Of a DNA stretch of 64,000 nt, positions 1 through 64,000 are shown piece after piece. How positions within the stretch are numbered: position 1 is the first letter of the stretch; every line of letters starts with the position of its first letter. Made by a program: the position numbers and the translations under genes. The notes under the pieces are model-generated. The model was not told the origin of the DNA and ran no database searches. It saw only the letters and a program-made list of their open reading frames with translations. Source of the DNA: Clostridia bacterium. GTDB lineage: Bacteria; Bacillota; Clostridia; UBA1381; UBA9506. The stretch covers positions 62,001 through 126,000 of the forward strand of contig JAFQAZ010000001.1 in the NCBI GenBank assembly GCA_017416855.1, in the 5' to 3' direction.

Positions 1-110
1 TGAGAACCCATAAGCGTTTAATTGACATTCTGCTGCCCACCAACAAGACAGTTGATGCTTTGATGAGAATTGAACTGCCTGCCGGTGTGGACATCGAAAT
101 GAAATATTAA
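1..110 (+). CDS. rpsJ: 30S ribosomal protein S10, C-terminal end (partial)
   Basis: Only the last 35 codons are present, in the frame beginning at base 3. They read as the S10 C-terminus, with the KRLIDI and [11 protein letters not shown] segments typical of the family, and end in TAA. S10 sits in the 30S head and also acts as NusE in antitermination. It is the first gene of the S10 operon, which fits rplC following downstream. The start lies outside the window. The 128-base spacer to rplC is longer than most gaps in this cluster. Confidence 0.95.
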
Positions 111-238
111 GCAATTCGCAAACCGGAAAGCCTTTGCCGGGTGAGTAAGGTTTGTTAAAAGGCACTGCTGCTTAGGTGGCGGGTCATGTTCTCCCGAAAG
201 GGCGAACCAATAACCATTATTTCTTAGGAGGTGCTTTT

Positions 239-871
239 GTGAAGAAAGCGATTTTAGGCAAAAAGCTCGGCATGACACAGCTTTTTGGCGAAGACGGCGT
301 TTTAATTCCCGTTACCGTCATTGAAGCCGGTCCGTGCAGAGTCATCCAGAAGAAAACCGCTGAAAACGACGGCTATGAAGCTGTTCAGATCGGTTTCGAG
401 GAGAAAAAAGAAAAACATACCAGCAAGCCTATGCAGGGTCATTTCAAAAAAGCCGGCACCGGTTATATGAGATACCTGAAGGAATTCAAGCTGGACAATG
501 CAGCTGAAATGAATGTGGGCGATGAAATCAAGGCAGACATTTTTGCTGAAGGTGATGCAGTTGATGTAACTGGCATCAGCAAAGGTAAAGGTTTTGCCGG
601 TACCATCAAACGTTGGGGAACCCATCGTGGTCCTATGACTCACGGTTCCGGTTACCACAGAGGCCCCGGTTCAATGGGCGCCTGCTCCACACCCTCCCGT
701 GTTATGAAGGGTAAGAGACTGGCAGGTCACCTGGGTGTTGAAAAGGTTACTGTTCAGAATCTGGCCATCGTTAAAATCGATGCAGAAAAGAACATCCTGG
801 CCATCCGCGGTGCTGTTCCCGGTCCTAAGGGCGGTTTAGTTGTAATTAAGAATTCTGTAAAGGCTCGCTAA
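239..871 (+). CDS. rplC: 50S ribosomal protein L3
   Basis: L3 is a 23S rRNA-binding assembly protein near the peptidyl transferase centre. The protein is 210 residues, normal for bacterial L3, and opens with the family start [15 protein letters not shown]. The central glycine-rich loop ([11 protein letters not shown], then [13 protein letters not shown]) is the extension that reaches into the ribosome core. I chose the GTG at 239 because AGGAGG lies 5-10 bases upstream. The in-frame ATG at 176 would add 21 residues with no homology and no ribosome-binding site. Confidence 0.97.
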
Positions 872-899
872 GCGACCTGAATCGAAAGGAGGAAGTATC

Positions 900-1523
900 A
901 TGCCGAACGTGGTATTATACAATATGGAAGGCAAAGAAGTTGGCAACTACGAATTAAACGATGCTGTATTTGGTATTGAACCCAATGAAGCTGCTGTTCA
1001 TTCTACTGTTGTTGCTTATCTTGCTAATCAAAGACAAGGCACACAGAGTGCTTTGACTCGTGCTGAAGTTCGCGGCGGCGGCGCTAAACCCTGGAGACAG
1101 AAGGGCACAGGCCGTGCTAGACAGGGTTCTACCCGTGCTCCCCAGTGGACAGGCGGTGGCGTTGTATTCGCTCCGAAGCCGAGAAGCTACGCAATGAGCG
1201 TAAACAAAAAGATCCGTGCACTGGCTCTGAAATCTGTTCTGTCAGCCAAAGCTAAGGATCAGGAAATCATGGTGCTGGATGAAATTACAGTACCGGAAAT
1301 CAAAACCAAGCAGATTGCAACTATGCTTGACAATCTGAAGGTTAGCGGCAAAGCGTTAATCGTTCTGCCGGAAAAGAACGAAGCAGTATATCGCAGTGCT
1401 AAGAATATTGAGGGTGTTAAAACCAGCTTTATCGGCACACTGAATGTATATGATCTGCTCAACTGCGGCACTGTTATCATCGCTAAAGCTGCTGCTGACA
1501 AGTTAGGGGAGGTGTATGCATAA
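900..1523 (+). CDS. rplD: 50S ribosomal protein L4
   Basis: This 207-residue protein is full-length L4, which binds 23S rRNA domain I and lines the exit tunnel. The tunnel-loop signature is clear near residues 45-80: [16 protein letters not shown], then [16 protein letters not shown] good AAAGGAGG lies just upstream of the ATG. In some bacteria L4 is the autoregulator of the S10 operon, but the operon leader is outside this window, so that cannot be judged here. Its stop codon shares one base with the rplW start (TAATG), which suggests translational coupling. Confidence 0.97.
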
Positions 1524-1816
1524 TGACATATGCACATGATATTATCATCAGACCGATCATTTCCGAACAGAGCATGGATCAGCTGGCTGAAAAGAAATAC
1601 ACCTTCGAGGTGAAGAAGTCAGCTAACAAAATCGAAATCAAAAAAGCGATTGAAGAAATTTTCGGTGTGAAAGTTGAAAGCGTTAACACGCTGAACATGA
1701 TGGGCAAAATGAAGCGCATGGGTCGCTATGAAGGCAGAAGAGCAAGCTGGAAAAAAGCTATCGTTAAGCTCACTGCTGACAGCAAAACCATCGAATTCTT
1801 CGAAGGCATGGCGTAA
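1523..1816 (+). CDS. rplW: 50S ribosomal protein L23
   Basis: L23 (97 residues) lies at the polypeptide exit site and docks SRP and trigger factor. The family opening ([13 protein letters not shown]) and the [25 protein letters not shown] core are present. It overlaps rplD by one base. Length and order match Firmicute S10 operons. Confidence 0.96.
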
Positions 1817-1849
1817 GCCCACATTATTTTAGTATAGGAGGAAAAAAGG

Positions 1850-2683
1850 ATGCCTACAAAAAAGTTTAATCCTACCTCTCCTGCCAGAAGACATATGACT
1901 GTTTCCGACTTTGCGGAAATCACCAAGAGTGAGCCTGAACGCTCCCTGCTGGTGCCCCTTTCCAAGAACGGCGGTCGAAACAGCTATGGTAGAATCACTG
2001 TACGGCACAGAGGTGGCGGTAATAAGAGAAAGTACAGAATCATTGACTTCAAGAGAAATAAGGTTGGCGCAGCTACCGTAATCGGTATTGAATACGATCC
2101 GAACCGCTCCGCTAACATCGCTTTGGTACAGTATGAGGATGGCGAAAAACGTTACTTCTTAGCTCCCCTGGGCGTAACCGACGGCAACGTACTGGTTACT
2201 GATCCCAACGGTGCTGACATTAAGCCTGGTAACGCAATGCAGATTCAGTTCATCCCTGTTGGTACCTTAATCCACAACATCGAACTGATGCCCGGCAAGG
2301 GCGGCCAGTTAGTCCGCAGTGCGGGCGGTGCTGCTCAGCTGATGGCAAAAGAAGATAAATATGCTCAGGTTAGACTGCCGTCCGGCGAAGTTCGCTATGT
2401 AAGACTGAACTGCATGGCAACCATCGGTCAGGTTGGTAACTTAGAACATGAAAACATTTCTATCGGTAAAGCTGGTAGAAAACGTCATATGGGTATTCGT
2501 CCTACTGTCAGAGGTTCTGTTATGAACCCGAATGACCATCCCCACGGTGGTGGTGAAGGCCGTTCACCCATCGGTCGTCCCGGACCTGTTACCCCTTGGG
2601 GCAAACCGGCACTGGGTCTTAAGACCAGAAAGAAAAAGAATGTTAATGATAAGTTCATCGTTAAACGTCGCGGCACTCGTTAA
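1850..2683 (+). CDS. rplB: 50S ribosomal protein L2
   Basis: L2 (277 residues) is a primary 23S rRNA-binding protein needed for subunit joining and peptidyl transferase activity. Its N-terminal OB-like domain ([17 protein letters not shown]) and the C-terminal loop with the conserved histidine segment ([27 protein letters not shown]) are intact. A strong AGGAGG precedes the ATG. The 70-base spacer to rpsS contains a GC-rich hairpin. Confidence 0.98.
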
Positions 2684-2701
2684 TCGTGTCGGACAATGCT
2701 G

Positions 2702-2723
2702 CCGGGTCGCCTAGCGGCCCCGG
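2702..2723 (+). other. Intercistronic GC-rich hairpin, rplB-rpsS
   Basis: CCGGG at 2702-2706 can pair with CCCGG at 2719-2723 across a 12-base loop. No T-run follows, so it is not an intrinsic terminator. It may affect mRNA processing or coupling. This is a structure seen by eye, without energy calculation. Confidence 0.4.
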
Positions 2724-2753
2724 TAAGCCAATTTGGTCAAAGGAGGAATTAGA

Positions 2754-3032
2754 ATGGGCAGATCGGTTAAAAAGGGACCTTTCGTTGCAGAAAGCCTGAT
2801 TAAAAAGATTGTTGCTATGAACGAGTCCGGCGACAAAAAGGTTGTTAAGACTTGGTCAAGAAGTTCTACCATTTTCCCTGAAATGGTAGGTCATACAATT
2901 GCTGTTCACGACGGCAGAAAGCATGTTCCGGTATTTGTATCTGAAGATATGGTTGGTCATAAGCTTGGCGAATTCGCCCCGACCAGAACCTATAAAGGCC
3001 ATGCCGGCAACAAAACATCAGGCGTTAAATAA
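2754..3032 (+). CDS. rpsS: 30S ribosomal protein S19
   Basis: S19 (92 residues) sits in the 30S head and contacts S13. The family start [10 protein letters not shown] and the core [22 protein letters not shown] are clear. I use the ATG at 2754 because AAAGGAGG lies at optimal spacing and homologues begin MGRS. The ATG at 2733 would add a non-homologous heptapeptide. Confidence 0.97.
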
Positions 3033-3061
3033 AATTTCCTTGTAGGAAAGGAGGAATCTTT

Positions 3062-3397
3062 GTGGAAGCCAGAGCAAAACTGAGCTATGCACGTATTTCA
3101 TCTAGAAAAGTTAAGATTGTGATAGATTTAATCAGAAACAAGCCCGTAGGTGTTGCACTGGGTATTTTAAAGAACACCCCGAAAGCAGCCAGCGAGCCAG
3201 TAGAGAAGCTGTTAAAATCAGCTATTGCCAACGCAGAGAACAACCACAACATGGATGTTAACAGCCTCTATGTTGCAGAAATCTTTGCTTGCCAGGGTCC
3301 GACCTTAAAAAGAGTTCGTCCCAGAGCACAGGGCAGAGCATTCCGTATTAGAAAACGGACTTCTCACATCACAATTGTTTTGAAGGAAAAGGAATAA
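3062..3397 (+). CDS. rplV: 50S ribosomal protein L22
   Basis: L22 (111 residues) lines the nascent peptide tunnel; its long beta-hairpin loop is the site of macrolide-resistance mutations. The family features [20 protein letters not shown] and the hairpin [20 protein letters not shown] are present. Translation starts at GTG 3062, preceded by AAAGGAGG. Confidence 0.96.
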
Positions 3398-3419
3398 GAA
3401 AAAGAAGGAGGTAAGTAGC

Positions 3420-4088
3420 TTGGGTCAGAAAGTTAATCCCCACGGTTTAAGAGTCGGTATCATCAAAGACTGGGATTCCAGATGGTTTGCACAGGACTCA
3501 CAGTTTGGTGATCTGTTAGTAGAAGACTACAATATCAGAAAGTTCTTAAAGAAAAAGTTATTCGCAGCTGGCGTTGCTAAGGTTGAAATCGAACGTACTG
3601 CAAAACGTATTAAGATTAACATCTTTGCAGCAAAACCCGGTATCATCATTGGTCGCGGCGGTAGCGAAATCGAAAAGATTAAAAAGGAATTAGAAACCTT
3701 AACCGGCAAAAATATTGCGCTGAACATTGAAGAGGTTAAACACCCCGATGTTGATGCACAGTTAGTAGCCGAAAACATTGCAGCACAGCTTGAAAAGAGA
3801 ATCTCTTTCAGAAAAGCTATGAAGTCCTGCATGGGCCGTGCTATGAAGCTGGGTGCTAAAGGTATCAAAACCAGCTGTGCAGGTCGTTTAGGCGGTGCTG
3901 AAATCGCAAGAACTGAGCACTACCATGAAGGTACTATTCCGCTGCAGACTTTGCGTGCCGATATTGACTACGGTTTCTGGGAAGCCAACACAACCTATGG
4001 TAAAATCGGCGTAAAGGTTTGGATTTATAAAGGAGAAATTCTTCCCGAAAGCAAGAAGAGTCAGAAACCTGCTGCTGCAAAAGCGTGA
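3420..4088 (+). CDS. rpsC: 30S ribosomal protein S3
   Basis: S3 (222 residues) forms part of the mRNA entry channel. The start [24 protein letters not shown], a KH domain with the GXXG-type loop ([18 protein letters not shown]) and the C-terminal [20 protein letters not shown] segment are all intact. Initiation is at TTG 3420, after AAGGAGG; it is one of several non-ATG starts in this cluster. Confidence 0.97.
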
Positions 4089-4127
4089 GCAAGCAGATTT
4101 GATTCTGAAAGAAAGGAATGAAAAAGC

Positions 4128-4553
4128 ATGTTATTGCCTAAAAGAGTGAAATACAGAAGAGTCATGCGTGGCAGAATGACAGGCAAAGCAACCCGTGGTA
4201 ACACCGTAACTTACGGTGAATACGGTTTGCAGGCTCAGAGCCCTGCCTGGATCACCTCAAATCAGATTGAGGCTGCTCGTATTGCCATGACCCGTTACAT
4301 CAAGAGAGGCGGACAGGTCTGGATTAAGATTTTCCCGGATAAGCCCATCACCGAAAAACCGGCTGAAACCCGTATGGGTAGCGGTAAAGGTTCACCGGAA
4401 TACTGGGTAGCTGTCGTTAAGCCCGGACGGGTTATGTTCGAGATCGGTGGCGTTTCCGAGGAGGTAGCAAGAGAGGCTATGCGTCTCGCGGCTCACAAGC
4501 TGCCTGTTAAATGCAAGTTCGTAACGCGCGCCGAAAATAAAGAGGAGGCGTAA
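4128..4553 (+). CDS. rplP: 50S ribosomal protein L16
   Basis: L16 (141 residues) organises the A-site region of the 50S subunit. It begins [11 protein letters not shown] and carries the conserved [22 protein letters not shown] and [21 protein letters not shown] segments. The gap to rpmC is only 5 bases, and the rpmC ribosome-binding site lies inside this coding end, so the two are probably coupled. Confidence 0.97.
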
Positions 4554-4558
4554 GCATA

Positions 4559-4762
4559 ATGAAGGTTACAGAAATTCGCGATTTTACAAATCAAGAGCTT
4601 GAAAGCAATTTAGCTGACCTGAAAAAAGAATTGTTTAACCTGCGTTTCCAGAACGCCACGAATCAGCTGGAAAACCCCATGCGAATCGTTGAGGTTAAGA
4701 AGACAATTGCCAGAATTAAAACCGTTTTAGCGGAAAGAAAGCTGGAAGAAAAGGCTAACTAA
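4559..4762 (+). CDS. rpmC: 50S ribosomal protein L29
   Basis: L29 is a 67-residue helical-hairpin protein next to L23 at the tunnel exit, where trigger factor docks. The family motif [20 protein letters not shown] followed by [19 protein letters not shown] is present. It overlaps nothing and follows rplP by 5 bases. Confidence 0.95.
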
Positions 4763-4790
4763 TTGCAGTTAAGCGGAAAGGAGTGAAATC

Positions 4791-5045
4791 ATGGAACGTA
4801 ATTTCAGAAAACAGAGAACCGGTAAGGTTGTCAGCGACAAAATGGATAAAACCATCGTTGTTGCGATTGAATATAACGTGAAGCACCCGCTTTACGGTAA
4901 GATTGTAAAACGTACCTACAAACTCAAAGCCCATGACGAAAACAATGAATGCCGCATCGGCGATCGCGTTCGCGTAATGGAGACCAGACCCCTTTCTAAG
5001 GATAAGAGATGGAGACTGGTTGAGATTGTAGAAAAAGTTAAGTAA
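4791..5045 (+). CDS. rpsQ: 30S ribosomal protein S17
   Basis: S17 (84 residues) is an OB-fold primary 16S rRNA-binding protein. The opening [20 protein letters not shown] and the [29 protein letters not shown] core fit the family throughout. It is normal in length, and GGAAAGGAG precedes the ATG. Confidence 0.96.
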
Positions 5046-5082
5046 GATTGCTTAACGGATACTAAATAAGGAGGAAACCGAA

Positions 5083-5451
5083 ATGATTCAACAGCAAACG
5101 CTTTTGAAGGTTGCAGACAACACCGGTGCTAAAGAGCTCATGTGTATCCGTGTTTTAGGCGGTTCTAAGAGAAGATATGCAGCAATTGGTGATGTTGTGG
5201 TCGCTTCCGTTAAAAAGGCAACACCCGGCGGTGTTGTTAAAAAAGGCGACGTTGTCAAAGCTGTTATCGTCAGATCTGCCAGCGGCGTGAGACGTAACGA
5301 TGGTACCTACATCAAGTTTGACGAAAATGCAGCCGTTATTATAAGAGAAGATAAAAATCCTAGAGGAACCCGTATTTTTGGGCCCGTAGCAAGAGAACTT
5401 CGTGAAAAAGAATATATGAAGATTCTCTCTCTGGCTCCCGAGGTGCTGTAA
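5083..5451 (+). CDS. rplN: 50S ribosomal protein L14
   Basis: L14 (122 residues) forms part of the intersubunit face and contacts L19 and ribosome silencing factor RsfS. It starts [27 protein letters not shown] and ends with [20 protein letters not shown], both diagnostic. AAGGAGG precedes the ATG. It follows rpsQ by 37 bases. Confidence 0.97.
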
Positions 5452-5468
5452 GGAGGAGGAACGCTAAC

Positions 5469-5792
5469 ATGGCTAAAATGCATATTAAATCCGGCGACGA
5501 AGTCATCGTTATTTCCGGTAAGGATAAAGGCAAAAAGGGCAAAGTTTTAAGCGTGTTCCCGGAAAAAGGTAAGGCAATTGTTGAAGGCGTTGCAATCGCA
5601 ACCAAACATCAAAAGCCCCGCCGTGCCGGCGAACCCGGAGGCATTATCAAGCAGGAATCTGCTATCGATGCTTCCAACCTGATGAACATCTGCTCTAAAT
5701 GCGGCAAGCCTGCTCGTGTAGGCCGCAAGGTTTTAGAAAACGGTGACAAAATCAGATATTGCAAAAAGTGCAATGAAGTTTTCAGCGACTAA
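5469..5792 (+). CDS. rplX: 50S ribosomal protein L24 with C-terminal zinc ribbon
   Basis: L24 (107 residues) starts 50S assembly by binding the 5' end of 23S rRNA. The N-terminal KOW/SH3 domain (SGDEVIVISGKDKGKKGKV) is standard. The C-terminal part contains two CxxC pairs (C75/C78 and C98/C101) that can form a zinc ribbon. Many L24 proteins lack these cysteines, while some Clostridia keep them. Zinc binding is inferred, not shown. Confidence 0.96.
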   Translation: MAKMHIKSGDEVIVISGKDKGKKGKVLSVFPEKGKAIVEGVAIATKHQKPRRAGEPGGIIKQESAIDASNLMNICSKCGKPARVGRKVLENGDKIRYCKKCNEVFSD

Positions 5793-5820
5793 TTGATAAG
5801 AAAAGGAGGTTTACAAGCTG

Positions 5821-6363
5821 ATGTCTAGAATGCAGGATAAATATACCGGCGAGGTTGCACCGGCTTTAATGGAGAAATTTGGTTACAAAAGCACGATGCA
5901 GATTCCAAAGCTGGAAAAAATCGTGATTAATATCGGCTTGGGCGAAGCAAAGGAAAATGCTAAGGCGTTAGACAGCGCGGTTGAAGATCTGGCAGCTATT
6001 ACCGGTCAGAAGCCCGTTATCACCAAGGCTAAGAAGTCCGTTGCTGCGTTTAAAGTCAGAGAAGGCATGAATATCGGCTGCAAGGTAACACTGCGCGGCA
6101 AAAAGATGTATGAGTTCTTAGACAGACTCTTTTCCGTGGCTCTGCCTCGTGTAAGAGACTTCAGAGGTATCAACCCCGATTCCTTTGACGGACGCGGAAA
6201 TTACTCACTGGGTATTAAGGAACAGCTTATTTTCCCGGAAATAGATTATGATAAGATTGATAAGATCAGAGGTATGGACATTATTGTCGTAACCACAGCC
6301 AAGACCGACGAAGAAGCAAGAGAACTGCTCAGTTTAATGGGCGCTCCCTTTGCCAGCCGGTAA
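5821..6363 (+). CDS. rplE: 50S ribosomal protein L5
   Basis: L5 (180 residues) binds 5S rRNA and forms the B1b bridge to the 30S head. The conserved [37 protein letters not shown] and [24 protein letters not shown] segments are all present. AAAGGAGG lies upstream of the ATG. Confidence 0.97.
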
Positions 6364-6388
6364 GCTCTGATTGTGAAGGAGGAGAATC

Positions 6389-6574
6389 ATGGCTAAAAAA
6401 TCTATGGTTAACAAACAGCAGAGAACGCCTAAGTTCAGCACCAGAGCGTATAACCGTTGCAAAATCTGCGGACGTCCCCATGCTTACTTGAGAAAGTATG
6501 GAATCTGCCGTATTTGCTTCAGAGAACTGGCTTATAAAGGCCAGATCCCCGGTGTGAAAAAGGCCAGCTGGTAA
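6389..6574 (+). CDS. rpsN: 30S ribosomal protein S14, zinc-binding type
   Basis: This short 61-residue S14 is the zinc-dependent (C+, type Z) form. Two CxxC pairs (C24/C27 and C40/C43) surround the [11 protein letters not shown] loop. S14 works in the 30S head next to S3 and S19. Some Firmicutes also encode a zinc-free paralogue under Zur control; none is visible here. Confidence 0.97.
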
Positions 6575-6599
6575 AAGAAATTGGAAGGAGGCTAAAATC

Positions 6600-6995
6600 A
6601 TGCAAGTGACCGATCCTATCGCGGATATGCTCACCAGAATCCGTAACGCAAACTCCGCACGGCACGAAACGGTTGATGTGCCCGCCTCTAACATGAAGAA
6701 GGCTATTGCGGCCATTCTGCTTGAGGAAGGGTATATAAAGAACTATCAGGTTATTGAAGACGGTAAACAGGGCATCATCAGAATCGCTCTGAAATATGTT
6801 GGAAAAGAAAAGGTTATCTCCGGTTTGCAGAGAGTATCCAAGCCGGGTCTCAGAATTTACAAAAATACTGAGGAACTGCCTAAAGTATTAAAAGGTTTAG
6901 GTATTGCCATCATTTCCACATCTAAAGGAATCATGACCGATAAAAAGGCAAGGCAGGAAAACGTCGGTGGCGAGGTCCTGGCCTTTGTCTGGTAA
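6600..6995 (+). CDS. rpsH: 30S ribosomal protein S8
   Basis: S8 (131 residues) binds 16S rRNA helix 21; in E. coli it is also the repressor of the spc operon. It begins with [18 protein letters not shown] and ends with the diagnostic [35 protein letters not shown] precedes the ATG. Nothing here shows whether it autoregulates in this organism. Confidence 0.97.
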
Positions 6996-7016
6996 AAACT
7001 AGGGAGGTATCAGAGA

Positions 7017-7562
7017 ATGTCCAGAATTGGTAGAATGCCGATTACGGTCCCCAGTGGTGTTGAGATCACCATCGGTGCTGGCAATGCAGTTACCGTTAAG
7101 GGTCCGAAAGGTACATTAACAAAGAATTTACATCCTGATATGATTATCAAGAAGGAAGATGGCGTAATCGTTATCGAAAGACCTTCTGAAATTAAAATGC
7201 ACAAGGCTCTTCATGGTCTGACTCGTACACTTTTAAACAATATGGTTATTGGTGTTACCGAAGGCTATGAAAAAACCTTGGAAGTTAACGGCGTTGGTTA
7301 CAGAGTTCAGCTGCAGGGCAAAAATCTGCTGATGAACCTGGGCTATTCCCATCCTGTTGAAATGGTTCCCGTTGAAGGTATTACCATTGAGGTTCCGAAC
7401 CCCAATACCATCATCATCAAGGGTACCGACAAGCAGGTTGTTGGTGAATTTGCCGCTAAGGTAAGAGAAAAGAGACTGCCTGAACCTTACAAGGGCAAAG
7501 GTATCAAATACTCTTACGAGCATATCAGACGTAAAGAAGGTAAAGCCGGCGGTAAGAAATAA
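7017..7562 (+). CDS. rplF: 50S ribosomal protein L6
   Basis: L6 (181 residues) has two repeated RNA-binding domains near the GTPase-associated centre. The start SRIGRMPITVPSGVEI and the C-terminal LPEPYKGKGIKYSYEHIRRKEGKAG motif are typical. AGGGAGG precedes the ATG. The following 86-base gap to rplR is one of the longer ones in the spc section. Confidence 0.97.
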   Translation: MSRIGRMPITVPSGVEITIGAGNAVTVKGPKGTLTKNLHPDMIIKKEDGVIVIERPSEIKMHKALHGLTRTLLNNMVIGVTEGYEKTLEVNGVGYRVQLQGKNLLMNLGYSHPVEMVPVEGITIEVPNPNTIIIKGTDKQVVGEFAAKVREKRLPEPYKGKGIKYSYEHIRRKEGKAGGKK

Positions 7563-7648
7563 TAACCCGCAGGTAAGCCTGGAATTTAGAAAAATAATAA
7601 TTCCTAAGCATGGCAAAATCCATGCAGCATAAAAAAGGAGTGAACAAA

Positions 7649-8011
7649 GTGATTAAGAAGCCTGTCAGCAATGTTGCAAGACTCAGAAGACATAAAAGAG
7701 TTCGTAAGCTGATCAGCGGAACACCCGAACGTCCCAGACTGAACGTGTTCAGAAGCTTAAAGCACATTTACGCACAGATTATAGACGATACAAAAGGCGT
7801 AACACTGGTTTCCGCATCTACCTTGGACAAAGAGCTCAAGGAAAATTACGGCGGTAACAAGGAAGCAGCAAGAGCAGTTGGTAAACTGGTTGCTCAGAGA
7901 GCTGTAGAAGCCGGTATCAAATCGGTAGTTTTTGACCGTGGTGGTTACATTTACCACGGACGTGTTCAGGAATTAGCCGAAGGCGCCCGTGAAGGCGGCC
8001 TGGAATTTTAA
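7649..8011 (+). CDS. rplR: 50S ribosomal protein L18
   Basis: L18 (120 residues) binds 5S rRNA together with L5. The family pattern [37 protein letters not shown] is complete. I start at GTG 7649 because AAAAAAGGAG lies 8 bases upstream and the resulting length matches homologues. The upstream ATG at 7610 would add 13 unrelated residues and read through that ribosome-binding site. Confidence 0.95.
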
Positions 8012-8029
8012 GAAAAGGAGGAAACCAGT

Positions 8030-8533
8030 TTGGCTCAGTTAATAGATGCAAGCGTTTTGGATATTAAAGAGAAAGTCGTTAAGCTCAGCCGTGTAGCTAA
8101 GACCGTAAAAGGTGGTCGTAGCATGCGTTTTTCTGCATTGGTTGTTGTTGGTGACGAGAACGGCCATGTAGGTTGCGGCACCGGTAAGGCAATCGAAATT
8201 CCCGAAGCAATCCGTAAGGGTATTGAAGATGCTAAAAAGAACATGATTAAGGTTAACTTAACCGGTACGACTATTCCTCATGAAACCATCGGCGAATTCG
8301 GTGCAGGCAGAATTTTATTAAAACCTGCTGCTCCCGGTACCGGTGTTATCGCAGGCGGCGCTGCCAGAGCAGTTGTTGAGCTTGCCGGTATTCATGATAT
8401 CAGAACGAAGTCTCTTCGTTCAAACAATGCACGCAATGTGGTAAAAGCTACCATTGCCGGATTAGCCTCCTTGAAGGATGCCGGTGAAGTAGCACAGCTG
8501 CGTGGCAAATCCAAGGAAGACTTAGTAGATTAA
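8030..8533 (+). CDS. rpsE: 30S ribosomal protein S5
   Basis: S5 (167 residues) is important for decoding fidelity and mRNA entry. The double-stranded RNA-binding-like N-domain ([30 protein letters not shown]) and the C-terminal [33 protein letters not shown] segment are intact. Initiation is at TTG 8030 behind AAAAGGAGG. Confidence 0.97.
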
Positions 8534-8547
8534 GGAGGTACGGTATT

Positions 8548-8727
8548 ATGGCTATGCTTAAGGTGAAGCTTGTTAAAAGCACCATCGGCAGAAAGAAAGA
8601 CCATATTGCTACGGTACACGCTCTGGGTCTGAAGAAGATCCGGGATGAGAAAGAACACCAGGACAATGCTGCAATTCGCGGTATGATTGCCAAGGTGGGC
8701 TATATGCTCGAGGTAGAAGAAATATAG
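8548..8727 (+). CDS. rpmD: 50S ribosomal protein L30
   Basis: This 59-residue ORF, too short for many gene callers, encodes L30. It begins [19 protein letters not shown] and contains the family [10 protein letters not shown] segment, ending [17 protein letters not shown] precedes the ATG. It lies between rpsE and rplO exactly as in other Firmicutes. Confidence 0.95.
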
Positions 8728-8746
8728 TTTAAGGAGGTGCTTTTCA

Positions 8747-9190
8747 ATGAAACTGAACGAATTAAAGCCGGCAGAAGGCTCCAAAAAAGCAGCGTTCAGA
8801 GTTGGCCGTGGTCACGGTTCCGGTAACGGTAAAACCGCTGGCAGAGGTCACAAAGGTCAGAATGCCCGCTCCGGCGGTGGCGTTAGACCCGGTTTTGAAG
8901 GCGGACAGATGCCTCTTTACAGACGTCTGCCGAAGAAAGGCTTTACAAATATTTTTGCAAAATTTTATGCTCAGATCAATGTATCTGATTTGAACAAATT
9001 TGCTGACGGTACTGAAGTTACAGCTGAAGTACTGAAGGCTGAAGGAATCGTTAAAAAGTTGTATGACGGTGTTGTTGTTTTAGGCCGTGGTGATTTAACG
9101 GCTAAGAATCTGACCGTTAAGGCAGCTCGTTTCTCTGCAACTGCGGCGGAAAAAATCGCAAACGCCGGAGGAAAGGCGGAGGTGGTTTAA
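8747..9190 (+). CDS. rplO: 50S ribosomal protein L15
   Basis: L15 (147 residues) is a late-assembly 50S protein. The glycine-rich N-terminus ([26 protein letters not shown], then [20 protein letters not shown]) is unmistakable. Its TAA directly abuts the secY ATG, and the secY ribosome-binding site (GGAGG) is inside the last rplO codons, so translation of SecY is probably coupled to L15. Confidence 0.97.
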
Positions 9191-10483
9191 ATGCTGCAAA
9201 CGCTCAAAAATGCATGGAAGATTCCTGAGTTAAGAAAGAAAATGCTGTACACACTTTTGATGCTGGTTGTGTTCCGTCTGGGTTCTTATATCCCGGTTCC
9301 GGGTTTAACCGAAGAAGCAATCAAAGGTATGATGGGTGGCTTCGGAGAAGGTATGCAAGGTCTTTTGAATAACTTTTCCGGTGGTGCCTTAGAGCGTGGC
9401 TCTATTTTTGCCATGAGTATTTCGCCGTATATCAATGCGTCGATTATTATTCAGCTTTTAACTGTCGCAATCCCCGCACTGGAGCGTTTGGCAAAAGAAG
9501 GTGAAGAAGGCAGGAAAAAAATTGCTTCTTATACCCGTATTGGTACAGTTATTTTAGGGTTTCTACAGGCAACTGGTCTTTACTTCGGTTTAAAGGCTGG
9601 TATGCAGGGCAATGCTGTATTGAACTACATCGTTGTAACTCTGACCTTAACTGCAGGTACCGCATTTCTGATGTGGTTAGGTGAACAAATCACTGAAAAG
9701 GGTATCGGCAACGGTATTTCCTTGCTGATCTTTGCAGGTATCGTTTCTCGCGGTCCTGCCATGATTAACTCTATTCGTGCTTCTTTGTTCTCCGCAGAAG
9801 AGATTAGCATCCAGTCTATTATTACACTGGTTGCAATTTTAGTAATTTCTGTTGTAGCAATTGGCTTTGTTGTACTGATGCAAGATGCTGAACGTAAAAT
9901 TCCTGTACAGTATGCAAAACGTGTAGTAGGTAGAAAAATGTATGGCGGTCAGAGCACACACATTCCCATTAAGCTGTCAATGGCTGGCGTTATGCCGATC
10001 ATCTTTGCGATTTCCATCATGTCCTTCCCGCAGACAATTTATATGTTTGTTAAGGGCACGGCAACCGCACCGACAGGCTTCTGGGCAGTGCTGCTCAACC
10101 TGTTTGATCAGAGAAGTGCATTTTATATTATTGCATATTTCCTGCTGGTTGTGTTCTTCACCTATTTCTACACATCCATCCAGTTCAACCCCATTGAGAT
10201 TGCAAACAATATGAAGAAGAATGGCGGTTTTGTTCCGGGTATTCGTCCCGGCAAGCCCACTTCAGATTTTGTAAGCAGAATCGTTTCTAAAATTACACTG
10301 TTTGGCGCGCTGTTCTTAGCTGTTATTGCAGTGTTCCCGATTTTGCTGGCTTTCGTGCCCAATCTCGCTGGTGTCTCCATCGGCGGCACATCCTTGTTGA
10401 TCGTTGTTGGTGTTGCTCTTGAAACCGTTAAGCAGATGGAATCTCAGATGCTGATGCGTCATTACAAGGGCTTCTTAGAATAA
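9191..10483 (+). CDS. secY: Protein translocase subunit SecY
   Basis: SecY (430 residues, about ten membrane helices) is the channel of the Sec translocon with SecE and SecG. Visible features are the first helix region (FRLGSYIPVPGL), the plug-domain stretch with NNFSGGALERGSIFAMSISPYINASIIIQL, the cytosolic loop QDAERKIPVQYAKR and the FNPIEIANNMKKNGGFVPGIRPG loop before the last helices. It exports the many signal-peptide proteins encoded later in this window. No gap separates it from rplO. Confidence 0.98.
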   Translation: MLQTLKNAWKIPELRKKMLYTLLMLVVFRLGSYIPVPGLTEEAIKGMMGGFGEGMQGLLNNFSGGALERGSIFAMSISPYINASIIIQLLTVAIPALERLAKEGEEGRKKIASYTRIGTVILGFLQATGLYFGLKAGMQGNAVLNYIVVTLTLTAGTAFLMWLGEQITEKGIGNGISLLIFAGIVSRGPAMINSIRASLFSAEEISIQSIITLVAILVISVVAIGFVVLMQDAERKIPVQYAKRVVGRKMYGGQSTHIPIKLSMAGVMPIIFAISIMSFPQTIYMFVKGTATAPTGFWAVLLNLFDQRSAFYIIAYFLLVVFFTYFYTSIQFNPIEIANNMKKNGGFVPGIRPGKPTSDFVSRIVSKITLFGALFLAVIAVFPILLAFVPNLAGVSIGGTSLLIVVGVALETVKQMESQMLMRHYKGFLE

Positions 10484-10497
10484 GGAGACGATGGGTT

Positions 10498-11130
10498 ATG
10501 AAATTAGTATTTTTCGGTCCGCCGGGTGCCGGTAAAGGCACCCAGGCGGCTATGCTCTCGGAAAGCTTGGGCATCCCCACCATTTCTACCGGTAACATTA
10601 TCCGGCAGGCAATGAAAGAGGGAACACCCGTTGGCAAAATCGCTGAAGGCTATATCAACGGCGGCAACTTACTGCCTGATGATATTGTGGCTGCTTTGGT
10701 AGCTGAACGTCTTCAGAAAGATGATTGCAAAAATGGCTATATTTTAGACGGTTTTCCCCGCACGTTGGTGCAGGCCGAAATGATGGAAGAAACCGGCATT
10801 GAGGTTGACCGTGTGATTGACATTGAAGTTTCTGATGAGGCGATTGTAAAGCGTATGTCCGGCCGTCGTGTTTGTGGCAAATGCGGTGCAACGTTCCATG
10901 TGGAATTCAATAGTCCCAAAACAGAGGGCATTTGCGATGTGTGCGGCGAAACTCTCTCTGTAAGAGAAGATGACGCACCTGAAGTAGTGTTAAAGCGTTT
11001 GACTGTTTATCATGAGCAGACAGAACCGCTGAAGGCATATTATGAAAAAAGGAACAAGTTGGTTGAAATTTCCGGCGAAGGCTCTGTAGAGGATATTTAC
11101 AGTCAAGTCGAAGCTGCAGCAAAGGTGTGA
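10498..11130 (+). CDS. adk: Adenylate kinase, zinc-lid type
   Basis: Adk converts ATP and AMP to two ADP. The 210-residue protein has the P-loop GPPGAGKGTQ at residues 7-16, the NMP-binding STGNIIRQA, the DGFPRT motif near 84-89, and a long LID domain. Four LID cysteines (C126, C129, C146, C149) form the zinc site found in Gram-positive long-type kinases. It follows secY by 14 bases and precedes map by 4, the classic secY-adk-map arrangement. Confidence 0.97.
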   Translation: MKLVFFGPPGAGKGTQAAMLSESLGIPTISTGNIIRQAMKEGTPVGKIAEGYINGGNLLPDDIVAALVAERLQKDDCKNGYILDGFPRTLVQAEMMEETGIEVDRVIDIEVSDEAIVKRMSGRRVCGKCGATFHVEFNSPKTEGICDVCGETLSVREDDAPEVVLKRLTVYHEQTEPLKAYYEKRNKLVEISGEGSVEDIYSQVEAAAKV

Positions 11131-11134
11131 CATT

Positions 11135-11884
11135 ATGATAAAGATAAAGTCACCCCAGGAAATCGATGCAATGCGGGCAGCAGGAGCAATTAATGCTGCT
11201 ACCTTTGAGCGATTGGCTGAAGCGATTAAACCCGGTGTTACAACCGCAGAACTTGATGACATTGCTGCACGGTTTATCCGTCAGAACAATGCAATCTGTT
11301 CCTTCTGGCATTATAATGGCTATCCCGGCCACATTTGCACGTCAGTAAACGGGCAGGTGGTACACGGTATTCCTTCTAAAAAGGTGGAGCTCCGTGAAGG
11401 CGATATTGTCAGCGTGGATATTGGTGTTTTTTACCGTGGCTATCACAGCGACAGTGCAAAAACCTTTCCCGTTGGCAAAATCAGCACCGAAGCTGAAACC
11501 TTGATCCGTGTAACGGAAGAAAGCTTTTATGAAGGCCTGAAAATGGCCCGGATGGGCAATCGCCTGCAGGACATTGGTGCTGCCATTCAGAACCATGTTG
11601 AGCAAAACGGCTTCTCCGTTGTCCGGAGTTTAGTCGGTCACGGTGTAGGTAGTGAATTGCACGAAGATCCGGAGGTGCCGAATTTCGGTACGGCCGGCCG
11701 TGGAGCAAGACTCTTACCCGGCATGACATTGGCGATTGAACCTATGGTAAATCAAGGCACATATCATGTAAATACCCTGGCTGATCAATGGACAGTGGTA
11801 ACAGCAGACGGTAAACTTTCTGCTCACTATGAGCACACAATTTTAGTGCGTGACGGTGAGGCAGAGATATTAACCCGCTGCTAG
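11135..11884 (+). CDS. map: Methionine aminopeptidase type I
   Basis: Map removes the N-terminal methionine from nascent proteins. The 249-residue sequence has the pita-bread fold landmarks: NGQVVHGIPS histidine, metal ligands in VDIGVFYRGYHSDSAKTF, the histidine of GHGVGSELHEDPEVPNFG, and the glutamates of AIEPMV and the C-terminal HTILV region. It has no N-terminal SEC-C zinc extension, so it is the minimal bacterial form. It lies 4 bases after adk. Confidence 0.96.
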   Translation: MIKIKSPQEIDAMRAAGAINAATFERLAEAIKPGVTTAELDDIAARFIRQNNAICSFWHYNGYPGHICTSVNGQVVHGIPSKKVELREGDIVSVDIGVFYRGYHSDSAKTFPVGKISTEAETLIRVTEESFYEGLKMARMGNRLQDIGAAIQNHVEQNGFSVVRSLVGHGVGSELHEDPEVPNFGTAGRGARLLPGMTLAIEPMVNQGTYHVNTLADQWTVVTADGKLSAHYEHTILVRDGEAEILTRC

Positions 11885-11905
11885 AGTTTTTTGAGGTGAT
11901 GATGT

Positions 11906-12181
11906 TTGGACGTTTTTGCCGGTGATATTGTTTATTCAAAGGCAGGCAGGGACAAGGACAAGGCCTTTGTGGTTTTATCCGTTTCGGATTCACAGTATGC
12001 CATGTTGGCTGATGGCCGCAAGCGACTTGTGGACCAACCGAAGAAAAAGAAATTGAAACATCTATTAAAAAGCGGTCATTCTTCTGCATATATAGCGAAC
12101 AAGCTGGCAGAAGGTGAAAAGGTTACCAATCCTGATTTAAAAAAGGTTTTGGCAGAGTTTTTAAATGAATATGATGCATAA
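11906..12181 (+). CDS. KOW-domain RNA-binding protein (L14e-like)
   Basis: This 91-residue protein matches the small KOW-domain proteins often found between map and infA in Clostridia. The N-terminal half, FAGDIVYSKAGRDKDKAFVVLSV, is a KOW/SH3 barrel like archaeal and eukaryotic L14e. The middle is very lysine-rich (QPKKKKLKHL), consistent with RNA binding. Start is TTG 11906 after GAGGTGATG. A ribosome-associated role is inferred from position and fold; no function is established that I know of. Confidence 0.85.
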   Translation: MDVFAGDIVYSKAGRDKDKAFVVLSVSDSQYAMLADGRKRLVDQPKKKKLKHLLKSGHSSAYIANKLAEGEKVTNPDLKKVLAEFLNEYDA

Positions 12182-12193
12182 GGAGGTTTTACT

Positions 12194-12412
12194 ATGGCAA
12201 AAGAAGGCGTTTTAGAGCTGGAAGGTACAGTACTGGAGTCGCTTCCTAATGCGATGTTCCAGGTAGAACTGGAAAATGGTCACCAGATTCTGGCCCACAT
12301 TTCCGGTAAACTCAGAATGAATTTTATCAGAATTCTACCGGGCGATAAAGTGACTGTTGAACTGTCGCCCTATGACCTGACGAAAGGCCGAATCACCTGG
12401 CGTGCAAAATAA
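12194..12412 (+). CDS. infA: Translation initiation factor IF-1
   Basis: IF-1 (72 residues) is an OB-fold factor that blocks the A site during initiation. The family pattern [48 protein letters not shown] and [11 protein letters not shown] is complete. TAAGGAGG precedes the ATG. It is 12 bases downstream of the KOW gene. Confidence 0.97.
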
Positions 12413-12467
12413 GTATGCCGGTGAACCAGCCGCATAAAGATTATAAGGCGCACATGCCGTCTTTTAA

Positions 12468-12593
<126 letters not shown>

Positions 12594-12603
12594 AACAAGA
12601 CTT

Positions 12604-12715
12604 TTGTTGCAGCATAATGCTGCAGCAATGGCAAGTAGCAGCCCCCAAATCCGGGGGCGAACCTACATGTTAAAACCCGCGCGGGGCGGCTGCACGCTAT
12701 AAGCGTGACCCGCGA
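12604..12715 (+). other. Hairpin-rich spacer between rpmJ and rpsM
   Basis: The 164-base gap holds three separate inverted repeats: GCAGCAT/ATGCTGC near 12609-12625, GCCCCC/GGGGGC near 12641-12658, and CACGCT/AGCGTG near 12693-12707. None is followed by a T-run. It may be an rpsM leader, an mRNA-processing site or a site for ribosomal protein feedback; no known leader family is recognised. By-eye pairing only. Confidence 0.45.
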
Positions 12716-12757
12716 GGTTAGGCATATACACGAACGAAATGTATTGGAGGTGCAAAA

Positions 12758-13126
12758 ATGGCAAGAATTTCAGGTGTAGACTTACCCAGAGAAAAAAGAG
12801 TTGAAATTGGCTTGACCTATGTTTATGGTATCGGCCTGTCCAGCTCCCGTAAAATTCTGGCAGCAACCGGTATCAATCCCGATACACGTGTTAAAGATCT
12901 GACAGAGGATGAAGTATCCAAGCTGAGAGAGATCATTGACCGTGACTATACGGTTGAAGGTGACTTAAGACGTAATGTTGCATTAGACATCAAACGTCTG
13001 ATGGAAATCGGTTGTTACAGAGGCATCCGTCACAGAAAGGGCTTACCCGTTCGTGGTCAGAGAACCAAGACCAACGCCAGAACCAGAAAGGGTCCGGCCA
13101 GAACGATTGCAAACAAGAAGAAATAA
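12758..13126 (+). CDS. rpsM: 30S ribosomal protein S13
   Basis: S13 (122 residues) contacts the P-site tRNA and forms bridges B1a and B1b. The opening [26 protein letters not shown] and the basic tail [23 protein letters not shown] are typical. TTGGAGG precedes the ATG. It begins the alpha-operon part of the cluster. Confidence 0.97.
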
Positions 13127-13219
13127 TCGATATCGGTTATTACTTTGTTTATAGCCTTTCTAAATACATGATCCGTTTTATCGGATACCATTTTGAGCTT
13201 TGCGAAAGGAGGAGCAAAC

Positions 13220-13612
13220 ATGGCTAAAGTAGCTAGAAGAACTACTCGCAGAAAAGTGAAGAAAAATATTGAGCGTGGTGCGGTGCATATTCGTTCCAGC
13301 TTCAATAATACAATTGTTACCATTACCGACGTGGCCGGCAATGCAATCAGCTGGGCGTCCTCCGGCGGACTGGGCTTCCGTGGCTCCAGAAAGAGCACAC
13401 CGTTTGCAGCACAGATGGCAGCAGAAACCGCTGCTAAAGCTGCTATGGAGCATGGTCTGAAGACCGTTGAGGTTTACGTTAAGGGTCCCGGCTCCGGCAG
13501 AGAAGCGGCTATCCGCGCACTGCAGGCAGCAGGTCTTGAGGTTAGCATGATTAAAGATGTTACCCCCATTCCCCACAATGGTTGCAGACCGCCGAAAAGA
13601 AGAAGAGTTTGA
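13220..13612 (+). CDS. rpsK: 30S ribosomal protein S11
   Basis: S11 (130 residues) lines the platform near the mRNA exit. The segments [37 protein letters not shown] and [17 protein letters not shown] define the family. I start at ATG 13220, preceded by AAAGGAGG and beginning MAKVARR. The upstream ATG at 13193 lacks such a site. Confidence 0.97.
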
Positions 13613-13626
13613 GTTTTATACACACA

Positions 13627-13659
13627 GTTTACCGCGGGCGGTTTAGCCGCCGGGTAAAC
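13627..13659 (+). promoter_or_regulatory. Strong hairpin in the rpsD leader
   Basis: GTTTACC at 13627-13633 pairs with GGTAAAC at 13653-13659, enclosing a second stem GGCGG/CCGCC (13637-13641 with 13647-13651) with an asymmetric internal loop. It ends about 15 bases before the AGGAGG of rpsD and has no T-run. S4 represses translation through leader structures in E. coli and B. subtilis, so a feedback site is plausible, but the published pseudoknot was not matched. Confidence 0.5.
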
Positions 13660-13688
13660 GCAAATAATTGAGGAGGTGTAATTCCGAA

Positions 13689-14318
13689 ATGGCACGTTAT
13701 ACAGGTGCAGTGTGCAGACTTTGCCGTAGAGAGGGCGAAAAATTGTTCTTAAAGGGCGAGCGTTGCTACACTGAAAAATGCGGTATTGAAAGAAGAAAAT
13801 ATGCTCCCGGTATGCATGGCCAGGGCAGAAAGAAACTGTCTGAGTACGGTGTGCAGCTGAGAGAAAAGCAAAAAGCCAGAAGATATTATGGCGTTTTGGA
13901 ATCCCAGTTTAGAAAATATTTTGAGATGGCCAACAAAATGAAGGGCATCACCGGTGAAAACCTGCTGACCATTCTGGAAAGCAGATTAGACAATGTTGTT
14001 TACCGTTTAGGTTTTGGTATGTCAAGACCTGAAGCTCGTCAGCTGGTTACACATGGTCATTTCACCATTAATGGCAAAAAGGTCAACATTCCGTCTTACT
14101 TAGTAAGCCCCGGCGATGTGATTGCTATCTGCGAAAAGAGCAGAGGTAGCGAAAAAATCAAAGAAGTTCTGGAAAAGACCGAATCAAGAAATGTTCCGAA
14201 GTGGTTAGATCTGGATCGTAACACTCTGTCCGGTAAAGTATTGACTCTGGCACAGCGTGAAGATATCGATCTGGAAATTGCTGAACACTTGATCGTTGAG
14301 TTGTATTCTAAGAACTAA
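13689..14318 (+). CDS. rpsD: 30S ribosomal protein S4, zinc-binding type
   Basis: S4 (209 residues) nucleates 30S assembly and affects decoding accuracy. It starts [16 protein letters not shown]; cysteines C9, C12, C26 and C31 make the zinc-binding C+ form. The [15 protein letters not shown] region and the S4 RNA-binding domain ([32 protein letters not shown]) follow. I start at ATG 13689, where homologues begin, rather than at the ATG at 13668. Confidence 0.97.
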
Positions 14319-14416
14319 AAGGTTGATCGTATTGTTGCGGTGCAAAACGGCCTATGCGGTTATTGCTCCGCAGATAAGATTTGCGCAATCATGATTGTGT
14401 AAAACCACACCTGAAG

Positions 14417-14464
14417 AAAGTGTTCGGTGCGCTGTCATCGGAACACGCAAGTGAACACTTTTTT
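14417..14464 (+). terminator. Possible attenuator upstream of rpoA
   Basis: AAGTGTTC at 14417-14424 pairs with GAACACTT at 14452-14459, followed at once by TTTTT. The 27-base loop contains a competing partner (GGAACAC, about 14439-14445) for GTGTTC, so alternative structures are possible. It sits in the 206-base rpsD-rpoA spacer. A partial terminator or attenuator is a reasonable reading; full termination would separate rpoA from its operon. Confidence 0.4.
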
Positions 14465-14524
14465 GTTGGTGAAGGAAGTGAGAGACTTCTTTCATACAAT
14501 AAAAAAAGAGGGAGGGTTTAGTTA

Positions 14525-15475
14525 ATGTTAGAAATTGAAAAACCTAATGTTGAGTGTTTGGAACTTTCCCCGGACGGTAAATATGGTAAATTCGTTGCAG
14601 AACCTCTGGAACGCGGTTATGGCACAACTCTCGGTAACTCACTGAGAAGAATGCTGTTATCATCACTTCCCGGTGCTGCGGCCACCAGCGTGAAAATTGA
14701 TGGTGTGCTTCATGAATTTTCCACTATCCCGGGCGTGAAAGAGGATGTATCGGAAATTATCCTCAATATTAAGCAAATCGCTTGTAAGCTTCATTGCGAC
14801 ACACCGAAGGTTGTGTACATTGAAAAAGAAGGCGAAGGTGAGATTAAGGCCGGCGACATTAAGCTGGATTCTGATATTGAGATTTTCAATCCCGATCTCC
14901 ACATTGCTACGCTCAATAAAGATGCGAAGTTATATATGGAAATCACATTCTGCAAAGGCAGAGGCTATGTTTCTGCTGAACGCAATAAGCAATTAAACCA
15001 GAACATTATTGGTGTAATTGCCGTTGACTCCATTTATACACCGGTTCACAGAGTTAATTACTTTGTTGAAAATACCCGTGTTGGTCAGATTACCGACTAT
15101 GATAAACTGACCCTGGAAGTTTGGACAAACGGTTCCATTCGTCCCGATGAGGCTGTCAGCTTAGCAGCTAAAATCATTAATGAGCATTTAATGCAGTTTA
15201 TTGACCTTTCTGAGGAAGCAAAGAATGCTGAAATTATGATTAAGAAGGAAGAAGGCAAGAAGGAAAAGGTTCTGGAGATGACTATCGAAGAACTGGATCT
15301 TTCTGTTCGCTCTTACAACTGCTTGAAGCGCGCCGGTATTAATACGGTTGAAGACTTAACAAAACGTACTGAGGAAGATATGGTTAAAGTGAGAAACTTA
15401 GGCCGTAAATCCTTGGAAGAAGTGATTGAAAAGCTTCACGGTTTGGGTCAGACCTTTGCAAAGAAGGAAGACTAA
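14525..15475 (+). CDS. rpoA: RNA polymerase alpha subunit
   Basis: Alpha (316 residues) dimerises to start RNA polymerase assembly and contacts regulators and UP elements. The N-terminal domain shows [28 protein letters not shown]. The C-terminal domain (about 250-310) shows [23 protein letters not shown] and [24 protein letters not shown] precedes the ATG. Length is normal. Confidence 0.98.
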
Positions 15476-15509
15476 GCTTCGCAATTTAACAGGATGATAG
15501 ATTATGTCG

Positions 15510-15555
15510 GCAGGCCGTCATCCTCTGTTGCAGCAGCTTTTGCTGCCTGGCCTGC
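15510..15555 (+). other. Nested hairpin in the rpoA-rplQ spacer
   Basis: GCAGGCC at 15510-15516 pairs with GGCCTGC at 15549-15555, enclosing a smaller GCAGC/GCTGC hairpin. No T-run follows and the rplQ ribosome-binding site lies about 20 bases downstream. Role unknown; possibly mRNA processing or translational control of L17. Confidence 0.45.
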
Positions 15556-15587
15556 TGAATTAAACCGATTAAAAGGAGGGTCATAAG

Positions 15588-15932
15588 ATGCCTGGAACTA
15601 GAAAACTGGGTCGTCCCACCGACCAGAGAAATGCTATGCTCAGAAATCTTGTCACTTCCTTACTGGAAAACGGCAGAGTGGAAACCACTGTTAGCCGTGC
15701 CAAGGAAATGAGAAGTATGACCGAAAAGATGATTACCCTGGGCAAGGATAATACCCTTGCTTCCAGAAGAGCCGCTCTGGCTTACATTATGAAGAAGAGC
15801 GTGGTATACAAGCTGTTTGAAGAAATTGCTCCCAAATATGCAGAGCGTAACGGCGGTTATACCAGAATTATCAAAGCTGCGCCCAGAAGAGGCGACGGTG
15901 CTGAAATGGCCATCATTGAGCTGGTAGACTAA
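15588..15932 (+). CDS. rplQ: 50S ribosomal protein L17
   Basis: L17 (114 residues) lies near the tunnel exit. The start [34 protein letters not shown] and the end [23 protein letters not shown] are diagnostic. AAAAGGAGG precedes the ATG. It is the last gene of the ribosomal cluster here: an intrinsic terminator follows, and the ECF-transporter, truA, rplM and rpsI genes that often come next in Firmicutes are absent. Confidence 0.97.
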
Positions 15933-15944
15933 TGAATTAAAAGT

Positions 15945-15982
15945 AATAAGCTGCTTCCTTATGGAAGCAGCTTATTTTATTT
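15945..15982 (+). terminator. Intrinsic terminator after rplQ
   Basis: A perfect 14-bp stem (AATAAGCTGCTTCC at 15945-15958 with its complement at 15963-15976) closes a TTAT loop and is followed by a T-rich run. It ends the S10-spc-alpha transcription unit. Confidence 0.93.
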
Positions 15983-16083
15983 TAAAATTAACAAATTATT
16001 TATGAATATTTCTATACTTTTTACAATATTTGTGGTACAATACTATATAATGAGTTGAAATGACCGTAATGGGAGGGAATGGC

Positions 16084-16947
16084 TTGTTTGGTTACATCAG
16101 AATTCATAAAGATGAACTGAAAATAAAAGACTATAATTTATTCAAAGCCTACTATTGCGGTGTTTGTCAGACCATTAAAAAAGAATACGGTTTTCCTGCT
16201 CGTTATTTTTTGAGCTATGATGCGGCCTTTTTAGCACTGATGTTGTCTTCGGTATCACCGGAGCCTGTCACAGTAAAGCCAATCCGTTGCCTTGCCAATC
16301 CGTTGATTCGGCGGCCGGCGGCAGAAAAGGATGCCATCCTTTCTTATGCGGCATCGGTGAATGTGCTTTTGGTCTGGTTTAAAATTATAGACGATTGGAA
16401 GGACAACCACTCCCTGCGCTCCCTTTTTCTGATGCCCTTTATGGTGGGGAAAAGGAATAAGGCACGAAAACGCTTTCCGGAACTGTATAAAAAAATGGAA
16501 GCTTCCCTTGGAGAGCTTTCTGTATTGGAAAAAGCAGGTTGCGACATTCCCGATCAGGTGGCCGGTGTCTTCGGTCAGCTGATGGAAGATATTTTTGATA
16601 CAGATTTGATTCAAACAGAAGAAAAACGGCGGATATTATCCCGTTGCGGATATTTATTGGGACGGTTTATTTATATACTGGATGCCTGGGCAGACAAGGA
16701 TGAGGATGAACAAAAAAAGGCATACAATCCCTTTCTTGCTTCCGGCGGTCAGGATGCCGGAACATTGCGGCTGTCGCTGGAATACACCTTAGGTGAATTG
16801 GCAAATAATATTGTTTTGCTGAATGTTACAAAGAATAAGGATATTATCGACAACGTCATTTATCTGGGCCTGGAAAAATCATTGGAGAATGTTTTTTCCG
16901 GTTCGAAAAACAAAGTGAAGGAGAAACAACATGAAAGACCCATATGA
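16084..16947 (+). CDS. DUF5685-type protein of unknown function
   Basis: This 287-residue protein resembles the DUF5685 family seen in Clostridia, where it is typically next to a small J-domain gene as here. It starts [17 protein letters not shown] and has a CGVCQ motif at 25-29. It looks largely helical, with no signal peptide. Two acidic motifs stand out: DDWKD at 103-107 and DAWADKDED at 200-208, the latter followed by AYNPF. These resemble metal-binding Asp clusters of class I isoprenoid synthases, but that is speculation. Start is TTG 16084 after GGGAGGG; the ATG at 16060 lacks a site. Its end overlaps the next gene by 17 bases. Confidence 0.75.
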
Positions 16948-17536
16948 AGTACTTGGGGTGCCCAGAGGTGCCACACAGGATGAAATTAAAAAAGCATACA
17001 GGAAACTGGCAAAACAGTATCACCCTGATAATTATGTCAATAATCCCCTGGCTGATTTAGCTGCAGAAAAGTTTAAAGAAATTAATGAAGCATATGAACA
17101 GCTGTCAGGGAATCAGGGGGGCACTCAGGGAAGCTATCAGGGCGGATATCAGTCGGGAGGCCAGACAACCGGTGCCGGCAACTTCGCTCAAATCAGGAAC
17201 CTGATTAATATGGGCAGACTGGAAGAGGCCGAACGGCTTTTGGATCAGATGGGCGACCGGCCTGCAGAGTGGTTCTTTTTAAAGGGAAGCGTTTTTATGC
17301 GCCGCGGTTGGCACAGTCAGGGCCTGAATTTTATTCAGCAGGCTGTGAATATGGAGCCTCATAATATTGAGTACCGTACTGTTTTAAATCAGTATATGAA
17401 TCAGACCCGTCAATACCGCAATGTTGGTACCGGTATGGGTGGCGGCAATATGGATGCCTGTGATTGCTGTCAGAGCATGATTTGCGCTGATTGTTGCTGT
17501 GAATGTATGGGCGGCGATTTAATTCGCTGCTGTTAA
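16931..17536 (+). CDS. J-domain protein with cysteine-rich C-terminus
   Basis: The first about 65 of 201 residues form a J domain with the HPD motif at 31-33 (KQYHPDNY), which would stimulate an Hsp70 such as DnaK. A Gly/Gln-rich linker (about 68-90) and a short helical TPR-like stretch (about 92-160) follow. The last 30 residues hold ten cysteines in CxCC, CC and CCC groupings, suggesting metal binding or a disulphide-rich tail. It lacks the DnaJ zinc-finger and substrate domains, so it is not the general DnaJ. It overlaps the upstream gene, implying a shared job. Confidence 0.85.
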
Positions 17537-17551
17537 TGGAGTGAATAAACA

Positions 17552-18073
17552 ATGGTAAAACGCGTAACCTTTTCTGCTATTGGCATAGCGTTGACGGTTA
17601 TTTTCTTATATGCCGCTTCGGCCTTGTCAACGGGCAAGCTGGCGGCTTTGGCGCTGTCTTCACTATTGTGCGGAGCCTGCATTTGTCAGTATGGCATTCG
17701 TTACGGAATGACGGTGTATATCGGGTCATCGATTCTGGCATTGCTCCTGATTCCCAACAGAATGTTTACAATGATTTACGTTTTATTCATTGGCTACTAT
17801 CCTGTTATCAAGCTTTTAATCGAAAGGCTGAACAAGATATGGCTGGAATGGATTTTAAAGGTTTTGTTTTTTAATATCATTTTGTTCTTTTTGTATATGA
17901 TATTTAAACTCTTTTTTATGCCCGGTCTGGATTCGGCACTAGTAGCACTGGCGCTTAAATATGCCGGTTGGATTGTGGTAGGACTGGAAATTGTTTTTGT
18001 GCTTTATGATCTGGCATTTAGCTATATGATTGGATATTTTAATCAATTTTTAAGGAGAATCAGCCGTGGGTAA
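17552..18073 (+). CDS. Polytopic membrane protein, unknown function
   Basis: This 173-residue protein is almost entirely hydrophobic with about six predicted membrane helices (roughly 5-22, 28-47, 50-67, 70-88, 100-123 and 130-160). I recognise no transporter or enzyme motif; it has the look of small energy-coupling or DUF2232-like membrane proteins. It follows the J-domain gene by 15 bases and overlaps the next lipoprotein gene by 8, so the four genes from 16084 are probably co-transcribed. Confidence 0.7.
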   Translation: MVKRVTFSAIGIALTVIFLYAASALSTGKLAALALSSLLCGACICQYGIRYGMTVYIGSSILALLLIPNRMFTMIYVLFIGYYPVIKLLIERLNKIWLEWILKVLFFNIILFFLYMIFKLFFMPGLDSALVALALKYAGWIVVGLEIVFVLYDLAFSYMIGYFNQFLRRISRG

Positions 18074-18437
18074 GAAAATTATTTCAATGTTATTATTGCT
18101 TATATTCTGTATCGCCTTTTCCGGATGCGGAGGAGACCAATCCTCTGAGCCCAGCGCCACACTGGCACCGGGCATTCAACATCCTGAAGGGGAAATTGAA
18201 TCCCGGAATCCACCCATTGTAACCGGCCGTGTGATTCGGGTGGATGACGAAAAAATTGTGTTAAGCGTTCAGAATGTGGAATGGGAGCTTTTGTTAAATG
18301 ACCATACCAAATGGGAAAAACAACGATTTGCTGAACTGGAAATGCCCGTTTTAAAAGGCAGCTTTATGAGAATCTACTACGAAGAAATAGAAGGAAACCG
18401 AACAGCCACCAAGCTGGAACATGTGAAAGCAAATTAA
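18066..18437 (+). CDS. Small lipoprotein, unknown function
   Basis: The 123-residue product has a lipoprotein signal peptide with lipobox FSGC (C21). The mature part has a Ser/Pro-rich linker and then a compact, probably beta-rich domain (VTGRVIRVDDEKIVLSVQNVEWELLLNDHTKWEK) resembling an OB-like fold. Start is GTG 18066, overlapping the membrane protein gene by 8 bases. No family is recognised with certainty. Confidence 0.7.
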   Translation: MGKKIISMLLLLIFCIAFSGCGGDQSSEPSATLAPGIQHPEGEIESRNPPIVTGRVIRVDDEKIVLSVQNVEWELLLNDHTKWEKQRFAELEMPVLKGSFMRIYYEEIEGNRTATKLEHVKAN

Positions 18438-18462
18438 TCTGTGTTGCAAAGGAGTGAGCTCT

Positions 18463-19992
18463 GTGAAATTGGTAACAGCCTCACAAATGACGGAACTGGA
18501 GCGAAAAGCAATTGATAAATATGACATCAGCAGTCTGCTTTTAATGGAAAATGCGGCCAGAGGCTTTTGCGACTATTTGGAGCAAGAAACAGGCAGCGTG
18601 AAAGGGAAAAAGATTGCCGTATTTTGCGGAAGTGGCAACAATGGTGGAGACGGATTTGCCATTGCGCGGCATTTATGTAACCGTGGCGGACAGGTAACCG
18701 TGGTGAAGTGCTTTTGCGAAGACAAGCTGAAGCCGGATGCCAAAACTAATTTTGAAACAGTTAAAAAAATGGGATTGCCAATGGTTTCGCATACTGAAAT
18801 CGTTGGCAATCGCTTTACCATAGTGGTGGATGCCCTTTTTGGCACAGGTTTTCATGGCATGCCGGAGGGAGACTATGCCGATATGATTGAAGCCATTAAT
18901 CAAACAGGTGCTTTTGTGGCGTCGGTGGATATTCCCAGTGGTGCCGGCAGTAGTGACGGACGGGTTGAGGGTGCTTGTGTTCGCGCTGATATGACGGTGA
19001 CCTTTGGTTTGGCAAAGGTTGGTCAGTTTTTATATCCTGCCAAAGACTATGTGGGCAAGCTGTTTGTAACGGATATATCCATTCCGGTGCAGGAACTGCA
19101 GGCGTTTGATACGCCTTACGGCACGCTGGATGAAGAGCTTGCTTCGGCACTTCCGGAGCGTGCAGAAAACTCTCACAAAGGAACCTTTGGCAAAGTGCTG
19201 GCTTTTGCCGGCAGTCCCGGCATGAGTGGTGCCTGTGTGCTTACAACCTTAGCAGTGCTGAAATCCGGTGCCGGCATGGTGACGGCGGCGGTGCCCCAAA
19301 GCATTCTCCATGTGCTTTCGGAACAGTGCCGTGAAGTGATGACCATGGCTCTTCCCACAGAAGAGGAACAGCTTTCCGAGAAAGCAATCAACGCTATATT
19401 GAACAAAATGAAATCGCAGGATGTATTGTTGGCCGGTTGTGGTCTTGGTAATAGTGAGGCAACTCAAAAGGTTCTTCTTTCGGTTGTGTCACAATGTGAA
19501 AAACCCTTGGTGTTAGATGCAGACGGCATAAATTTACTGGCAGGGAATATACATATAGTAAAAGAAAGAACCGCACCTACGGTGCTGACGCCCCATCCTT
19601 TGGAATTCTCCCGCATCAGCGGTCATTCTATGGAACATATTCGTGTAAACCGTGTAGCAGTAGCAACAGAATTTGCTCAGGAATTTGGCGTTGTGCTGGT
19701 GCTGAAGGGTGCCGATACGGTGGTGGCACATCCTGACGGTCGGGTGTATATTTGTACAACGGCTAACTCAGGTCTGGCAACGGCAGGCAGCGGCGATGTG
19801 CTTTCGGGTATTATTGCCTCCTTGCTGGCGCAGGGAGCACCGGCAGGGGATGCGGCCAATGTGGGTGTTTATCTTCACAGCAATGCCGGCCTTCTGGCAC
19901 GGGAAAAGCTGGGGGCGCGGAGTATGCTGGCCGGCGATGTGCTGCTGGCATTGCCGGAAGCCATTATAGCATTGGAAAATCGAACGAACTGA
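18463..19992 (+). CDS. nnr: Bifunctional NAD(P)HX epimerase / ADP-dependent dehydratase
   Basis: This 509-residue fusion repairs hydrated NADH and NADPH. The N-terminal YjeF_N domain (about 1-210) carries the epimerase motif GSGNNGGDGFAIARHL. The C-terminal ribokinase-like domain (about 225-505) carries AGSPGMSGA and the catalytic AGSGDVLSGIIASLLAQG loop of the ADP-dependent dehydratase. GTG 18463 sits 8 bases after AAAGGAG; the upstream GTG at 18454 lies inside that site. The gene lies between two lipoprotein genes upstream of alr, a frequent Firmicute neighbourhood. Confidence 0.95.
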   Translation: MKLVTASQMTELERKAIDKYDISSLLLMENAARGFCDYLEQETGSVKGKKIAVFCGSGNNGGDGFAIARHLCNRGGQVTVVKCFCEDKLKPDAKTNFETVKKMGLPMVSHTEIVGNRFTIVVDALFGTGFHGMPEGDYADMIEAINQTGAFVASVDIPSGAGSSDGRVEGACVRADMTVTFGLAKVGQFLYPAKDYVGKLFVTDISIPVQELQAFDTPYGTLDEELASALPERAENSHKGTFGKVLAFAGSPGMSGACVLTTLAVLKSGAGMVTAAVPQSILHVLSEQCREVMTMALPTEEEQLSEKAINAILNKMKSQDVLLAGCGLGNSEATQKVLLSVVSQCEKPLVLDADGINLLAGNIHIVKERTAPTVLTPHPLEFSRISGHSMEHIRVNRVAVATEFAQEFGVVLVLKGADTVVAHPDGRVYICTTANSGLATAGSGDVLSGIIASLLAQGAPAGDAANVGVYLHSNAGLLAREKLGARSMLAGDVLLALPEAIIALENRTN

Positions 19993-20005
19993 AAGGGTGA
20001 ACTGT

Positions 20006-20641
20006 TTGTGTAAGAAAAGGGCCATTATTTTTCTTTGTTTTCTTACACTAATGATAACAACCGGCTGTGTGCCGATGATGAAATTAAGTAATCAGGAAGC
20101 GGATATCTATCAGAAAATCCACCGCAAATTCAGCCAAATGACAGCATATACAGCCACGGTGAAGTTGACGGTGAAAAACAACCGGACTGAGCAGGTTTAT
20201 GAGATGCATCAAGCGGTCAAAACTCCTGAGTATGCAAGAACTGAACTGACGGCACCGGAAGAATTATCCGGTGTGGTTACAGTATATGCAGGCAATGAGC
20301 TTCTGGTCCGTCGGGCTGATGGCGAAGAGCCCCTTCGTTTGGAAGCAAAAGAGGGATATAGCGACTTTTTTATCCACGATTTTTTTGCCCGATATTATCA
20401 ATCAGAGGATACAGCCTTGATTGTCAGCGCAGGCACGGGGGAAAGCGAAACTATGTTGTTGGAAACGGTTGCCAATCCGGAGAGCTCCAGCCGATATAAA
20501 ATAACCATGCTGTTAGATACAAAAAAGCTAGAACCGAAAACCATTACGGTATATGATATAGGTGGCAATGTACGGATGATAGCGGAATTTTCAGAGTTTT
20601 GTTATAATCCGGCATTACATGATGGAATGTTTACTACATAA
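20006..20641 (+). CDS. GerS-like lipoprotein (LolA-type fold)
   Basis: The product (about 211 residues) has a lipobox TTGC (C21) and then a domain of the outer-membrane lipoprotein-sorting (LolA/LppX-like) type: KFSQMTAYTATVKLTVKNNR, PEYARTELTAPEEL and a long beta-rich body. In Clostridioides difficile the germination lipoprotein GerS is encoded directly upstream of an alanine racemase gene, and alr follows here after 12 bases. GerS affects spore-cortex modification and germination. The match is by fold, lipobox and context. TTG 20006 is favoured because GTG 19997 overlaps the GAAAGGG site. Confidence 0.7.
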   Translation: MCKKRAIIFLCFLTLMITTGCVPMMKLSNQEADIYQKIHRKFSQMTAYTATVKLTVKNNRTEQVYEMHQAVKTPEYARTELTAPEELSGVVTVYAGNELLVRRADGEEPLRLEAKEGYSDFFIHDFFARYYQSEDTALIVSAGTGESETMLLETVANPESSSRYKITMLLDTKKLEPKTITVYDIGGNVRMIAEFSEFCYNPALHDGMFTT

Positions 20642-20653
20642 AGAGAAAGGGCA

Positions 20654-21793
20654 ATGGCTATGCAAAGCGAAACAAACGCAAAAGCGCGCCTCTGGGCCGA
20701 GGTGGATTTACAGGCGTTGCAGTTTAATTTTCAACAGATTAAAAGCTTAGTGCAGAAAGGCACCCGAGTGATGGCGGTGGTGAAAGCCGATGCTTACGGT
20801 CACGGTGCGGTGCCTTGCGCCAAAGCACTCTTAGAGACCGGTGCAGATTATCTGGCAGTTGCTACAACGGAAGAAGCGGTGGAACTTCGTCAGGCACATA
20901 TTTCGGCACCGATTCTTATATTGGGTTATACAGCCCCCGAACACGCGGCAACCCTGATTGAACATCAGATAACGGCCACGGTGTATTCTGTTGCAATGGC
21001 AGAAAAAATCTCTGCAGTTGCTGATGAAATGAACAAAAAGGCAAAAGTGCATTTAAAGCTGAACACCGGTATGGAAAGAATAGGCTTTGAACCGGAGCAG
21101 ACAGAGGAAATGCTTGCGGTTTGTCGGCTATCCGGTCTGGAAGTGGAGGGTATTTTTACCCATCTTGCTTGTGCAGACTGTGCTGATTCTTCCTCTGTGC
21201 ATACGCAGTATGAACGGTTTAACGGAGCGGTGGAAGCTTTGAAACAAGAGGGTATAACGATTCCTCTTCGTCATATTGCAAATAGTGCGGGTATTTTTGA
21301 TTTTGCTGACTATCATCTGGATATGGTCAGAGCCGGCATTGTATTATACGGTTATTATCCTTCGGATTATATTCACACAGAGCGAGCGCTTCTTAAGCCT
21401 GTGCTTTCATTGAAAAGCCGTGTTATTCATCTGCATACCGCAGAAGAAGGTCGGGGCATCAGCTACGGTTGGACATATACAGCCGGTAGTTCTATGCAGG
21501 TGGCAACGGTTCCTGTTGGTTACGCAGATGGGTATAGTCGGTTTTTATCGAATAAAGCAGAAATGATTGTAAACGGCCAAAAAGTTCCTGTTATCGGAAG
21601 AATTTGTATGGATCAATGTATGATTGATGTAACTTCTGTTCATACTATTACTGTCGGCGACATAGTAACAGTAATCGGTAAAGAAGGTGAGGCGTCCGTT
21701 ACGGCAGATGATCTGGCGGAAAAAGCAGAAACCATTTCCTATGAGGTGCTGTGTGATATAAGCAAACGGGTTCCGCGTTTATATATAAAGTAA
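20654..21793 (+). CDS. alr: Alanine racemase
   Basis: Alr is a PLP enzyme that makes D-alanine for peptidoglycan. The 379-residue protein carries the PLP-lysine motif AVVKADAYGHG (K44), the HIANSAG segment, the catalytic-tyrosine region around GISYGWTYTAG, and the C-terminal IGRICMDQCMIDVT motif. GAAAGGG precedes the ATG. The GerS-like gene upstream suggests a link to spore-cortex or cell-wall chemistry. Confidence 0.96.
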   Translation: MAMQSETNAKARLWAEVDLQALQFNFQQIKSLVQKGTRVMAVVKADAYGHGAVPCAKALLETGADYLAVATTEEAVELRQAHISAPILILGYTAPEHAATLIEHQITATVYSVAMAEKISAVADEMNKKAKVHLKLNTGMERIGFEPEQTEEMLAVCRLSGLEVEGIFTHLACADCADSSSVHTQYERFNGAVEALKQEGITIPLRHIANSAGIFDFADYHLDMVRAGIVLYGYYPSDYIHTERALLKPVLSLKSRVIHLHTAEEGRGISYGWTYTAGSSMQVATVPVGYADGYSRFLSNKAEMIVNGQKVPVIGRICMDQCMIDVTSVHTITVGDIVTVIGKEGEASVTADDLAEKAETISYEVLCDISKRVPRLYIK

Positions 21794-21850
21794 TGCGGCA
21801 GAGGATGTACTTAACGGGGCAGGGACAGGACAATTGGAAAATTTTTAGCC

Positions 21851-21879
21851 TTGACGCAGGATATAAAACTTTATATAAT
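21851..21879 (+). promoter_or_regulatory. Sigma-A-type promoter for the mazEF pair
   Basis: TTGACG at 21851-21856 and TATAAT at 21874-21879 are separated by exactly 17 bases. It lies 60 bases before the antitoxin start. Confidence 0.85.
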
Positions 21880-21938
21880 TAAATGTGTGATACTTTCTGA
21901 TGTTGCACAGTATTTTATGACGAATGGGGGCAGATATT

Positions 21939-22226
21939 TTGTCGCAGCTAAAAAAAGTGCTGATAACCATTCCGGAGCCGCTTTTAGAGGAGGTAGACCA
22001 GGTTTGCAGTTGTGAAAAGTCCAATCGCAGCGAATTTGTGCGGGAGGCAATGCGCTGCTACCTGGCGGAGAAAAGAAAGCATTCATTAAAAGAACAGCTA
22101 AAACGCGGTTATCAGGAAATGGCGGGCATTAATCTGGACATCGCCGACATGTATTTTGGCCTGGAAGAAGAGCAATTCTCCGGGTATGAGGAAAAATTGG
22201 CGGAGAGTGAATCGTGTGGTAGTTAA
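21939..22226 (+). CDS. mazE: Ribbon-helix-helix antitoxin, MazE/EndoAI type
   Basis: The product (about 95 residues) has an N-terminal RHH DNA-binding domain ([41 protein letters not shown]) and a C-terminal tail ([20 protein letters not shown]) like the part of B. subtilis EndoAI that blocks the toxin. TTG 21939 follows GGGGG at about 9 bases; the ATG at 21924 overlaps that site. It overlaps the toxin gene by 11 bases. RHH antitoxins usually repress their own promoter. Confidence 0.88.
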
Positions 22227-22566
22227 AAGAGGAGATATATTTTATGCGGACTTAAGTCCCGTGGTTGGCTCGGAGCAGGGAGGCATTCGTCCGGTGCTGG
22301 TGGTGCAGAACGATATTGGTAACAAATTCAGCCCCACCGTAATTATTGCGGCGATTACCTCGCAAATCAACAAGGCAAAGCTTCCGACCCATATAGAAAT
22401 TCTGGCAGATGATTACGGCCTTTCCAAGGATTCTGTCATCCTGCTGGAACAAATCCGTACGGTGGATAAAAAGCGCCTTAGAGAACGCATCGGCCGGCTG
22501 GATGAAGAACTGTTAGAAAAGGTTAATGAGGCGTTAACCATTAGCGTTGGATTGATTGATTTGTAA
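22216..22566 (+). CDS. mazF: mRNA interferase toxin, MazF/EndoA family
   Basis: This 116-residue protein matches the length and sequence of EndoA (NdoA), which cuts RNA at specific short sites. The family hallmarks [40 protein letters not shown] and [16 protein letters not shown] are intact, including the arginine and threonine regions of the active site. GTG 22216 fits the homologue start and has GGAG about 9 bases upstream. Confidence 0.95.
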
Positions 22567-22594
22567 ACAAAGTGGAATAGATGAATTGGTTGGC

Positions 22595-22638
22595 AGACAG
22601 CAGCAAAATGTGTATATTTTGCTGCTGTCTCTTTTTAT
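22595..22638 (+). terminator. Intrinsic terminator after mazF
   Basis: A perfect 15-bp stem (AGACAGCAGCAAAAT at 22595-22609 with its complement at 22616-22630) is followed by CTTTTTATTT. It separates the toxin-antitoxin unit from the polysaccharide locus. Confidence 0.93.
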
Positions 22639-22690
22639 TTATGGCTAAGTAGAATGTGAACAAAAAGCTTTTCTTTAATTTATTAGTTTT

Positions 22691-22721
22691 TGACAAAAAT
22701 GAATAATAAAATGTCAAAAAT
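22691..22721 (+). promoter_or_regulatory. Two direct repeats TGWCAAAAAT, possible YesN-type operator
   Basis: TGACAAAAAT (22691-22700) and TGTCAAAAAT (22712-22721) are spaced 21 bases start to start, i.e. two helical turns, ending 6 bases before the -35 box at 22728. This is the geometry of AraC-family activator half-sites. The same bases can be read as an inverted repeat (TTTTTGACA with TGTCAAAAA). The regulator at 45889 is the natural candidate; binding is inferred. Confidence 0.55.
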
Positions 22722-22727
22722 CTTCAA

Positions 22728-22756
22728 TTGTATAAAAATTGTGCCCATGATACAAT
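22728..22756 (+). promoter_or_regulatory. Promoter of the polysaccharide uptake operon
   Basis: TTGTAT at 22728-22733 and TACAAT at 22751-22756 have a 17-base spacer. The imperfect -35 fits an activator-dependent promoter. It lies 66 bases before the first permease gene. Confidence 0.65.
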
Positions 22757-22779
22757 TATTATAGAATTATAGTATATTT

Positions 22780-22793
22780 GGGGAATTGTCCCC
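22780..22793 (+). promoter_or_regulatory. Short palindrome in the leader of the uptake operon
   Basis: GGGGA and TCCCC flank ATTG, giving a 5-bp inverted repeat between the promoter and the first start codon. It may be an operator or a small leader hairpin. Low information content. Confidence 0.3.
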
Positions 22794-22821
22794 TTGAACT
22801 GGTAGAAAGGATGTATTAAGG

Positions 22822-23781
22822 ATGTCAACCAACGAATTAAAAACAGTGAAGAAGCCGATGACATTGCGGTTTTCAAAACAAAAAAAGAGACTGATAGATA
22901 ATGCTCAGCTACTCACCTTGGCAATGCCTGCTATGATTTTTCTTTTTATTTTCTGTTACATACCTATGTTTGGTATCATCATAGCATTTAAAGATTTTAA
23001 ACCAATATTGGGTGTTTTCGATAGTCCGTGGAATGGCTTTAAAAATTTTGAGTTTTTCTTTATGTCTCAGGACTTTTTCCGTATCGTGCGGAATACCGTT
23101 GGTTATGCTTTGATTTTCATTGCTCTTAAAATTGTGTTGGGTGTTGCCATTGCATTAATGCTCAACGAGGTAAGAAGCAGAAAAGCTTTGAAATATTATC
23201 AAACTACGATGATTTTACCTCACTTCCTTTCTTGGGTTGTTGTGGGTTATGTTTCATACATTCTGCTGAAACCCTCCTCTGGTATGCTGAATCAAATGAT
23301 TCGCTTCTTTGGCGGTGAAGGTATTGACTGGTATTCTGAGCCAAATGTATGGCCTGTTATTTTGCCTATTGTAAACTCCTGGAAGCATATTGGTATGGAC
23401 TCTATTATGTTCTATGCAGCTTTGATGGGGTTAGATGCTGAAGTGTATGAAGCTGCTACTATTGATGGTGCCACCAAATGGCAACAAACAATGAAGATTT
23501 CCATTCCTCTTCTGGCACCCATTATTTGTATCATTGGTATTTTGGCGATGGGTAGCGTGTTCAGAGGGGACTTCGGTTTGTTCTATCAGATTCCAAGAAA
23601 CGTCGGCGCGCTGTATCCGACAACAGATGTTATTGATACCTATGTAATGCGTGGCGTTATGGATGGCAGCATAGGCCCGACTGCTGCGGTTGGTTTGGTG
23701 CAGTCTGTGGTTGGATTAATTATGGTTGTGGGAACCAATTTGGTGGTTAAGAAGTTGGATCCTGATAGTTCGTTGTTCTAG
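22822..23781 (+). CDS. lplB: ABC sugar transporter permease, LplB type
   Basis: This 319-residue inner-membrane protein belongs to the MalF-like LplB/YtcP class used for complex oligosaccharides. About six helices are visible, and the cytoplasmic EAA loop (YEAATIDGATKWQQTMKISIPLLAP) contacts the ATPase. It pairs with the next permease and with the binding protein at 29891. It is the first gene behind the promoter at 22728. No ATPase gene is present in the locus, so a shared MsmX-type ATPase is expected elsewhere. Confidence 0.93.
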   Translation: MSTNELKTVKKPMTLRFSKQKKRLIDNAQLLTLAMPAMIFLFIFCYIPMFGIIIAFKDFKPILGVFDSPWNGFKNFEFFFMSQDFFRIVRNTVGYALIFIALKIVLGVAIALMLNEVRSRKALKYYQTTMILPHFLSWVVVGYVSYILLKPSSGMLNQMIRFFGGEGIDWYSEPNVWPVILPIVNSWKHIGMDSIMFYAALMGLDAEVYEAATIDGATKWQQTMKISIPLLAPIICIIGILAMGSVFRGDFGLFYQIPRNVGALYPTTDVIDTYVMRGVMDGSIGPTAAVGLVQSVVGLIMVVGTNLVVKKLDPDSSLF

Positions 23782-23794
23782 GGGAGGCATTAAA

Positions 23795-24691
23795 ATGAAG
23801 AAACGGTTTTCTTGGGGAAAAGTTTTAATTCACGTATTTTTTATATTATTTTCGTTAACGTTCATTTTGCCGATCTTGTCAGTACTTTCGGTTTCACTGA
23901 CGGATGAATCGGTGATTACACAAGCAGGCTACAGTTTAATTCCGAAAAAGTTCAGCACTTTAGCGTATTCCTATATTTTCAGCAATCCGAAGAAGATTAT
24001 TGATGGTTATGCAGTTACAATTTTTATTGCAAGCGTGGGAACGGTGTTGAGTTTACTTGTTACAACTTCTGTTGCTTATGCACTATCCAGAAAAAACTTT
24101 GCATACAGAAAATTTGTTACCTATTATATTTTCTTTACCATGCTGTTTTCCGGAGGTCTGGTCCCTTCTTATATTTTGATTACACAGTACCTTCACTTAA
24201 CCAATAACATTTGGGTGTATATTCTTCCCGGCACAATAAGTGCCTGGAATGTTATCGTGGTGAGAACCTTTATGCAGGGCATTCCCGATGCGTTGGTGGA
24301 ATCGGCGAAGATTGACGGAGCCAGTGAATATCGTATTTATTTGCAGATTATTATTCCGCTGTCCAAACCGGTATTGGCCACCATCGGTCTTTTAACTATG
24401 TTGGCAAACTGGAATAGCTGGCAACCTTCCATGCTCTACATTAGACCCACTCATTCTCATTTATACACATTGCAATATCTGTTGCAGAGAATGTTGCTGG
24501 ATGCACAGTTTGCACAGGATATGGCAAACCTTGCACCGGGCTCCCTCGCTATGTCTGAGGCCGTTGAAGTGCCTTCAGAGGGTATGCGTTTTGCCATGTG
24601 TGTATTGGCGGCAGGACCTATGCTGGTCGTGTTCCCCTTCTTCCAGAAGTATTTCTCCAAAGGTCTTACGGTTGGTGCCGTTAAAGGATAA
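23795..24691 (+). CDS. lplC: ABC sugar transporter permease, LplC type
   Basis: This 298-residue permease is the MalG-like partner. It has an N-terminal helix (LIHVFFILFSLTFILPILSVLSVSLTD), further helices, and the EAA loop VESAKIDGASEYRIYLQIIIPLSKP. The end (PFFQKYFSKGLTVGAVKG) is the standard family C-terminus. I start at ATG 23795 after GGGGAGG, 13 bases past lplB; the longer frame overlaps lplB without a ribosome-binding site. Confidence 0.93.
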   Translation: MKKRFSWGKVLIHVFFILFSLTFILPILSVLSVSLTDESVITQAGYSLIPKKFSTLAYSYIFSNPKKIIDGYAVTIFIASVGTVLSLLVTTSVAYALSRKNFAYRKFVTYYIFFTMLFSGGLVPSYILITQYLHLTNNIWVYILPGTISAWNVIVVRTFMQGIPDALVESAKIDGASEYRIYLQIIIPLSKPVLATIGLLTMLANWNSWQPSMLYIRPTHSHLYTLQYLLQRMLLDAQFAQDMANLAPGSLAMSEAVEVPSEGMRFAMCVLAAGPMLVVFPFFQKYFSKGLTVGAVKG

Positions 24692-24734
24692 ATTATTTTT
24701 ATTATATACATCATGCATTTAAAGGAGTGAGAAA

Positions 24735-26426
24735 ATGAAAAAAATAATTAGTGTTTTCATTTTAACCACAATGTTGTTTTCTACTATGATTAGCTTTGCG
24801 ACAACAAGTGGCGGCGTTAGCCACAGTGCAATTGTAGGCGAAACCAAAATAATGGTAACTGGCCAGGCGACTGAAGCAGCAAACCTTCCTATGACCTTAA
24901 AGGTGTCAGATGGTGGCACACTGGTGCATGTGGATCAGATGATTATGGATAGTGAGGGTAATTTTTCTTTTGAATTCCCGGTTTTGCCTGCTGAAGTAAA
25001 TTATACATATACCTTGCGTCATCCACGTGTGGCAAATGTGGTAAGCGGTAGTTTCTATATTTCTACTGTGGGGGATAAACAAAGCGTACTGGCAAATTTC
25101 AGAAGACTGAATGTAGGTCCAAATGTAGCGGATAGAGTCAGCGTGATGACTGCATTTTTAACCACACCGCTACATGCTCAGGTGTTAAACCTCAATCTGG
25201 ATGCATTTAATGCACTGAATAATCCGTCAGCAGTTTCTGAGGGAATGTGTGACGCCTTTAACGGTCTGACTACTTTGGATTTAATTTCAGCTAAATTTGC
25301 GGAATTAATCATTGCACAAAACAATGCTGAAAATAAAAAAGCTCAGCAGGAAGCTCTGATTCAGGATATCAACGCGGCTTCCACAGAAGATATGCTGGAT
25401 ATGATTGTAACCAATGCAGAATTTTTAGGTGCCAAAACCGAATATGGTTTTGCAAGCATTAAAGCAGCGTTTGATGATGGTGACACCGCACAGGCAGATG
25501 CCTTAAAGACTGCCTTGCAGGGCGCTGTTACACCGGAAGATTTCAATAAAGCGTTATCCGAATTTTCGGCAGTCGTTTCCTTTAATGAAGAAACCTGGGG
25601 TAAATTTGACACCCTTGAGCAATATTATGGTGAACATATCGGCAACATCTTTGCAGGCGCAAGAGATGCTCTGACCGATCTGGAAGTAAGAACATTGCAA
25701 GAAGCTATGCAGAATGAATCCTTTGCTGATTTGAATGCGGTTAAAACCTTTATCAGCACAAAAACGGCAGCGATTATCGCATCGAGACCGCCTGTAACAC
25801 AGTATCCTGTTGGTGGTTTTGGTGGTGGTCAGCAGATGGTGCAGGGGAGCTACACACCGGAGACATCCAACAAGCCGGCAACCGGCTTTACCGATTGTGA
25901 GCATGTGGGCTGGGCAAAGGAAAGCATTGAACGTTTAAAGAGTCTGGGCATTGTTAATGGCAAGAGCGCAACAAGCTTCAGCCCCGATGACAAAACAACC
26001 CGTGAAGAATTTTTGAAAATGCTTCTCTTAGCGTGTGATATCAAGCCTGATGCAAGCGGAGAAACAGGCTTTTCTGATGTGGCTGCCGGCAGTTGGTGTG
26101 CTCCTTACATTAAAAAAGCCATTGATCTTGGCATTGTAACCGGCATTTCCGAAACAGACTTTGGTGTAGGTCGTGAAATTACCCGTCAGGATATGGCGGT
26201 GCTTTGCTACAGAATGTTAACAAAGCTGAACAAGCAGCCCATAGCAGAGGGTAACGCATCCTTTGCTGATGCGTCGAGTATTGCAGGGTATGCTACAGAA
26301 GCCATCGATGCAATGCAGAGTGCAGGTGTGATTAAGGGTATGGATGACAATCGCTTTGAACCTTCATTCTCTGCTACAAGAGCACAAACGGCCGTCATCA
26401 TTGACCGTTTGATGAACTTGCAATAA
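24735..26426 (+). CDS. Secreted protein with three C-terminal SLH domains
   Basis: The 563-residue product has a signal peptide (1-23), a beta-sandwich domain (about 30-115), a helical region (about 125-350) containing an INAASTEDMLDMI-type repeat, a Gly/Gln linker, and three SLH repeats (about 385-560) beginning FTDCEHVGWAKESI, FSDVAAGSWCAPYI and FADASSIAGYATEAI. SLH domains bind pyruvylated wall polymer, so the protein is probably displayed on the S-layer. No catalytic motif is seen. It lies between the permeases and the binding protein, suggesting a part in glycan capture. The first two-thirds share a layout with the protein at 42574. Confidence 0.88.
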   Translation: MKKIISVFILTTMLFSTMISFATTSGGVSHSAIVGETKIMVTGQATEAANLPMTLKVSDGGTLVHVDQMIMDSEGNFSFEFPVLPAEVNYTYTLRHPRVANVVSGSFYISTVGDKQSVLANFRRLNVGPNVADRVSVMTAFLTTPLHAQVLNLNLDAFNALNNPSAVSEGMCDAFNGLTTLDLISAKFAELIIAQNNAENKKAQQEALIQDINAASTEDMLDMIVTNAEFLGAKTEYGFASIKAAFDDGDTAQADALKTALQGAVTPEDFNKALSEFSAVVSFNEETWGKFDTLEQYYGEHIGNIFAGARDALTDLEVRTLQEAMQNESFADLNAVKTFISTKTAAIIASRPPVTQYPVGGFGGGQQMVQGSYTPETSNKPATGFTDCEHVGWAKESIERLKSLGIVNGKSATSFSPDDKTTREEFLKMLLLACDIKPDASGETGFSDVAAGSWCAPYIKKAIDLGIVTGISETDFGVGREITRQDMAVLCYRMLTKLNKQPIAEGNASFADASSIAGYATEAIDAMQSAGVIKGMDDNRFEPSFSATRAQTAVIIDRLMNLQ

Positions 26427-26440
26427 AGGAGGGACTTAAT

Positions 26441-29400
26441 ATGAGGAAACGAATACTGGCACTTTTGTTAGCGCTGTCCTGCGTCGTTAGCGGAACGGCA
26501 ATTGTTCTGGCGGCCGATGGCGCCGGCGCCGAAGCGGCCGTTCCGGCAGAAACAGTAAAAAGAACCTATTTAATGGATTTGGATTTCGGTAACCTCACTA
26601 TGGAGGATGTAACGAAAGACAAACATATTAACATCGTCAACAATGCAAGTAAGGTTGATATTTATGATTACGCTCAGGTAAACCCCGAATCAGATATGGG
26701 TCCGGTTCTGGCCTTTGACTATGACGGTGTAGATCCGGTTTACACCTGTATGCCATACTTTGACTACACATTTGATGAAGCGGTTCGCAGAGGTAAGCTG
26801 ACCATTGAATTTCTCTTCTTTTCAACCTACATCAGAGATACTCAGTATACCTACAGAGCAGATGCCACCAGTGCCACCTTATCCAATCTCTATTCCGACC
26901 GTGGTATCCGAGTTATCAAGGGAACGGTTGAAAATGCTGACCGTCCGCCTATGGTAATGCCTGCCGGCAGATGGACTACCCTGAAAACCGTTTTTGATTT
27001 TGATAATCGCGTATTTTCCATTTATATGGATGATAAATGTGCGCTTGAAAATGAACCGATGACTGATGCTATGCAGCAGGTTGCCGGGTTTAGACAGACC
27101 CAGTACCCAAACAGTAGTGGCGGTGTGGAAACGCATACATATTTCAAGAGCATGAAGGCCTATGTGGAAGAAGAAGTGAAGGCAGAAACGGGTTCTGCGG
27201 CAGATTCTGTTTATAGTGCGCCGGAAGCTTTGTTAAAGGGTTTAGTTGTGATTAGTGATATGGAAGGCTATTCTGCCAACAAAACGATCACCCGTGGTCG
27301 ATTTGCACAGATTTTAACCCGCAGTATGGGTATGAAGGATGAAAATATTGATGCCTATAATGGTGGCGAATTCAACGACGTAGGCTCCGATAATATGTAT
27401 AAACGTCCTATCGGGTTCTTGAATGCTATGGGTTGGGTTCATTCAGCTGATGGCAATTTTTATCCCGATAACACCATCACCTTTGAACAGGCAGCCAAGT
27501 GGCTTTGTTTCTACGTTGGCCGCGAAACTCTGGCGGAGAAAAAAGGCGGATGGCCCCAAGGTTACATCACCGTTCTTTCCGAATTGGGTGTGTTAAAGGG
27601 TCTGAACCTGCGCAACAATACCGTGTTAACAGAAGGTGAAACGGTTGTGTTGCTGGCTCGCTTACTGGAATGCGATATTTTCAAACCCGTATCCTACGGT
27701 GACAAGGTTATTCTTGAAAACGATAAGAGTTACACAGCGCTGGAAGAGTATTTTGAATGCCGCAGGATTGAAGGTGTGGTAACGGCCACTAACAAAACCG
27801 GTCTGGCGACATCTCAGAGTGCAGTTGGCATTCGTCAGGTGCAGATTGACAGCACGAATTACACCTTCACAACAGCCCCTGATGAAAATGTGATTGGCCG
27901 ACGTGTAACAGCATATGTAAAAGATGCTGATACCATCGTTCATTTAATTGTTGACAATAAGAGAAATAAAGAAGTTGTGTTAAATGATGACGAAATTTTA
28001 AATGTTGTCAGCAAAACCTCTACCTTTGAGGTAGAATATGTAAACGAAAGAGATAAAACAGATAAAGAAGTTCTTCCTAAGGATGCGTATTATCTGTATA
28101 ATGGAATCGCTTATAGCGACGTATTGCCCAGCTCTTACTTAAAGCCGGCATCCGGTGATATCACCTTGATTGATAATAATAATGACGGTCGCTATGAGGT
28201 TGTTGCCATTAACGATTATACCTATGTAGCCGTTAAAAGCCTTGATACTGTTTCAGAGAAGATTTACGGTCAGAATGGTGAAGTTCTTATCATAAATGAA
28301 AAATCCCGTCTGTGGGATGGCGAACAGGAAATTGAACTGGGCGGCCTTGTTGAATGGGATATGCTGCAGGTTGCAAGAAATATGCGTGGCGATTTGGATA
28401 TTCGACTGTTAACCGGTTGGGAAAATGGTGTTTTGGAATCTATTGACACCACAGAGCTAACAATTAAAGGTACTGTGTATCCGATTTCTCCGGCACTCAG
28501 CGTCTCCGACAGACAGAGTCTGGTTGTAGGCGAAACCCTGACGGTTTACTTTGATGCAAGAGGCAGAGTTTGTGCAGTGAACAAAGAGGCAATCGGTTCT
28601 GCGCAGGTCGGCTACATTATTGGTCTTGCACGTGAAGGTGCATTTGAAAATATTTTAGTTAAAATGTTTAATCAGAGCGGCAAGGTAGATGTGTACACTC
28701 TAAGCAAAAACTTCCGTTACAACGGTCAGAAACTGTCTCAGATCACGACCGTTCCCACCATTGATATGACAACAGGTACCATTACCAATGTGCTTGAAAA
28801 CATCAGTAGCCTTTCTGATTACGAAAAGCTTTCCAAGCTGTTAAAGGTATCCGCTTTTGAACGTCAGGTTGAGGCGAGAGATGCTGCAAGCATTGCGACG
28901 TTGATTGGCAACGGCAAAATCGTAAATGATACGGTTCGTCAGCTCATTACTTACCATAACGGTGCAGAAGGCACCATCAGTGCAATAAACACCGATTACT
29001 TCACAGTTGACAGAGCCCACGACTTTGAGGGTAAAGGCGACCACGGCGAAGTTTCAAAATTCTATCCTGCCGGACGGCTCATTCCTCACTTTGCAGTTGT
29101 GCCTGCCGATGTTGTCAGCTTCGTTGTTCCTCCGGAAGGTATTGCATCAACTGATGAAGATTATCGTTTGATGCAGTGGAACAGAGAGCTTACGGGTTTT
29201 GACTTTGAGCTTTATAATATGTCTCAGGCTATGAAACCGGAAGCAATTTTAGTTTACGATACCTATAAAGAAGAAATTGATGCAAACGCATCTGATATCT
29301 TAATTGTGAATAAGGTCTATAAAGCAGCTAATGCTGATGGTAATCCCGTAAATGGCTTTGATGCTTATTCCGGTGGCAAACTGGTTTCCTACATAACAGA

Positions 29401-29836
29401 GGATGAAGAAATAGGTAAGGACTTAAAAGTCGGCGACATTATTCAGATGAATATGAATAAAGACGTGGTTACTGCCATTAACACATTGGCAACAGCTGCC
29501 GGAGCGAAGACCCAGAATTTTATTTTGAATACAGGTCAAAGAGATAAGGCTTCAGAATATCATTTTGGTGTACTGTCCGGTGTCGAAAAAGATGCACTGG
29601 CTATTTGCGGTCAAAATACAGGCACGGCTGATGCACCGGTTCTGGGTATGAGTTATCCCTTCACCATCTCTTCCAAAACAAGAGTATATCTCTTTGATAT
29701 AACCACTAACAAACTGCACAAGGGTACTGTAGCAGACATTGCAAGTTTTGCCTATGATACGAATCCTGCAGCTCGTGTGCTGATCAGAGCCAGAGTTACA
29801 TCGCTGGAAGATGTGTTCATCTACTTTGAATCGTAA
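26441..29836 (+). CDS. Large S-layer-type protein with LamG-like and SLH-like regions
   Basis: The 1131-residue product has a signal peptide (1-25), a concanavalin/LamG-like domain (about 40-235), an SLH-like region (about 260-420: TITRGRFAQILTRSMGM, then GWVHSADGNFYPDNTITFEQAAKWL), and about 700 residues of beta-rich repeats. One segment, LIDNNNDGRYEVVAINDYTY, is a pattern common in clostridial surface proteins and may bind calcium; it is not a dockerin. It follows the previous SLH gene by 14 bases. No enzyme motif is seen; glycan binding or scaffolding is inferred. Confidence 0.8.
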   Translation: MRKRILALLLALSCVVSGTAIVLAADGAGAEAAVPAETVKRTYLMDLDFGNLTMEDVTKDKHINIVNNASKVDIYDYAQVNPESDMGPVLAFDYDGVDPVYTCMPYFDYTFDEAVRRGKLTIEFLFFSTYIRDTQYTYRADATSATLSNLYSDRGIRVIKGTVENADRPPMVMPAGRWTTLKTVFDFDNRVFSIYMDDKCALENEPMTDAMQQVAGFRQTQYPNSSGGVETHTYFKSMKAYVEEEVKAETGSAADSVYSAPEALLKGLVVISDMEGYSANKTITRGRFAQILTRSMGMKDENIDAYNGGEFNDVGSDNMYKRPIGFLNAMGWVHSADGNFYPDNTITFEQAAKWLCFYVGRETLAEKKGGWPQGYITVLSELGVLKGLNLRNNTVLTEGETVVLLARLLECDIFKPVSYGDKVILENDKSYTALEEYFECRRIEGVVTATNKTGLATSQSAVGIRQVQIDSTNYTFTTAPDENVIGRRVTAYVKDADTIVHLIVDNKRNKEVVLNDDEILNVVSKTSTFEVEYVNERDKTDKEVLPKDAYYLYNGIAYSDVLPSSYLKPASGDITLIDNNNDGRYEVVAINDYTYVAVKSLDTVSEKIYGQNGEVLIINEKSRLWDGEQEIELGGLVEWDMLQVARNMRGDLDIRLLTGWENGVLESIDTTELTIKGTVYPISPALSVSDRQSLVVGETLTVYFDARGRVCAVNKEAIGSAQVGYIIGLAREGAFENILVKMFNQSGKVDVYTLSKNFRYNGQKLSQITTVPTIDMTTGTITNVLENISSLSDYEKLSKLLKVSAFERQVEARDAASIATLIGNGKIVNDTVRQLITYHNGAEGTISAINTDYFTVDRAHDFEGKGDHGEVSKFYPAGRLIPHFAVVPADVVSFVVPPEGIASTDEDYRLMQWNRELTGFDFELYNMSQAMKPEAILVYDTYKEEIDANASDILIVNKVYKAANADGNPVNGFDAYSGGKLVSYITEDEEIGKDLKVGDIIQMNMNKDVVTAINTLATAAGAKTQNFILNTGQRDKASEYHFGVLSGVEKDALAICGQNTGTADAPVLGMSYPFTISSKTRVYLFDITTNKLHKGTVADIASFAYDTNPAARVLIRARVTSLEDVFIYFES

Positions 29837-29890
29837 AATATTGGGCGCAATAAGAATTAAAATAAATCAACGATACAGGAGGTATGTAAA

Positions 29891-31426
29891 ATGAGAAAAA
29901 GAGGATTACTGGTTTTATTGTGCGTTTTTCTCATGGTCGGAATGCTCAGTGGTTGCGGCGGTAAAGGCGGCAATACTGATAGCTCTGTGAGAACTGATGG
30001 TCAGGAAATCACCCTTAAGTGGATGCTGGCCGGCGGTGCTTACTCCCCCTCCGACGAAGCAGAGGTTCGCGCATTGTACAATGAAAAGCTTGCAGAAGCA
30101 CTGCCGGGCGTTCAAATTGATTTTGAAGTTGTTCCCTTTGGTGATTATGCACAGCGCCTGCAGCTTGCTTTAACAGCAAGAGAAGAACTTGATTTAATCT
30201 GGTCCGGCTATGTTATTTCTTATGTTAACGAAGCCGCCAACGGTTCATTTATGGCGATGGATGACCTGCTTAAAGAATACGGCAAAGATATGCTGGAAGA
30301 AATTCCTGACTGGGCTTGGGAACAGCAGAGAGTTAACGGCAAAATTTATTCTGTACCCAATATGCAGGAAGTTACCAACGAAGGTAAAGCGCTGTTCTTC
30401 CAGACAGAGCAGGGTGCGAAATATATGGATAGAGAAAAACTCACCAAGATTTTAAACTCTTCTCCCACTGTTACCCAGGAGGGTTGGGATGCTATTGGTG
30501 AATATCTTGAAGTGTTAAAGCAGAACGGTGAACTGAAGAAGGGCGTTTCTACTGCTTCTGTCCCCAGCTTTTTGAGCAACACCAACACCGAAGCCATTGT
30601 GGATAACTTTGTTATCGTTCGTGGTGCCGATGAAATTAAGGTAGAACACCTTTTTGAACGTCCTGAAAAGCAGCTGTCCTTTGACGTGATGGCAGACTGG
30701 TATAAAAAAGGCTACATTGTAGAAGATATTGCCAGCATGGAATCTGCCAGCCAGTATGAATTCAAAGAAGACGGCAACGTGCTCTGGGCACATAACTACT
30801 TTAAAGATATTGAAATTGGTCAGCGTAACAACGGCCGTCCCTTCGTGGATGTTATCCCCATAAAGGGTCTGCCGCCTTACATCAGCATGGGTAACGCAGC
30901 AACCAGTACATCCATTGCGGCATATTCAACCAATGCAATTCCTGCTATGGAAGTATTGGATTTAATGAACACTAAAAAGGGCACCGACCTGTTTAACCTA
31001 CTGGTATATGGCGTGGAAGGCAAGCACTACGAAATGAAGAACAACAAAGTTTCTTACATTCGTGATGCGCAGCAGAAACCCCTTTACAAGCTGGAACGCT
31101 GGGTTGTTGGTAACACCTTTAACGGCCACATGCTGGAAAGCGATCCTGATGGCTGGTTTGAATATCTGCTGAACGATGTGCAGGGTCCCACCGCTGAAAC
31201 TTCCCCCTTGCTTGGCTTTAAGCCCGATGTATCGAAGCTCTCTACGGAACTCACACACATCCGTGCGGTTGAAGGCGAGTTCTCCAGAAGTTTAAACGAT
31301 GGTGCACTGCCCGACCACAGAGCGACCTATGAAGAAATGATGGGTAAGTTAAAAACAGCAGGCCTTGAGAAGGTTAAAGCAGAACTGCAGTCTCAGATTG
31401 ATGCATTCTTAGCAGCTAAGAAATAA
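29891..31426 (+). CDS. lplA: Extracellular solute-binding lipoprotein, LplA type
   Basis: This 511-residue binding protein has lipobox LSGC (C22), an N-terminal solute-binding domain (TLKWMLAGGAYSPSDEAEVRALYNEKLAEALPGVQIDFEVVPFGDYAQRL) and a C-terminal DUF3502-like extension. It delivers oligosaccharide to the LplB/LplC permeases from the outer face of the membrane. It is separated from the permeases by the two SLH genes, which is unusual. A hairpin immediately downstream may stabilise its mRNA and raise its level over neighbours. Confidence 0.92.
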   Translation: MRKRGLLVLLCVFLMVGMLSGCGGKGGNTDSSVRTDGQEITLKWMLAGGAYSPSDEAEVRALYNEKLAEALPGVQIDFEVVPFGDYAQRLQLALTAREELDLIWSGYVISYVNEAANGSFMAMDDLLKEYGKDMLEEIPDWAWEQQRVNGKIYSVPNMQEVTNEGKALFFQTEQGAKYMDREKLTKILNSSPTVTQEGWDAIGEYLEVLKQNGELKKGVSTASVPSFLSNTNTEAIVDNFVIVRGADEIKVEHLFERPEKQLSFDVMADWYKKGYIVEDIASMESASQYEFKEDGNVLWAHNYFKDIEIGQRNNGRPFVDVIPIKGLPPYISMGNAATSTSIAAYSTNAIPAMEVLDLMNTKKGTDLFNLLVYGVEGKHYEMKNNKVSYIRDAQQKPLYKLERWVVGNTFNGHMLESDPDGWFEYLLNDVQGPTAETSPLLGFKPDVSKLSTELTHIRAVEGEFSRSLNDGALPDHRATYEEMMGKLKTAGLEKVKAELQSQIDAFLAAKK

Positions 31427-31452
31427 TCGGCAAAGTGAAAGTTAAAAAAATG

Positions 31453-31500
31453 TGGGTTTTTAAAAGGGGAGATTTCCTCGTATCCCCTCCCCAAAACCCA
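31453..31500 (+). other. Nested hairpin after the solute-binding protein gene
   Basis: TGGGTTTT (31453-31460) pairs with AAAACCCA (31493-31500), enclosing AGGGGA/TCCCCT (31465-31470 with 31483-31488). Only TTT follows, so it is a weak terminator at best. A stabilising 3' hairpin after a binding-protein gene is common. Confidence 0.6.
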
Positions 31501-31501
31501 T

Positions 31502-31530
31502 TTGACATATATACTATTTAAACTTTTATT
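31502..31530 (+). promoter_or_regulatory. Possible internal promoter before the Ig-repeat gene
   Basis: A perfect TTGACA at 31502-31507 is followed after 17 bases by TTTATT at 31525-31530, a poor -10. It directly follows the hairpin above. It could give the 4.2-kb gene its own transcription. Confidence 0.4.
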
Positions 31531-31565
31531 AATAGCGAAAAAATAAAAAAGAAAGAAGGAAAAAT

Positions 31566-34500
31566 ATGAAAACCTATTCTAAGTTTTTGGCACTGTTTTT
31601 GGCAGTTATTATGACAGTGGCATCCGGCACGTTCATGGTTAGTGCTGCAGAAGGGGTAACGGTTACCGCCGGCGGCGTAACGTTAAGTGATGCAGCAACC
31701 TCCACCATCAGCTTAGACCAGAAGTCAATTGATGTGGCTTTTTCCGAAGCTGTAGATGAAAGCGCTTTGGCAAGTAATGTTTCTGTGCTGACAGATGTAC
31801 AGGAAGAAAAGATTCTTCGCCTGAAGAAAACCACTAGTGGTGTTGAGTATGCATCCAGAATTACCAAACAGCTGGCTACCCCCATTTCCGGTGGTGTGCT
31901 GACTGTTAAATTCTCTGCAAAATATGATGGCACTCGTTGGCCTATCGTATATGTACAGGGTAGCAATAGCACCGGTGGCACGGTAGAAGTAACCAGTATT
32001 GGTTTCCACGACCAGAGATATTGGTATAACTCTACAGATGCAACAGGTACTTTTACTGATACAAAAAGCAGATGGGTTGATGTCGTCTGTGATGTAGACT
32101 TTGAACAGAGTAAAGTATTTCTTGATATTGATGCTGACGGTATCATAGATTGGAACGGTGGCGTCTTTAAAACAGCTATCGACAACTTCCATACGGTTAG
32201 TATTACCGGTAAAGATATTAACAACACCATGGATATTGAATTGAAAGATGTCGAAATGTATCATACTGCAGCAAACGGCACAAAAACTACATTGGTTGCA
32301 AGTGATGCCATCAGTAGTACCGCTGTTGGCAGTCGACCTTCCGCGTTCACCTATGGTAACACCATTACCACTGGCGCCAGCTCTTGTGCAGTAGAAGCCG
32401 TAACCACCGGTACTGCTGTAACTATGAGCCGTTCTCTCTCCAATGACGGCAAAACCTACACCTTAACCAATGCAGGTGATTGGGATCCCAACAAAACTTA
32501 CTCTTTGGTTGTAAACGGCACAAAATATGACTTTAAAGCAAAAGATTTATCCGCAGCTGTTTCTGCAGCTGCCGGTTCAACAGCTTTAAGCGAAGAAGAA
32601 ACAACTACCATCCCCTTGACACAAAAAGACATTACTGTTTCTTTCGCAGAAGCAGCCGGAGAAGCTTCTTTGGCAGATAATGTAACCTTAATGTCTGACA
32701 GAACAGAGGGCAAAATTCTTCGCCTGAAGAAAACCACTAGTGGTGTTGAATATGCTTCCAGAATTACAAAAGAGCTTGCTACCCCAATTTCCGGTGGTGT
32801 GCTGACCGTTAAATTCTCTGCAAAATATGACGGCACCCGTTGGCCTATCGTATATGTACAGGGTTTTGACAGCAGCAATGCATTAAAAGAAGTAACCAGT
32901 TTTGGTTTTAATGGCCAAACATTTTGGAACAATTCCACAAGTTCTTCCGGCTCGTTTGCCAATACGGCTAACAGATGGGTAGATGTGGTTTGTAATGTTG
33001 ACTTTGACAATAAGAATGTAAAACTGGATATTGATGCTGATGGTACCATAGACGGAAATTTTGGCTTCAAAACTGCTATCGATCAGTTCCATATTGTATC
33101 CATTACCGGCAAAGATATTAACAACACCATGGATATTGAATTGAAAGATGTCGAAATGTATCATACTGCAGCAAACGGCACAAAAACTACATTGGTTGCA
33201 AGTGATGCCATCAGTAGTACCGCTGTTGGCAGTCGACCTTCTGCTTTCACCTATGGTAACACCATTACCACTGGCGCCAGCTCTTGCGCAGTTGAAACGG
33301 CTGTATTCGGTAACGAAGTAGCTGCTACCCGTGCTTTGAGCGCAGACGGCAAGACCTACACCTTAACCAACGAAGGTAATTGGGATCCTGCCAAGACTTA
33401 CACCTTAACTGTTGGCAAAGGCGTGAAAAAAGCAGACAACGTAACCGCTATGAGTTCTACTGATAAAGTATATGACTTCATTGCTCGTGACTTATCCGGC
33501 ACCGTTACCGTAACGGCCGGTGATGTAACCTTAAGTGATGTGGATGCTAACGAAATCGACCTGACAGAAAAGACCATTGATGTAGCTTTTTCTCAGGCTG
33601 TTCAGGAAAGCACACTGGCAGAGAATGTAAATCTTTACACCGATGTGAAGACCGAAAAAGTTCTGCGCATCACAGGGGAACTGAATTCTACTTATCCTTA
33701 TAGTGATAACATTGCCTTTAACCTACCTTCAACCATTACCGAAGGTACCGTTAAGGTAAGCTACAAAACTAAGATTTCTGCAGATACCGTTCGTATGCCC
33801 CGTATTCAGTTTAAAGACGGCTCAACCTTATTGGCACAGGCCGGTTATATTGACGGTAAGTATTGGGGCAACAACAGCGTTTCCAGTGTTACCGCTGCTT
33901 ATCAGGGTTTAGGCGGTCAGTGGGTGACTGTTGAAACAGTGGCTACAGTTGGTGAAGGCTCTGCTGATAACACCTACACTACAACCTTTACCAAGGAAAA
34001 CGGCGATGTGATTAACGCCAATACTCACGTCAGAAATGTGGGTTCACAGGTTAGTGGTATCGCTTGGTACATTCAGGAAAATGCCGGTAAGGTTGACATT
34101 TCTATGAAAGACTTTGTGGTAACCGCCGTCGTAAATGGCAACTCCACAACCTATGAAATGCCTCTTGCCACTGCGACAGTTGGCGGCAGCTTCCCCTTTG
34201 GCAGCTTTACAGAAAATGCTAATGGTGGTGTAAGTTTTGTTGTTGCAGAAGAAACCTCCAAAACTCCCGTAGCTGTTACCCGCTCTTTATCTGGCGACGG
34301 CAAAACCTACAGCTTAACCAACGACTTAGGCTGGAATACCAGCAAAAACTATCTGTTAGAACTGGGCACCGGCATTTTAACAACCCCCGGCGGATTGGCT
34401 GTTTTAGATGAAGCTAAGAGCTATAGCTTTGTTGCTCGTAACTTAGGCGGTGTGCTGACCTTAGATGCTATTACCGATACCAATGGTGCAGCATTAGCAG

Positions 34501-35792
34501 AAGGCGGTTATTTAGGTGCTTCCTCCAAGGGTGTTAACCTGACCTTCTCCGAGGCAGTGAATACAAACACTCTCTCCGGCATCACCCTGGAGAAAAAGAC
34601 AACTGACAGAGTGCTCAGAACTACATTGGATGCAAACAATGGTCAGTATGTAACTAACTGGACGGAATATGCAATCCCCAGCGGTCAGACCAACGGTGTT
34701 TACACCTTTACCACTTCCGTATTTGTTGAAGATTTTGAACAAGTTGTAACCGCCACCGGCAATAAATACACCACTCCGCACATTCAGTGGATGGATGCAA
34801 ACGGTGCTGTTATGTCCTTCATCAGACCGGCTGTAGATAGAGTTGAATTCTCTTACGAAAACGGTACAAAGGCAAGCTCTGATTCGTCTGACGGAAATAA
34901 AATGCCCGAAGCTACATGGGTAGACATTGAATACACCTTAGACTTAACCAACAACAAATATTCTGTTAAAGCGACAGATACTAAGACCGGCACAACTGCA
35001 ACCTGGAACGGCAGAGACACCGTTTACAAAGCAGCAGCTGTTGGCAAACTGCAGTTTGGTATCTATAAGCATGAACAGGGCACCAGCGGATTTGAAGCTT
35101 TATGGAAGAATCCGAAACTGACTTACACCGCAACAAACGGCGAAGTTACACCTCTGTTTGACTTAAACACCGATACTGCAACACAGGCAGAATTAATTTC
35201 TACCTTCACCAATTCAATCCGTTCCGGTTATACCGGCGCTTGGGGATTGGTAGACCGTGAAAATGCTCCGGAGATTGTAGCCTGGACACCGGCTTACAAC
35301 CCCACCACTAAGACCGTGGCAATCGTTCCCAATGCGGCATTTGATTACTTAACCAAATACACCTTAACCGTTCCCACCACTGTTATGAGTGCAGAGGGTG
35401 CAGCCCTTTATGAAGGCAAAACCATAAACTTCACGGCTATTTATGCTGATGGCGTTTACAGTGCGGCCAGTGGCTTTAAAGCAGGCGGAAGCGCTATTAA
35501 CACCATTGCAAGCGATTACACCGGTGACATTAAGGGTTGGGCAAGCCTGACCAACGTTTCCGGTTCTGCTAAGAGTGCAGTTGTGATTGTTGCTCTTTAT
35601 AAAGACGGCAAGCTGGTAGATATTGATCCCGTTCCGGTTAATAACATCGGCGCAGGTGCAACCATCCCCGCAACAGAAGGTACTGTAACCATTGATGCTG
35701 ACAAAGCAGGTGCAGGTTACACCGCCGCTGTTTATGTTTGGGACAGCATGGATACAATGTTACCTGTTTCTTTAAAAACAACCACAAAATAA
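31566..35792 (+). CDS. 1408-residue secreted Ig-like repeat protein
   Basis: A signal peptide (1-27) precedes four large units (starting near residues 29, 325, 645 and 965). Each opens with an Ig-like (Big_5 type) strand set, e.g. TLSDAATSTISLDQKSIDVAFSEAV, followed by a LamG-like jelly-roll with LDIDADG motifs. Units one and two are near-identical in places. The last about 110 residues form a separate domain ending YVWDSMDTMLPVSL, shared with the protein at 42574. No SLH, LPXTG or catalytic motif is seen. Probably a surface glycan-binding or stalk protein; function unknown. Confidence 0.8.
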   Translation: MKTYSKFLALFLAVIMTVASGTFMVSAAEGVTVTAGGVTLSDAATSTISLDQKSIDVAFSEAVDESALASNVSVLTDVQEEKILRLKKTTSGVEYASRITKQLATPISGGVLTVKFSAKYDGTRWPIVYVQGSNSTGGTVEVTSIGFHDQRYWYNSTDATGTFTDTKSRWVDVVCDVDFEQSKVFLDIDADGIIDWNGGVFKTAIDNFHTVSITGKDINNTMDIELKDVEMYHTAANGTKTTLVASDAISSTAVGSRPSAFTYGNTITTGASSCAVEAVTTGTAVTMSRSLSNDGKTYTLTNAGDWDPNKTYSLVVNGTKYDFKAKDLSAAVSAAAGSTALSEEETTTIPLTQKDITVSFAEAAGEASLADNVTLMSDRTEGKILRLKKTTSGVEYASRITKELATPISGGVLTVKFSAKYDGTRWPIVYVQGFDSSNALKEVTSFGFNGQTFWNNSTSSSGSFANTANRWVDVVCNVDFDNKNVKLDIDADGTIDGNFGFKTAIDQFHIVSITGKDINNTMDIELKDVEMYHTAANGTKTTLVASDAISSTAVGSRPSAFTYGNTITTGASSCAVETAVFGNEVAATRALSADGKTYTLTNEGNWDPAKTYTLTVGKGVKKADNVTAMSSTDKVYDFIARDLSGTVTVTAGDVTLSDVDANEIDLTEKTIDVAFSQAVQESTLAENVNLYTDVKTEKVLRITGELNSTYPYSDNIAFNLPSTITEGTVKVSYKTKISADTVRMPRIQFKDGSTLLAQAGYIDGKYWGNNSVSSVTAAYQGLGGQWVTVETVATVGEGSADNTYTTTFTKENGDVINANTHVRNVGSQVSGIAWYIQENAGKVDISMKDFVVTAVVNGNSTTYEMPLATATVGGSFPFGSFTENANGGVSFVVAEETSKTPVAVTRSLSGDGKTYSLTNDLGWNTSKNYLLELGTGILTTPGGLAVLDEAKSYSFVARNLGGVLTLDAITDTNGAALAEGGYLGASSKGVNLTFSEAVNTNTLSGITLEKKTTDRVLRTTLDANNGQYVTNWTEYAIPSGQTNGVYTFTTSVFVEDFEQVVTATGNKYTTPHIQWMDANGAVMSFIRPAVDRVEFSYENGTKASSDSSDGNKMPEATWVDIEYTLDLTNNKYSVKATDTKTGTTATWNGRDTVYKAAAVGKLQFGIYKHEQGTSGFEALWKNPKLTYTATNGEVTPLFDLNTDTATQAELISTFTNSIRSGYTGAWGLVDRENAPEIVAWTPAYNPTTKTVAIVPNAAFDYLTKYTLTVPTTVMSAEGAALYEGKTINFTAIYADGVYSAASGFKAGGSAINTIASDYTGDIKGWASLTNVSGSAKSAVVIVALYKDGKLVDIDPVPVNNIGAGATIPATEGTVTIDADKAGAGYTAAVYVWDSMDTMLPVSLKTTTK
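32211..32341 (+). repeat. Exact 131-bp direct repeat, copy 1
   Basis: Bases 32211-32341 are identical to 33111-33241, exactly 900 bases later, in the same reading frame. The similarity continues imperfectly on both sides and covers most of units one and two of the Ig-repeat protein. Confidence 0.97.
33111..33241 (+). repeat. Exact 131-bp direct repeat, copy 2
   Basis: Second copy of the repeat at 32211. Identity at synonymous positions points to recent duplication or gene conversion rather than selection on protein alone. Confidence 0.97.
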
Positions 35793-35826
35793 TCAGAATG
35801 ACAAACATTCTGTAACCGGTTTGTTT

Positions 35827-35870
35827 GTTCTCCGCCCGCTTCCGGCGGGCGGAGAACAGCAAAAGCTGTT
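35827..35870 (+). other. Two consecutive hairpins after the Ig-repeat gene
   Basis: GTTCTCCGCCCGC (35827-35839) pairs perfectly with 35845-35857. A second hairpin, AACAGC/GCTGTT (35855-35870), overlaps its end. There is no T-run, so transcription probably continues into the DUF4838 gene. Confidence 0.65.
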
Positions 35871-35982
35871 GTGAAAAAGAAAGAAGATAAAGAAATTTTG
35901 AACTAACCTTTATCAAGGGGAAGACATTATCCTTTTTCTTTTTCACAATAAAACAATAACATTAATCAAAGGAGACAGCAAT

Positions 35983-38373
35983 ATGATTACATTGATTAAA
36001 AACAAGCAATCGGCTTATTGCATCGCCATTCCTCAGAACGCCAGCAATGTTGAAAAAACAGTTGCGGGTGAACTGGCGGAATATGTAGACAAAGTTTACG
36101 ATGTACTGCTTCCTGTTGTGTCTGAAAGTTCCGTTTCCGGCAAGGCTTTTTATGTAGGGCACACGGAATATGCCAAAAACAATGGTTTTACAGCAGATTC
36201 TTGCGAAAACTGGATGATTTGTGTACATAATGAAAATGTAATACTGCACGGTGGTTTAACCAACACAGACAGAGGTGTTGGCTATGCTGTGTATCACTTT
36301 TTGGAAGATATTGTGGGCGTTCGCTGGTGGACCTGGTTTGAAGAATATGTCCCCAATGAGGACACTTTGGAACTGGCGGATGACTTTGCATCAAGCGGCA
36401 CCCCTGTGTTTGAATACAGAAATGTAATTGATACATTCCAGCCGGTTAACTATGAATATATTTTAAGAAACCGTATGAACGCCTGGTCCGATATCACCAA
36501 TATCGAACAGATTGCGCATAAGGATTTTGTAAACCGCGGTGGCGTTAAATATTTTGGACCGCCTCATCCTTCTCACACCATTCCCAGACTGGTGCTGATT
36601 GATGAACTCTATGATGAACATCCTGATTGGTTTGCCTATAATGCACTGCTGGGCTACAGACCCAAAACACCTCAGCACGGCACCAACTATTGTCATACTA
36701 ATGAAGGCTTAATCCGCTATGTGGCCGATAAAGTGATTGCCAATATTGATGAAAACATTAAACGCTCCAAAGAGCTGGGCATTGAGCCGGCAAGCTTCTT
36801 CTCTGTATCTGTAGCTGACTCTCAGGGTCATTGCCAGTGCGAAAAATGTGCGCCCCTGCATGAAAAGGCAGGCCGTTCCGGCTATAACCTGTATTTAGCA
36901 AACGAAGTGGCTAAGCTGGTGGCAGAAAAACATCCTGAAGTGTTAATTCACACCCTGATTTACTGGGATTATATTGAACCGCCGAAGGATGACACCGTAC
37001 CCGAACCCAACATTCTGGTTCACTTTGCTGACTTAAAGGCAGACCTGATGCGCGACATTCACCATCCTGTAAATAAAGATTGTCTCCGTCTGCTAGACAC
37101 TTGGTCTAAAGCTTGCGAAAAAAATAATTCCACTATGTATATCTGGGATTATTTCCTGCAGGAATACCCCAACACCAGTATGCCTTATTTCTTAAAGCTG
37201 GCTCACAACTTTCGGTATTTCCATGAAAAAGGCGGTAAGGGTTGCTTTATTGAACATGAAATTAGCCATGTCAGCGACTTCTTCTCTATGACACAGTGGC
37301 TCTTAGCCCGTGTAATGGAAGATCCTTATCAGGATTATGAAGCCTTAAAAGAAGACTTCATTGTTCGCTACTATGGTGATGCAGCTCCCCAAGTGAGACA
37401 GTATATCAAACTGCTGGAACAGAATCTTGCAGATAACGGTTGCCGTACCATGGTGTTTGAACAGGCTGTTTTGGGTAACTATATGAACTATGTCACAGTT
37501 CGTGACGGCATTAAGATTCTTTCAGAAGCCGAACAAGCCGTTGCAAATGACGAAACACGCTTAAAGAGAATCCGTCTTCTGCAGAGCTGTTTGTACCGTA
37601 CCTATGCATTGCGTTATGATGACTTTGAAAAGATTGCCGCAAGCCGTGGCGAAACCCTGCCCATCAGCAAGGAAGATGCCGCAAATCTGGTGATTGAATA
37701 TGTTAAAGTGAATGTTGAAGTGTACGGCAATGAAAAATATCCTGAACATACGGAGAGTATTGCGAAAAGGATTGAAGAAGAAATTCACCACATGAAACGT
37801 CTGGTAATCAAACCGAAGCCGGTTGTGCCCGTGCCCGAAGAACTGAAACAGTTTGGCGAAGAGAATATTTATACCGTTTCCGGTGTTGGCTTCCACAGTA
37901 TGGCAGGTTGCGGTATGTTGCCTGACGGTAAACCCGTTGGTGAATATATGGAAGTAGACGATGAAGTTGGTCGTGAGGTGTTCAGAATTGCACCGGATGA
38001 AATGCATCCCAAGAGAAAGCTGATGTATATTTCCAGCCCGAAAGATGCTGAACTGCCCAATCCTGTTGTGTTCTTCACCGAAGGAGATAACGAGAACTTC
38101 CACACCGAGCTCTTCTTTGAAGATTTGGTACCGGATGAATATCACCTCTATCATTTAGGCGACATCTCCAATGTAAGTGCACAGACTTCCACGATGTTCC
38201 GCTTATTACATTACATTGGCTACAGCTTAGGTATCAGCCACCTGTATGAGGTAATACCTTCTGATAAATACGGCATTTACATCAATATGAAGGTAACAGG
38301 CCCCGATTACGGCGGTAATGAAAATGATCCTAACGGTCTGTATATCGACGCCGTACACATTGTAAAGAAATAA
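35983..38373 (+). CDS. DUF4838 protein, putative glycoside hydrolase
   Basis: The 796-residue protein has no signal peptide, so it is probably cytoplasmic. The N-terminal part (about 1-125) looks like the small alpha/beta domain that precedes GH20 and GH67 catalytic barrels. The middle (about 130-480) is a DUF4838-type barrel with RNRMNAW, the cysteine cluster C284/C286/C289 after SVADSQGH, and WDYFLQEYPN. A helical and then beta-rich C-terminal region follows. DUF4838 proteins occur in polysaccharide loci, but their substrate is generally unknown. AAAGGAG precedes the ATG. Confidence 0.85.
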   Translation: MITLIKNKQSAYCIAIPQNASNVEKTVAGELAEYVDKVYDVLLPVVSESSVSGKAFYVGHTEYAKNNGFTADSCENWMICVHNENVILHGGLTNTDRGVGYAVYHFLEDIVGVRWWTWFEEYVPNEDTLELADDFASSGTPVFEYRNVIDTFQPVNYEYILRNRMNAWSDITNIEQIAHKDFVNRGGVKYFGPPHPSHTIPRLVLIDELYDEHPDWFAYNALLGYRPKTPQHGTNYCHTNEGLIRYVADKVIANIDENIKRSKELGIEPASFFSVSVADSQGHCQCEKCAPLHEKAGRSGYNLYLANEVAKLVAEKHPEVLIHTLIYWDYIEPPKDDTVPEPNILVHFADLKADLMRDIHHPVNKDCLRLLDTWSKACEKNNSTMYIWDYFLQEYPNTSMPYFLKLAHNFRYFHEKGGKGCFIEHEISHVSDFFSMTQWLLARVMEDPYQDYEALKEDFIVRYYGDAAPQVRQYIKLLEQNLADNGCRTMVFEQAVLGNYMNYVTVRDGIKILSEAEQAVANDETRLKRIRLLQSCLYRTYALRYDDFEKIAASRGETLPISKEDAANLVIEYVKVNVEVYGNEKYPEHTESIAKRIEEEIHHMKRLVIKPKPVVPVPEELKQFGEENIYTVSGVGFHSMAGCGMLPDGKPVGEYMEVDDEVGREVFRIAPDEMHPKRKLMYISSPKDAELPNPVVFFTEGDNENFHTELFFEDLVPDEYHLYHLGDISNVSAQTSTMFRLLHYIGYSLGISHLYEVIPSDKYGIYINMKVTGPDYGGNENDPNGLYIDAVHIVKK

Positions 38374-38417
38374 GGGAATGTAAAAAAGTTCAGACCGCTT
38401 TGATATAAAAATTAAGT

Positions 38418-38457
38418 GTTTTGTTGGGGCGGAGGCTCATATCCGCCCCAACAAAAC
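38418..38457 (+). other. 16-bp perfect hairpin after the DUF4838 gene
   Basis: GTTTTGTTGGGGCGGA at 38418-38433 pairs with 38442-38457 across an 8-base loop. It is very stable but lacks a T-run on the + strand. It could be a partial terminator or an mRNA-stabilising element in the 207-base gap. Confidence 0.65.
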
Positions 38458-38580
38458 AGTGTCACTTTTGATGCTACTTTCTTTGTAGATGGAGAAAAAA
38501 TATTTGCTTTGTCTGTAAAGAAAATAGTATTATAAAAATATAAAAACTATCTAATAAAAGAACAATAAGGAGTTGATTGT

Positions 38581-41500
38581 ATGAAGAAAGGTCGTTTTGT
38601 AGCACTTCTTCTCATCGTGCAAATTCTGATGGGGCTTATGTATGTACCAGCCTTTGCCGCAACGGCAACGCCGGAATTTTTTGCATACAGAATTTTAAGC
38701 CGTTCTACGGTTTTACAGGCAGATAATGCCATTGCCTATGCGTTTAACGAACGTGCTGATCTTTCTGCTACCAAACCATATTTTGAAGGGGATACCGCTA
38801 TGGTGCCCGTTCGGTTCTTGGCAGAAAGTTTTAATACTGAATATAGCTGGGAGTCTGCAAAGGGTGGTACCTTTGTGGTTGAACAGCGCAACTGTGCAGT
38901 GATTCGTATCACGGCCGGCAAGCCCATTACAGCAGATGGTGTGGCGATTGATTCGGCAGCTCTTCCTGTCAACAAAAACGGCACCCTTTATGTGCCGGCT
39001 GATGCCTTTGCCAAGGCAATGCGCATTGAATATAAAGAAAACAAAGAATATGGTCTTATGTTCTTCAGCCGTTGGGATGAAAGCGTAAGACATTCTAAGG
39101 TTGACTACAAAGAGCATTTACTTCCTTATTTTGAGAAAAAATATTTAGAAAACGAAGAAACATATCTTTATGTTTCTCCAAAAGGTAACGATAAAAACGA
39201 CGGTACCATTGATAAGCCTTTTAAAACCATTGAACGTGCTCAGAAGGCCGTTCGAGAGCTGACAGAAAATCAGAAGGGAGACATCGTTGTATACTTCCGC
39301 GGCGGTACCTATCCTGTGAGCAAAACCGTTGTCTTTACAGAAACTGATTCCGGCCGGAACGGTTATAAAGTAAGATATACCGCTTACGAAGATGAAAAAC
39401 CAATTTTCGATGGTGCAAAGCAGGTAACCGGCTGGGACATTTATGCCGGCAACATTTATGTGGCCGATGTAAAAGGCGAGAAGCCCATTCATATGGTTTA
39501 TGAAAACGGCAATACGACCTTAAAAGCAAGACATCCCAATGCCAATCCCAAGGAGCCCCGTGATGGCTTTATGAAAACAACCGGTGGCAACGGCGATGTG
39601 AAGCTGAGCCTTTCCTGGAATAAGGGCGAAGTGCCCTATGTTAAAAATACAGAAGGTCTTGAAGTCTTTGTATGGCCCGGCGGCCCCAGCGGTATCTGGA
39701 TGTGGCACAGCCAGCTGATTCCCGTTGTGAAGTTTGATAATGCAAACAGCATTCTGCAACTGGAAAGGACCGGTATTTACGATTTTGGTGCAGGCTCAAA
39801 ATTCTATATGATGGGTGCCATGGAATTTTTAGATGCACCGGGCGAGTTCTATCATGATACTAAGGCCGGCAAGCTCTATTACATTCCCAATGACTATTCC
39901 ATGAGCGGTAAGCGCATATCCATACCTATGGTCGATGATGTTTTCTCCTTAAAGGGTGCATCTTTGACAGAAACCGTACAGAACATTGAATTTTCCGGTT
40001 TAGAAATCCGCAATACAAAACGCAGCACTAACGTGGCTTATTGTGCCAGTGTGTTTGTAGATGCTACCACCGGTAACGGTTTTAAATTTGAAAATGCTGA
40101 AAACTGTGCGGTTATTGACTGCCATATTCACGACGTGGGCGGTAACGGTATTTTTGCCGCAGGATTTAATTCTAATTTGCAGATAGACTGTAACTATGTC
40201 CATAGTGCCGGTCTGGGCGCCATATACTTTAATATTGAAGAAGTATTCCAAAGCGCTAACAATGTGATCTCTAATAATCTGGTGCACACCACCAGCCGTT
40301 TGGTTGGTCAGACCCAGGCGATTCAGATTTCCGGCGGTAGTGATAACTTTATCCGCCACAACAGAGTGGATGATGCCATCAGAACCGGCATACAGATGAG
40401 CGGCCGAACCGGCTTTAACTATGTAGGCTATAACGATTTGTCCGACTGTAATGCGTCTGCAGAAGATACGGGTATGATGTATTTCAGTAATACCATGGAG
40501 GGTACCGGTTCTACGGTGCATAATAACTTTATGCACGATTCCAACGCCGGTTACAGCCATTGGAGTGCTTATTATTCCGACATTGTGTGTGACAGCATGC
40601 GTTGTCAGAACAACATTGTAACCAGAATGGCGACAGAAGGCCCCGATGACCGCGGTACTTACATCAATAGTTATTTTGCCAAGGGTCGTGACTTTAAGTT
40701 CATTAACAACATTGCGGCTCATGCCGGTGTGGATCCCACTCAGGGTTCTTATCATTTGTATGACAGTACAGGTACCAAGAGTGAAGGCTACATCATTGAA
40801 CATAACATTTCTTATGAACATGGCCCCAATCCCTATGATGCACCTCACTTGACGGAAAAAACCGTGGCAAGAGCAGATAACAATCTGTACTATGATTCGG
40901 ATGCCACAGAATATACTTTAACGCACACGCCGGTGGCAACCTTTGAGGAATGGAAGAAGTATGGCGCCGGTACTTACGATCAGAACTCCCTCACCGAAGA
41001 TCCGAAGTTTATGAATTCTTTAGCAGATGACTTCCGTCTGCGGTATGATTCTCCGGCTAAAACGATTGGTATTAAGACCATTAAGCAGTCTACCATTGGT
41101 TTGAATAAAGACTTTCAATATGTGAACGATGAACCTATCTGGCGTCTCTTTATTAACCGTGAAGGCTATACTGATACGCTTTCTGCTATGAACTTAACCA
41201 GCGGTCAGCAGGTGAACCTGAATGTTATCGGCAAAACTTACAGCAGCTTTGTGAAAAAGCCGGAAAACATCACCTTTACAAGTGATGCTCCCGAAATTGC
41301 CTATGTGGATGCAAACGGTGTGGTAACAGCTGTTAGTGCCGGTAAGGCAAAAATTACTGCAACGGTAGAAGATAAAGGTCAAACCTCCAGCATTGACATT
41401 TATGCGTTTGTAGATGATAAACTGGTAGAACTGGGCTTTGACCAAAAATTCTACATTTTCAAAACAGGGGAATTAAACTCTGTTATGCCGATTGGTAAAA

Positions 41501-42558
41501 CACAGTTCGGCCAGATTTTAGTAGGGGAGGAATTTGAAGATATCAAGTTCTCCTTACAGAATCCTGAGACGGCTTACTTAGATGCCGGAGGTAATGTCCG
41601 TTTTGATCAAGAAGCGGCCAACGAATTAACGGCAACAGTCACTCTTAACGGCGAGAGCATCTCTGCAACTGTTCCTGTGAGTGGTGTGAATGCTTACATT
41701 AACAACGTTAAACTGAAGATTGCATCTAATGTTGTAGAAGAAGGTGCTGAACTCGCTTGTCAGGTGATGGGTTACAGCGAGGGCGGCGAAGAAATTCCTG
41801 TAGATGACTTTGCAATCACCTTTACATCCCTAGATGAAACCAAAGCACAGTTTGTAGGTCAGAACGCTTCTTGCGCAAACATCAAGGGTATTGCATCCGG
41901 TAAGGTACCGGTTAAGGTAACAGTAAATTGGCTGGGTAAAGAATTATCCACCTCAACCAATATGATGGTAACAGCACCCAGTAAGTTCAAGAATGATTGG
42001 AAGGTTTCCAACTACTTAGGTTCTGCCGGTTATGCAGTTGAAGATGATACAGGTATCAGTATCTTCTCCTCCGGTGAAGATATTTATTATAAGGAAGACG
42101 AATTTACTTTCGTTTCCCGTGAGGTAAGTGGCGATATGACCATTGAGGCAACCGTACGCGATGTTGAAGCAGCGCCTACCTCCATTGCCGGTACCGGTAT
42201 TATGTTCCGTCAGGAAGATACCGCAGGGGCTTATAACGTAAACATCCGTTACATCCCCAGCAACAAGGGTGTTATTATGACCTGGCGTTCACCGGATTTC
42301 CCGAATTCAACCGATACCTCCGTATCAAGAGAAATTTCTAAGGAATTTGTATATCACGATCCTGTGAAACTGAAATTAGAGAAGAAGGGCGATATCATTG
42401 TTGCCTCCTGTATGGACGGAAATGGAACATGGCATGTTGTAAAAGAAGTGAATGTTCCGATTACCGGAACTTATATGGCCGGTGCTACCTCCTTCTCCGG
42501 TGACCCTGAAAATGTACAGTGGTTCCATTCCAGAGTGGAAGATGTTAAAATTTACTAA
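38581..42558 (+). CDS. Secreted multidomain right-handed beta-helix protein (GH141-like core)
   Basis: The 1325-residue product has a signal peptide (1-26) and a copper-amine-oxidase-N-like stalk domain (about 40-165: MVPVRFLAESFNTEYSW, LPVNKNGTLYVPADAFAKAM). A right-handed beta-helix (about 195-800) follows, opening LYVSPKGNDKNDGTIDKPF and containing FLDAPGEFYHDTKAGKLYYIP. The rest has Big_2-like Ig domains and a DUF1349/LamG-like C-terminus. The opening and DAPGEFYHD patterns resemble GH141-type enzymes, so it may cut a complex glycan outside the cell; this is inference. It is 16 bases upstream of its paralogue at 42574. Confidence 0.82.
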   Translation: MKKGRFVALLLIVQILMGLMYVPAFAATATPEFFAYRILSRSTVLQADNAIAYAFNERADLSATKPYFEGDTAMVPVRFLAESFNTEYSWESAKGGTFVVEQRNCAVIRITAGKPITADGVAIDSAALPVNKNGTLYVPADAFAKAMRIEYKENKEYGLMFFSRWDESVRHSKVDYKEHLLPYFEKKYLENEETYLYVSPKGNDKNDGTIDKPFKTIERAQKAVRELTENQKGDIVVYFRGGTYPVSKTVVFTETDSGRNGYKVRYTAYEDEKPIFDGAKQVTGWDIYAGNIYVADVKGEKPIHMVYENGNTTLKARHPNANPKEPRDGFMKTTGGNGDVKLSLSWNKGEVPYVKNTEGLEVFVWPGGPSGIWMWHSQLIPVVKFDNANSILQLERTGIYDFGAGSKFYMMGAMEFLDAPGEFYHDTKAGKLYYIPNDYSMSGKRISIPMVDDVFSLKGASLTETVQNIEFSGLEIRNTKRSTNVAYCASVFVDATTGNGFKFENAENCAVIDCHIHDVGGNGIFAAGFNSNLQIDCNYVHSAGLGAIYFNIEEVFQSANNVISNNLVHTTSRLVGQTQAIQISGGSDNFIRHNRVDDAIRTGIQMSGRTGFNYVGYNDLSDCNASAEDTGMMYFSNTMEGTGSTVHNNFMHDSNAGYSHWSAYYSDIVCDSMRCQNNIVTRMATEGPDDRGTYINSYFAKGRDFKFINNIAAHAGVDPTQGSYHLYDSTGTKSEGYIIEHNISYEHGPNPYDAPHLTEKTVARADNNLYYDSDATEYTLTHTPVATFEEWKKYGAGTYDQNSLTEDPKFMNSLADDFRLRYDSPAKTIGIKTIKQSTIGLNKDFQYVNDEPIWRLFINREGYTDTLSAMNLTSGQQVNLNVIGKTYSSFVKKPENITFTSDAPEIAYVDANGVVTAVSAGKAKITATVEDKGQTSSIDIYAFVDDKLVELGFDQKFYIFKTGELNSVMPIGKTQFGQILVGEEFEDIKFSLQNPETAYLDAGGNVRFDQEAANELTATVTLNGESISATVPVSGVNAYINNVKLKIASNVVEEGAELACQVMGYSEGGEEIPVDDFAITFTSLDETKAQFVGQNASCANIKGIASGKVPVKVTVNWLGKELSTSTNMMVTAPSKFKNDWKVSNYLGSAGYAVEDDTGISIFSSGEDIYYKEDEFTFVSREVSGDMTIEATVRDVEAAPTSIAGTGIMFRQEDTAGAYNVNIRYIPSNKGVIMTWRSPDFPNSTDTSVSREISKEFVYHDPVKLKLEKKGDIIVASCMDGNGTWHVVKEVNVPITGTYMAGATSFSGDPENVQWFHSRVEDVKIY

Positions 42559-42573
42559 GGGAGCTGAAGATTA

Positions 42574-45500
42574 ATGGCAGCGACAAGCAAGCGATTGCTT
42601 TTTCTCGTATTGAGTTTTGTGTTATTCTTGCAGGTGGGTGTGCTTTCTGTTTCGGCAGAAAGCAACATCTGCACCGTCATAGATAATGCGGAACAATTAT
42701 CAACAACGGTAAACAGCGAAGGACTGACTATATTTGGATATTTTGGTGAGAAAAGCGGATATCCCGTATATGTGACGGTGAAGGACGCAGATGAGGGATC
42801 CCTTATCTTTCTGGAGCAGGTCATGACGGGCGATGGGGGACATTATTCTCTCTTAATTCCCTATGAAACCAATATGCTGGGCAAGAATTATAAGGTTACG
42901 GTAGGCTGTGTTACAGATAACAAGCTCTATGAAAAAACACTGGCCTTCTTGCCCGGTCAGGAGCCTGAAGCATTGTTGCAGATGGTGAATCAGGCAACCA
43001 CTGAGGACGAAATGGCAGATTTCATCAGCAGTTACGGTTTAGATGTTGGTATTTCCCTATCTGCATTGGAAGAAATTGATGCACCTGAAGCAGTATATGC
43101 GGCTTTGACCGGTGAGTCCTATGCCACAATGGAAGCCTTCCGCAAAAGCTTTAACAAGGCATTGGCTGTACAGAAGCAGAAGAAGGCCAATGTGTTTGAA
43201 ATTCATGTGGCACCAAACGGTAGCGACACCAACAAGGCGACAGCGGAAAGTCCGTTAGCCACTATTGAGGCTGCTATGCAGTATGCCGATTATTTAATGG
43301 CATTGGGATCGGAAGATAACTTTGAAATTTTGCTCCACGGTGGAGAATATAAAGTTACTAAAGAAATTCTCATTGAGAAAAAGCCTGAACGCAAGAATCA
43401 TATTACCATCAAGAATTTCAATGATGAACAGCCGGTATTAAACGGCAGCAGTCAGGCAATTACCGGTTGGGAACAGTATTCGGGTAATATTTACCGTGCA
43501 AAAGTGCCAATGGGTCTGGATATTAAGGTTCTTTTTGAGAATAATAATATGCTGACTATGGCTCGCTATCCCAATAAGCAGGCCTCTTATGAGAATATGT
43601 ACAGCGAATTTGTGCAGGCAGACAGTTATAATAATTCTCTGACTCAGTTTACGTACAGAGCAGGCACTTTGCCCCAGATGGCAGATATGTCCAATTTGGA
43701 AGTGGGTATGTTTGCCGGTGGCAGTGACGGCTACTTTATGTGGGGTATGAATGTGCTTCCTGTAAGTAGCATCGACACCGCCAGTCGGTTAGTAACCCTT
43801 CAGGAGCCTGCGTCCTATAATATTGGTACGGACAGCTACTATTTCTGGCAGGGTGCATTAGAGCTGCTGGATGCCCCAGGTGAATTCTATCACAATCCTG
43901 AGGTAGGCTATATCTATTATTATCCCACCGATGGCATGATGGAGGGTAAGACTATTACGTATCCGGTGATAGACAATATGATTACCATTGGCAACAGTGA
44001 TGGAAGTACCATTTCGGATATTACTATCGATGGCATTGGCATTTGCGGCACAAACCGCAGCGCAAAAATGTATTCACACAGTAAATCAAATGAATATGGT
44101 AACGGTGTTTTAATTTTAAATGCTGACAATGTGGCTGTTAAAAACTGCGAAATTCATGCTGTTGGCGGTAATGGTATCACCTCTAATCAAAATCTGAAGA
44201 ATAGTGTTATTTCCAGTAACCACATATATGATGGCGGACAAAACGGTATTATTCTATATGGCTTTGATTATGTGAAAGTTGACAATCTGATTGATAATAA
44301 CTATGTTCATCATATGTCGAAAATTTTACACTCTTCCAGCGGTATTAGCATTTCCGGTGTGGACTATGCAGACGGCAATGTGATTTCTCACAACCGCATT
44401 CATGACCTTAAGCGTATTGGTATTAATGTAGGCGGTTCTACAGAGAAATACTTAACCGGTGATAACGTCATTGAATATAATGACATTTCAGCTTGTTGTA
44501 ACGGATCAGATGACTCCGGCCTGATTTATCTTATGCTCACACTCGGCACAAACATTGTGCGGAATAACTATCTCCATGATGGATATTCTAAAGGAAGCTA
44601 CCGTGCGATTTATCCTGATGAAGCCTCTCATAACACCATTATAGAAGGCAATCTGATAACTCGTATGCAAGGTAACATCTATCACCTGATTCAGGCAAAG
44701 GGTGATGATATACAGATTAAGAATAACTATTTTATGGATAGCCCCACGGCCTATAATAGCATTGTCAGCTACATGAGATGGGAGTCCGGTCAGCATACTG
44801 AACGTATGAAGATTGAAAATAACATTTTCTATAATAGCGGCAAAACGATGTATTATCACTATTTTATGGATAAGAGCACAAAGAGAATAGAGAACTCCGA
44901 TCAGAATCTGTTCTATAATGCAACATCTTCATATATTCAATTTAAGCATTCTACCACAACTTCCAGTGCTTCGACAAACTATAGCAACCTGTCGAAGTAT
45001 CAGGAAAATGGGTATGAATTGAATTCTGTAATGGGTAATCCGAATTTTATCAGCAATACAGGTGGCGATGTTCGTTATGCTTATGGCTCGCTGGCGGAAG
45101 GTTTGGGCATTAAGCCTCTGGAGCTGGATAAAATGGGTCTTAGAGAAAGCTTTAAGTATGTAGACGGTGACAACAAGCCCTATAACCTCTTTGTAAGAGA
45201 TGCAAAGAAGGCCGGCAACGCTGGTTATATTCAGGTTGGTGTTGGCGAACAAGTTCAGCTTGCAAGTCTGGTTCGTACTGCCGGAGGTTTTGTGATTCCG
45301 GCGGATAGCGTAACTGTTACCTATACGTTAGGCGCTCAAAACGGCAATGTGGTTTTAGGGGCCGATGGTGTTTTAACAGGTCTTAAGGTCGGTGTTGTCC
45401 GCGTAATGGCAACAGCTGAAACGGCAACTGGTACTGTGACCAGCGAGTTTGATATTATGGTGTCTTCGGAAGGTTCGGCAAATGCCGTTGTTAGTCTGGA

Positions 45501-45807
45501 TGGCATGACGGTTAAAAATCAGGCAGAACAGTTGTTGACTCAGGTGGAAAGCGGTGTTTTAACCGTTAGTGTGGCGGTTACCCCAAAACAAAACACTGCA
45601 GCAAAACTATTTGTGGCTTATACGGATGCAAATGGCAGATTGATTACTTCTGGTGTTTCAGAGGATGCAACGTTGACGAAAAATACACCATCTACACTTG
45701 TTGGCAGTATTACAATCCCCGAAGAGACAACAGGTGAACTGTATGTATATATCTGGGACGGTATTGCAACCTTGAAACCCTTATATTCAAAAATTACTGT
45801 TTTTTAA
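42574..45807 (+). CDS. Secreted right-handed beta-helix protein, paralogue of the preceding gene
   Basis: The 1077-residue product has a signal peptide (1-30), a beta-sandwich plus helical module (about 35-200, with MVNQATTEDEMADFI) also seen in the SLH protein at 24735, then a beta-helix (about 208-800). That helix opens IHVAPNGSDTNKATAESPL and contains LLDAPGEFYHNPEVGYIYYYP. A Big_2-like domain and a C-terminal domain ending YIWDGIATLKPLYSKITVF follow. It is probably an extracellular lyase or hydrolase; the reaction is unknown. It lacks SLH repeats, so the C-terminal domain may help surface retention. Confidence 0.82.
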   Translation: MAATSKRLLFLVLSFVLFLQVGVLSVSAESNICTVIDNAEQLSTTVNSEGLTIFGYFGEKSGYPVYVTVKDADEGSLIFLEQVMTGDGGHYSLLIPYETNMLGKNYKVTVGCVTDNKLYEKTLAFLPGQEPEALLQMVNQATTEDEMADFISSYGLDVGISLSALEEIDAPEAVYAALTGESYATMEAFRKSFNKALAVQKQKKANVFEIHVAPNGSDTNKATAESPLATIEAAMQYADYLMALGSEDNFEILLHGGEYKVTKEILIEKKPERKNHITIKNFNDEQPVLNGSSQAITGWEQYSGNIYRAKVPMGLDIKVLFENNNMLTMARYPNKQASYENMYSEFVQADSYNNSLTQFTYRAGTLPQMADMSNLEVGMFAGGSDGYFMWGMNVLPVSSIDTASRLVTLQEPASYNIGTDSYYFWQGALELLDAPGEFYHNPEVGYIYYYPTDGMMEGKTITYPVIDNMITIGNSDGSTISDITIDGIGICGTNRSAKMYSHSKSNEYGNGVLILNADNVAVKNCEIHAVGGNGITSNQNLKNSVISSNHIYDGGQNGIILYGFDYVKVDNLIDNNYVHHMSKILHSSSGISISGVDYADGNVISHNRIHDLKRIGINVGGSTEKYLTGDNVIEYNDISACCNGSDDSGLIYLMLTLGTNIVRNNYLHDGYSKGSYRAIYPDEASHNTIIEGNLITRMQGNIYHLIQAKGDDIQIKNNYFMDSPTAYNSIVSYMRWESGQHTERMKIENNIFYNSGKTMYYHYFMDKSTKRIENSDQNLFYNATSSYIQFKHSTTTSSASTNYSNLSKYQENGYELNSVMGNPNFISNTGGDVRYAYGSLAEGLGIKPLELDKMGLRESFKYVDGDNKPYNLFVRDAKKAGNAGYIQVGVGEQVQLASLVRTAGGFVIPADSVTVTYTLGAQNGNVVLGADGVLTGLKVGVVRVMATAETATGTVTSEFDIMVSSEGSANAVVSLDGMTVKNQAEQLLTQVESGVLTVSVAVTPKQNTAAKLFVAYTDANGRLITSGVSEDATLTKNTPSTLVGSITIPEETTGELYVYIWDGIATLKPLYSKITVF

Positions 45808-45814
45808 ATATTGA

Positions 45815-45851
45815 GAATGAACGCATACCTTGTTATGGTATGCGTTCATTC
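45815..45851 (+). other. 15-bp hairpin between the beta-helix gene and yesN-type gene
   Basis: GAATGAACGCATACC at 45815-45829 pairs perfectly with 45837-45851. No T-run follows. It may partially uncouple the regulator genes from the surface-protein genes. Confidence 0.6.
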
Positions 45852-45888
45852 CACAAAATTACTTATTTTATGCTGAGGAGGGAGAAAA

Positions 45889-46965
45889 ATGAGCTATAAG
45901 GTTCTGATTGTGGATGATGAGATAACCATTTGTCGCGGTTTGGAAAAATATATCAGCAAGTTTTTCTGTGAGTTCAGCGTAATTGCCACCTTAAACAGCG
46001 GGGAAGAAGCGATGGACTATATTCGGTCTCACGAGGTGGATTTAGTGCTTAGTGACATCAAAATGCTGGGTGTTTCCGGTCTTGATCTGGCTAAAATGAT
46101 TTATGAGGAATATCCGCATATACAAGTTATTTTAATCAGTGGCTATTCAAATTTTGATTATGCCAAACAGGCTATTCAGTATCATGTGGTGGATTATCTG
46201 ACAAAACCTATTAATTTTCAGGAACTTAAGATGCGCCTGGAGGAAACGATTAAGCGCTTTAAAAGCACAGAAAACAATAAAAAAGCCCATGAGAAAATGG
46301 ATTTTGTTAAAACTGTGTTTAATTGTGGCAATATGTTACTGAAAGGCCTTTTAAATGGTGATATGTCTTTGGTTACGGAAGGTATTGAAGCAATGACAGC
46401 ATTTTCGCCAACTCTTGAATACACAGAAGAAGATAAAGCACATTTATGTAATTTGTGTGATGTGATTTTGCAGAGTTTAGAACAGAATAATATACAAATC
46501 GACAAGAACTACGGTCTTGGTTATTTTCAGGAACGGTTAAACAGGATAAAGACCAATAAAGAAGTCCGTGAGTTTTTAATGGCCTATTTTAATCAGCTGG
46601 CGGATAACAATATTAACCTGGAAGAAGAACGGGATAAAATGATTATCTTCCGTGCCAAGCGCTTTATTGAACGAAATTATTCCAAAGAAATTTCTGCCGG
46701 CGATGTGGCAGAATATGTAGGCATCAGCACTGCGTATTTCAGCCGCTTGTTCCACAAGGTTTTACATCAGACCTTTGTGGATTATGTCACCAATTTACGA
46801 ATAACACAATCTGAAAAACTTTTAAAGGAAAGCAACTATAAAATTATTGAAATAAGTGAAATGGTTGGATTCAGAAGCAATACCTATTTCAATTCGCTGT
46901 TTAAAAAGAAAACAGGTATGACACCAATTGAATATCGTAAGTATTTTAAGGATAGCGAGGTGTAA
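45889..46965 (+). CDS. yesN: Response regulator with AraC-type DNA-binding domain, YesN family
   Basis: The 358-residue protein has a receiver domain (1-120) with phosphoacceptor D56 (LVLSDIKM) and the KP pair (DYLTKPINF), a middle helical region, and a C-terminal AraC/HTH_18 domain (about 255-355: EISAGDVAEYVGISTAYFSRLFHKV and MVGFRSNTYFNSLFKKKTGMTPIEYRK). It probably activates the locus through direct repeats such as those at 22691. It is followed after 7 bases by its cognate kinase gene. Confidence 0.93.
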   Translation: MSYKVLIVDDEITICRGLEKYISKFFCEFSVIATLNSGEEAMDYIRSHEVDLVLSDIKMLGVSGLDLAKMIYEEYPHIQVILISGYSNFDYAKQAIQYHVVDYLTKPINFQELKMRLEETIKRFKSTENNKKAHEKMDFVKTVFNCGNMLLKGLLNGDMSLVTEGIEAMTAFSPTLEYTEEDKAHLCNLCDVILQSLEQNNIQIDKNYGLGYFQERLNRIKTNKEVREFLMAYFNQLADNNINLEEERDKMIIFRAKRFIERNYSKEISAGDVAEYVGISTAYFSRLFHKVLHQTFVDYVTNLRITQSEKLLKESNYKIIEISEMVGFRSNTYFNSLFKKKTGMTPIEYRKYFKDSEV

Positions 46966-46972
46966 TGGTGTT

Positions 46973-48742
46973 ATGACGATGAAAAAGGGATTTTTATTTC
47001 AGGTTGAAAATCAACGGTTTAACAATTTGTTTTTTCGAAACTTTTTTACGTCTATTCTCATTTCTTTGCTGTTGACCACCTTGTTTGGTGGCTATATTTA
47101 TTACACCGATAGTCGGGAATTTCGTGAAAAAATTCATGATAGAAGAGAAGAATCCCTCCTATATGTTAAAAATGTAATCGACGATACCATTTTAAGCATG
47201 GATAAAATTGCTATCAATACCAGAATGCAGCCAAATGTAGAAAAATTTATTTTAAGTGGCGATACAGATAAAGAGACTCTTAGTGATATACGCGGGTATA
47301 TCAAGAATTATACGGCGATTTATCGTTATATTGATTCGTTTTATATTTATACCGAACAGACGAAAGAGGTTTTTGACAGTAGCAATGAACGGCTTAATAC
47401 TCTGCCTATGGAGGAGTTCAGCAATCAGAGATGGTATGAAGCATATCTGAATATGGATTGTAATTCTGTGCGGATTTTTGAACATCAGGAAAGCAGAAAT
47501 GAGCCGTATTTAATTACGATTGTCCGTCCCTTTAGTGCGAATCGTAAAGATAAGTTGGGGGCTGTGGTCATTAACCTGAATGCATTGGACCTGGCGAAAT
47601 TATTAAAGCACGACAACACAAAGCAGAATCTCTTTTTGCTTGCCGGAGACGGGCACATTATTTTAAGTCGCGATGCTTTGTTGGTTTTTAAAAATGTGAA
47701 CGATGATGAAAACTATAAAAACCTCTTGCAACCGGAAGAAACAAAAATGAAATCAGCTAAAATTAAAGGTGAAAATGCCTATATCACCATTGTAAACTCT
47801 GCTTATAATGACTGGAAATATGTGATATATGATTTTCAGAATGAGTATAAAATGGAGTGGACATCCTTCTTCTGGCAGCTTATGGAGGTTTGTTTTATAT
47901 TCTTTGCAGTTTCATTATTTGTTACCTATATGCTCACAATGAGAAACTACAAACCGTTAAAGAACATTATGACATTTATTGATAAAACAAATGATGAACC
48001 GGAAGAAGCAGCGCATCAAAAAGGAAATCAATATGCCAATAAACTGGCGTCTATTATTTTGAACAGTAACGGAAAAAATGATGAGGAAATTATTCATCAG
48101 TTCATTGGTTATAACAAAGCACAGATTATGGCTCTTCATTCGCAGATTAAGGCACATTTTCTATACAATATGCTATCCACCATTCAATGGCGTGCCTTTG
48201 AGATGACAGAAACGGAAAATGATGTTTCCGTTATGATTTATAAACTGGGTGAATTTTTAAAGACCAGTATGGAAATCAATGCGTCTATTGTCAGCGTTGA
48301 GGAAGAATTGGTTAATGCCCGGCTGTATGTTGAACTGATGCAGCTTCGCTATGAAGATGTTTTTTGTGTCAATTGGAACGTTGATGAAGCGGTGCACGAT
48401 TATAAAACCATTAACATTTGCTTGCAACCAATCATAGAAAATGCCATTGAACACGGCTTGCGACATAAGAAGGAAAAGGGTATGCTCACGGTGATCGCCA
48501 AACGGAACAAAGGCTTCATTCAGTTTGTTGTGGAAGACGATGGCGTTGGTATGACACAGGAAAAAGAGGCGGAGCTGAATCAAATGCTGGCTCAGGACGG
48601 GGAGTATAGCAGTGAACATGTTGGCTTAATGAATGTTTCCAAACGACTTAGTTTTATGTTTGGCAATAAAAGTTCTATCAGGATAGAAAGCACAGAGGGA
48701 GAAGGTACGAAAGTTGTTATTCGTTTCCCAGAGATGATGTAA
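46973..48742 (+). CDS. yesM: Sensor histidine kinase, YesM family
   Basis: The 589-residue protein has an N-terminal membrane helix (FFTSILISLLLTTLFGGYIYYT), an extracellular Cache-like sensor, a second helix (MEVCFIFFAVSLFVTYML), and a cytoplasmic kinase. The phospho-histidine is H395 in the motif IKAHFLYNMLSTI; most relatives have NPHFLYN, so the A for P and K for N changes are notable. The ATP-binding part shows QPIIENAIEHGL, DDGVGM and HVGLMNVSKRL. It probably senses a sugar or loaded binding protein. ATG 46973 is chosen; the ATG at 46979 is an alternative. Confidence 0.92.
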   Translation: MTMKKGFLFQVENQRFNNLFFRNFFTSILISLLLTTLFGGYIYYTDSREFREKIHDRREESLLYVKNVIDDTILSMDKIAINTRMQPNVEKFILSGDTDKETLSDIRGYIKNYTAIYRYIDSFYIYTEQTKEVFDSSNERLNTLPMEEFSNQRWYEAYLNMDCNSVRIFEHQESRNEPYLITIVRPFSANRKDKLGAVVINLNALDLAKLLKHDNTKQNLFLLAGDGHIILSRDALLVFKNVNDDENYKNLLQPEETKMKSAKIKGENAYITIVNSAYNDWKYVIYDFQNEYKMEWTSFFWQLMEVCFIFFAVSLFVTYMLTMRNYKPLKNIMTFIDKTNDEPEEAAHQKGNQYANKLASIILNSNGKNDEEIIHQFIGYNKAQIMALHSQIKAHFLYNMLSTIQWRAFEMTETENDVSVMIYKLGEFLKTSMEINASIVSVEEELVNARLYVELMQLRYEDVFCVNWNVDEAVHDYKTINICLQPIIENAIEHGLRHKKEKGMLTVIAKRNKGFIQFVVEDDGVGMTQEKEAELNQMLAQDGEYSSEHVGLMNVSKRLSFMFGNKSSIRIESTEGEGTKVVIRFPEMM

Positions 48743-48765
48743 CGGAGGAGAAAGAAGAGATTTTT

Positions 48766-50199
48766 ATGAATATAATACCAAGACCACAAGAAATAAAACT
48801 AAAAGAAACAGCATTTTCCTTTGGTGCTCATTTGGATTGTACCTTGTTCTGTGATCACATCGATGAGACGCTTTTAAGCAGACTGTTTCGTGGTTTTACC
48901 CACGCAACAAGTCGATTAGCAGTTGCCCATGGTAAAGAAACTACTTTGAATGCCATCACCTTCGGTGATTATCATGAGCAGGTAATAGAGCTTTCCGGTG
49001 AGGTCGAATATGCTATCCACATAACAGAACAGGGAGCTTGTATAAGGGGGGATAACCGTGTATCCTTATTGCACGGCTACTATACTTTTTTACAAATGAT
49101 CGAAACCGATTCATTAGAGGAGGGCAGAGAACAGTTTTCTGTTCCGTGTGGTGATGTGAAAGACTGGAGTGATGTAGACTTTCGAGGCATTGACCTTTGT
49201 ATCTTTTCAGAAACGCCCCTTTCTTTTTTACAAAAAGCCATTCGCCTTTGCGCTTTTTATAAATTTACCCATGTGGCATTAAACTTTTGGGGAACTCTTA
49301 GATATGATGCGATGGAGGAACTTTCCTGGGAACATGCTTACACCAAAGAGGAAATCCGGCCTGTTATTGAAGAAGCGAGGGCGATGGGTCTGGAAATTAT
49401 CCCTATGCTGAATCATTTAGGTCACGCAGCACAAGCCCGGGATCGTTACGGCAAGCATGTGGTGCTTGATCAGAACCCTAAGTTGGCCCTTTTGTTTGAA
49501 GAAGACGGCTGGACTTGGTGTCTTTCCAATCCTGAAACGCATAAGCTGCTCAGGAAAATGCGGGAAGAATTAATGGAGCTTTGCGGAGAGGGCGAGTATT
49601 TCAGTCTGGGATTTGATGAGGCTTATTCCTTTGCCAGTTGCCCCAAATGCCGGAAGAAAAATAAACAGGAACTGTTTTTACATTACATAAACGGTTTGGC
49701 TGAGGAATTGAAAGAAAAAGGACGTCGGGGTATTATTTGGGGCGATATGTTTTTAGATAAAGAAAAATGGCAGTTGCCCATCTGGGCGACCGGTCGAAAG
49801 GAACACGGCATCTATACCTGTCTGGATAAGCTCAGTCGTGATTTGATTATTGCTGACTGGCAGTATGAAATTAAAGAAGGCATTGCAGAAAGCACAGGCT
49901 TTTTCGTAGAAAATGGCTTCGATACTCTGGTATCTCCCTGGGATACTGTAGAAAATATTGATGTCATGACCAACACTTGCATTGAAAAAAAGGCAAAGGG
50001 CATACTGACTACCACCTGGGATACTCTGCCGGAACGGCTGTGGCTTATTGGTTATGTGGCAGGCAAAGCTTGGAATAGTAGCCATTATTCCACAGAATTG
50101 GATGATATTATGGTGAAATCGGCTGAGGTGTTAAGAAAAACGAGAGAGAACGGCTATACAGGCTATCACAATGCAGGTTGGAAACCCAATGAAGTGTAA
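48766..50199 (+). CDS. GH20-like beta-N-acetylhexosaminidase family protein
   Basis: The 477-residue protein has no signal peptide. An N-terminal GH20b-like domain (about 1-130: NIIPRPQEIKLKE) is followed by a TIM barrel starting VDFRGIDL. The GH20 catalytic pair D284-E285 is visible in LGFDEAYSF, followed by a CPKC motif. GH20 enzymes use the substrate acetamido group, so an N-acetylhexosamine residue is the likely target, though divergent members exist. It lies 23 bases after the kinase gene, at the head of the cytoplasmic enzyme block. Confidence 0.85.
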   Translation: MNIIPRPQEIKLKETAFSFGAHLDCTLFCDHIDETLLSRLFRGFTHATSRLAVAHGKETTLNAITFGDYHEQVIELSGEVEYAIHITEQGACIRGDNRVSLLHGYYTFLQMIETDSLEEGREQFSVPCGDVKDWSDVDFRGIDLCIFSETPLSFLQKAIRLCAFYKFTHVALNFWGTLRYDAMEELSWEHAYTKEEIRPVIEEARAMGLEIIPMLNHLGHAAQARDRYGKHVVLDQNPKLALLFEEDGWTWCLSNPETHKLLRKMREELMELCGEGEYFSLGFDEAYSFASCPKCRKKNKQELFLHYINGLAEELKEKGRRGIIWGDMFLDKEKWQLPIWATGRKEHGIYTCLDKLSRDLIIADWQYEIKEGIAESTGFFVENGFDTLVSPWDTVENIDVMTNTCIEKKAKGILTTTWDTLPERLWLIGYVAGKAWNSSHYSTELDDIMVKSAEVLRKTRENGYTGYHNAGWKPNEV

Positions 50200-50222
50200 T
50201 TTTTATTTTTATAGGAGCAAAC

Positions 50223-51959
50223 ATGAAAGAGAATTTTTTGTTTTTAAAAAAAGTAACGGATAAAACCTTTTGGGAAACAGTTCGCACCAGTCCGAAATAC
50301 CATTTTATTGTAGAAGAATTATTGGAAGCGTATAAACGATATGAGGGAAAGTCCTTGGAGGAACTGCCTTACAGATTGTTTAAACAGTTTTTTGATAACG
50401 GCAACCGGACTAATTTTGAACGGTATTATTTTGACCGCCGTGAGCGAATGAATGTGTGTGCTCTGCTTTCTATGATTTTTCCCGAAGAGGAAGCATATCT
50501 TGAGGAACTGCAGGATGTGTTATGGGCGGTGTGCAATGAGTATAGCTGGGCTTTGCCGGCACATTTGGGGCTTTCTAAAAAAACCGGTGCTTATGATGAA
50601 GAAAACATTAAAAATGAGTTTAACTTAATTGATTTATTTGCTTCGGAAACAGGCTATGCCTTGTCTGAAATCAAAGCTATTTTAGGAGAACGTCTGGATG
50701 ATGATGTAAAAAAACGCATTAGCACAGAGGTGGAGAGAAGAATCATTTCTCCTTTTATGAATGATACATATTTCTGGGAATTTTATCCTGACAACTGGGC
50801 GGCAGTTTGCGCCGGCAGTGTGGGCTGTGCTTTTTTATATGAACGCCCGGACTTGTTCCCTAAAGTAAAAGAACGAATTGATGCCTCCCTCCGTGTTTTC
50901 TTATCCAGTTACAAAGCCGGTGGTGTGTGCGAAGAAGGGGTAACTTATTGGGAGTATGGCTTCGGCTTTTTTGTTGCTTATGCCCAGACTCTCTATGAAC
51001 ACACAGGGGGCAAAGAAGATTTATTTGCCGGGGAGCATGTTAAAAGCATTGCCGAATATGCCAATATTGTTTTCTTAAATGACGGCTATCCTCTCACTTT
51101 CAGCGATGCTTCTATGTTAAAAAATCCGGTGAGTTTTGGTCTTTTAGAGCAACTGAAGGCTTATTATGGGGATGTGATCCTCACCTTGAATAAGGAGAAT
51201 TACAGTGTGATAAGTTCAAGGGCGAGATGGCAGAATCACATTCGTTCCATTGCGTATTTTAACCCTGACAGGGAATATAAGGCAGAAAAACGGGAGGATG
51301 TTATTTTAAAACAGGATGCCGGACTTTTTATTAAACGGAGCAAACTCTATGATATTGCCGTAACGGCCGGCAACAATGATGCACCGCATAATCATAACGA
51401 CTTAGGTTCCTTTATTCTGCGTGTAGGGGAGGACAGAGTGTTTGACGATTTGGGTGCCGGAGAATATACCAAAGCCTATTTTGAGGCAGAAAGCCGTTAT
51501 CAGCATTTGGTCTGCGGCTCCCAAGGGCATAGTGTCCCCATCATTAACGGCTACTGTCAGCCGGCAGGCAAAGAGTACCGTGGCGAAATGACTTATGCAG
51601 AAAATAAACTGACGGTTGACCTTTCCAAGGCTTACAATTGTCCCGGGTTGAATAGCTTTATCCGTAGCTTTGATTTTAAAGAGAAAAGCTTTACCTTGCA
51701 GGATAGTTTCTCCTTCTGCGGTGAAGGCGATGTAACGGAACGGTTTATCACCAAAATCAAGCCGGAGATTACGGCAGAGGGCATTGAGGTTGCCAATGCA
51801 AAACTGACTTATAACAAAAATGATTGGGAGCCTTCTGTTTTGGAGGACGGCTATCGGGATCATTATAATTGCAATTGTGGAGAGGTAACGGTTTATATCC
51901 TCGACTTTAAACCCAGAAAAGAAGACGTAACCCATTTTGAAATGACGATTACGGTGTAA
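50223..51959 (+). CDS. Heparinase II/III-like protein, putative polysaccharide lyase
   Basis: The 578-residue protein has an N-terminal alpha/alpha toroid (about 1-320) and a beta-sandwich half (about 350-578). The family motif HNHND at 389-393 (NDAPHNHNDLGSF) and the GVTYWEYGFGF segment with Y242 and Y245 are in place, matching lyases that cleave uronic-acid-containing glycans. No signal peptide is present, so it would act on imported oligosaccharide. The specific PL family is not resolved. Confidence 0.87.
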   Translation: MKENFLFLKKVTDKTFWETVRTSPKYHFIVEELLEAYKRYEGKSLEELPYRLFKQFFDNGNRTNFERYYFDRRERMNVCALLSMIFPEEEAYLEELQDVLWAVCNEYSWALPAHLGLSKKTGAYDEENIKNEFNLIDLFASETGYALSEIKAILGERLDDDVKKRISTEVERRIISPFMNDTYFWEFYPDNWAAVCAGSVGCAFLYERPDLFPKVKERIDASLRVFLSSYKAGGVCEEGVTYWEYGFGFFVAYAQTLYEHTGGKEDLFAGEHVKSIAEYANIVFLNDGYPLTFSDASMLKNPVSFGLLEQLKAYYGDVILTLNKENYSVISSRARWQNHIRSIAYFNPDREYKAEKREDVILKQDAGLFIKRSKLYDIAVTAGNNDAPHNHNDLGSFILRVGEDRVFDDLGAGEYTKAYFEAESRYQHLVCGSQGHSVPIINGYCQPAGKEYRGEMTYAENKLTVDLSKAYNCPGLNSFIRSFDFKEKSFTLQDSFSFCGEGDVTERFITKIKPEITAEGIEVANAKLTYNKNDWEPSVLEDGYRDHYNCNCGEVTVYILDFKPRKEDVTHFEMTITV

Positions 51960-51973
51960 AACAGGAGGAAAAT

Positions 51974-54253
51974 ATGTATCAGTTTCACAACGATAAAAAA
52001 GAAATTACCATAACAAAATCCAACCCACCTACACCATGGATGAACTATTTATCCAATGGCACTTTTCACACTATGATGAGTCAGGCAGGTGGCGGCGTTG
52101 CATTTTATAAATCGCCCCAAATCTGGCGCATTAACCATTACCGATTTTTCCATCTGCCCACCGACAGAAGCGGATTTTATACTTACATAAAAGATGGCGA
52201 CAGCATGTGGTGCCCCACGGCAGAGCCGGTAAAAGAACGGCCGGATAGCTGGCAGGCAACCCACGGCATGGGCTATACAAGATTTGAGGCAGAAAAAAGC
52301 GGTCTTTCTGTAACGGCCAGGTACTTTGTTGGACCTTATGAAAATTGTTTAATCTGGAATCTCACCTTTAAGTCTAAAACGGACAGGCAGATTACCCTGT
52401 TTCCCTATGTGGAGTTGGGCATGATGGAGTTTATGCGTGAACTCCAGTGGCAGTGCTACAACAAGCATCAGCTTGAATGCTACAATATGGATGATATTTT
52501 AGTGTATGAATATGGTGTGGAGAGTCAGCCAAAGCCAGAGGAAACACCGTTAATTTACTTTGCAGCAAATATGCCTATAGCGGCTTTTGATTGTGACCGT
52601 GATGAATTTATTGGCGGTTACAGAAGTGAAGAGAATCCTCAGCGCGTGGAAAGTGGCCATTGCTCCAATACTACGATGTGTGGTGGCGATCCCTGCTTTG
52701 CCCTGGAAATTCCTGTAGATTTAAAAGCCGGCGAAGAAAAGGTTGTCAATGTCTTTTTAGGTGCGGCTATGACAGAAGCGGATATTAAGAAGTCTGTTGC
52801 TCATTGCCGTGAAGAAGATTTTGTAGAAAAATCCTATCTAGCTTTAGGCGAGCATTGGGCAGAGCATTTGAATAAATTCAAGGTGGAGCTGCCGGATAAA
52901 GATGCGGAAACCATGATTAACATCTGGAATCCCTATCAGGCAGAACGGAACTTCCAGTTCTCGCGTAATATCAGTTACTATGCAACGGGCACCTTCCGTG
53001 GCACCGGTGTCCGCGATACGGCACAGGATATTTTGGCTATGGTTCCCTTTGATTTGCGTCGTGCCAAAGATAAACTGAATCTCTTATTCGGTCAGCAGTA
53101 TCAGGACGGTCACACCAACCATTATTGTTTCCCCAATGAAGGTTGGGAACCCCTGGCCAGAATCCATTCTGATAATCATTTGTGGCTGGTAATGACCACG
53201 TATCACATTGTAATGGAAGAGGGCAATTTAGACTATTTAGACGAAGTGATTCCCTATTATGATGGCGGTGACGCTACTGTTTGGGAGCACATTCAGAAAT
53301 CTATTGATTACACGAAGGAGCATTGCGGTGAGTTCGGTTTCCCCCTGATGCTGGCATCTGACTGGAATGATATGCTCTTTAAGGTTTGCAGAGAGGGCAA
53401 GGGTGAAAGCATCTGGACGGGTATGCAGTTTGGTATGGTGCTCCGCCAGATTGCCGAGCTTGCCCGTTTAAAAGGCGAAAGTGACGAGAAGTTTATTCAG
53501 CTTTATGAAGAGCAGAAGAAGCTGGTGAACGAAGTGGCCTGGGACGGCAAGTGGTTCCGTCGCTGTATCACCGATGAAGGCACTTTCATCGGCTCGGAGA
53601 AAGAGCCCCAGGCAAAAATCTGGCTGAACAGTCAGAGCTGGGCAGTGCTTTCCGGCATGGGTGATGACGATAAACAGGTGCAGGCTATGGATAGTGTACG
53701 GGAATATTTAAATACGGAGATGGGTATTAAAAAGATTCATCCCTCTATGAAGCACTATCCCACCAAAGAAGACCCCTTAAGCTATGAAAAACCGGGTTGC
53801 AGTGAGAATGGCTCTATTTTCTGTCATGCCAACACTTGGGTAATTATTGCGGAGTGCATGCTGGGCCGGGCAGACTATGCTTATGAGTATTACCATCAGC
53901 TATTGCCTATGATTGCACAGAAAAAAGTGGGCGAGTGGCGGTATAAGGCAGAGCCTTATGTATATTCTTCCAATATTTTCGGCCCCGAGAGTGATAAGTT
54001 TGGTCTGGCCAATGTTTCCTGGCTCTCCGGTACAGCGGCCTGGATGTACATTGCGGCTACGCAGTATATGCTGGGCATCAGACCGTGTTGGGAAGGTATT
54101 GAGATTAATCCTTGCCTTGCCAAAGAAATGTTGCCGGCAAAGGTTACCCGTGTGTTCCGTGGTGTGAAGCTTAATATCACCATTCGTGATAATAAAAAAG
54201 TTTTTGTTCCCATTCGTGGTAATGAAGAGAAAATGGATATTATCTTGAAGTGA
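51974..54253 (+). CDS. GH94-like glycoside phosphorylase
   Basis: The 759-residue protein fits the cellobiose/chitobiose phosphorylase family. It has an N-terminal beta-sandwich (about 1-270, MNYLSNGTFHTMMSQAGGG), a helical (alpha/alpha)6 barrel with RDTAQDIL and HSDNHLWLVMT, and the general-acid Asp D463 in ASDWNDML. Phosphorolysis saves ATP by releasing sugar-1-phosphate in the cytoplasm. Its start is 15 bases after the heparinase-like gene. The exact disaccharide cannot be named from motifs. Confidence 0.87.
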   Translation: MYQFHNDKKEITITKSNPPTPWMNYLSNGTFHTMMSQAGGGVAFYKSPQIWRINHYRFFHLPTDRSGFYTYIKDGDSMWCPTAEPVKERPDSWQATHGMGYTRFEAEKSGLSVTARYFVGPYENCLIWNLTFKSKTDRQITLFPYVELGMMEFMRELQWQCYNKHQLECYNMDDILVYEYGVESQPKPEETPLIYFAANMPIAAFDCDRDEFIGGYRSEENPQRVESGHCSNTTMCGGDPCFALEIPVDLKAGEEKVVNVFLGAAMTEADIKKSVAHCREEDFVEKSYLALGEHWAEHLNKFKVELPDKDAETMINIWNPYQAERNFQFSRNISYYATGTFRGTGVRDTAQDILAMVPFDLRRAKDKLNLLFGQQYQDGHTNHYCFPNEGWEPLARIHSDNHLWLVMTTYHIVMEEGNLDYLDEVIPYYDGGDATVWEHIQKSIDYTKEHCGEFGFPLMLASDWNDMLFKVCREGKGESIWTGMQFGMVLRQIAELARLKGESDEKFIQLYEEQKKLVNEVAWDGKWFRRCITDEGTFIGSEKEPQAKIWLNSQSWAVLSGMGDDDKQVQAMDSVREYLNTEMGIKKIHPSMKHYPTKEDPLSYEKPGCSENGSIFCHANTWVIIAECMLGRADYAYEYYHQLLPMIAQKKVGEWRYKAEPYVYSSNIFGPESDKFGLANVSWLSGTAAWMYIAATQYMLGIRPCWEGIEINPCLAKEMLPAKVTRVFRGVKLNITIRDNKKVFVPIRGNEEKMDIILK

Positions 54254-54327
54254 TAGAACAATAAAGGCTACGGTTTTGTTATAAATTGCCTAAAAGATTG
54301 CGTTTCTTGCTTTTTGCTGTTAAAAAA

Positions 54328-54356
54328 TTGACAGTGTTTTAGAAAAAATATATAAT
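54328..54356 (+). promoter_or_regulatory. Consensus sigma-A promoter inside the polysaccharide locus
   Basis: TTGACA (54328-54333) and TATAAT (54351-54356) are perfect consensus boxes with a 17-base spacer, 34 bases before the isomerase gene. So strong a promoter would be constitutive without a repressor; see the palindrome that follows. Confidence 0.9.
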
Positions 54357-54371
54357 GCTTTTAAGAAAGCA
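54356..54371 (+). promoter_or_regulatory. Inverted repeat over the transcription start, possible operator
   Basis: TGCTTT-TAAG-AAAGCA begins at the last base of the -10 box and covers the expected start point. It is well placed for a repressor. No repressor gene is in the window. Confidence 0.5.
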
Positions 54372-54389
54372 AAAAATGAAAGGAAGTTT

Positions 54390-55238
54390 ATGATGGCTTA
54401 CGAAAAAATCAGCGGTTTTTCAGATGAAATTGCAAGTGATATTACCACACAGTTTGAGGTGCTTAATAAACTGGGCATCAAATATTTTGAACCCCGTGGT
54501 GTAAACGGTAAAAGCATTTCAACGTTAACAGAGGAAGAGGCAGTGGAATTAAAAAAGGCTATGGATCAATATGGCATTAAAGCGTCTTCTATTGGTTCTC
54601 CTGTTGGTAAAATCAAATTGAGCGAAGAGTTTGAACCCCATTTTGAAATGTATAAAAGAATTGTGAAAATTGCCAAAATTCTGGATACAAGATATATCAG
54701 AATGTTCAGCTTCTGGCACGATGATGAGAAAGCGCCCTGGACAGAGGAAGAAAGAGCTGAAGTGTTTGCACGCTTAAAGAGAATGATTGCTTATGCCAAA
54801 GAGCAGGATGTGGTTCTTTTGCATGAAAACGAAAAGGCAATTTACGGTGACATTGCCTGCCGTTGTCAGGACTTAATGAAAGAGCTGTATTGTGATAACT
54901 TCAAGGCGGTTTTCGATCCGGCTAACTTTGTTCAGTCTGATCAGGACACCAAAGAAGCCTATGAAATGCTGAAAGATTATATTGCCTATATGCACATTAA
55001 AGATGCCAGATTCGAGGATGGTGTGGTTACACCGGCCGGTATGGGCGATGGCAATGTAAAATTCATTTTAGACTCTATTTTTGCCAATGGTTACGATGGT
55101 TTTTTAAGCTTAGAGCCTCATCTGGGCAGCTTTGTTGGCTTGGGTGGTCTGGAAACCGGTAACTTAATGAAAGACCTGCCTGAAGGCGGCGAAGGTACCT
55201 TCACTCTGGCTTATCAATCATTGGTTGCATTACTGTAA
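54390..55238 (+). CDS. Sugar phosphate isomerase/epimerase-family TIM barrel
   Basis: The 282-residue protein matches the xylose-isomerase-like TIM-barrel family: KISGFSDEIASDITTQFEVLNKLGIKYFEPRG at the start, metal-ligand candidates in VVLLHENEKAIYGD, FDPANF and LSLEPHLG. Members isomerise or epimerise sugars or oxidised sugars with a divalent metal. It opens the second transcription unit and precedes an oxidoreductase, a common pair for converting unusual sugars. ATG 54390 and 54393 are both possible starts. Confidence 0.85.
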   Translation: MMAYEKISGFSDEIASDITTQFEVLNKLGIKYFEPRGVNGKSISTLTEEEAVELKKAMDQYGIKASSIGSPVGKIKLSEEFEPHFEMYKRIVKIAKILDTRYIRMFSFWHDDEKAPWTEEERAEVFARLKRMIAYAKEQDVVLLHENEKAIYGDIACRCQDLMKELYCDNFKAVFDPANFVQSDQDTKEAYEMLKDYIAYMHIKDARFEDGVVTPAGMGDGNVKFILDSIFANGYDGFLSLEPHLGSFVGLGGLETGNLMKDLPEGGEGTFTLAYQSLVALL

Positions 55239-55252
55239 GGAGGATTTATACA

Positions 55253-56410
55253 ATGAGTAAAGTTAAATTTGGTGTTGTTGGCTACGGAAACATCGGTAGC
55301 GCCCATGTTCGTAATGTTATGGGTGGTAAAGTGCCCAATATGGAACTTTGTGCTGTTTGCGATATTTCTGAAGCAAGACGGAAAGCTTTTTCTGAAGCGT
55401 ATCCCGAAATCCCTGTGTTTGCAACTGCTACTGAACTGTTTAAAAGCGGTTTGTGTGAGGCCGTTATCATTGCGGTGCCGCACTATCATCATCCGGCCCT
55501 TGCGATGGAAGCATTTGATAACGGTCTGAATGTTATTATTGAAAAGCCTGCCGGTGTTTACACCAAGCAGGTTCTGGAAATGAACGAAGCAGCAAAAAAA
55601 TCCGGTAAGCTTTACGGTATTATGTATAATCAGCGCACTAACCCCATGTATCAGAAACTGCGTCAGATGGTGCAGAGCGGTGAACTGGGTCACATTAAGA
55701 GAATCACCTGGATTATTACGGACTGGTACAGATGTCAGGCGTATCACGACAGCAGCACCTGGCGTTCTACCTGGAAGGATGAAGGCGGCGGTGCCTTAAT
55801 TAACCAGAACCCCCATCAGCTTGACCTGTGGCAGTGGATGTTCGGTATGCCGGACAGAATTTTTGCCAAGGTTTCCTTTGGTAAATACTATAACATTGAA
55901 GTTGAAGACGATGTAATGGCATATTTTGAATATGACAACGGCACCACAGGTGAATACATCACCTCCACAGGTGAAGCACCCGGTACCAACCGTTTGGAAA
56001 TCGCCTGCGATATGGGTAAGGTTGTCATTGAAGGGGGGCAGATGCTCTTCTACAGAAATGTTGTGTCTGAACGCGATTTTAACAAAACCAACACAGCTCC
56101 CTTTGGTTCACCGGAGGTTTGGAAATGTGAAATCCCTCACAATGGCGGTGGCGAACAGCATTCCGGCATTTTGAAGAACTATGCTGATGCTTTACTTAAT
56201 GGCAAAGAGTTGCTTGCTCCGGGTGAAGAAGGCATTAATGGCCTCACCATTTCCAATTCCATTCATTTAAGTGCATGGACAGGGGAAACTGTTGACCTGC
56301 ATAACTTCCCCCATGATAAATTCTATGAAATTCTGCAGGAAAAGATTGAAAAATCCACAGTTGTTAAGCAGGATAAGAGCGTTGTAGCAGATACCGAGGG
56401 CTCATACTAA
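55253..56410 (+). CDS. Gfo/Idh/MocA-family oxidoreductase
   Basis: The 385-residue protein has an N-terminal Rossmann fold (FGVVGYGNIGSAHVRNV), the EKPAGVYTKQ motif near residue 100 with the catalytic-lysine position, and a C-terminal alpha/beta domain with GGGALINQNPHQLDLWQWM. Such enzymes use NAD(P) on sugars, inositols or glycosides, and some begin oxidation-elimination cleavage of glycosides. It follows the isomerase gene by 14 bases. The substrate is unknown. Confidence 0.9.
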   Translation: MSKVKFGVVGYGNIGSAHVRNVMGGKVPNMELCAVCDISEARRKAFSEAYPEIPVFATATELFKSGLCEAVIIAVPHYHHPALAMEAFDNGLNVIIEKPAGVYTKQVLEMNEAAKKSGKLYGIMYNQRTNPMYQKLRQMVQSGELGHIKRITWIITDWYRCQAYHDSSTWRSTWKDEGGGALINQNPHQLDLWQWMFGMPDRIFAKVSFGKYYNIEVEDDVMAYFEYDNGTTGEYITSTGEAPGTNRLEIACDMGKVVIEGGQMLFYRNVVSERDFNKTNTAPFGSPEVWKCEIPHNGGGEQHSGILKNYADALLNGKELLAPGEEGINGLTISNSIHLSAWTGETVDLHNFPHDKFYEILQEKIEKSTVVKQDKSVVADTEGSY

Positions 56411-56457
56411 TATTTGAGCATAGTGTAAAGAAGCTTTTATTTTAAGGAGTAAACAGC

Positions 56458-58041
56458 ATGAAAAAAGTATCATCGTGGCAGGAGCTGACCCTGCGTGAAA
56501 AAATCGGTCAAACGGTGATTTCTCTTTGTGAAACCGATAAGCATATTGAAATGTGCGGTAGTATTCAGGGTTTTGCTGAACGGTATCCCATTGGCGGTCT
56601 GTTTAACAATGCAGGGCTGGTAAAAGGCCTGCTCACCGGTGCGCATAAAGAATTTAAAAGTGTTTTGGATGAATACAACAAACATTTACGCGTGCCGCTG
56701 ATTGGTACGGCGGACCACGGTTTTTTTGCAACGGCCTGCGGTGCTGATTTGCCTATGCAAATGGCGGTAGGAGCAACAGATGATGAAAAAGCCGGTTATG
56801 CTGCCGGAGAATTTAAAGCAGAGGATTACAAAAAATCCGGCGTTCATTGGGGATTCTGGCCAGTTTGCGATTTGAGTTTATCCAAACGGAGTCCTGTCAC
56901 GAACATAAGAGCTGTCAGCGATGATGCGGACCTTACCTGCAAAATCGTTAAAGATGAAATTAAAGCCATGAAGAAATGCGGTGTCATTGCCACCTTGAAG
57001 CATTTTCCCGGTCCGCTTTATAATGAGGAAGTTGATCCGCATCTGGCACCTATGGATAATGAAACACCCATGGATCTGTGGCGTGCCACTTACGGCAAAA
57101 TGTATAAAGAGTTAATTGAAGCCGGGGCACCCACCATTATGACGGCTCATACAAATCTGGTGAATTATCAGACAGAAAAGGTGGGTGGTGAATATCCGCC
57201 GGCGACCATGTCTTATGAGCTCACAACCAAGTTATTGCGTGAAGAGCTTGGCTTTAAGGGTGTTGTGGTAACGGATGCTCTCGTTATGGCAGGCTTTGGC
57301 GGCACGGCGGGACTGGATAATACCATTCGTTCTTTTGTAAGCGGTAACGATATGCTGTTGTGGCCTGCTTATGAATATATTGACGAAATGGAAAGACGGA
57401 TTCTTTCCGGAGAAATTGATGAAAAAATTCTGGATGCGGCAGTAGAAAGAATATGGAACCTGAAAAAGGAATATGGCATTATAGACGGAAAAGACATTTC
57501 CTCGGATAAAGAACCGGCATTTTTCGCACAGAAAGCAAAGCAAATTGCAGAAAAAAGTCAGACACTCATTAGCAATGAGTTTGGCGTTTTGCCCCTGCAA
57601 AAGGGCAAGAAATATAATGTTTGCATTGTGGGTGTTACACCGAATGACGGACAATATGAGGAGCTATGTCTGTTGCAGACAGAGTTTGAAAAACTTGGTC
57701 ATCACGCCGATATGCGCCGCAACATTCCCTTGGAAGATATGTATGAGGCCTGTGAAAAATATGACCTGATTCTGTTTGCCCTTTGCCGTACACCCCATTA
57801 TCCTATCGGGCCCTTAGATTTCTGGGGCGAGGAAGCGACAACCATCTGGGCATCTAACTGTGCAGATAAGACAAAAACGGTAGTGGCAAGTTTTGGGAGT
57901 CCCTATCTATACAGATATTACAAACATTCTAAAATGACCTATGTAAACTCCTATTCAAAGGATCAGGCAACGCTTTCGGCTTTTGTTAAGGCAGTGTGTG
58001 GCGAGATTCCCTTTGAGGGCGTTTCCAGTGTGAAACTGTGA
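56458..58041 (+). CDS. GH3 protein, NagZ-like beta-N-acetylhexosaminidase
   Basis: The 527-residue protein has the GH3 (alpha/beta)8 domain with nucleophile D273 (VVTDALVMAG) and KHFPG at 181-185. The loop after it reads VDPH (D193, H195), the Asp-His dyad position used as acid/base in NagZ-type enzymes. A C-terminal alpha/beta domain (about 360-527) is present as in Gram-positive NagZ. No signal peptide. Some NagZ-like GH3 enzymes act as phosphorylases. This supports a hexosamine-containing substrate together with the GH20-like enzyme. Confidence 0.88.
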   Translation: MKKVSSWQELTLREKIGQTVISLCETDKHIEMCGSIQGFAERYPIGGLFNNAGLVKGLLTGAHKEFKSVLDEYNKHLRVPLIGTADHGFFATACGADLPMQMAVGATDDEKAGYAAGEFKAEDYKKSGVHWGFWPVCDLSLSKRSPVTNIRAVSDDADLTCKIVKDEIKAMKKCGVIATLKHFPGPLYNEEVDPHLAPMDNETPMDLWRATYGKMYKELIEAGAPTIMTAHTNLVNYQTEKVGGEYPPATMSYELTTKLLREELGFKGVVVTDALVMAGFGGTAGLDNTIRSFVSGNDMLLWPAYEYIDEMERRILSGEIDEKILDAAVERIWNLKKEYGIIDGKDISSDKEPAFFAQKAKQIAEKSQTLISNEFGVLPLQKGKKYNVCIVGVTPNDGQYEELCLLQTEFEKLGHHADMRRNIPLEDMYEACEKYDLILFALCRTPHYPIGPLDFWGEEATTIWASNCADKTKTVVASFGSPYLYRYYKHSKMTYVNSYSKDQATLSAFVKAVCGEIPFEGVSSVKL

Positions 58042-58072
58042 TTCGAAATTTACGATGAAAAGAGAGAATGAT

Positions 58073-58885
58073 ATGAAAAAATATACTGTTGATGGCCATG
58101 CGCCCAGTTTATTGCCTGATGGCAAAGAGTGGAAGCTTGTATGGCAGGACGAATTTGATGGGGATGTCTTAGACGAAACAAAATGGAGTTTCAGGCTTCA
58201 TATTATGGGTCAGCGTCACGAAACCTGGTGCGAGGATGCTGTATATGTAGACGGCAATAGCAACCTTGTGTTTAAGGTCATTGAAAAAGATGGAGAGTTT
58301 TATTCCAGTCAGCTTCAGACCGGTGAAAATTATATGGACAGACCGGCAGAAAAGAACAATTTCGGTCGGTTCACCTGGCCCATTGCTAAACTTGCCACCC
58401 CTAAATTTATGCATAAGTTCGGCTATTATGAATGCCGTTGTAAGCTACAAAAGAAAAAAGGTTGGTGGAGTGCGTTCTGGCTTCAATCGCCCTTGCAGGG
58501 TTCAACCTTGAATCCAGCCGTTTCTGGCATGGAGCTGGATATTATAGAAAGCTTTACACCGAACAACATTGAGCACAACATTCATTGGAACGGTTGCGGT
58601 GCTGACTGGCAGTGCGCCGGCAGCGGAAACTATGATATTGCTGATACGGAGGACGGCTATCATCTGTTTGGCCTTTTGTGGACAAAAGAGGGTTACACCT
58701 TTTATGTTGACGGCAAAGAGACCTGGCACATTGATGGTCCTGTATCAGAAACAGAGCAGTTCATTCTTATTTCCACCGAGTGTTTGGGCTATAGAAAGCC
58801 GGAACGTGAGTGGCAGGAAGAATGGCGGGCATGTTTAGATGATACCTTTGAAGTGGATTATATCCGTGTGTTTGACGAAGTATAA
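58073..58885 (+). CDS. GH16-family endo-glycosidase without signal peptide
   Basis: The 270-residue protein is a GH16 beta-jelly-roll enzyme. It starts with WKLVWQDEFDGDVLDETKW and has the catalytic ExDxxE set E154/D156/E159 (GMELDIIESF). GH16 enzymes cut beta-1,3/1,4 glucans, galactans or agars and are normally secreted; this one has no signal peptide. ATG 58073 follows AAGAGAG and is preferred over ATG 58055, which lacks a site. It is the last gene of the + strand locus. Confidence 0.9.
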   Translation: MKKYTVDGHAPSLLPDGKEWKLVWQDEFDGDVLDETKWSFRLHIMGQRHETWCEDAVYVDGNSNLVFKVIEKDGEFYSSQLQTGENYMDRPAEKNNFGRFTWPIAKLATPKFMHKFGYYECRCKLQKKKGWWSAFWLQSPLQGSTLNPAVSGMELDIIESFTPNNIEHNIHWNGCGADWQCAGSGNYDIADTEDGYHLFGLLWTKEGYTFYVDGKETWHIDGPVSETEQFILISTECLGYRKPEREWQEEWRACLDDTFEVDYIRVFDEV

Positions 58886-58886
58886 T

Positions 58887-59000
58887 TTGGGGATGTAAAA
58901 AAGTGCATAACACGTGTTATGGACAAACTTCACCTTGCAGTACCGTTGTACAGCGTCGGATTCAGTTTGTCCGTTCTGCCTCTTTTTTTTCTATCCCCAA
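58887..59000. repeat. Structured 114-bp element between convergent operons
   Basis: Imperfect terminal inverted repeats (TTGGGGAT plus an A-run at 58887-58903, against CTTTTTTTTCTATCCCCAA at 58982-59000) enclose a perfect 14-bp palindrome ATAACACGTGTTAT (58907-58920) and a second stem GGACAAACT/AGTTTGTCC (58921-58929 with 58964-58972). The run of T at 58982-58990 could make the inner stem a terminator for the + strand. It may be a small non-coding RNA, a miniature element or a complex terminator. Confidence 0.5.
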
Positions 59001-59029
59001 GGGAATGTAATAAGTGCAGATTTAACAAG

Positions 59030-59065
59030 AAAACAGGCATTTGCTTTATAGCAAATGCCTGTTTT
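59030..59065. terminator. Bidirectional terminator between convergent operons
   Basis: A perfect 16-bp stem (59030-59045 with 59050-59065; core ACAGGCATTTGCT) around a TTAT loop has A-runs on its 5' side and T-runs on its 3' side, so it works in both directions. It lies 7 bases from the end of the minus-strand GH10 gene. Confidence 0.93.
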
Positions 59066-59071
59066 TAACGC

Positions 59072-60397
59072 TTACAGAATCATTTGAAACTCCTTGTCAC
59101 CATTTTTGGTCAGACTAAGGGTTTTTGTTTCGGTTTTATCACCAACGTGTATGATAATTTCATAATCTCCGTAAAAACCGTTGAAAGAAAGGTTGCCGCT
59201 TGCATCGGTTTCTAAAGTTTCTTCGGTGTGCCATTCTTTTTCAAACAGGTTTTTCACGGTGTAAAAGGCCGGTTTGGGGCTCATATCAAAGCGGAGGAGT
59301 CCACCATGATAATAGTTTTCTCCCGCGGTCATATCGCCCTGAGGCGCAAAGGCGGCATAGCCGTCCACTAAGTTCCAGTACATAATAGCTTCTACTGAGG
59401 GGTGACTGAACCAGATGGAATAGAGCCATTTCATAATCTCTGCCTGAATGGATTCGTCTTCCGGTTCGCAACTATAGGCCGGAATGGTCATCTCTGTAAT
59501 CTGAATGGGCTTACTGAAGTCTGCATAGCAATCCAGTACGTTGTAAATGTTCGTGGGGTTATAGTAAACAGCCGTTTCTTTTGCCTCGTCCTCCCGGGGA
59601 AAGAACATATGGAACTGCATACCGATACTGTCAATCCGTGCTCCTTTTAAAAGTGCACGCTCAATTTGCATATAGTATGCGCTTCGGCGCCAGTTGAACA
59701 CATTCCAAATGTTGCAGTGGGCATCGTTGATAATGAGTTTGTTGTTTTGTAAGTACTTTTCTGCACAGGCAAAGCACCATTCTATTAAATCCGGCTCATT
59801 ATAAAAAGCAGTACATTCCTTGAAAGCATACAAGGTTTCGTTGGTCACTTCCCAGCCGGGGATATCGTTGGCATAGTGCAAGGCTAAATCCCGGAATCGG
59901 TTTTCCAAAGCTTCCTTCATTTCGGCAAGGTTCGCTGTATCCAGCCAGGTGGGGTACCATTCTTCATACATTAAGCAATGTTCCTTAGGTTCAATGCCTT
60001 TTTCTTTGCAATATTCAATACATAAATCAAGAGCGGGACGCCTGTATACCTTAGGGCTGTCCTTTGCATATCTTGGTTTGCCTTTTTCCGGCTCTAAATC
60101 GCGCCAGTAAAAGGGGAGGGTGGCCATGTTGGCACACTGGGCAAACAGCTCTCTGTATAGCTTGTTCTTTTCTTCGCATTCAAACTCATCCAGCATAAAC
60201 AGGTTGGCACCGTAGCGGAATTCGTGGTTTGTTTGCTTAGCGGTCACTTTCTTACCGGCAATGGGATTGCCCTCTGCATCAATAATTCTCAGGGTCGCAT
60301 TTGTTTTTCTATAGTTTTCAATGCCTTCAACCACTCGCTTTTCTATGTATTCTTTGTGGTCTTCAAAGGCTTTTAATACCGCTCGTCTGTTGTTCAT
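59072..60397 (-). CDS. GH10-family endo-1,4-beta-xylanase-like enzyme without signal peptide
   Basis: The 441-residue protein has an N-terminal beta domain (about 30-62, ATLRIIDAEGNPIAGKKV), a GH10 barrel with acid/base E187 (WEVTNE) and nucleophile E302 (IQITEM), and a C-terminal beta extension (about 395-441). GH10 enzymes hydrolyse xylan or related beta-1,4 glycans. The lack of a signal peptide points to cleavage of imported oligosaccharides. It is the last gene of the minus-strand operon, 14 bases after the RraA-like gene. AGGAGG precedes the ATG. Confidence 0.9.
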   Translation of the reverse strand: MNNRRAVLKAFEDHKEYIEKRVVEGIENYRKTNATLRIIDAEGNPIAGKKVTAKQTNHEFRYGANLFMLDEFECEEKNKLYRELFAQCANMATLPFYWRDLEPEKGKPRYAKDSPKVYRRPALDLCIEYCKEKGIEPKEHCLMYEEWYPTWLDTANLAEMKEALENRFRDLALHYANDIPGWEVTNETLYAFKECTAFYNEPDLIEWCFACAEKYLQNNKLIINDAHCNIWNVFNWRRSAYYMQIERALLKGARIDSIGMQFHMFFPREDEAKETAVYYNPTNIYNVLDCYADFSKPIQITEMTIPAYSCEPEDESIQAEIMKWLYSIWFSHPSVEAIMYWNLVDGYAAFAPQGDMTAGENYYHGGLLRFDMSPKPAFYTVKNLFEKEWHTEETLETDASGNLSFNGFYGDYEIIIHVGDKTETKTLSLTKNGDKEFQMIL

Positions 60398-60411
60398 TTT
60401 AGGCCTCCTGA

Positions 60412-61320
60412 TTATAAAGCAGATTGAGTGTCGTTGGGGTCACCATTAATAGCCAGGTCATATTCGTGTGACCAGTCCAGACCGCGGTATTCAGCCGCCC
60501 GGTCATCGGTTTCGATGAATTCCATTAACATATCCAGCATTTCTTTAGACCAGGTATTTTTGTCGATTTGTGCCGTGGTGAATTTATTTAAGGTAATCAT
60601 TTCAAAACCAAAGAGGTCCTTCGCCTGGGTTTTAGCTGCGCCACCAACCACTTCTTCTACCAAATGGCTGGGAATAAACAGGACGCCACCGCCAGCACCG
60701 AACACAACATCGCCGGGCAGGCAAACAGCATTGCCGATTCTTGTCACAGTATTATATCCTGTCATAATAAAATCGCGAATGGGGGTGGGGTCAATGCCGC
60801 GGTAATATACTTGAGTATCGGCCACCTTTTTCATTTGCTCCGTGTCACGGATGCCACCCCAGATAACGGCACCGCCGTTTTCGTTTTTGGTTTTGTTTTT
60901 TAAAGCGGTGGTCAGGTTGCCGCCTAAAAATGTGCCTTTATAAATCTTATCATACATATCAATAACCGGCACATCGCCTTCCTGCAGGTTATCAATCACC
61001 CATTGGTTATAGGTGCCGGTGCGGCCTTCGGCACGGCCGATGTTTTTTACCACTTCGTCATAATCCGGTCGATAAGGGCAGTAAGTGGCTGTTACGGCAC
61101 GGCCAATCAGCTTTCTGCCGTCATCGTGCAGAGTATGTAATCGTCCCTCAAACTGACTTTCATAGCCTTTTACAAAAATGGGTTTCCAAACTTCTTCCAA
61201 GGTCAGGGTTTTTAAGGCTTTTAAATATTTATCTTCAACTTTGGGGCGACCATCGTCAAATCGTTTCCCTTTCCATTGAGGGGTTAAGGCAATAATTTCA
61301 TCTCTGTCATTAAAATGCAT
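60412..61320 (-). CDS. RraA-like aldolase family protein
   Basis: The 302-residue protein belongs to the RraA/HMG-aldolase (class II pyruvate aldolase) family. It carries GGAVIWGGIRDTEQM with conserved R158 and D159, and the C-terminal pattern DVVFGAGGGVLFIPSHLVEEVV. It is about 100 residues longer than minimal RraA, with an extra N-terminal part. Metal-dependent retro-aldol cleavage or decarboxylation of a keto acid is the likely role, fitting the upstream sugar-acid dehydratase. RNase E regulation is unlikely. Confidence 0.85.
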   Translation of the reverse strand: MHFNDRDEIIALTPQWKGKRFDDGRPKVEDKYLKALKTLTLEEVWKPIFVKGYESQFEGRLHTLHDDGRKLIGRAVTATYCPYRPDYDEVVKNIGRAEGRTGTYNQWVIDNLQEGDVPVIDMYDKIYKGTFLGGNLTTALKNKTKNENGGAVIWGGIRDTEQMKKVADTQVYYRGIDPTPIRDFIMTGYNTVTRIGNAVCLPGDVVFGAGGGVLFIPSHLVEEVVGGAAKTQAKDLFGFEMITLNKFTTAQIDKNTWSKEMLDMLMEFIETDDRAAEYRGLDWSHEYDLAINGDPNDTQSAL

Positions 61321-61334
61321 AGGTTATTCCTCCA

Positions 61335-62066
61335 TTATTGTAAGTGCATCCCACCGTCGACAATCAAATCGGTACCGGTGACATACTGGGCTTCTTCTGA
61401 GCACAGGAAAAGCACAGCAGGGGCAATGTCTTCCGGTTTTGCTACATAGCCGCAGGGGATTTTTGCTTCTATTTTCTTTAAAATATTGGGGTCGCTCAGG
61501 ACCTCTTCATTTCTTGGTGTGTTAACGGCTCCGGGAGCCACATTGTTTATGGTCACACCGAAGGGAGCTAAAAGAGGTGCAAAATTCTGCACCATTTTCA
61601 TTTGTGCGGCTTTGGAGACGCCGTAAATTGATAGCTCGGGGTGTTGGTTATACTGGTTCACACTGCCAATGGTGACAATGCGTCCCCACTTTTTGTTCTT
61701 CATTTCCTGAGCATATTTTTTTATCAGAAAATAAGAACTTTTCACGTTGCAATCCATCTGAATGTTATAGTCTTCCATGGTAAAGGCATCCCATTCTTTT
61801 TTGAACTGAATGGAAGCATTCAGCACTAAAATATCCACATCACCGGTGACTTTATATAAGTCATCAATGGCTGAGGACTGTAATAAATCAGCCACAACCG
61901 GTATGGCAGCGGGAATTTGTTTGCAGGCTTTTTCGCACTTTTCCATTGAAGCGACTCCGCCAACGAACACTTTGGCGCCACGTTCGGCTAAAAGCTTTGC
62001 AATGGCAAAGCCAATACCCTGGGTAGCACCGGTAACCAAGGCTGTTTTTTCTGTTAAATCAAACAA
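61335..62066 (-). CDS. Short-chain dehydrogenase/reductase
   Basis: The 243-residue SDR has the cofactor motif TGATQGIG (12-19), the NAS structural motif near 83-85, and the catalytic S135, Y148 and K152 (YGVSK). It probably oxidises or reduces a hydroxyl of the sugar-acid intermediate with NAD(P). The start is TTG at 62066, with GGAGG upstream, overlapping the end of the MBL gene by 8 bases. Confidence 0.93.
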   Translation of the reverse strand: MFDLTEKTALVTGATQGIGFAIAKLLAERGAKVFVGGVASMEKCEKACKQIPAAIPVVADLLQSSAIDDLYKVTGDVDILVLNASIQFKKEWDAFTMEDYNIQMDCNVKSSYFLIKKYAQEMKNKKWGRIVTIGSVNQYNQHPELSIYGVSKAAQMKMVQNFAPLLAPFGVTINNVAPGAVNTPRNEEVLSDPNILKKIEAKIPCGYVAKPEDIAPAVLFLCSEEAQYVTGTDLIVDGGMHLQ

Positions 62067-62754
62067 GGCTTAACACCTCCGGGATACTATATTCTTTATT
62101 ATGCTCCATAATCAAGCCGCAGGGTATTTTTGCAGTATATGCTTCAGGATTTTCTGTGTTGCTTGCAAACATACCATAATGGGTAGGGATTCCCACTTTT
62201 GGTTTAATAACTTCTGTCAGCCGGATAGCTTCATTCACATTCATATTGCCCAGCTTTCCGTTAATGCAAATGAACATTATATCAATGTTTTCTGTTTTCA
62301 ACTCTTCCAGTTTTTCGTGATATTCCGTATCACCGGAGAAATACATAGTGATGCCGTTATGTCTGATGATTACACCAATAGCTGGTACGGTATGGTCGGC
62401 AAACACAGCTTGCAGAGAAAAGCTACCGAAGGTGAAGGTATCCCCTTCGTCAAAGGACTGATAGTTTGTAACGCCGCATTCTTCAAGGTTTTTTTCTGCA
62501 TCTTTCGGTGCTAAAAACAACATTTTTTCTTTCTTCATCAGGGGAATGGCGTCTATATCTGTATGATCCAGATGGTTGTGAGTACAAATCACTACATCAC
62601 TTGATAATTTTTCCGGTGAAAAGGGAGCGGCTATCATTCGGGGACGGCCAGCTATATGGTTTACTACATCGGAAAGGTAGGGATCAATGCAAATTTCTGT
62701 CTTGTCGTCTTTTAGAATATAACCATTCTGACCAATCCATTTGATTGTTAACAT
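62059..62754 (-). CDS. Metallo-beta-lactamase-fold hydrolase, UlaG-like
   Basis: The 231-residue protein starts MLTIKWIGQNGYILKDDKTEICIDPYLSD and carries the metal motif HNHLDH at 59-64 with later ligands in VFADHTVPA, SGDTEYH and PTHYGMFA. UlaG-like enzymes open lactones such as ascorbate-6-phosphate lactone. In a sugar-acid operon a lactonase role is plausible. ATG 62754 shares one base with the stop codon of the upstream gene and has GGGAGTGGAG before it. Confidence 0.85.
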   Translation of the reverse strand: MLTIKWIGQNGYILKDDKTEICIDPYLSDVVNHIAGRPRMIAAPFSPEKLSSDVVICTHNHLDHTDIDAIPLMKKEKMLFLAPKDAEKNLEECGVTNYQSFDEGDTFTFGSFSLQAVFADHTVPAIGVIIRHNGITMYFSGDTEYHEKLEELKTENIDIMFICINGKLGNMNVNEAIRLTEVIKPKVGIPTHYGMFASNTENPEAYTAKIPCGLIMEHNKEYSIPEVLSLV

Positions 62755-64000
62755 CAGCTCCACTCCCTGTCGTTGGCCCATTCGTTATCCCACTCGGAGG
62801 TTGGTTCCCAGATGCCGGGATATTTTTCGTGCATATGCTCTGCAATCACTTCTTCATTTAATTCTTCAATACCCAAGCCCGGCTTGTTGGGCACATCCAC
62901 AAAGCCATCTTTAAATAAAGGATTGTCAATGCCAATGGCCAGATCATTCCACCAGGGCACATCTACCGAATGGAATTCAACAGCTAATATGTTCTGTACG
63001 GCTGCTGCTGTGTGAATGGCAGCCATACAACCAATGGGACTTTCTGCCATATGAATGGCCATAGCCACACCATATTGGTCGCACATGTTGCCTAACTTTT
63101 TCATTTCCAAAGCGCCACCGACGGTGAGGATATCCGGATGAACAACAGAAACACCGCCGCTCTCCATCAGCGGTCTGAAATTTTTGGCCAGATAAATATC
63201 TTCACCGGTACAAATGGGTACATTACAACTGTTGGAAATTTTTACATAATGATTGGTGTAATGCCAGGGAGCAATGTCCTCAATCCAGGCGATGTTGTAT
63301 TTTTCCAGGCGCTTTGCAAACATGATACAGTCCTCAATGGCAATATGACCAAAATGGTCAAGGGCAAGAGGCACTTCGTAACCGATTACATCACGAACCT
63401 GTTTCACATAATCTTCTAAATAATCCATGCCTTTTTGAGTTAAATGTATACCTGTTGCGTGGTGGGGAATAGTAAACACCTCATAGTTTTTACCTAACAT
63501 CATATCCATATCGATGGATCCTTTTTGATGGTTAATGGCTTTCATAGAATATTTTTTTATATTCTCTAAGAATCCGATAGGTGCGTTTAAACAACCGGGT
63601 TCATCCAGCATAAGCTCAATACCCAAATCCATTTTAAGGAAGGTGAAGCCCTGCTCTATTCTCTTTTTCAAAGCGTGACCCATATCGGTACCGGTGTGCT
63701 TGCCGTCAACATCAGTATCGCAGTACATTCTTACCTTGTCGCGGAATTTTCCGCCAAGCATCTGCCAGAGCGGAACACCCCACGCTTTACCTGCTAAATC
63801 CCACATGGCAATTTCAAGACCGGAAACACCCCCGCCCTGACGTGAATGACCGCCAAACTGCTTAATTCTTCTGAATATCTTATCGACATTACAGGGATTT
63901 TCGCCAATCAGTCTTGATTTAAGCATAAGTGCATAGGTGGCGCTGGAGGCGTCGCGAACCTCACCATAACCCACCAAACCCTGATTGGTATATACTTTAA
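62754..64000 (-). CDS. Enolase-superfamily sugar-acid dehydratase (5' end outside window)
   Basis: At least 414 residues are coded; the frame stays open to the window edge (KVYTNQGLVGYGEV), so the start is beyond 64000 and the TTG at 63977 is not the start. It has the mandelate racemase/muconate lactonising fold: N-terminal cap, then barrel ligands in LALDHFGH, WIEDIAPW and CTGEDIYLA, and the histidine of AIHMAESPIG. The second strand reads KMD rather than KxK. Relatives dehydrate gluconate, galactonate, fuconate or rhamnonate; which one is not clear. Confidence 0.88.
   Translation of the reverse strand, partial: KVYTNQGLVGYGEVRDASSATYALMLKSRLIGENPCNVDKIFRRIKQFGGHSRQGGGVSGLEIAMWDLAGKAWGVPLWQMLGGKFRDKVRMYCDTDVDGKHTGTDMGHALKKRIEQGFTFLKMDLGIELMLDEPGCLNAPIGFLENIKKYSMKAINHQKGSIDMDMMLGKNYEVFTIPHHATGIHLTQKGMDYLEDYVKQVRDVIGYEVPLALDHFGHIAIEDCIMFAKRLEKYNIAWIEDIAPWHYTNHYVKISNSCNVPICTGEDIYLAKNFRPLMESGGVSVVHPDILTVGGALEMKKLGNMCDQYGVAMAIHMAESPIGCMAAIHTAAAVQNILAVEFHSVDVPWWNDLAIGIDNPLFKDGFVDVPNKPGLGIEELNEEVIAEHMHEKYPGIWEPTSEWDNEWANDREWS

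Follow-up and report, generated by a model that had tools for sequence, protein, structure and literature searches.

It is poorly understood how monoderm bacteria of the gut take hold of large glycans prior to ABC import. In a 64-kb window (the whole stretch of DNA analysed, from an uncultured Clostridia bacterium of the gut, to which all positions refer), two genes for SLH proteins are placed between the permease genes and the binding-protein (SBP) gene of a sugar importer, which raises the question of what S-layer-type proteins are doing inside an import locus.

Gene content and extent of the importer locus

The interposed position of the two SLH genes had been described in an earlier note on this DNA, and the ORFs, their strand and their order were all recovered as given there; the coordinates and the + strand were likewise correct for every ORF it named. 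The locus begins with an lplB-type permease gene (22822..23781; BPD_transp_1, PF00528, 6.5e-10) and an lplC-type one (23726..24691; PF00528, 4.5e-12), the true start of the latter probably being ATG 23798 rather than TTG 23726. These are followed by the two SLH genes, hereafter SLHa (24735..26426) and SLHb (26441..29836), and by a gene for an lplA-type lipoprotein SBP of the DUF3502 family (29891..31426; PF12010, 4.1e-18), carrying an N-terminal lipobox-like LSGCGG. No ABC ATPase family was found with Pfam among the scanned locus proteins, and the two permeases and the DUF3502 SBP together form an LplABC-type importer without its own ATPase. The intergenic gaps are short (43 bp for lplC–SLHa, 14 bp for SLHa–SLHb, and 54 bp for SLHb–SBP), no convincing + strand terminator was detected at these junctions, and the locus is presumably co-transcribed. 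Scanning the window for Rfam families and tRNAs gave no matches.

Downstream, three giant secreted proteins had been reported, which holds for a 1408-aa Big_5 protein devoid of SLH (31566..35792; PF13205, 2.3e-16) and for two GH141-like beta-helix proteins, i.e., 38581 (38581..42558; PF21231, 4.3e-7; PF13229, 6.5e-9), with Big domains (PF02368, PF07833), and 42574 (42574..45807; PF13229, 3.9e-9; PF21231, 2.6e-4). The interposed DUF4838 protein (35983..38373; PF16126, 6.1e-58) lacks a signal peptide and, as judged from hydropathy, any hydrophobic N-terminal segment, and is probably cytoplasmic. The ectodomains of the locus had also been called non-catalytic or weakly recognisable, a description that has to be abandoned for 38581 and 42574: since both belong to the right-handed beta-helix type and match GH141_M (above the curated cut-off in the former and below it in the latter), they are probable enzymes.

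The end of the locus, previously set at 45807, was drawn too early, as the + strand run reaches 58885. It continues with an AraC-type response regulator (45889..46965; PF00072, PF12833), a histidine kinase (46928..48742; PF06580, PF02518) and a series of intracellular enzymes assigned with Pfam (GH20, heparinase II/III-like, GH94, TIM, GFO/IDH, GH3, and GH16; 48766..58885), of which GH94 has cellobiose phosphorylase as its nearest structures. With lplB, lplC, SBP, response regulator, kinase, GH20, GH94, GH3 and GH16 all on the + strand, the region has the composition of an ABC-based Gram-positive PUL (gpPUL).

Recurrence of the SLHa–SLHb pair

The 2.37-Mb genome containing the window encodes 14 SLHa–SLHb pairs and 13 lplC-type permease genes (strong copies). 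Ten of the 14 pairs are localized within 15 kb of an lplC gene on the same strand, the expected number being 1.03 and the maximum in 20,000 randomisations being 7. Reciprocally, 10 of the 13 lplC genes are accompanied by a pair; of the three exceptions, two are located at the end of a contig, and the third is 16 kb away. The pair studied here is one copy of a recurrent module, found in almost every complex-sugar import locus of this genome. In seven related genomes, 25 of 44 lplC genes had an SLHb core on their own strand at a distance of up to 16 kb, and none had one on the opposite strand.

Of 391 Clostridia genomes sampled, 102 contain homologues of the SLHb core, and pairs occur in other families of the class, e.g., in Acetivibrio sp. 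MSJd-27 (a named and apparently isolated strain with 26 core matches). The SLHa–SLHb geometry is kept in 39 loci, with gaps mostly between -4 and +35 bp, while the order is reversed or a gene is inserted in some others (L018, L029, L248, L252, and L254). The search for the same gene order that had been proposed was successful, as the exact succession lplB-lplC-SLHa-SLHb-lplA was found in another genus of the same family (L093), and the same five genes are reshuffled elsewhere (lplB-SLHa-SLHb-lplC in L039 and L116; also L041, L079, L103, L230, and L256). The earlier note would have given up the association if the SLH genes were found elsewhere mostly without the transporter. This is the picture neither in the genome of origin nor across 45 paired loci, 29 of which have a part of LplABC on the same strand within a 20-kb stretch, compared with four of 31 loci with unpaired SLHb homologues (p = 7e-6).

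In the remaining 16 paired loci, the stretch read contains nothing of LplABC. The association with importers is also weaker in one family, represented by a genome (G015) with about 40 cores and only six lplC-type genes. As most of its pairs lie with genes for GH141 enzymes and not with LplABC, it may be glycan loci generally, rather than this importer, to which the pair is linked.

SLHa and SLHb as probable dedicated S-layer-type proteins

SLHa comprises a signal peptide, an Ig-like and helical ectodomain and three C-terminal SLH repeats (PF00395, 3.1e-30), while SLHb comprises a signal peptide, an N-terminal insert of about 220 aa, a degenerate SLH trimer and a beta-rich core. The own sequence of 26441 gives no Pfam SLH match; it had nevertheless been called an SLH protein, and rightly so, because seven of 10 relatives tested pass the Pfam SLH cut-off, and in its AlphaFold2 model, residues 253–414 can be overlaid on the SLH trimer of Bacillus anthracis Sap (6bt4; Z 17.5, 2.7 Å over 152 residues, VIA-align). 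The SLH trimer expected of an SLH-type S-layer protein is therefore seen by Pfam in SLHa and by predicted structure, with a reduced Arg set, in SLHb. The wall-polymer-binding Arg is present in all three repeats (R/R/R) of 40 out of 40 SLHa proteins, whereas in SLHb it is found in 35/40, 2/40 and 17/40 proteins for repeats 1, 2 and 3, respectively. Among the locus proteins, the SLH anchor is confined to this pair.

The SLHb core (aa ~415–1131, about 700 residues) is absent from Pfam, and no NCBIfam family was found for SLHb. Such cores are modelled as several OB/SH3-like barrels; their OB-like fold matches are middling (Z <8) and may reflect a common arrangement alone. Foldseek also proposed DDB1-type proteins as fold relatives, which were disregarded (TM-score about 0.12 or less).

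An unpaired SLHb paralogue, distant from importers, occurs across the order (11 genomes; 43–71% identity to the first row of the comparison) and is probably a housekeeping S-layer protein. SLHa and SLHb co-diverge: in three genomes taken one by one, the distances among SLHa proteins correlate with those among SLHb proteins (Mantel r 0.40, 0.41 and 0.67; p 0.003, 0.015 and 0.001), species relatedness being controlled in these tests solely by the within-genome comparison. Our preferred reading, to which we give a probability of roughly 0.6, is that SLHa and SLHb are substrate-dedicated pairs of S-layer paralogues, which capture glycans and stage them over the importer.

The paralogy with a housekeeping S-layer-type protein would also suit another role, in which SLHb paralogues take the place of the main S-layer protein in certain areas or under certain conditions, so that the pair switches the porosity of the coat and does not bind glycans. 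S-layers are described as sieves (PMC8068369), and the 26441 model weakly matches the self-assembly domain of the V. arvi S-layer (9fs9; Z 7.8, 1.9 Å over 66 aa). This match, however, was absent among the chains compared for the housekeeping core model, and the CBM-like F5/8 C N-terminal domains of some SLHb proteins (L015, L019) favour binding, which makes such a gate unlikely.

Even less likely, in our opinion, is a generic, cellulosome-like scaffold tethering secreted enzymes (GH141 and others) by protein contacts, with the importer linkage as a by-product of the clustering of glycan loci. GH141 is present in 20 of the 45 paired loci, and the N-terminal module of 42574 resembles the ectodomains of SLHa-type proteins (2e-7), but some of the GH141-type enzymes at paired loci bear SLH of their own. 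The cohesin matches of two SLHa proteins (6.5e-5 and 0.0068) are below the curated cut-off and the genome has a single dockerin, on which grounds an anchoring scaffoldin of a cellulosome was rejected.

Duplication of SLH genes, with their position near importers due to chance or to the clustering of surface genes, could be imagined in a genome whose 108 SLH repeats form about 31 clusters and which has large paralogue families, yet it is very improbable: it was rejected on the randomisation and the strand control, and the fixed order with tight gaps, the co-divergence, and the lack of linkage of the housekeeping homologues to importers speak against it as well. That SLHb, whose SLH and beta-rich C-terminus resemble OmpM (PMC10628300), is an SLH-tethered outer-membrane channel of a diderm Firmicute is scarcely credible and was discarded, as Omp85 is absent from the genome (outer-membrane control genomes were positive) and the core is modelled as small separate barrels, not as one large porin.

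Proposed role and known systems

According to the capture reading, each glycan locus would have one dedicated surface pair, composed of an SLHb paralogous to the order-wide, probably housekeeping S-layer-type protein and an SLHa acting as partner and firm anchor. Both would bind the secondary wall polymer via their SLH trimers (C-terminal in SLHa, N-terminal in SLHb), and their outward Ig-like or beta-rich ectodomains, perhaps in contact, would jointly make up a patch, embedded in the S-layer or lying on it, that is specific for the substrate. Here the glycan may be bound and positioned for cutting by the co-encoded secreted GH141-type enzymes, after which oligosaccharides would be handed to the LplA lipoprotein with LplBC underneath, the two-component system tuning the locus.

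In open-licence papers, we found nothing linking Monoglobus with SLH, or S-layers with SusC/D and SLH, and nothing on such pairs, Paenibacillus and OmpM being the sole precedents; as far as we found, a paired two-gene S-layer-type unit at sugar-import loci is apparently undescribed. The locus shares with ABC-based gpPULs the importer, the two-component/AraC regulator, the intracellular GHs and the co-directional arrangement, and we know of no described gpPUL with a dedicated SLH pair. As in Sap-type proteins of B. anthracis, the SLH trimer of SLHb is predicted to lie at the N-terminus and to be succeeded by several domains rich in beta structure; SLHb differs in having many paralogues linked with loci for glycan use. 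OmpM, which occurs in diderm Firmicutes and serves as a nutrient channel tethered by SLH (PMC10628300), similarly combines SLH with nutrient uptake, but it needs an outer membrane, which nothing indicates here. In Paenibacillus sp. JDR-2, which has 29 SLH proteins for carbohydrate use, an SLH-anchored xylanase acts with oligosaccharide ABC import, and SLH surface proteins are coupled by function and regulation to such importers (PMC4765114). Its SLH proteins are enzymes (CBM-GH-SLH), whereas the pair described here is conserved, has no recognised catalytic domains and includes a core forming a separate family.

The name of a Gram-positive SusCD, which the earlier note had suggested, is apt for the genomic pairing and for the repeated dedication to loci, while homology to SusC/SusD is unsupported: no TonB-receptor match among the locus proteins and no SusD-type TPR lipoprotein lid in SLHa, SLHb or their neighbours were found with Pfam. 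SusC/SusD of Bacteroidota PULs is also a co-divergent two-gene surface pair present about once per glycan locus, accompanied by regulators and enzymes and reaching tens of copies per genome. It differs in that an ABC permease importer operates here without an outer membrane or a TonB-dependent barrel, and in that both partners bear SLH and would be anchored to the wall polymer; the relation is one of analogy, not of membership. A more far-reaching proposal, less likely than not, is that S-layer paralogues have multiplied by duplication and now make up dozens of pairs, each dedicated to its substrate, serving as glycan-specific ports or capture patches above ABC importers and widespread in Clostridia as the monoderm functional equivalent of SusCD. 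The capture reading proposes a function for many S-layer-type proteins, with Acetivibrio sp. MSJd-27 as a named strain for study, and the SLHa–SLHb pair, as a recurring marker similar to susCD, could allow automatic finding of glycan-use loci in uncultured Clostridia.

The SLHa–SLHb importer locus

All open reading frames placed by the earlier note were found at their positions, on the forward strand. The permease genes of the LplABC-type importer, lplB (22822) and lplC (23726, probable start 23798), are followed by SLHa (24735; three SLH repeats), SLHb (26441), and the genes of a solute-binding protein with DUF3502 (29891), a Big_5 protein (31566), a DUF4838 protein (35983), two GH141-like beta-helix proteins (38581 and 42574), a response regulator and a histidine kinase (45889 and 46928), and, up to 58885, by GH20, heparinase-like, GH94, TIM, GFO/IDH, GH3 and GH16 genes; these too are encoded on the forward strand. 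SLHb was assigned from its predicted SLH fold and the Pfam SLH matches of its relatives, the others from Pfam. Hydropathy indicated hydrophobic N-termini on the long proteins 31566, 38581 and 42574, and none on the DUF4838 protein. The structures nearest to the GH94 protein are those of cellobiose phosphorylase, and the set of GH94, GH3, GH16, GH20, GH141-like and heparinase-like genes suggests a beta-linked, branched glycan as substrate, a candidate class rather than a named compound.

Several further features were observed in the window. A PemK/MazF-type toxin gene (22156-22566; PF02452, 7.5e-39) lies after alanine racemase, just 5' of the importer operon, from which it is separated by a strong terminator-like hairpin (22595-22630). 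A near-perfect inverted repeat of 17 bp (38417-38458), in the gap that follows the DUF4838 gene and precedes the first GH141-like gene, may be an attenuator or a processing site splitting the transcript. The N-terminus of the GH141-like protein 42574 (42574-43220) is an Ig/helical module like SLHa-type ectodomains of other genomes (2e-7); the protein lacks SLH despite this resemblance, and the module is possibly a docking module common to anchor and enzyme. On the reverse strand, a convergent cluster (59072-63977) comprises GH10-like, RraA-like, SDR, metallo-beta-lactamase-fold and MR_MLE enolase-family genes.

Recurrence of the pair and its linkage to importers

The co-location of SLH genes with an importer, noticed in the earlier note, is real and recurrent, with strong statistical support, and extends to a surface module of two genes linked to glycan-import loci across Clostridia. 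Over the 2.37 Mb and 32 contigs of the genome, 108 matches to SLH repeats fall into about 31 clusters, and in the 32 stretches read, SLHb relatives repeatedly adjoin an SLHa-type gene, SLH being N-terminal in SLHb and C-terminal in SLHa. The SLHb paralogues share only about 20-25% identity with the window copy, yet align with it along their length. Of the 14 pairs, ten have an lplC-type gene on the same strand no more than 15 kb away; random placement yielded a mean of 1.03 such pairs and a maximum of 7 over 20,000 trials. Reciprocally, a pair accompanies 10 of the 13 clear lplC-type genes (one further match was weak); two exceptions (C12 and C1:555) are at contig ends and the third (C17) has a pair 16 kb away. 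At L039 (contig C28) and L116 (genome G007), the pair is located between lplB and lplC. One stretch away from importers (G000:C9:14517-24460, L021) encodes a 3255-aa protein with N-terminal SLH, and a second SLH gene comes after it.

Within seven relatives, an SLHb core (the approximately 700-residue beta-rich part absent from Pfam) was found within 16 kb and on the same strand for 25 of 44 lplC genes, and on the opposite strand for none. The exact order lplB-lplC-SLHa-SLHb-lplA of the window was found again in another genus (L093). LplABC parts occur in 29/45 paired loci versus 4/31 unpaired core loci (Fisher p = 7e-6), both counts being lower bounds, as the stretches span only 20 kb. In one genome of the order (G015 of family f4; L096-L107), about 40 SLHb cores outnumber six lplC-type genes and most are beside GH141-type genes (9 of 10 pairs examined), which indicates that the pair there tracks glycan loci, not strictly LplABC.

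The pairing is old and tight. SLHa is directly upstream on the same strand for 39 of the 76 long core proteins examined (gaps mostly -4 to +35 bp) and downstream for six. Within genomes, SLHa and SLHb distance matrices are correlated (G000, r 0.40, p 0.003; G010, r 0.41, p 0.015; G015, r 0.67, p 0.001), as expected if each pair was inherited as a unit. The core family is present in 102 of 391 Clostridia genomes sampled, and the SLHa-to-SLHb geometry extends to other families of the class (most of 20 loci) and to two genomes whose records carry no MAG label: that of Acetivibrio sp. MSJd-27, with 26 matches to the core, and that of Lachnospiraceae bacterium MD329, with 11. No earlier description of the pair was found in the open-licence papers searched.

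Anchoring, core structure and unpaired relatives

The window SLHb has no SLH repeat at the Pfam threshold, which most of its relatives do pass; residues 253-414 of its AlphaFold2 model match the Sap SLH trimer (Z 17.5, 2.7 Å over 152 residues). In known structures, the conserved SLH arginine (ITRAE-type motif) contacts the pyruvylated wall polymer. This residue is present in all three repeats of SLHa (40/40 proteins), whereas SLHb keeps it in repeat 1 in 35/40 and in repeat 3 in 17/40, with mostly Tyr/Phe/Leu in repeat 2. Judging from these residues, SLHa looks like a strong anchor and SLHb like a weaker one, resembling a housekeeping SLHb-type protein (R/Y/R).

This unpaired protein of about 865 aa (43-71% identity to the first of 11 aligned sequences) is located away from permeases and occurs in small genomes too; its conservation, size and domain make-up point to a candidate principal S-layer protein. 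Named records with close homologues are mostly ruminant-gut MAGs, and Ca. Ornithomonoglobus and Ca. Aphodoplasma are among the records; this suggests that the source organism belongs to an order near Monoglobales. A second unpaired type has about 960 aa; the window's own genome, where no copy of the 865-aa type was found, has unpaired representatives of 966 and 997 aa.

The housekeeping core was modelled (mean pLDDT 87.6) as a string of small barrels with local matches to OB-type domains (Z <8) and no global structure match. The window SLHb model gave one match (66 residues, Z 7.8) to a self-assembly domain of a V. arvi S-layer protein, which was not found with the housekeeping core model; both kinds of match are leads from predicted models. 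OB folds are frequent oligosaccharide or oligonucleotide binders, and an OB-like core would fit, rather than demonstrate, putative glycan binding.

From the arrangement described, we infer that SLHa and SLHb may form a complex, bind glycan and be co-expressed. The SusCD idea put forward in the earlier note holds well as an analogy at the level of organisation. The SLHa–SLHb module is not itself a member of that system.
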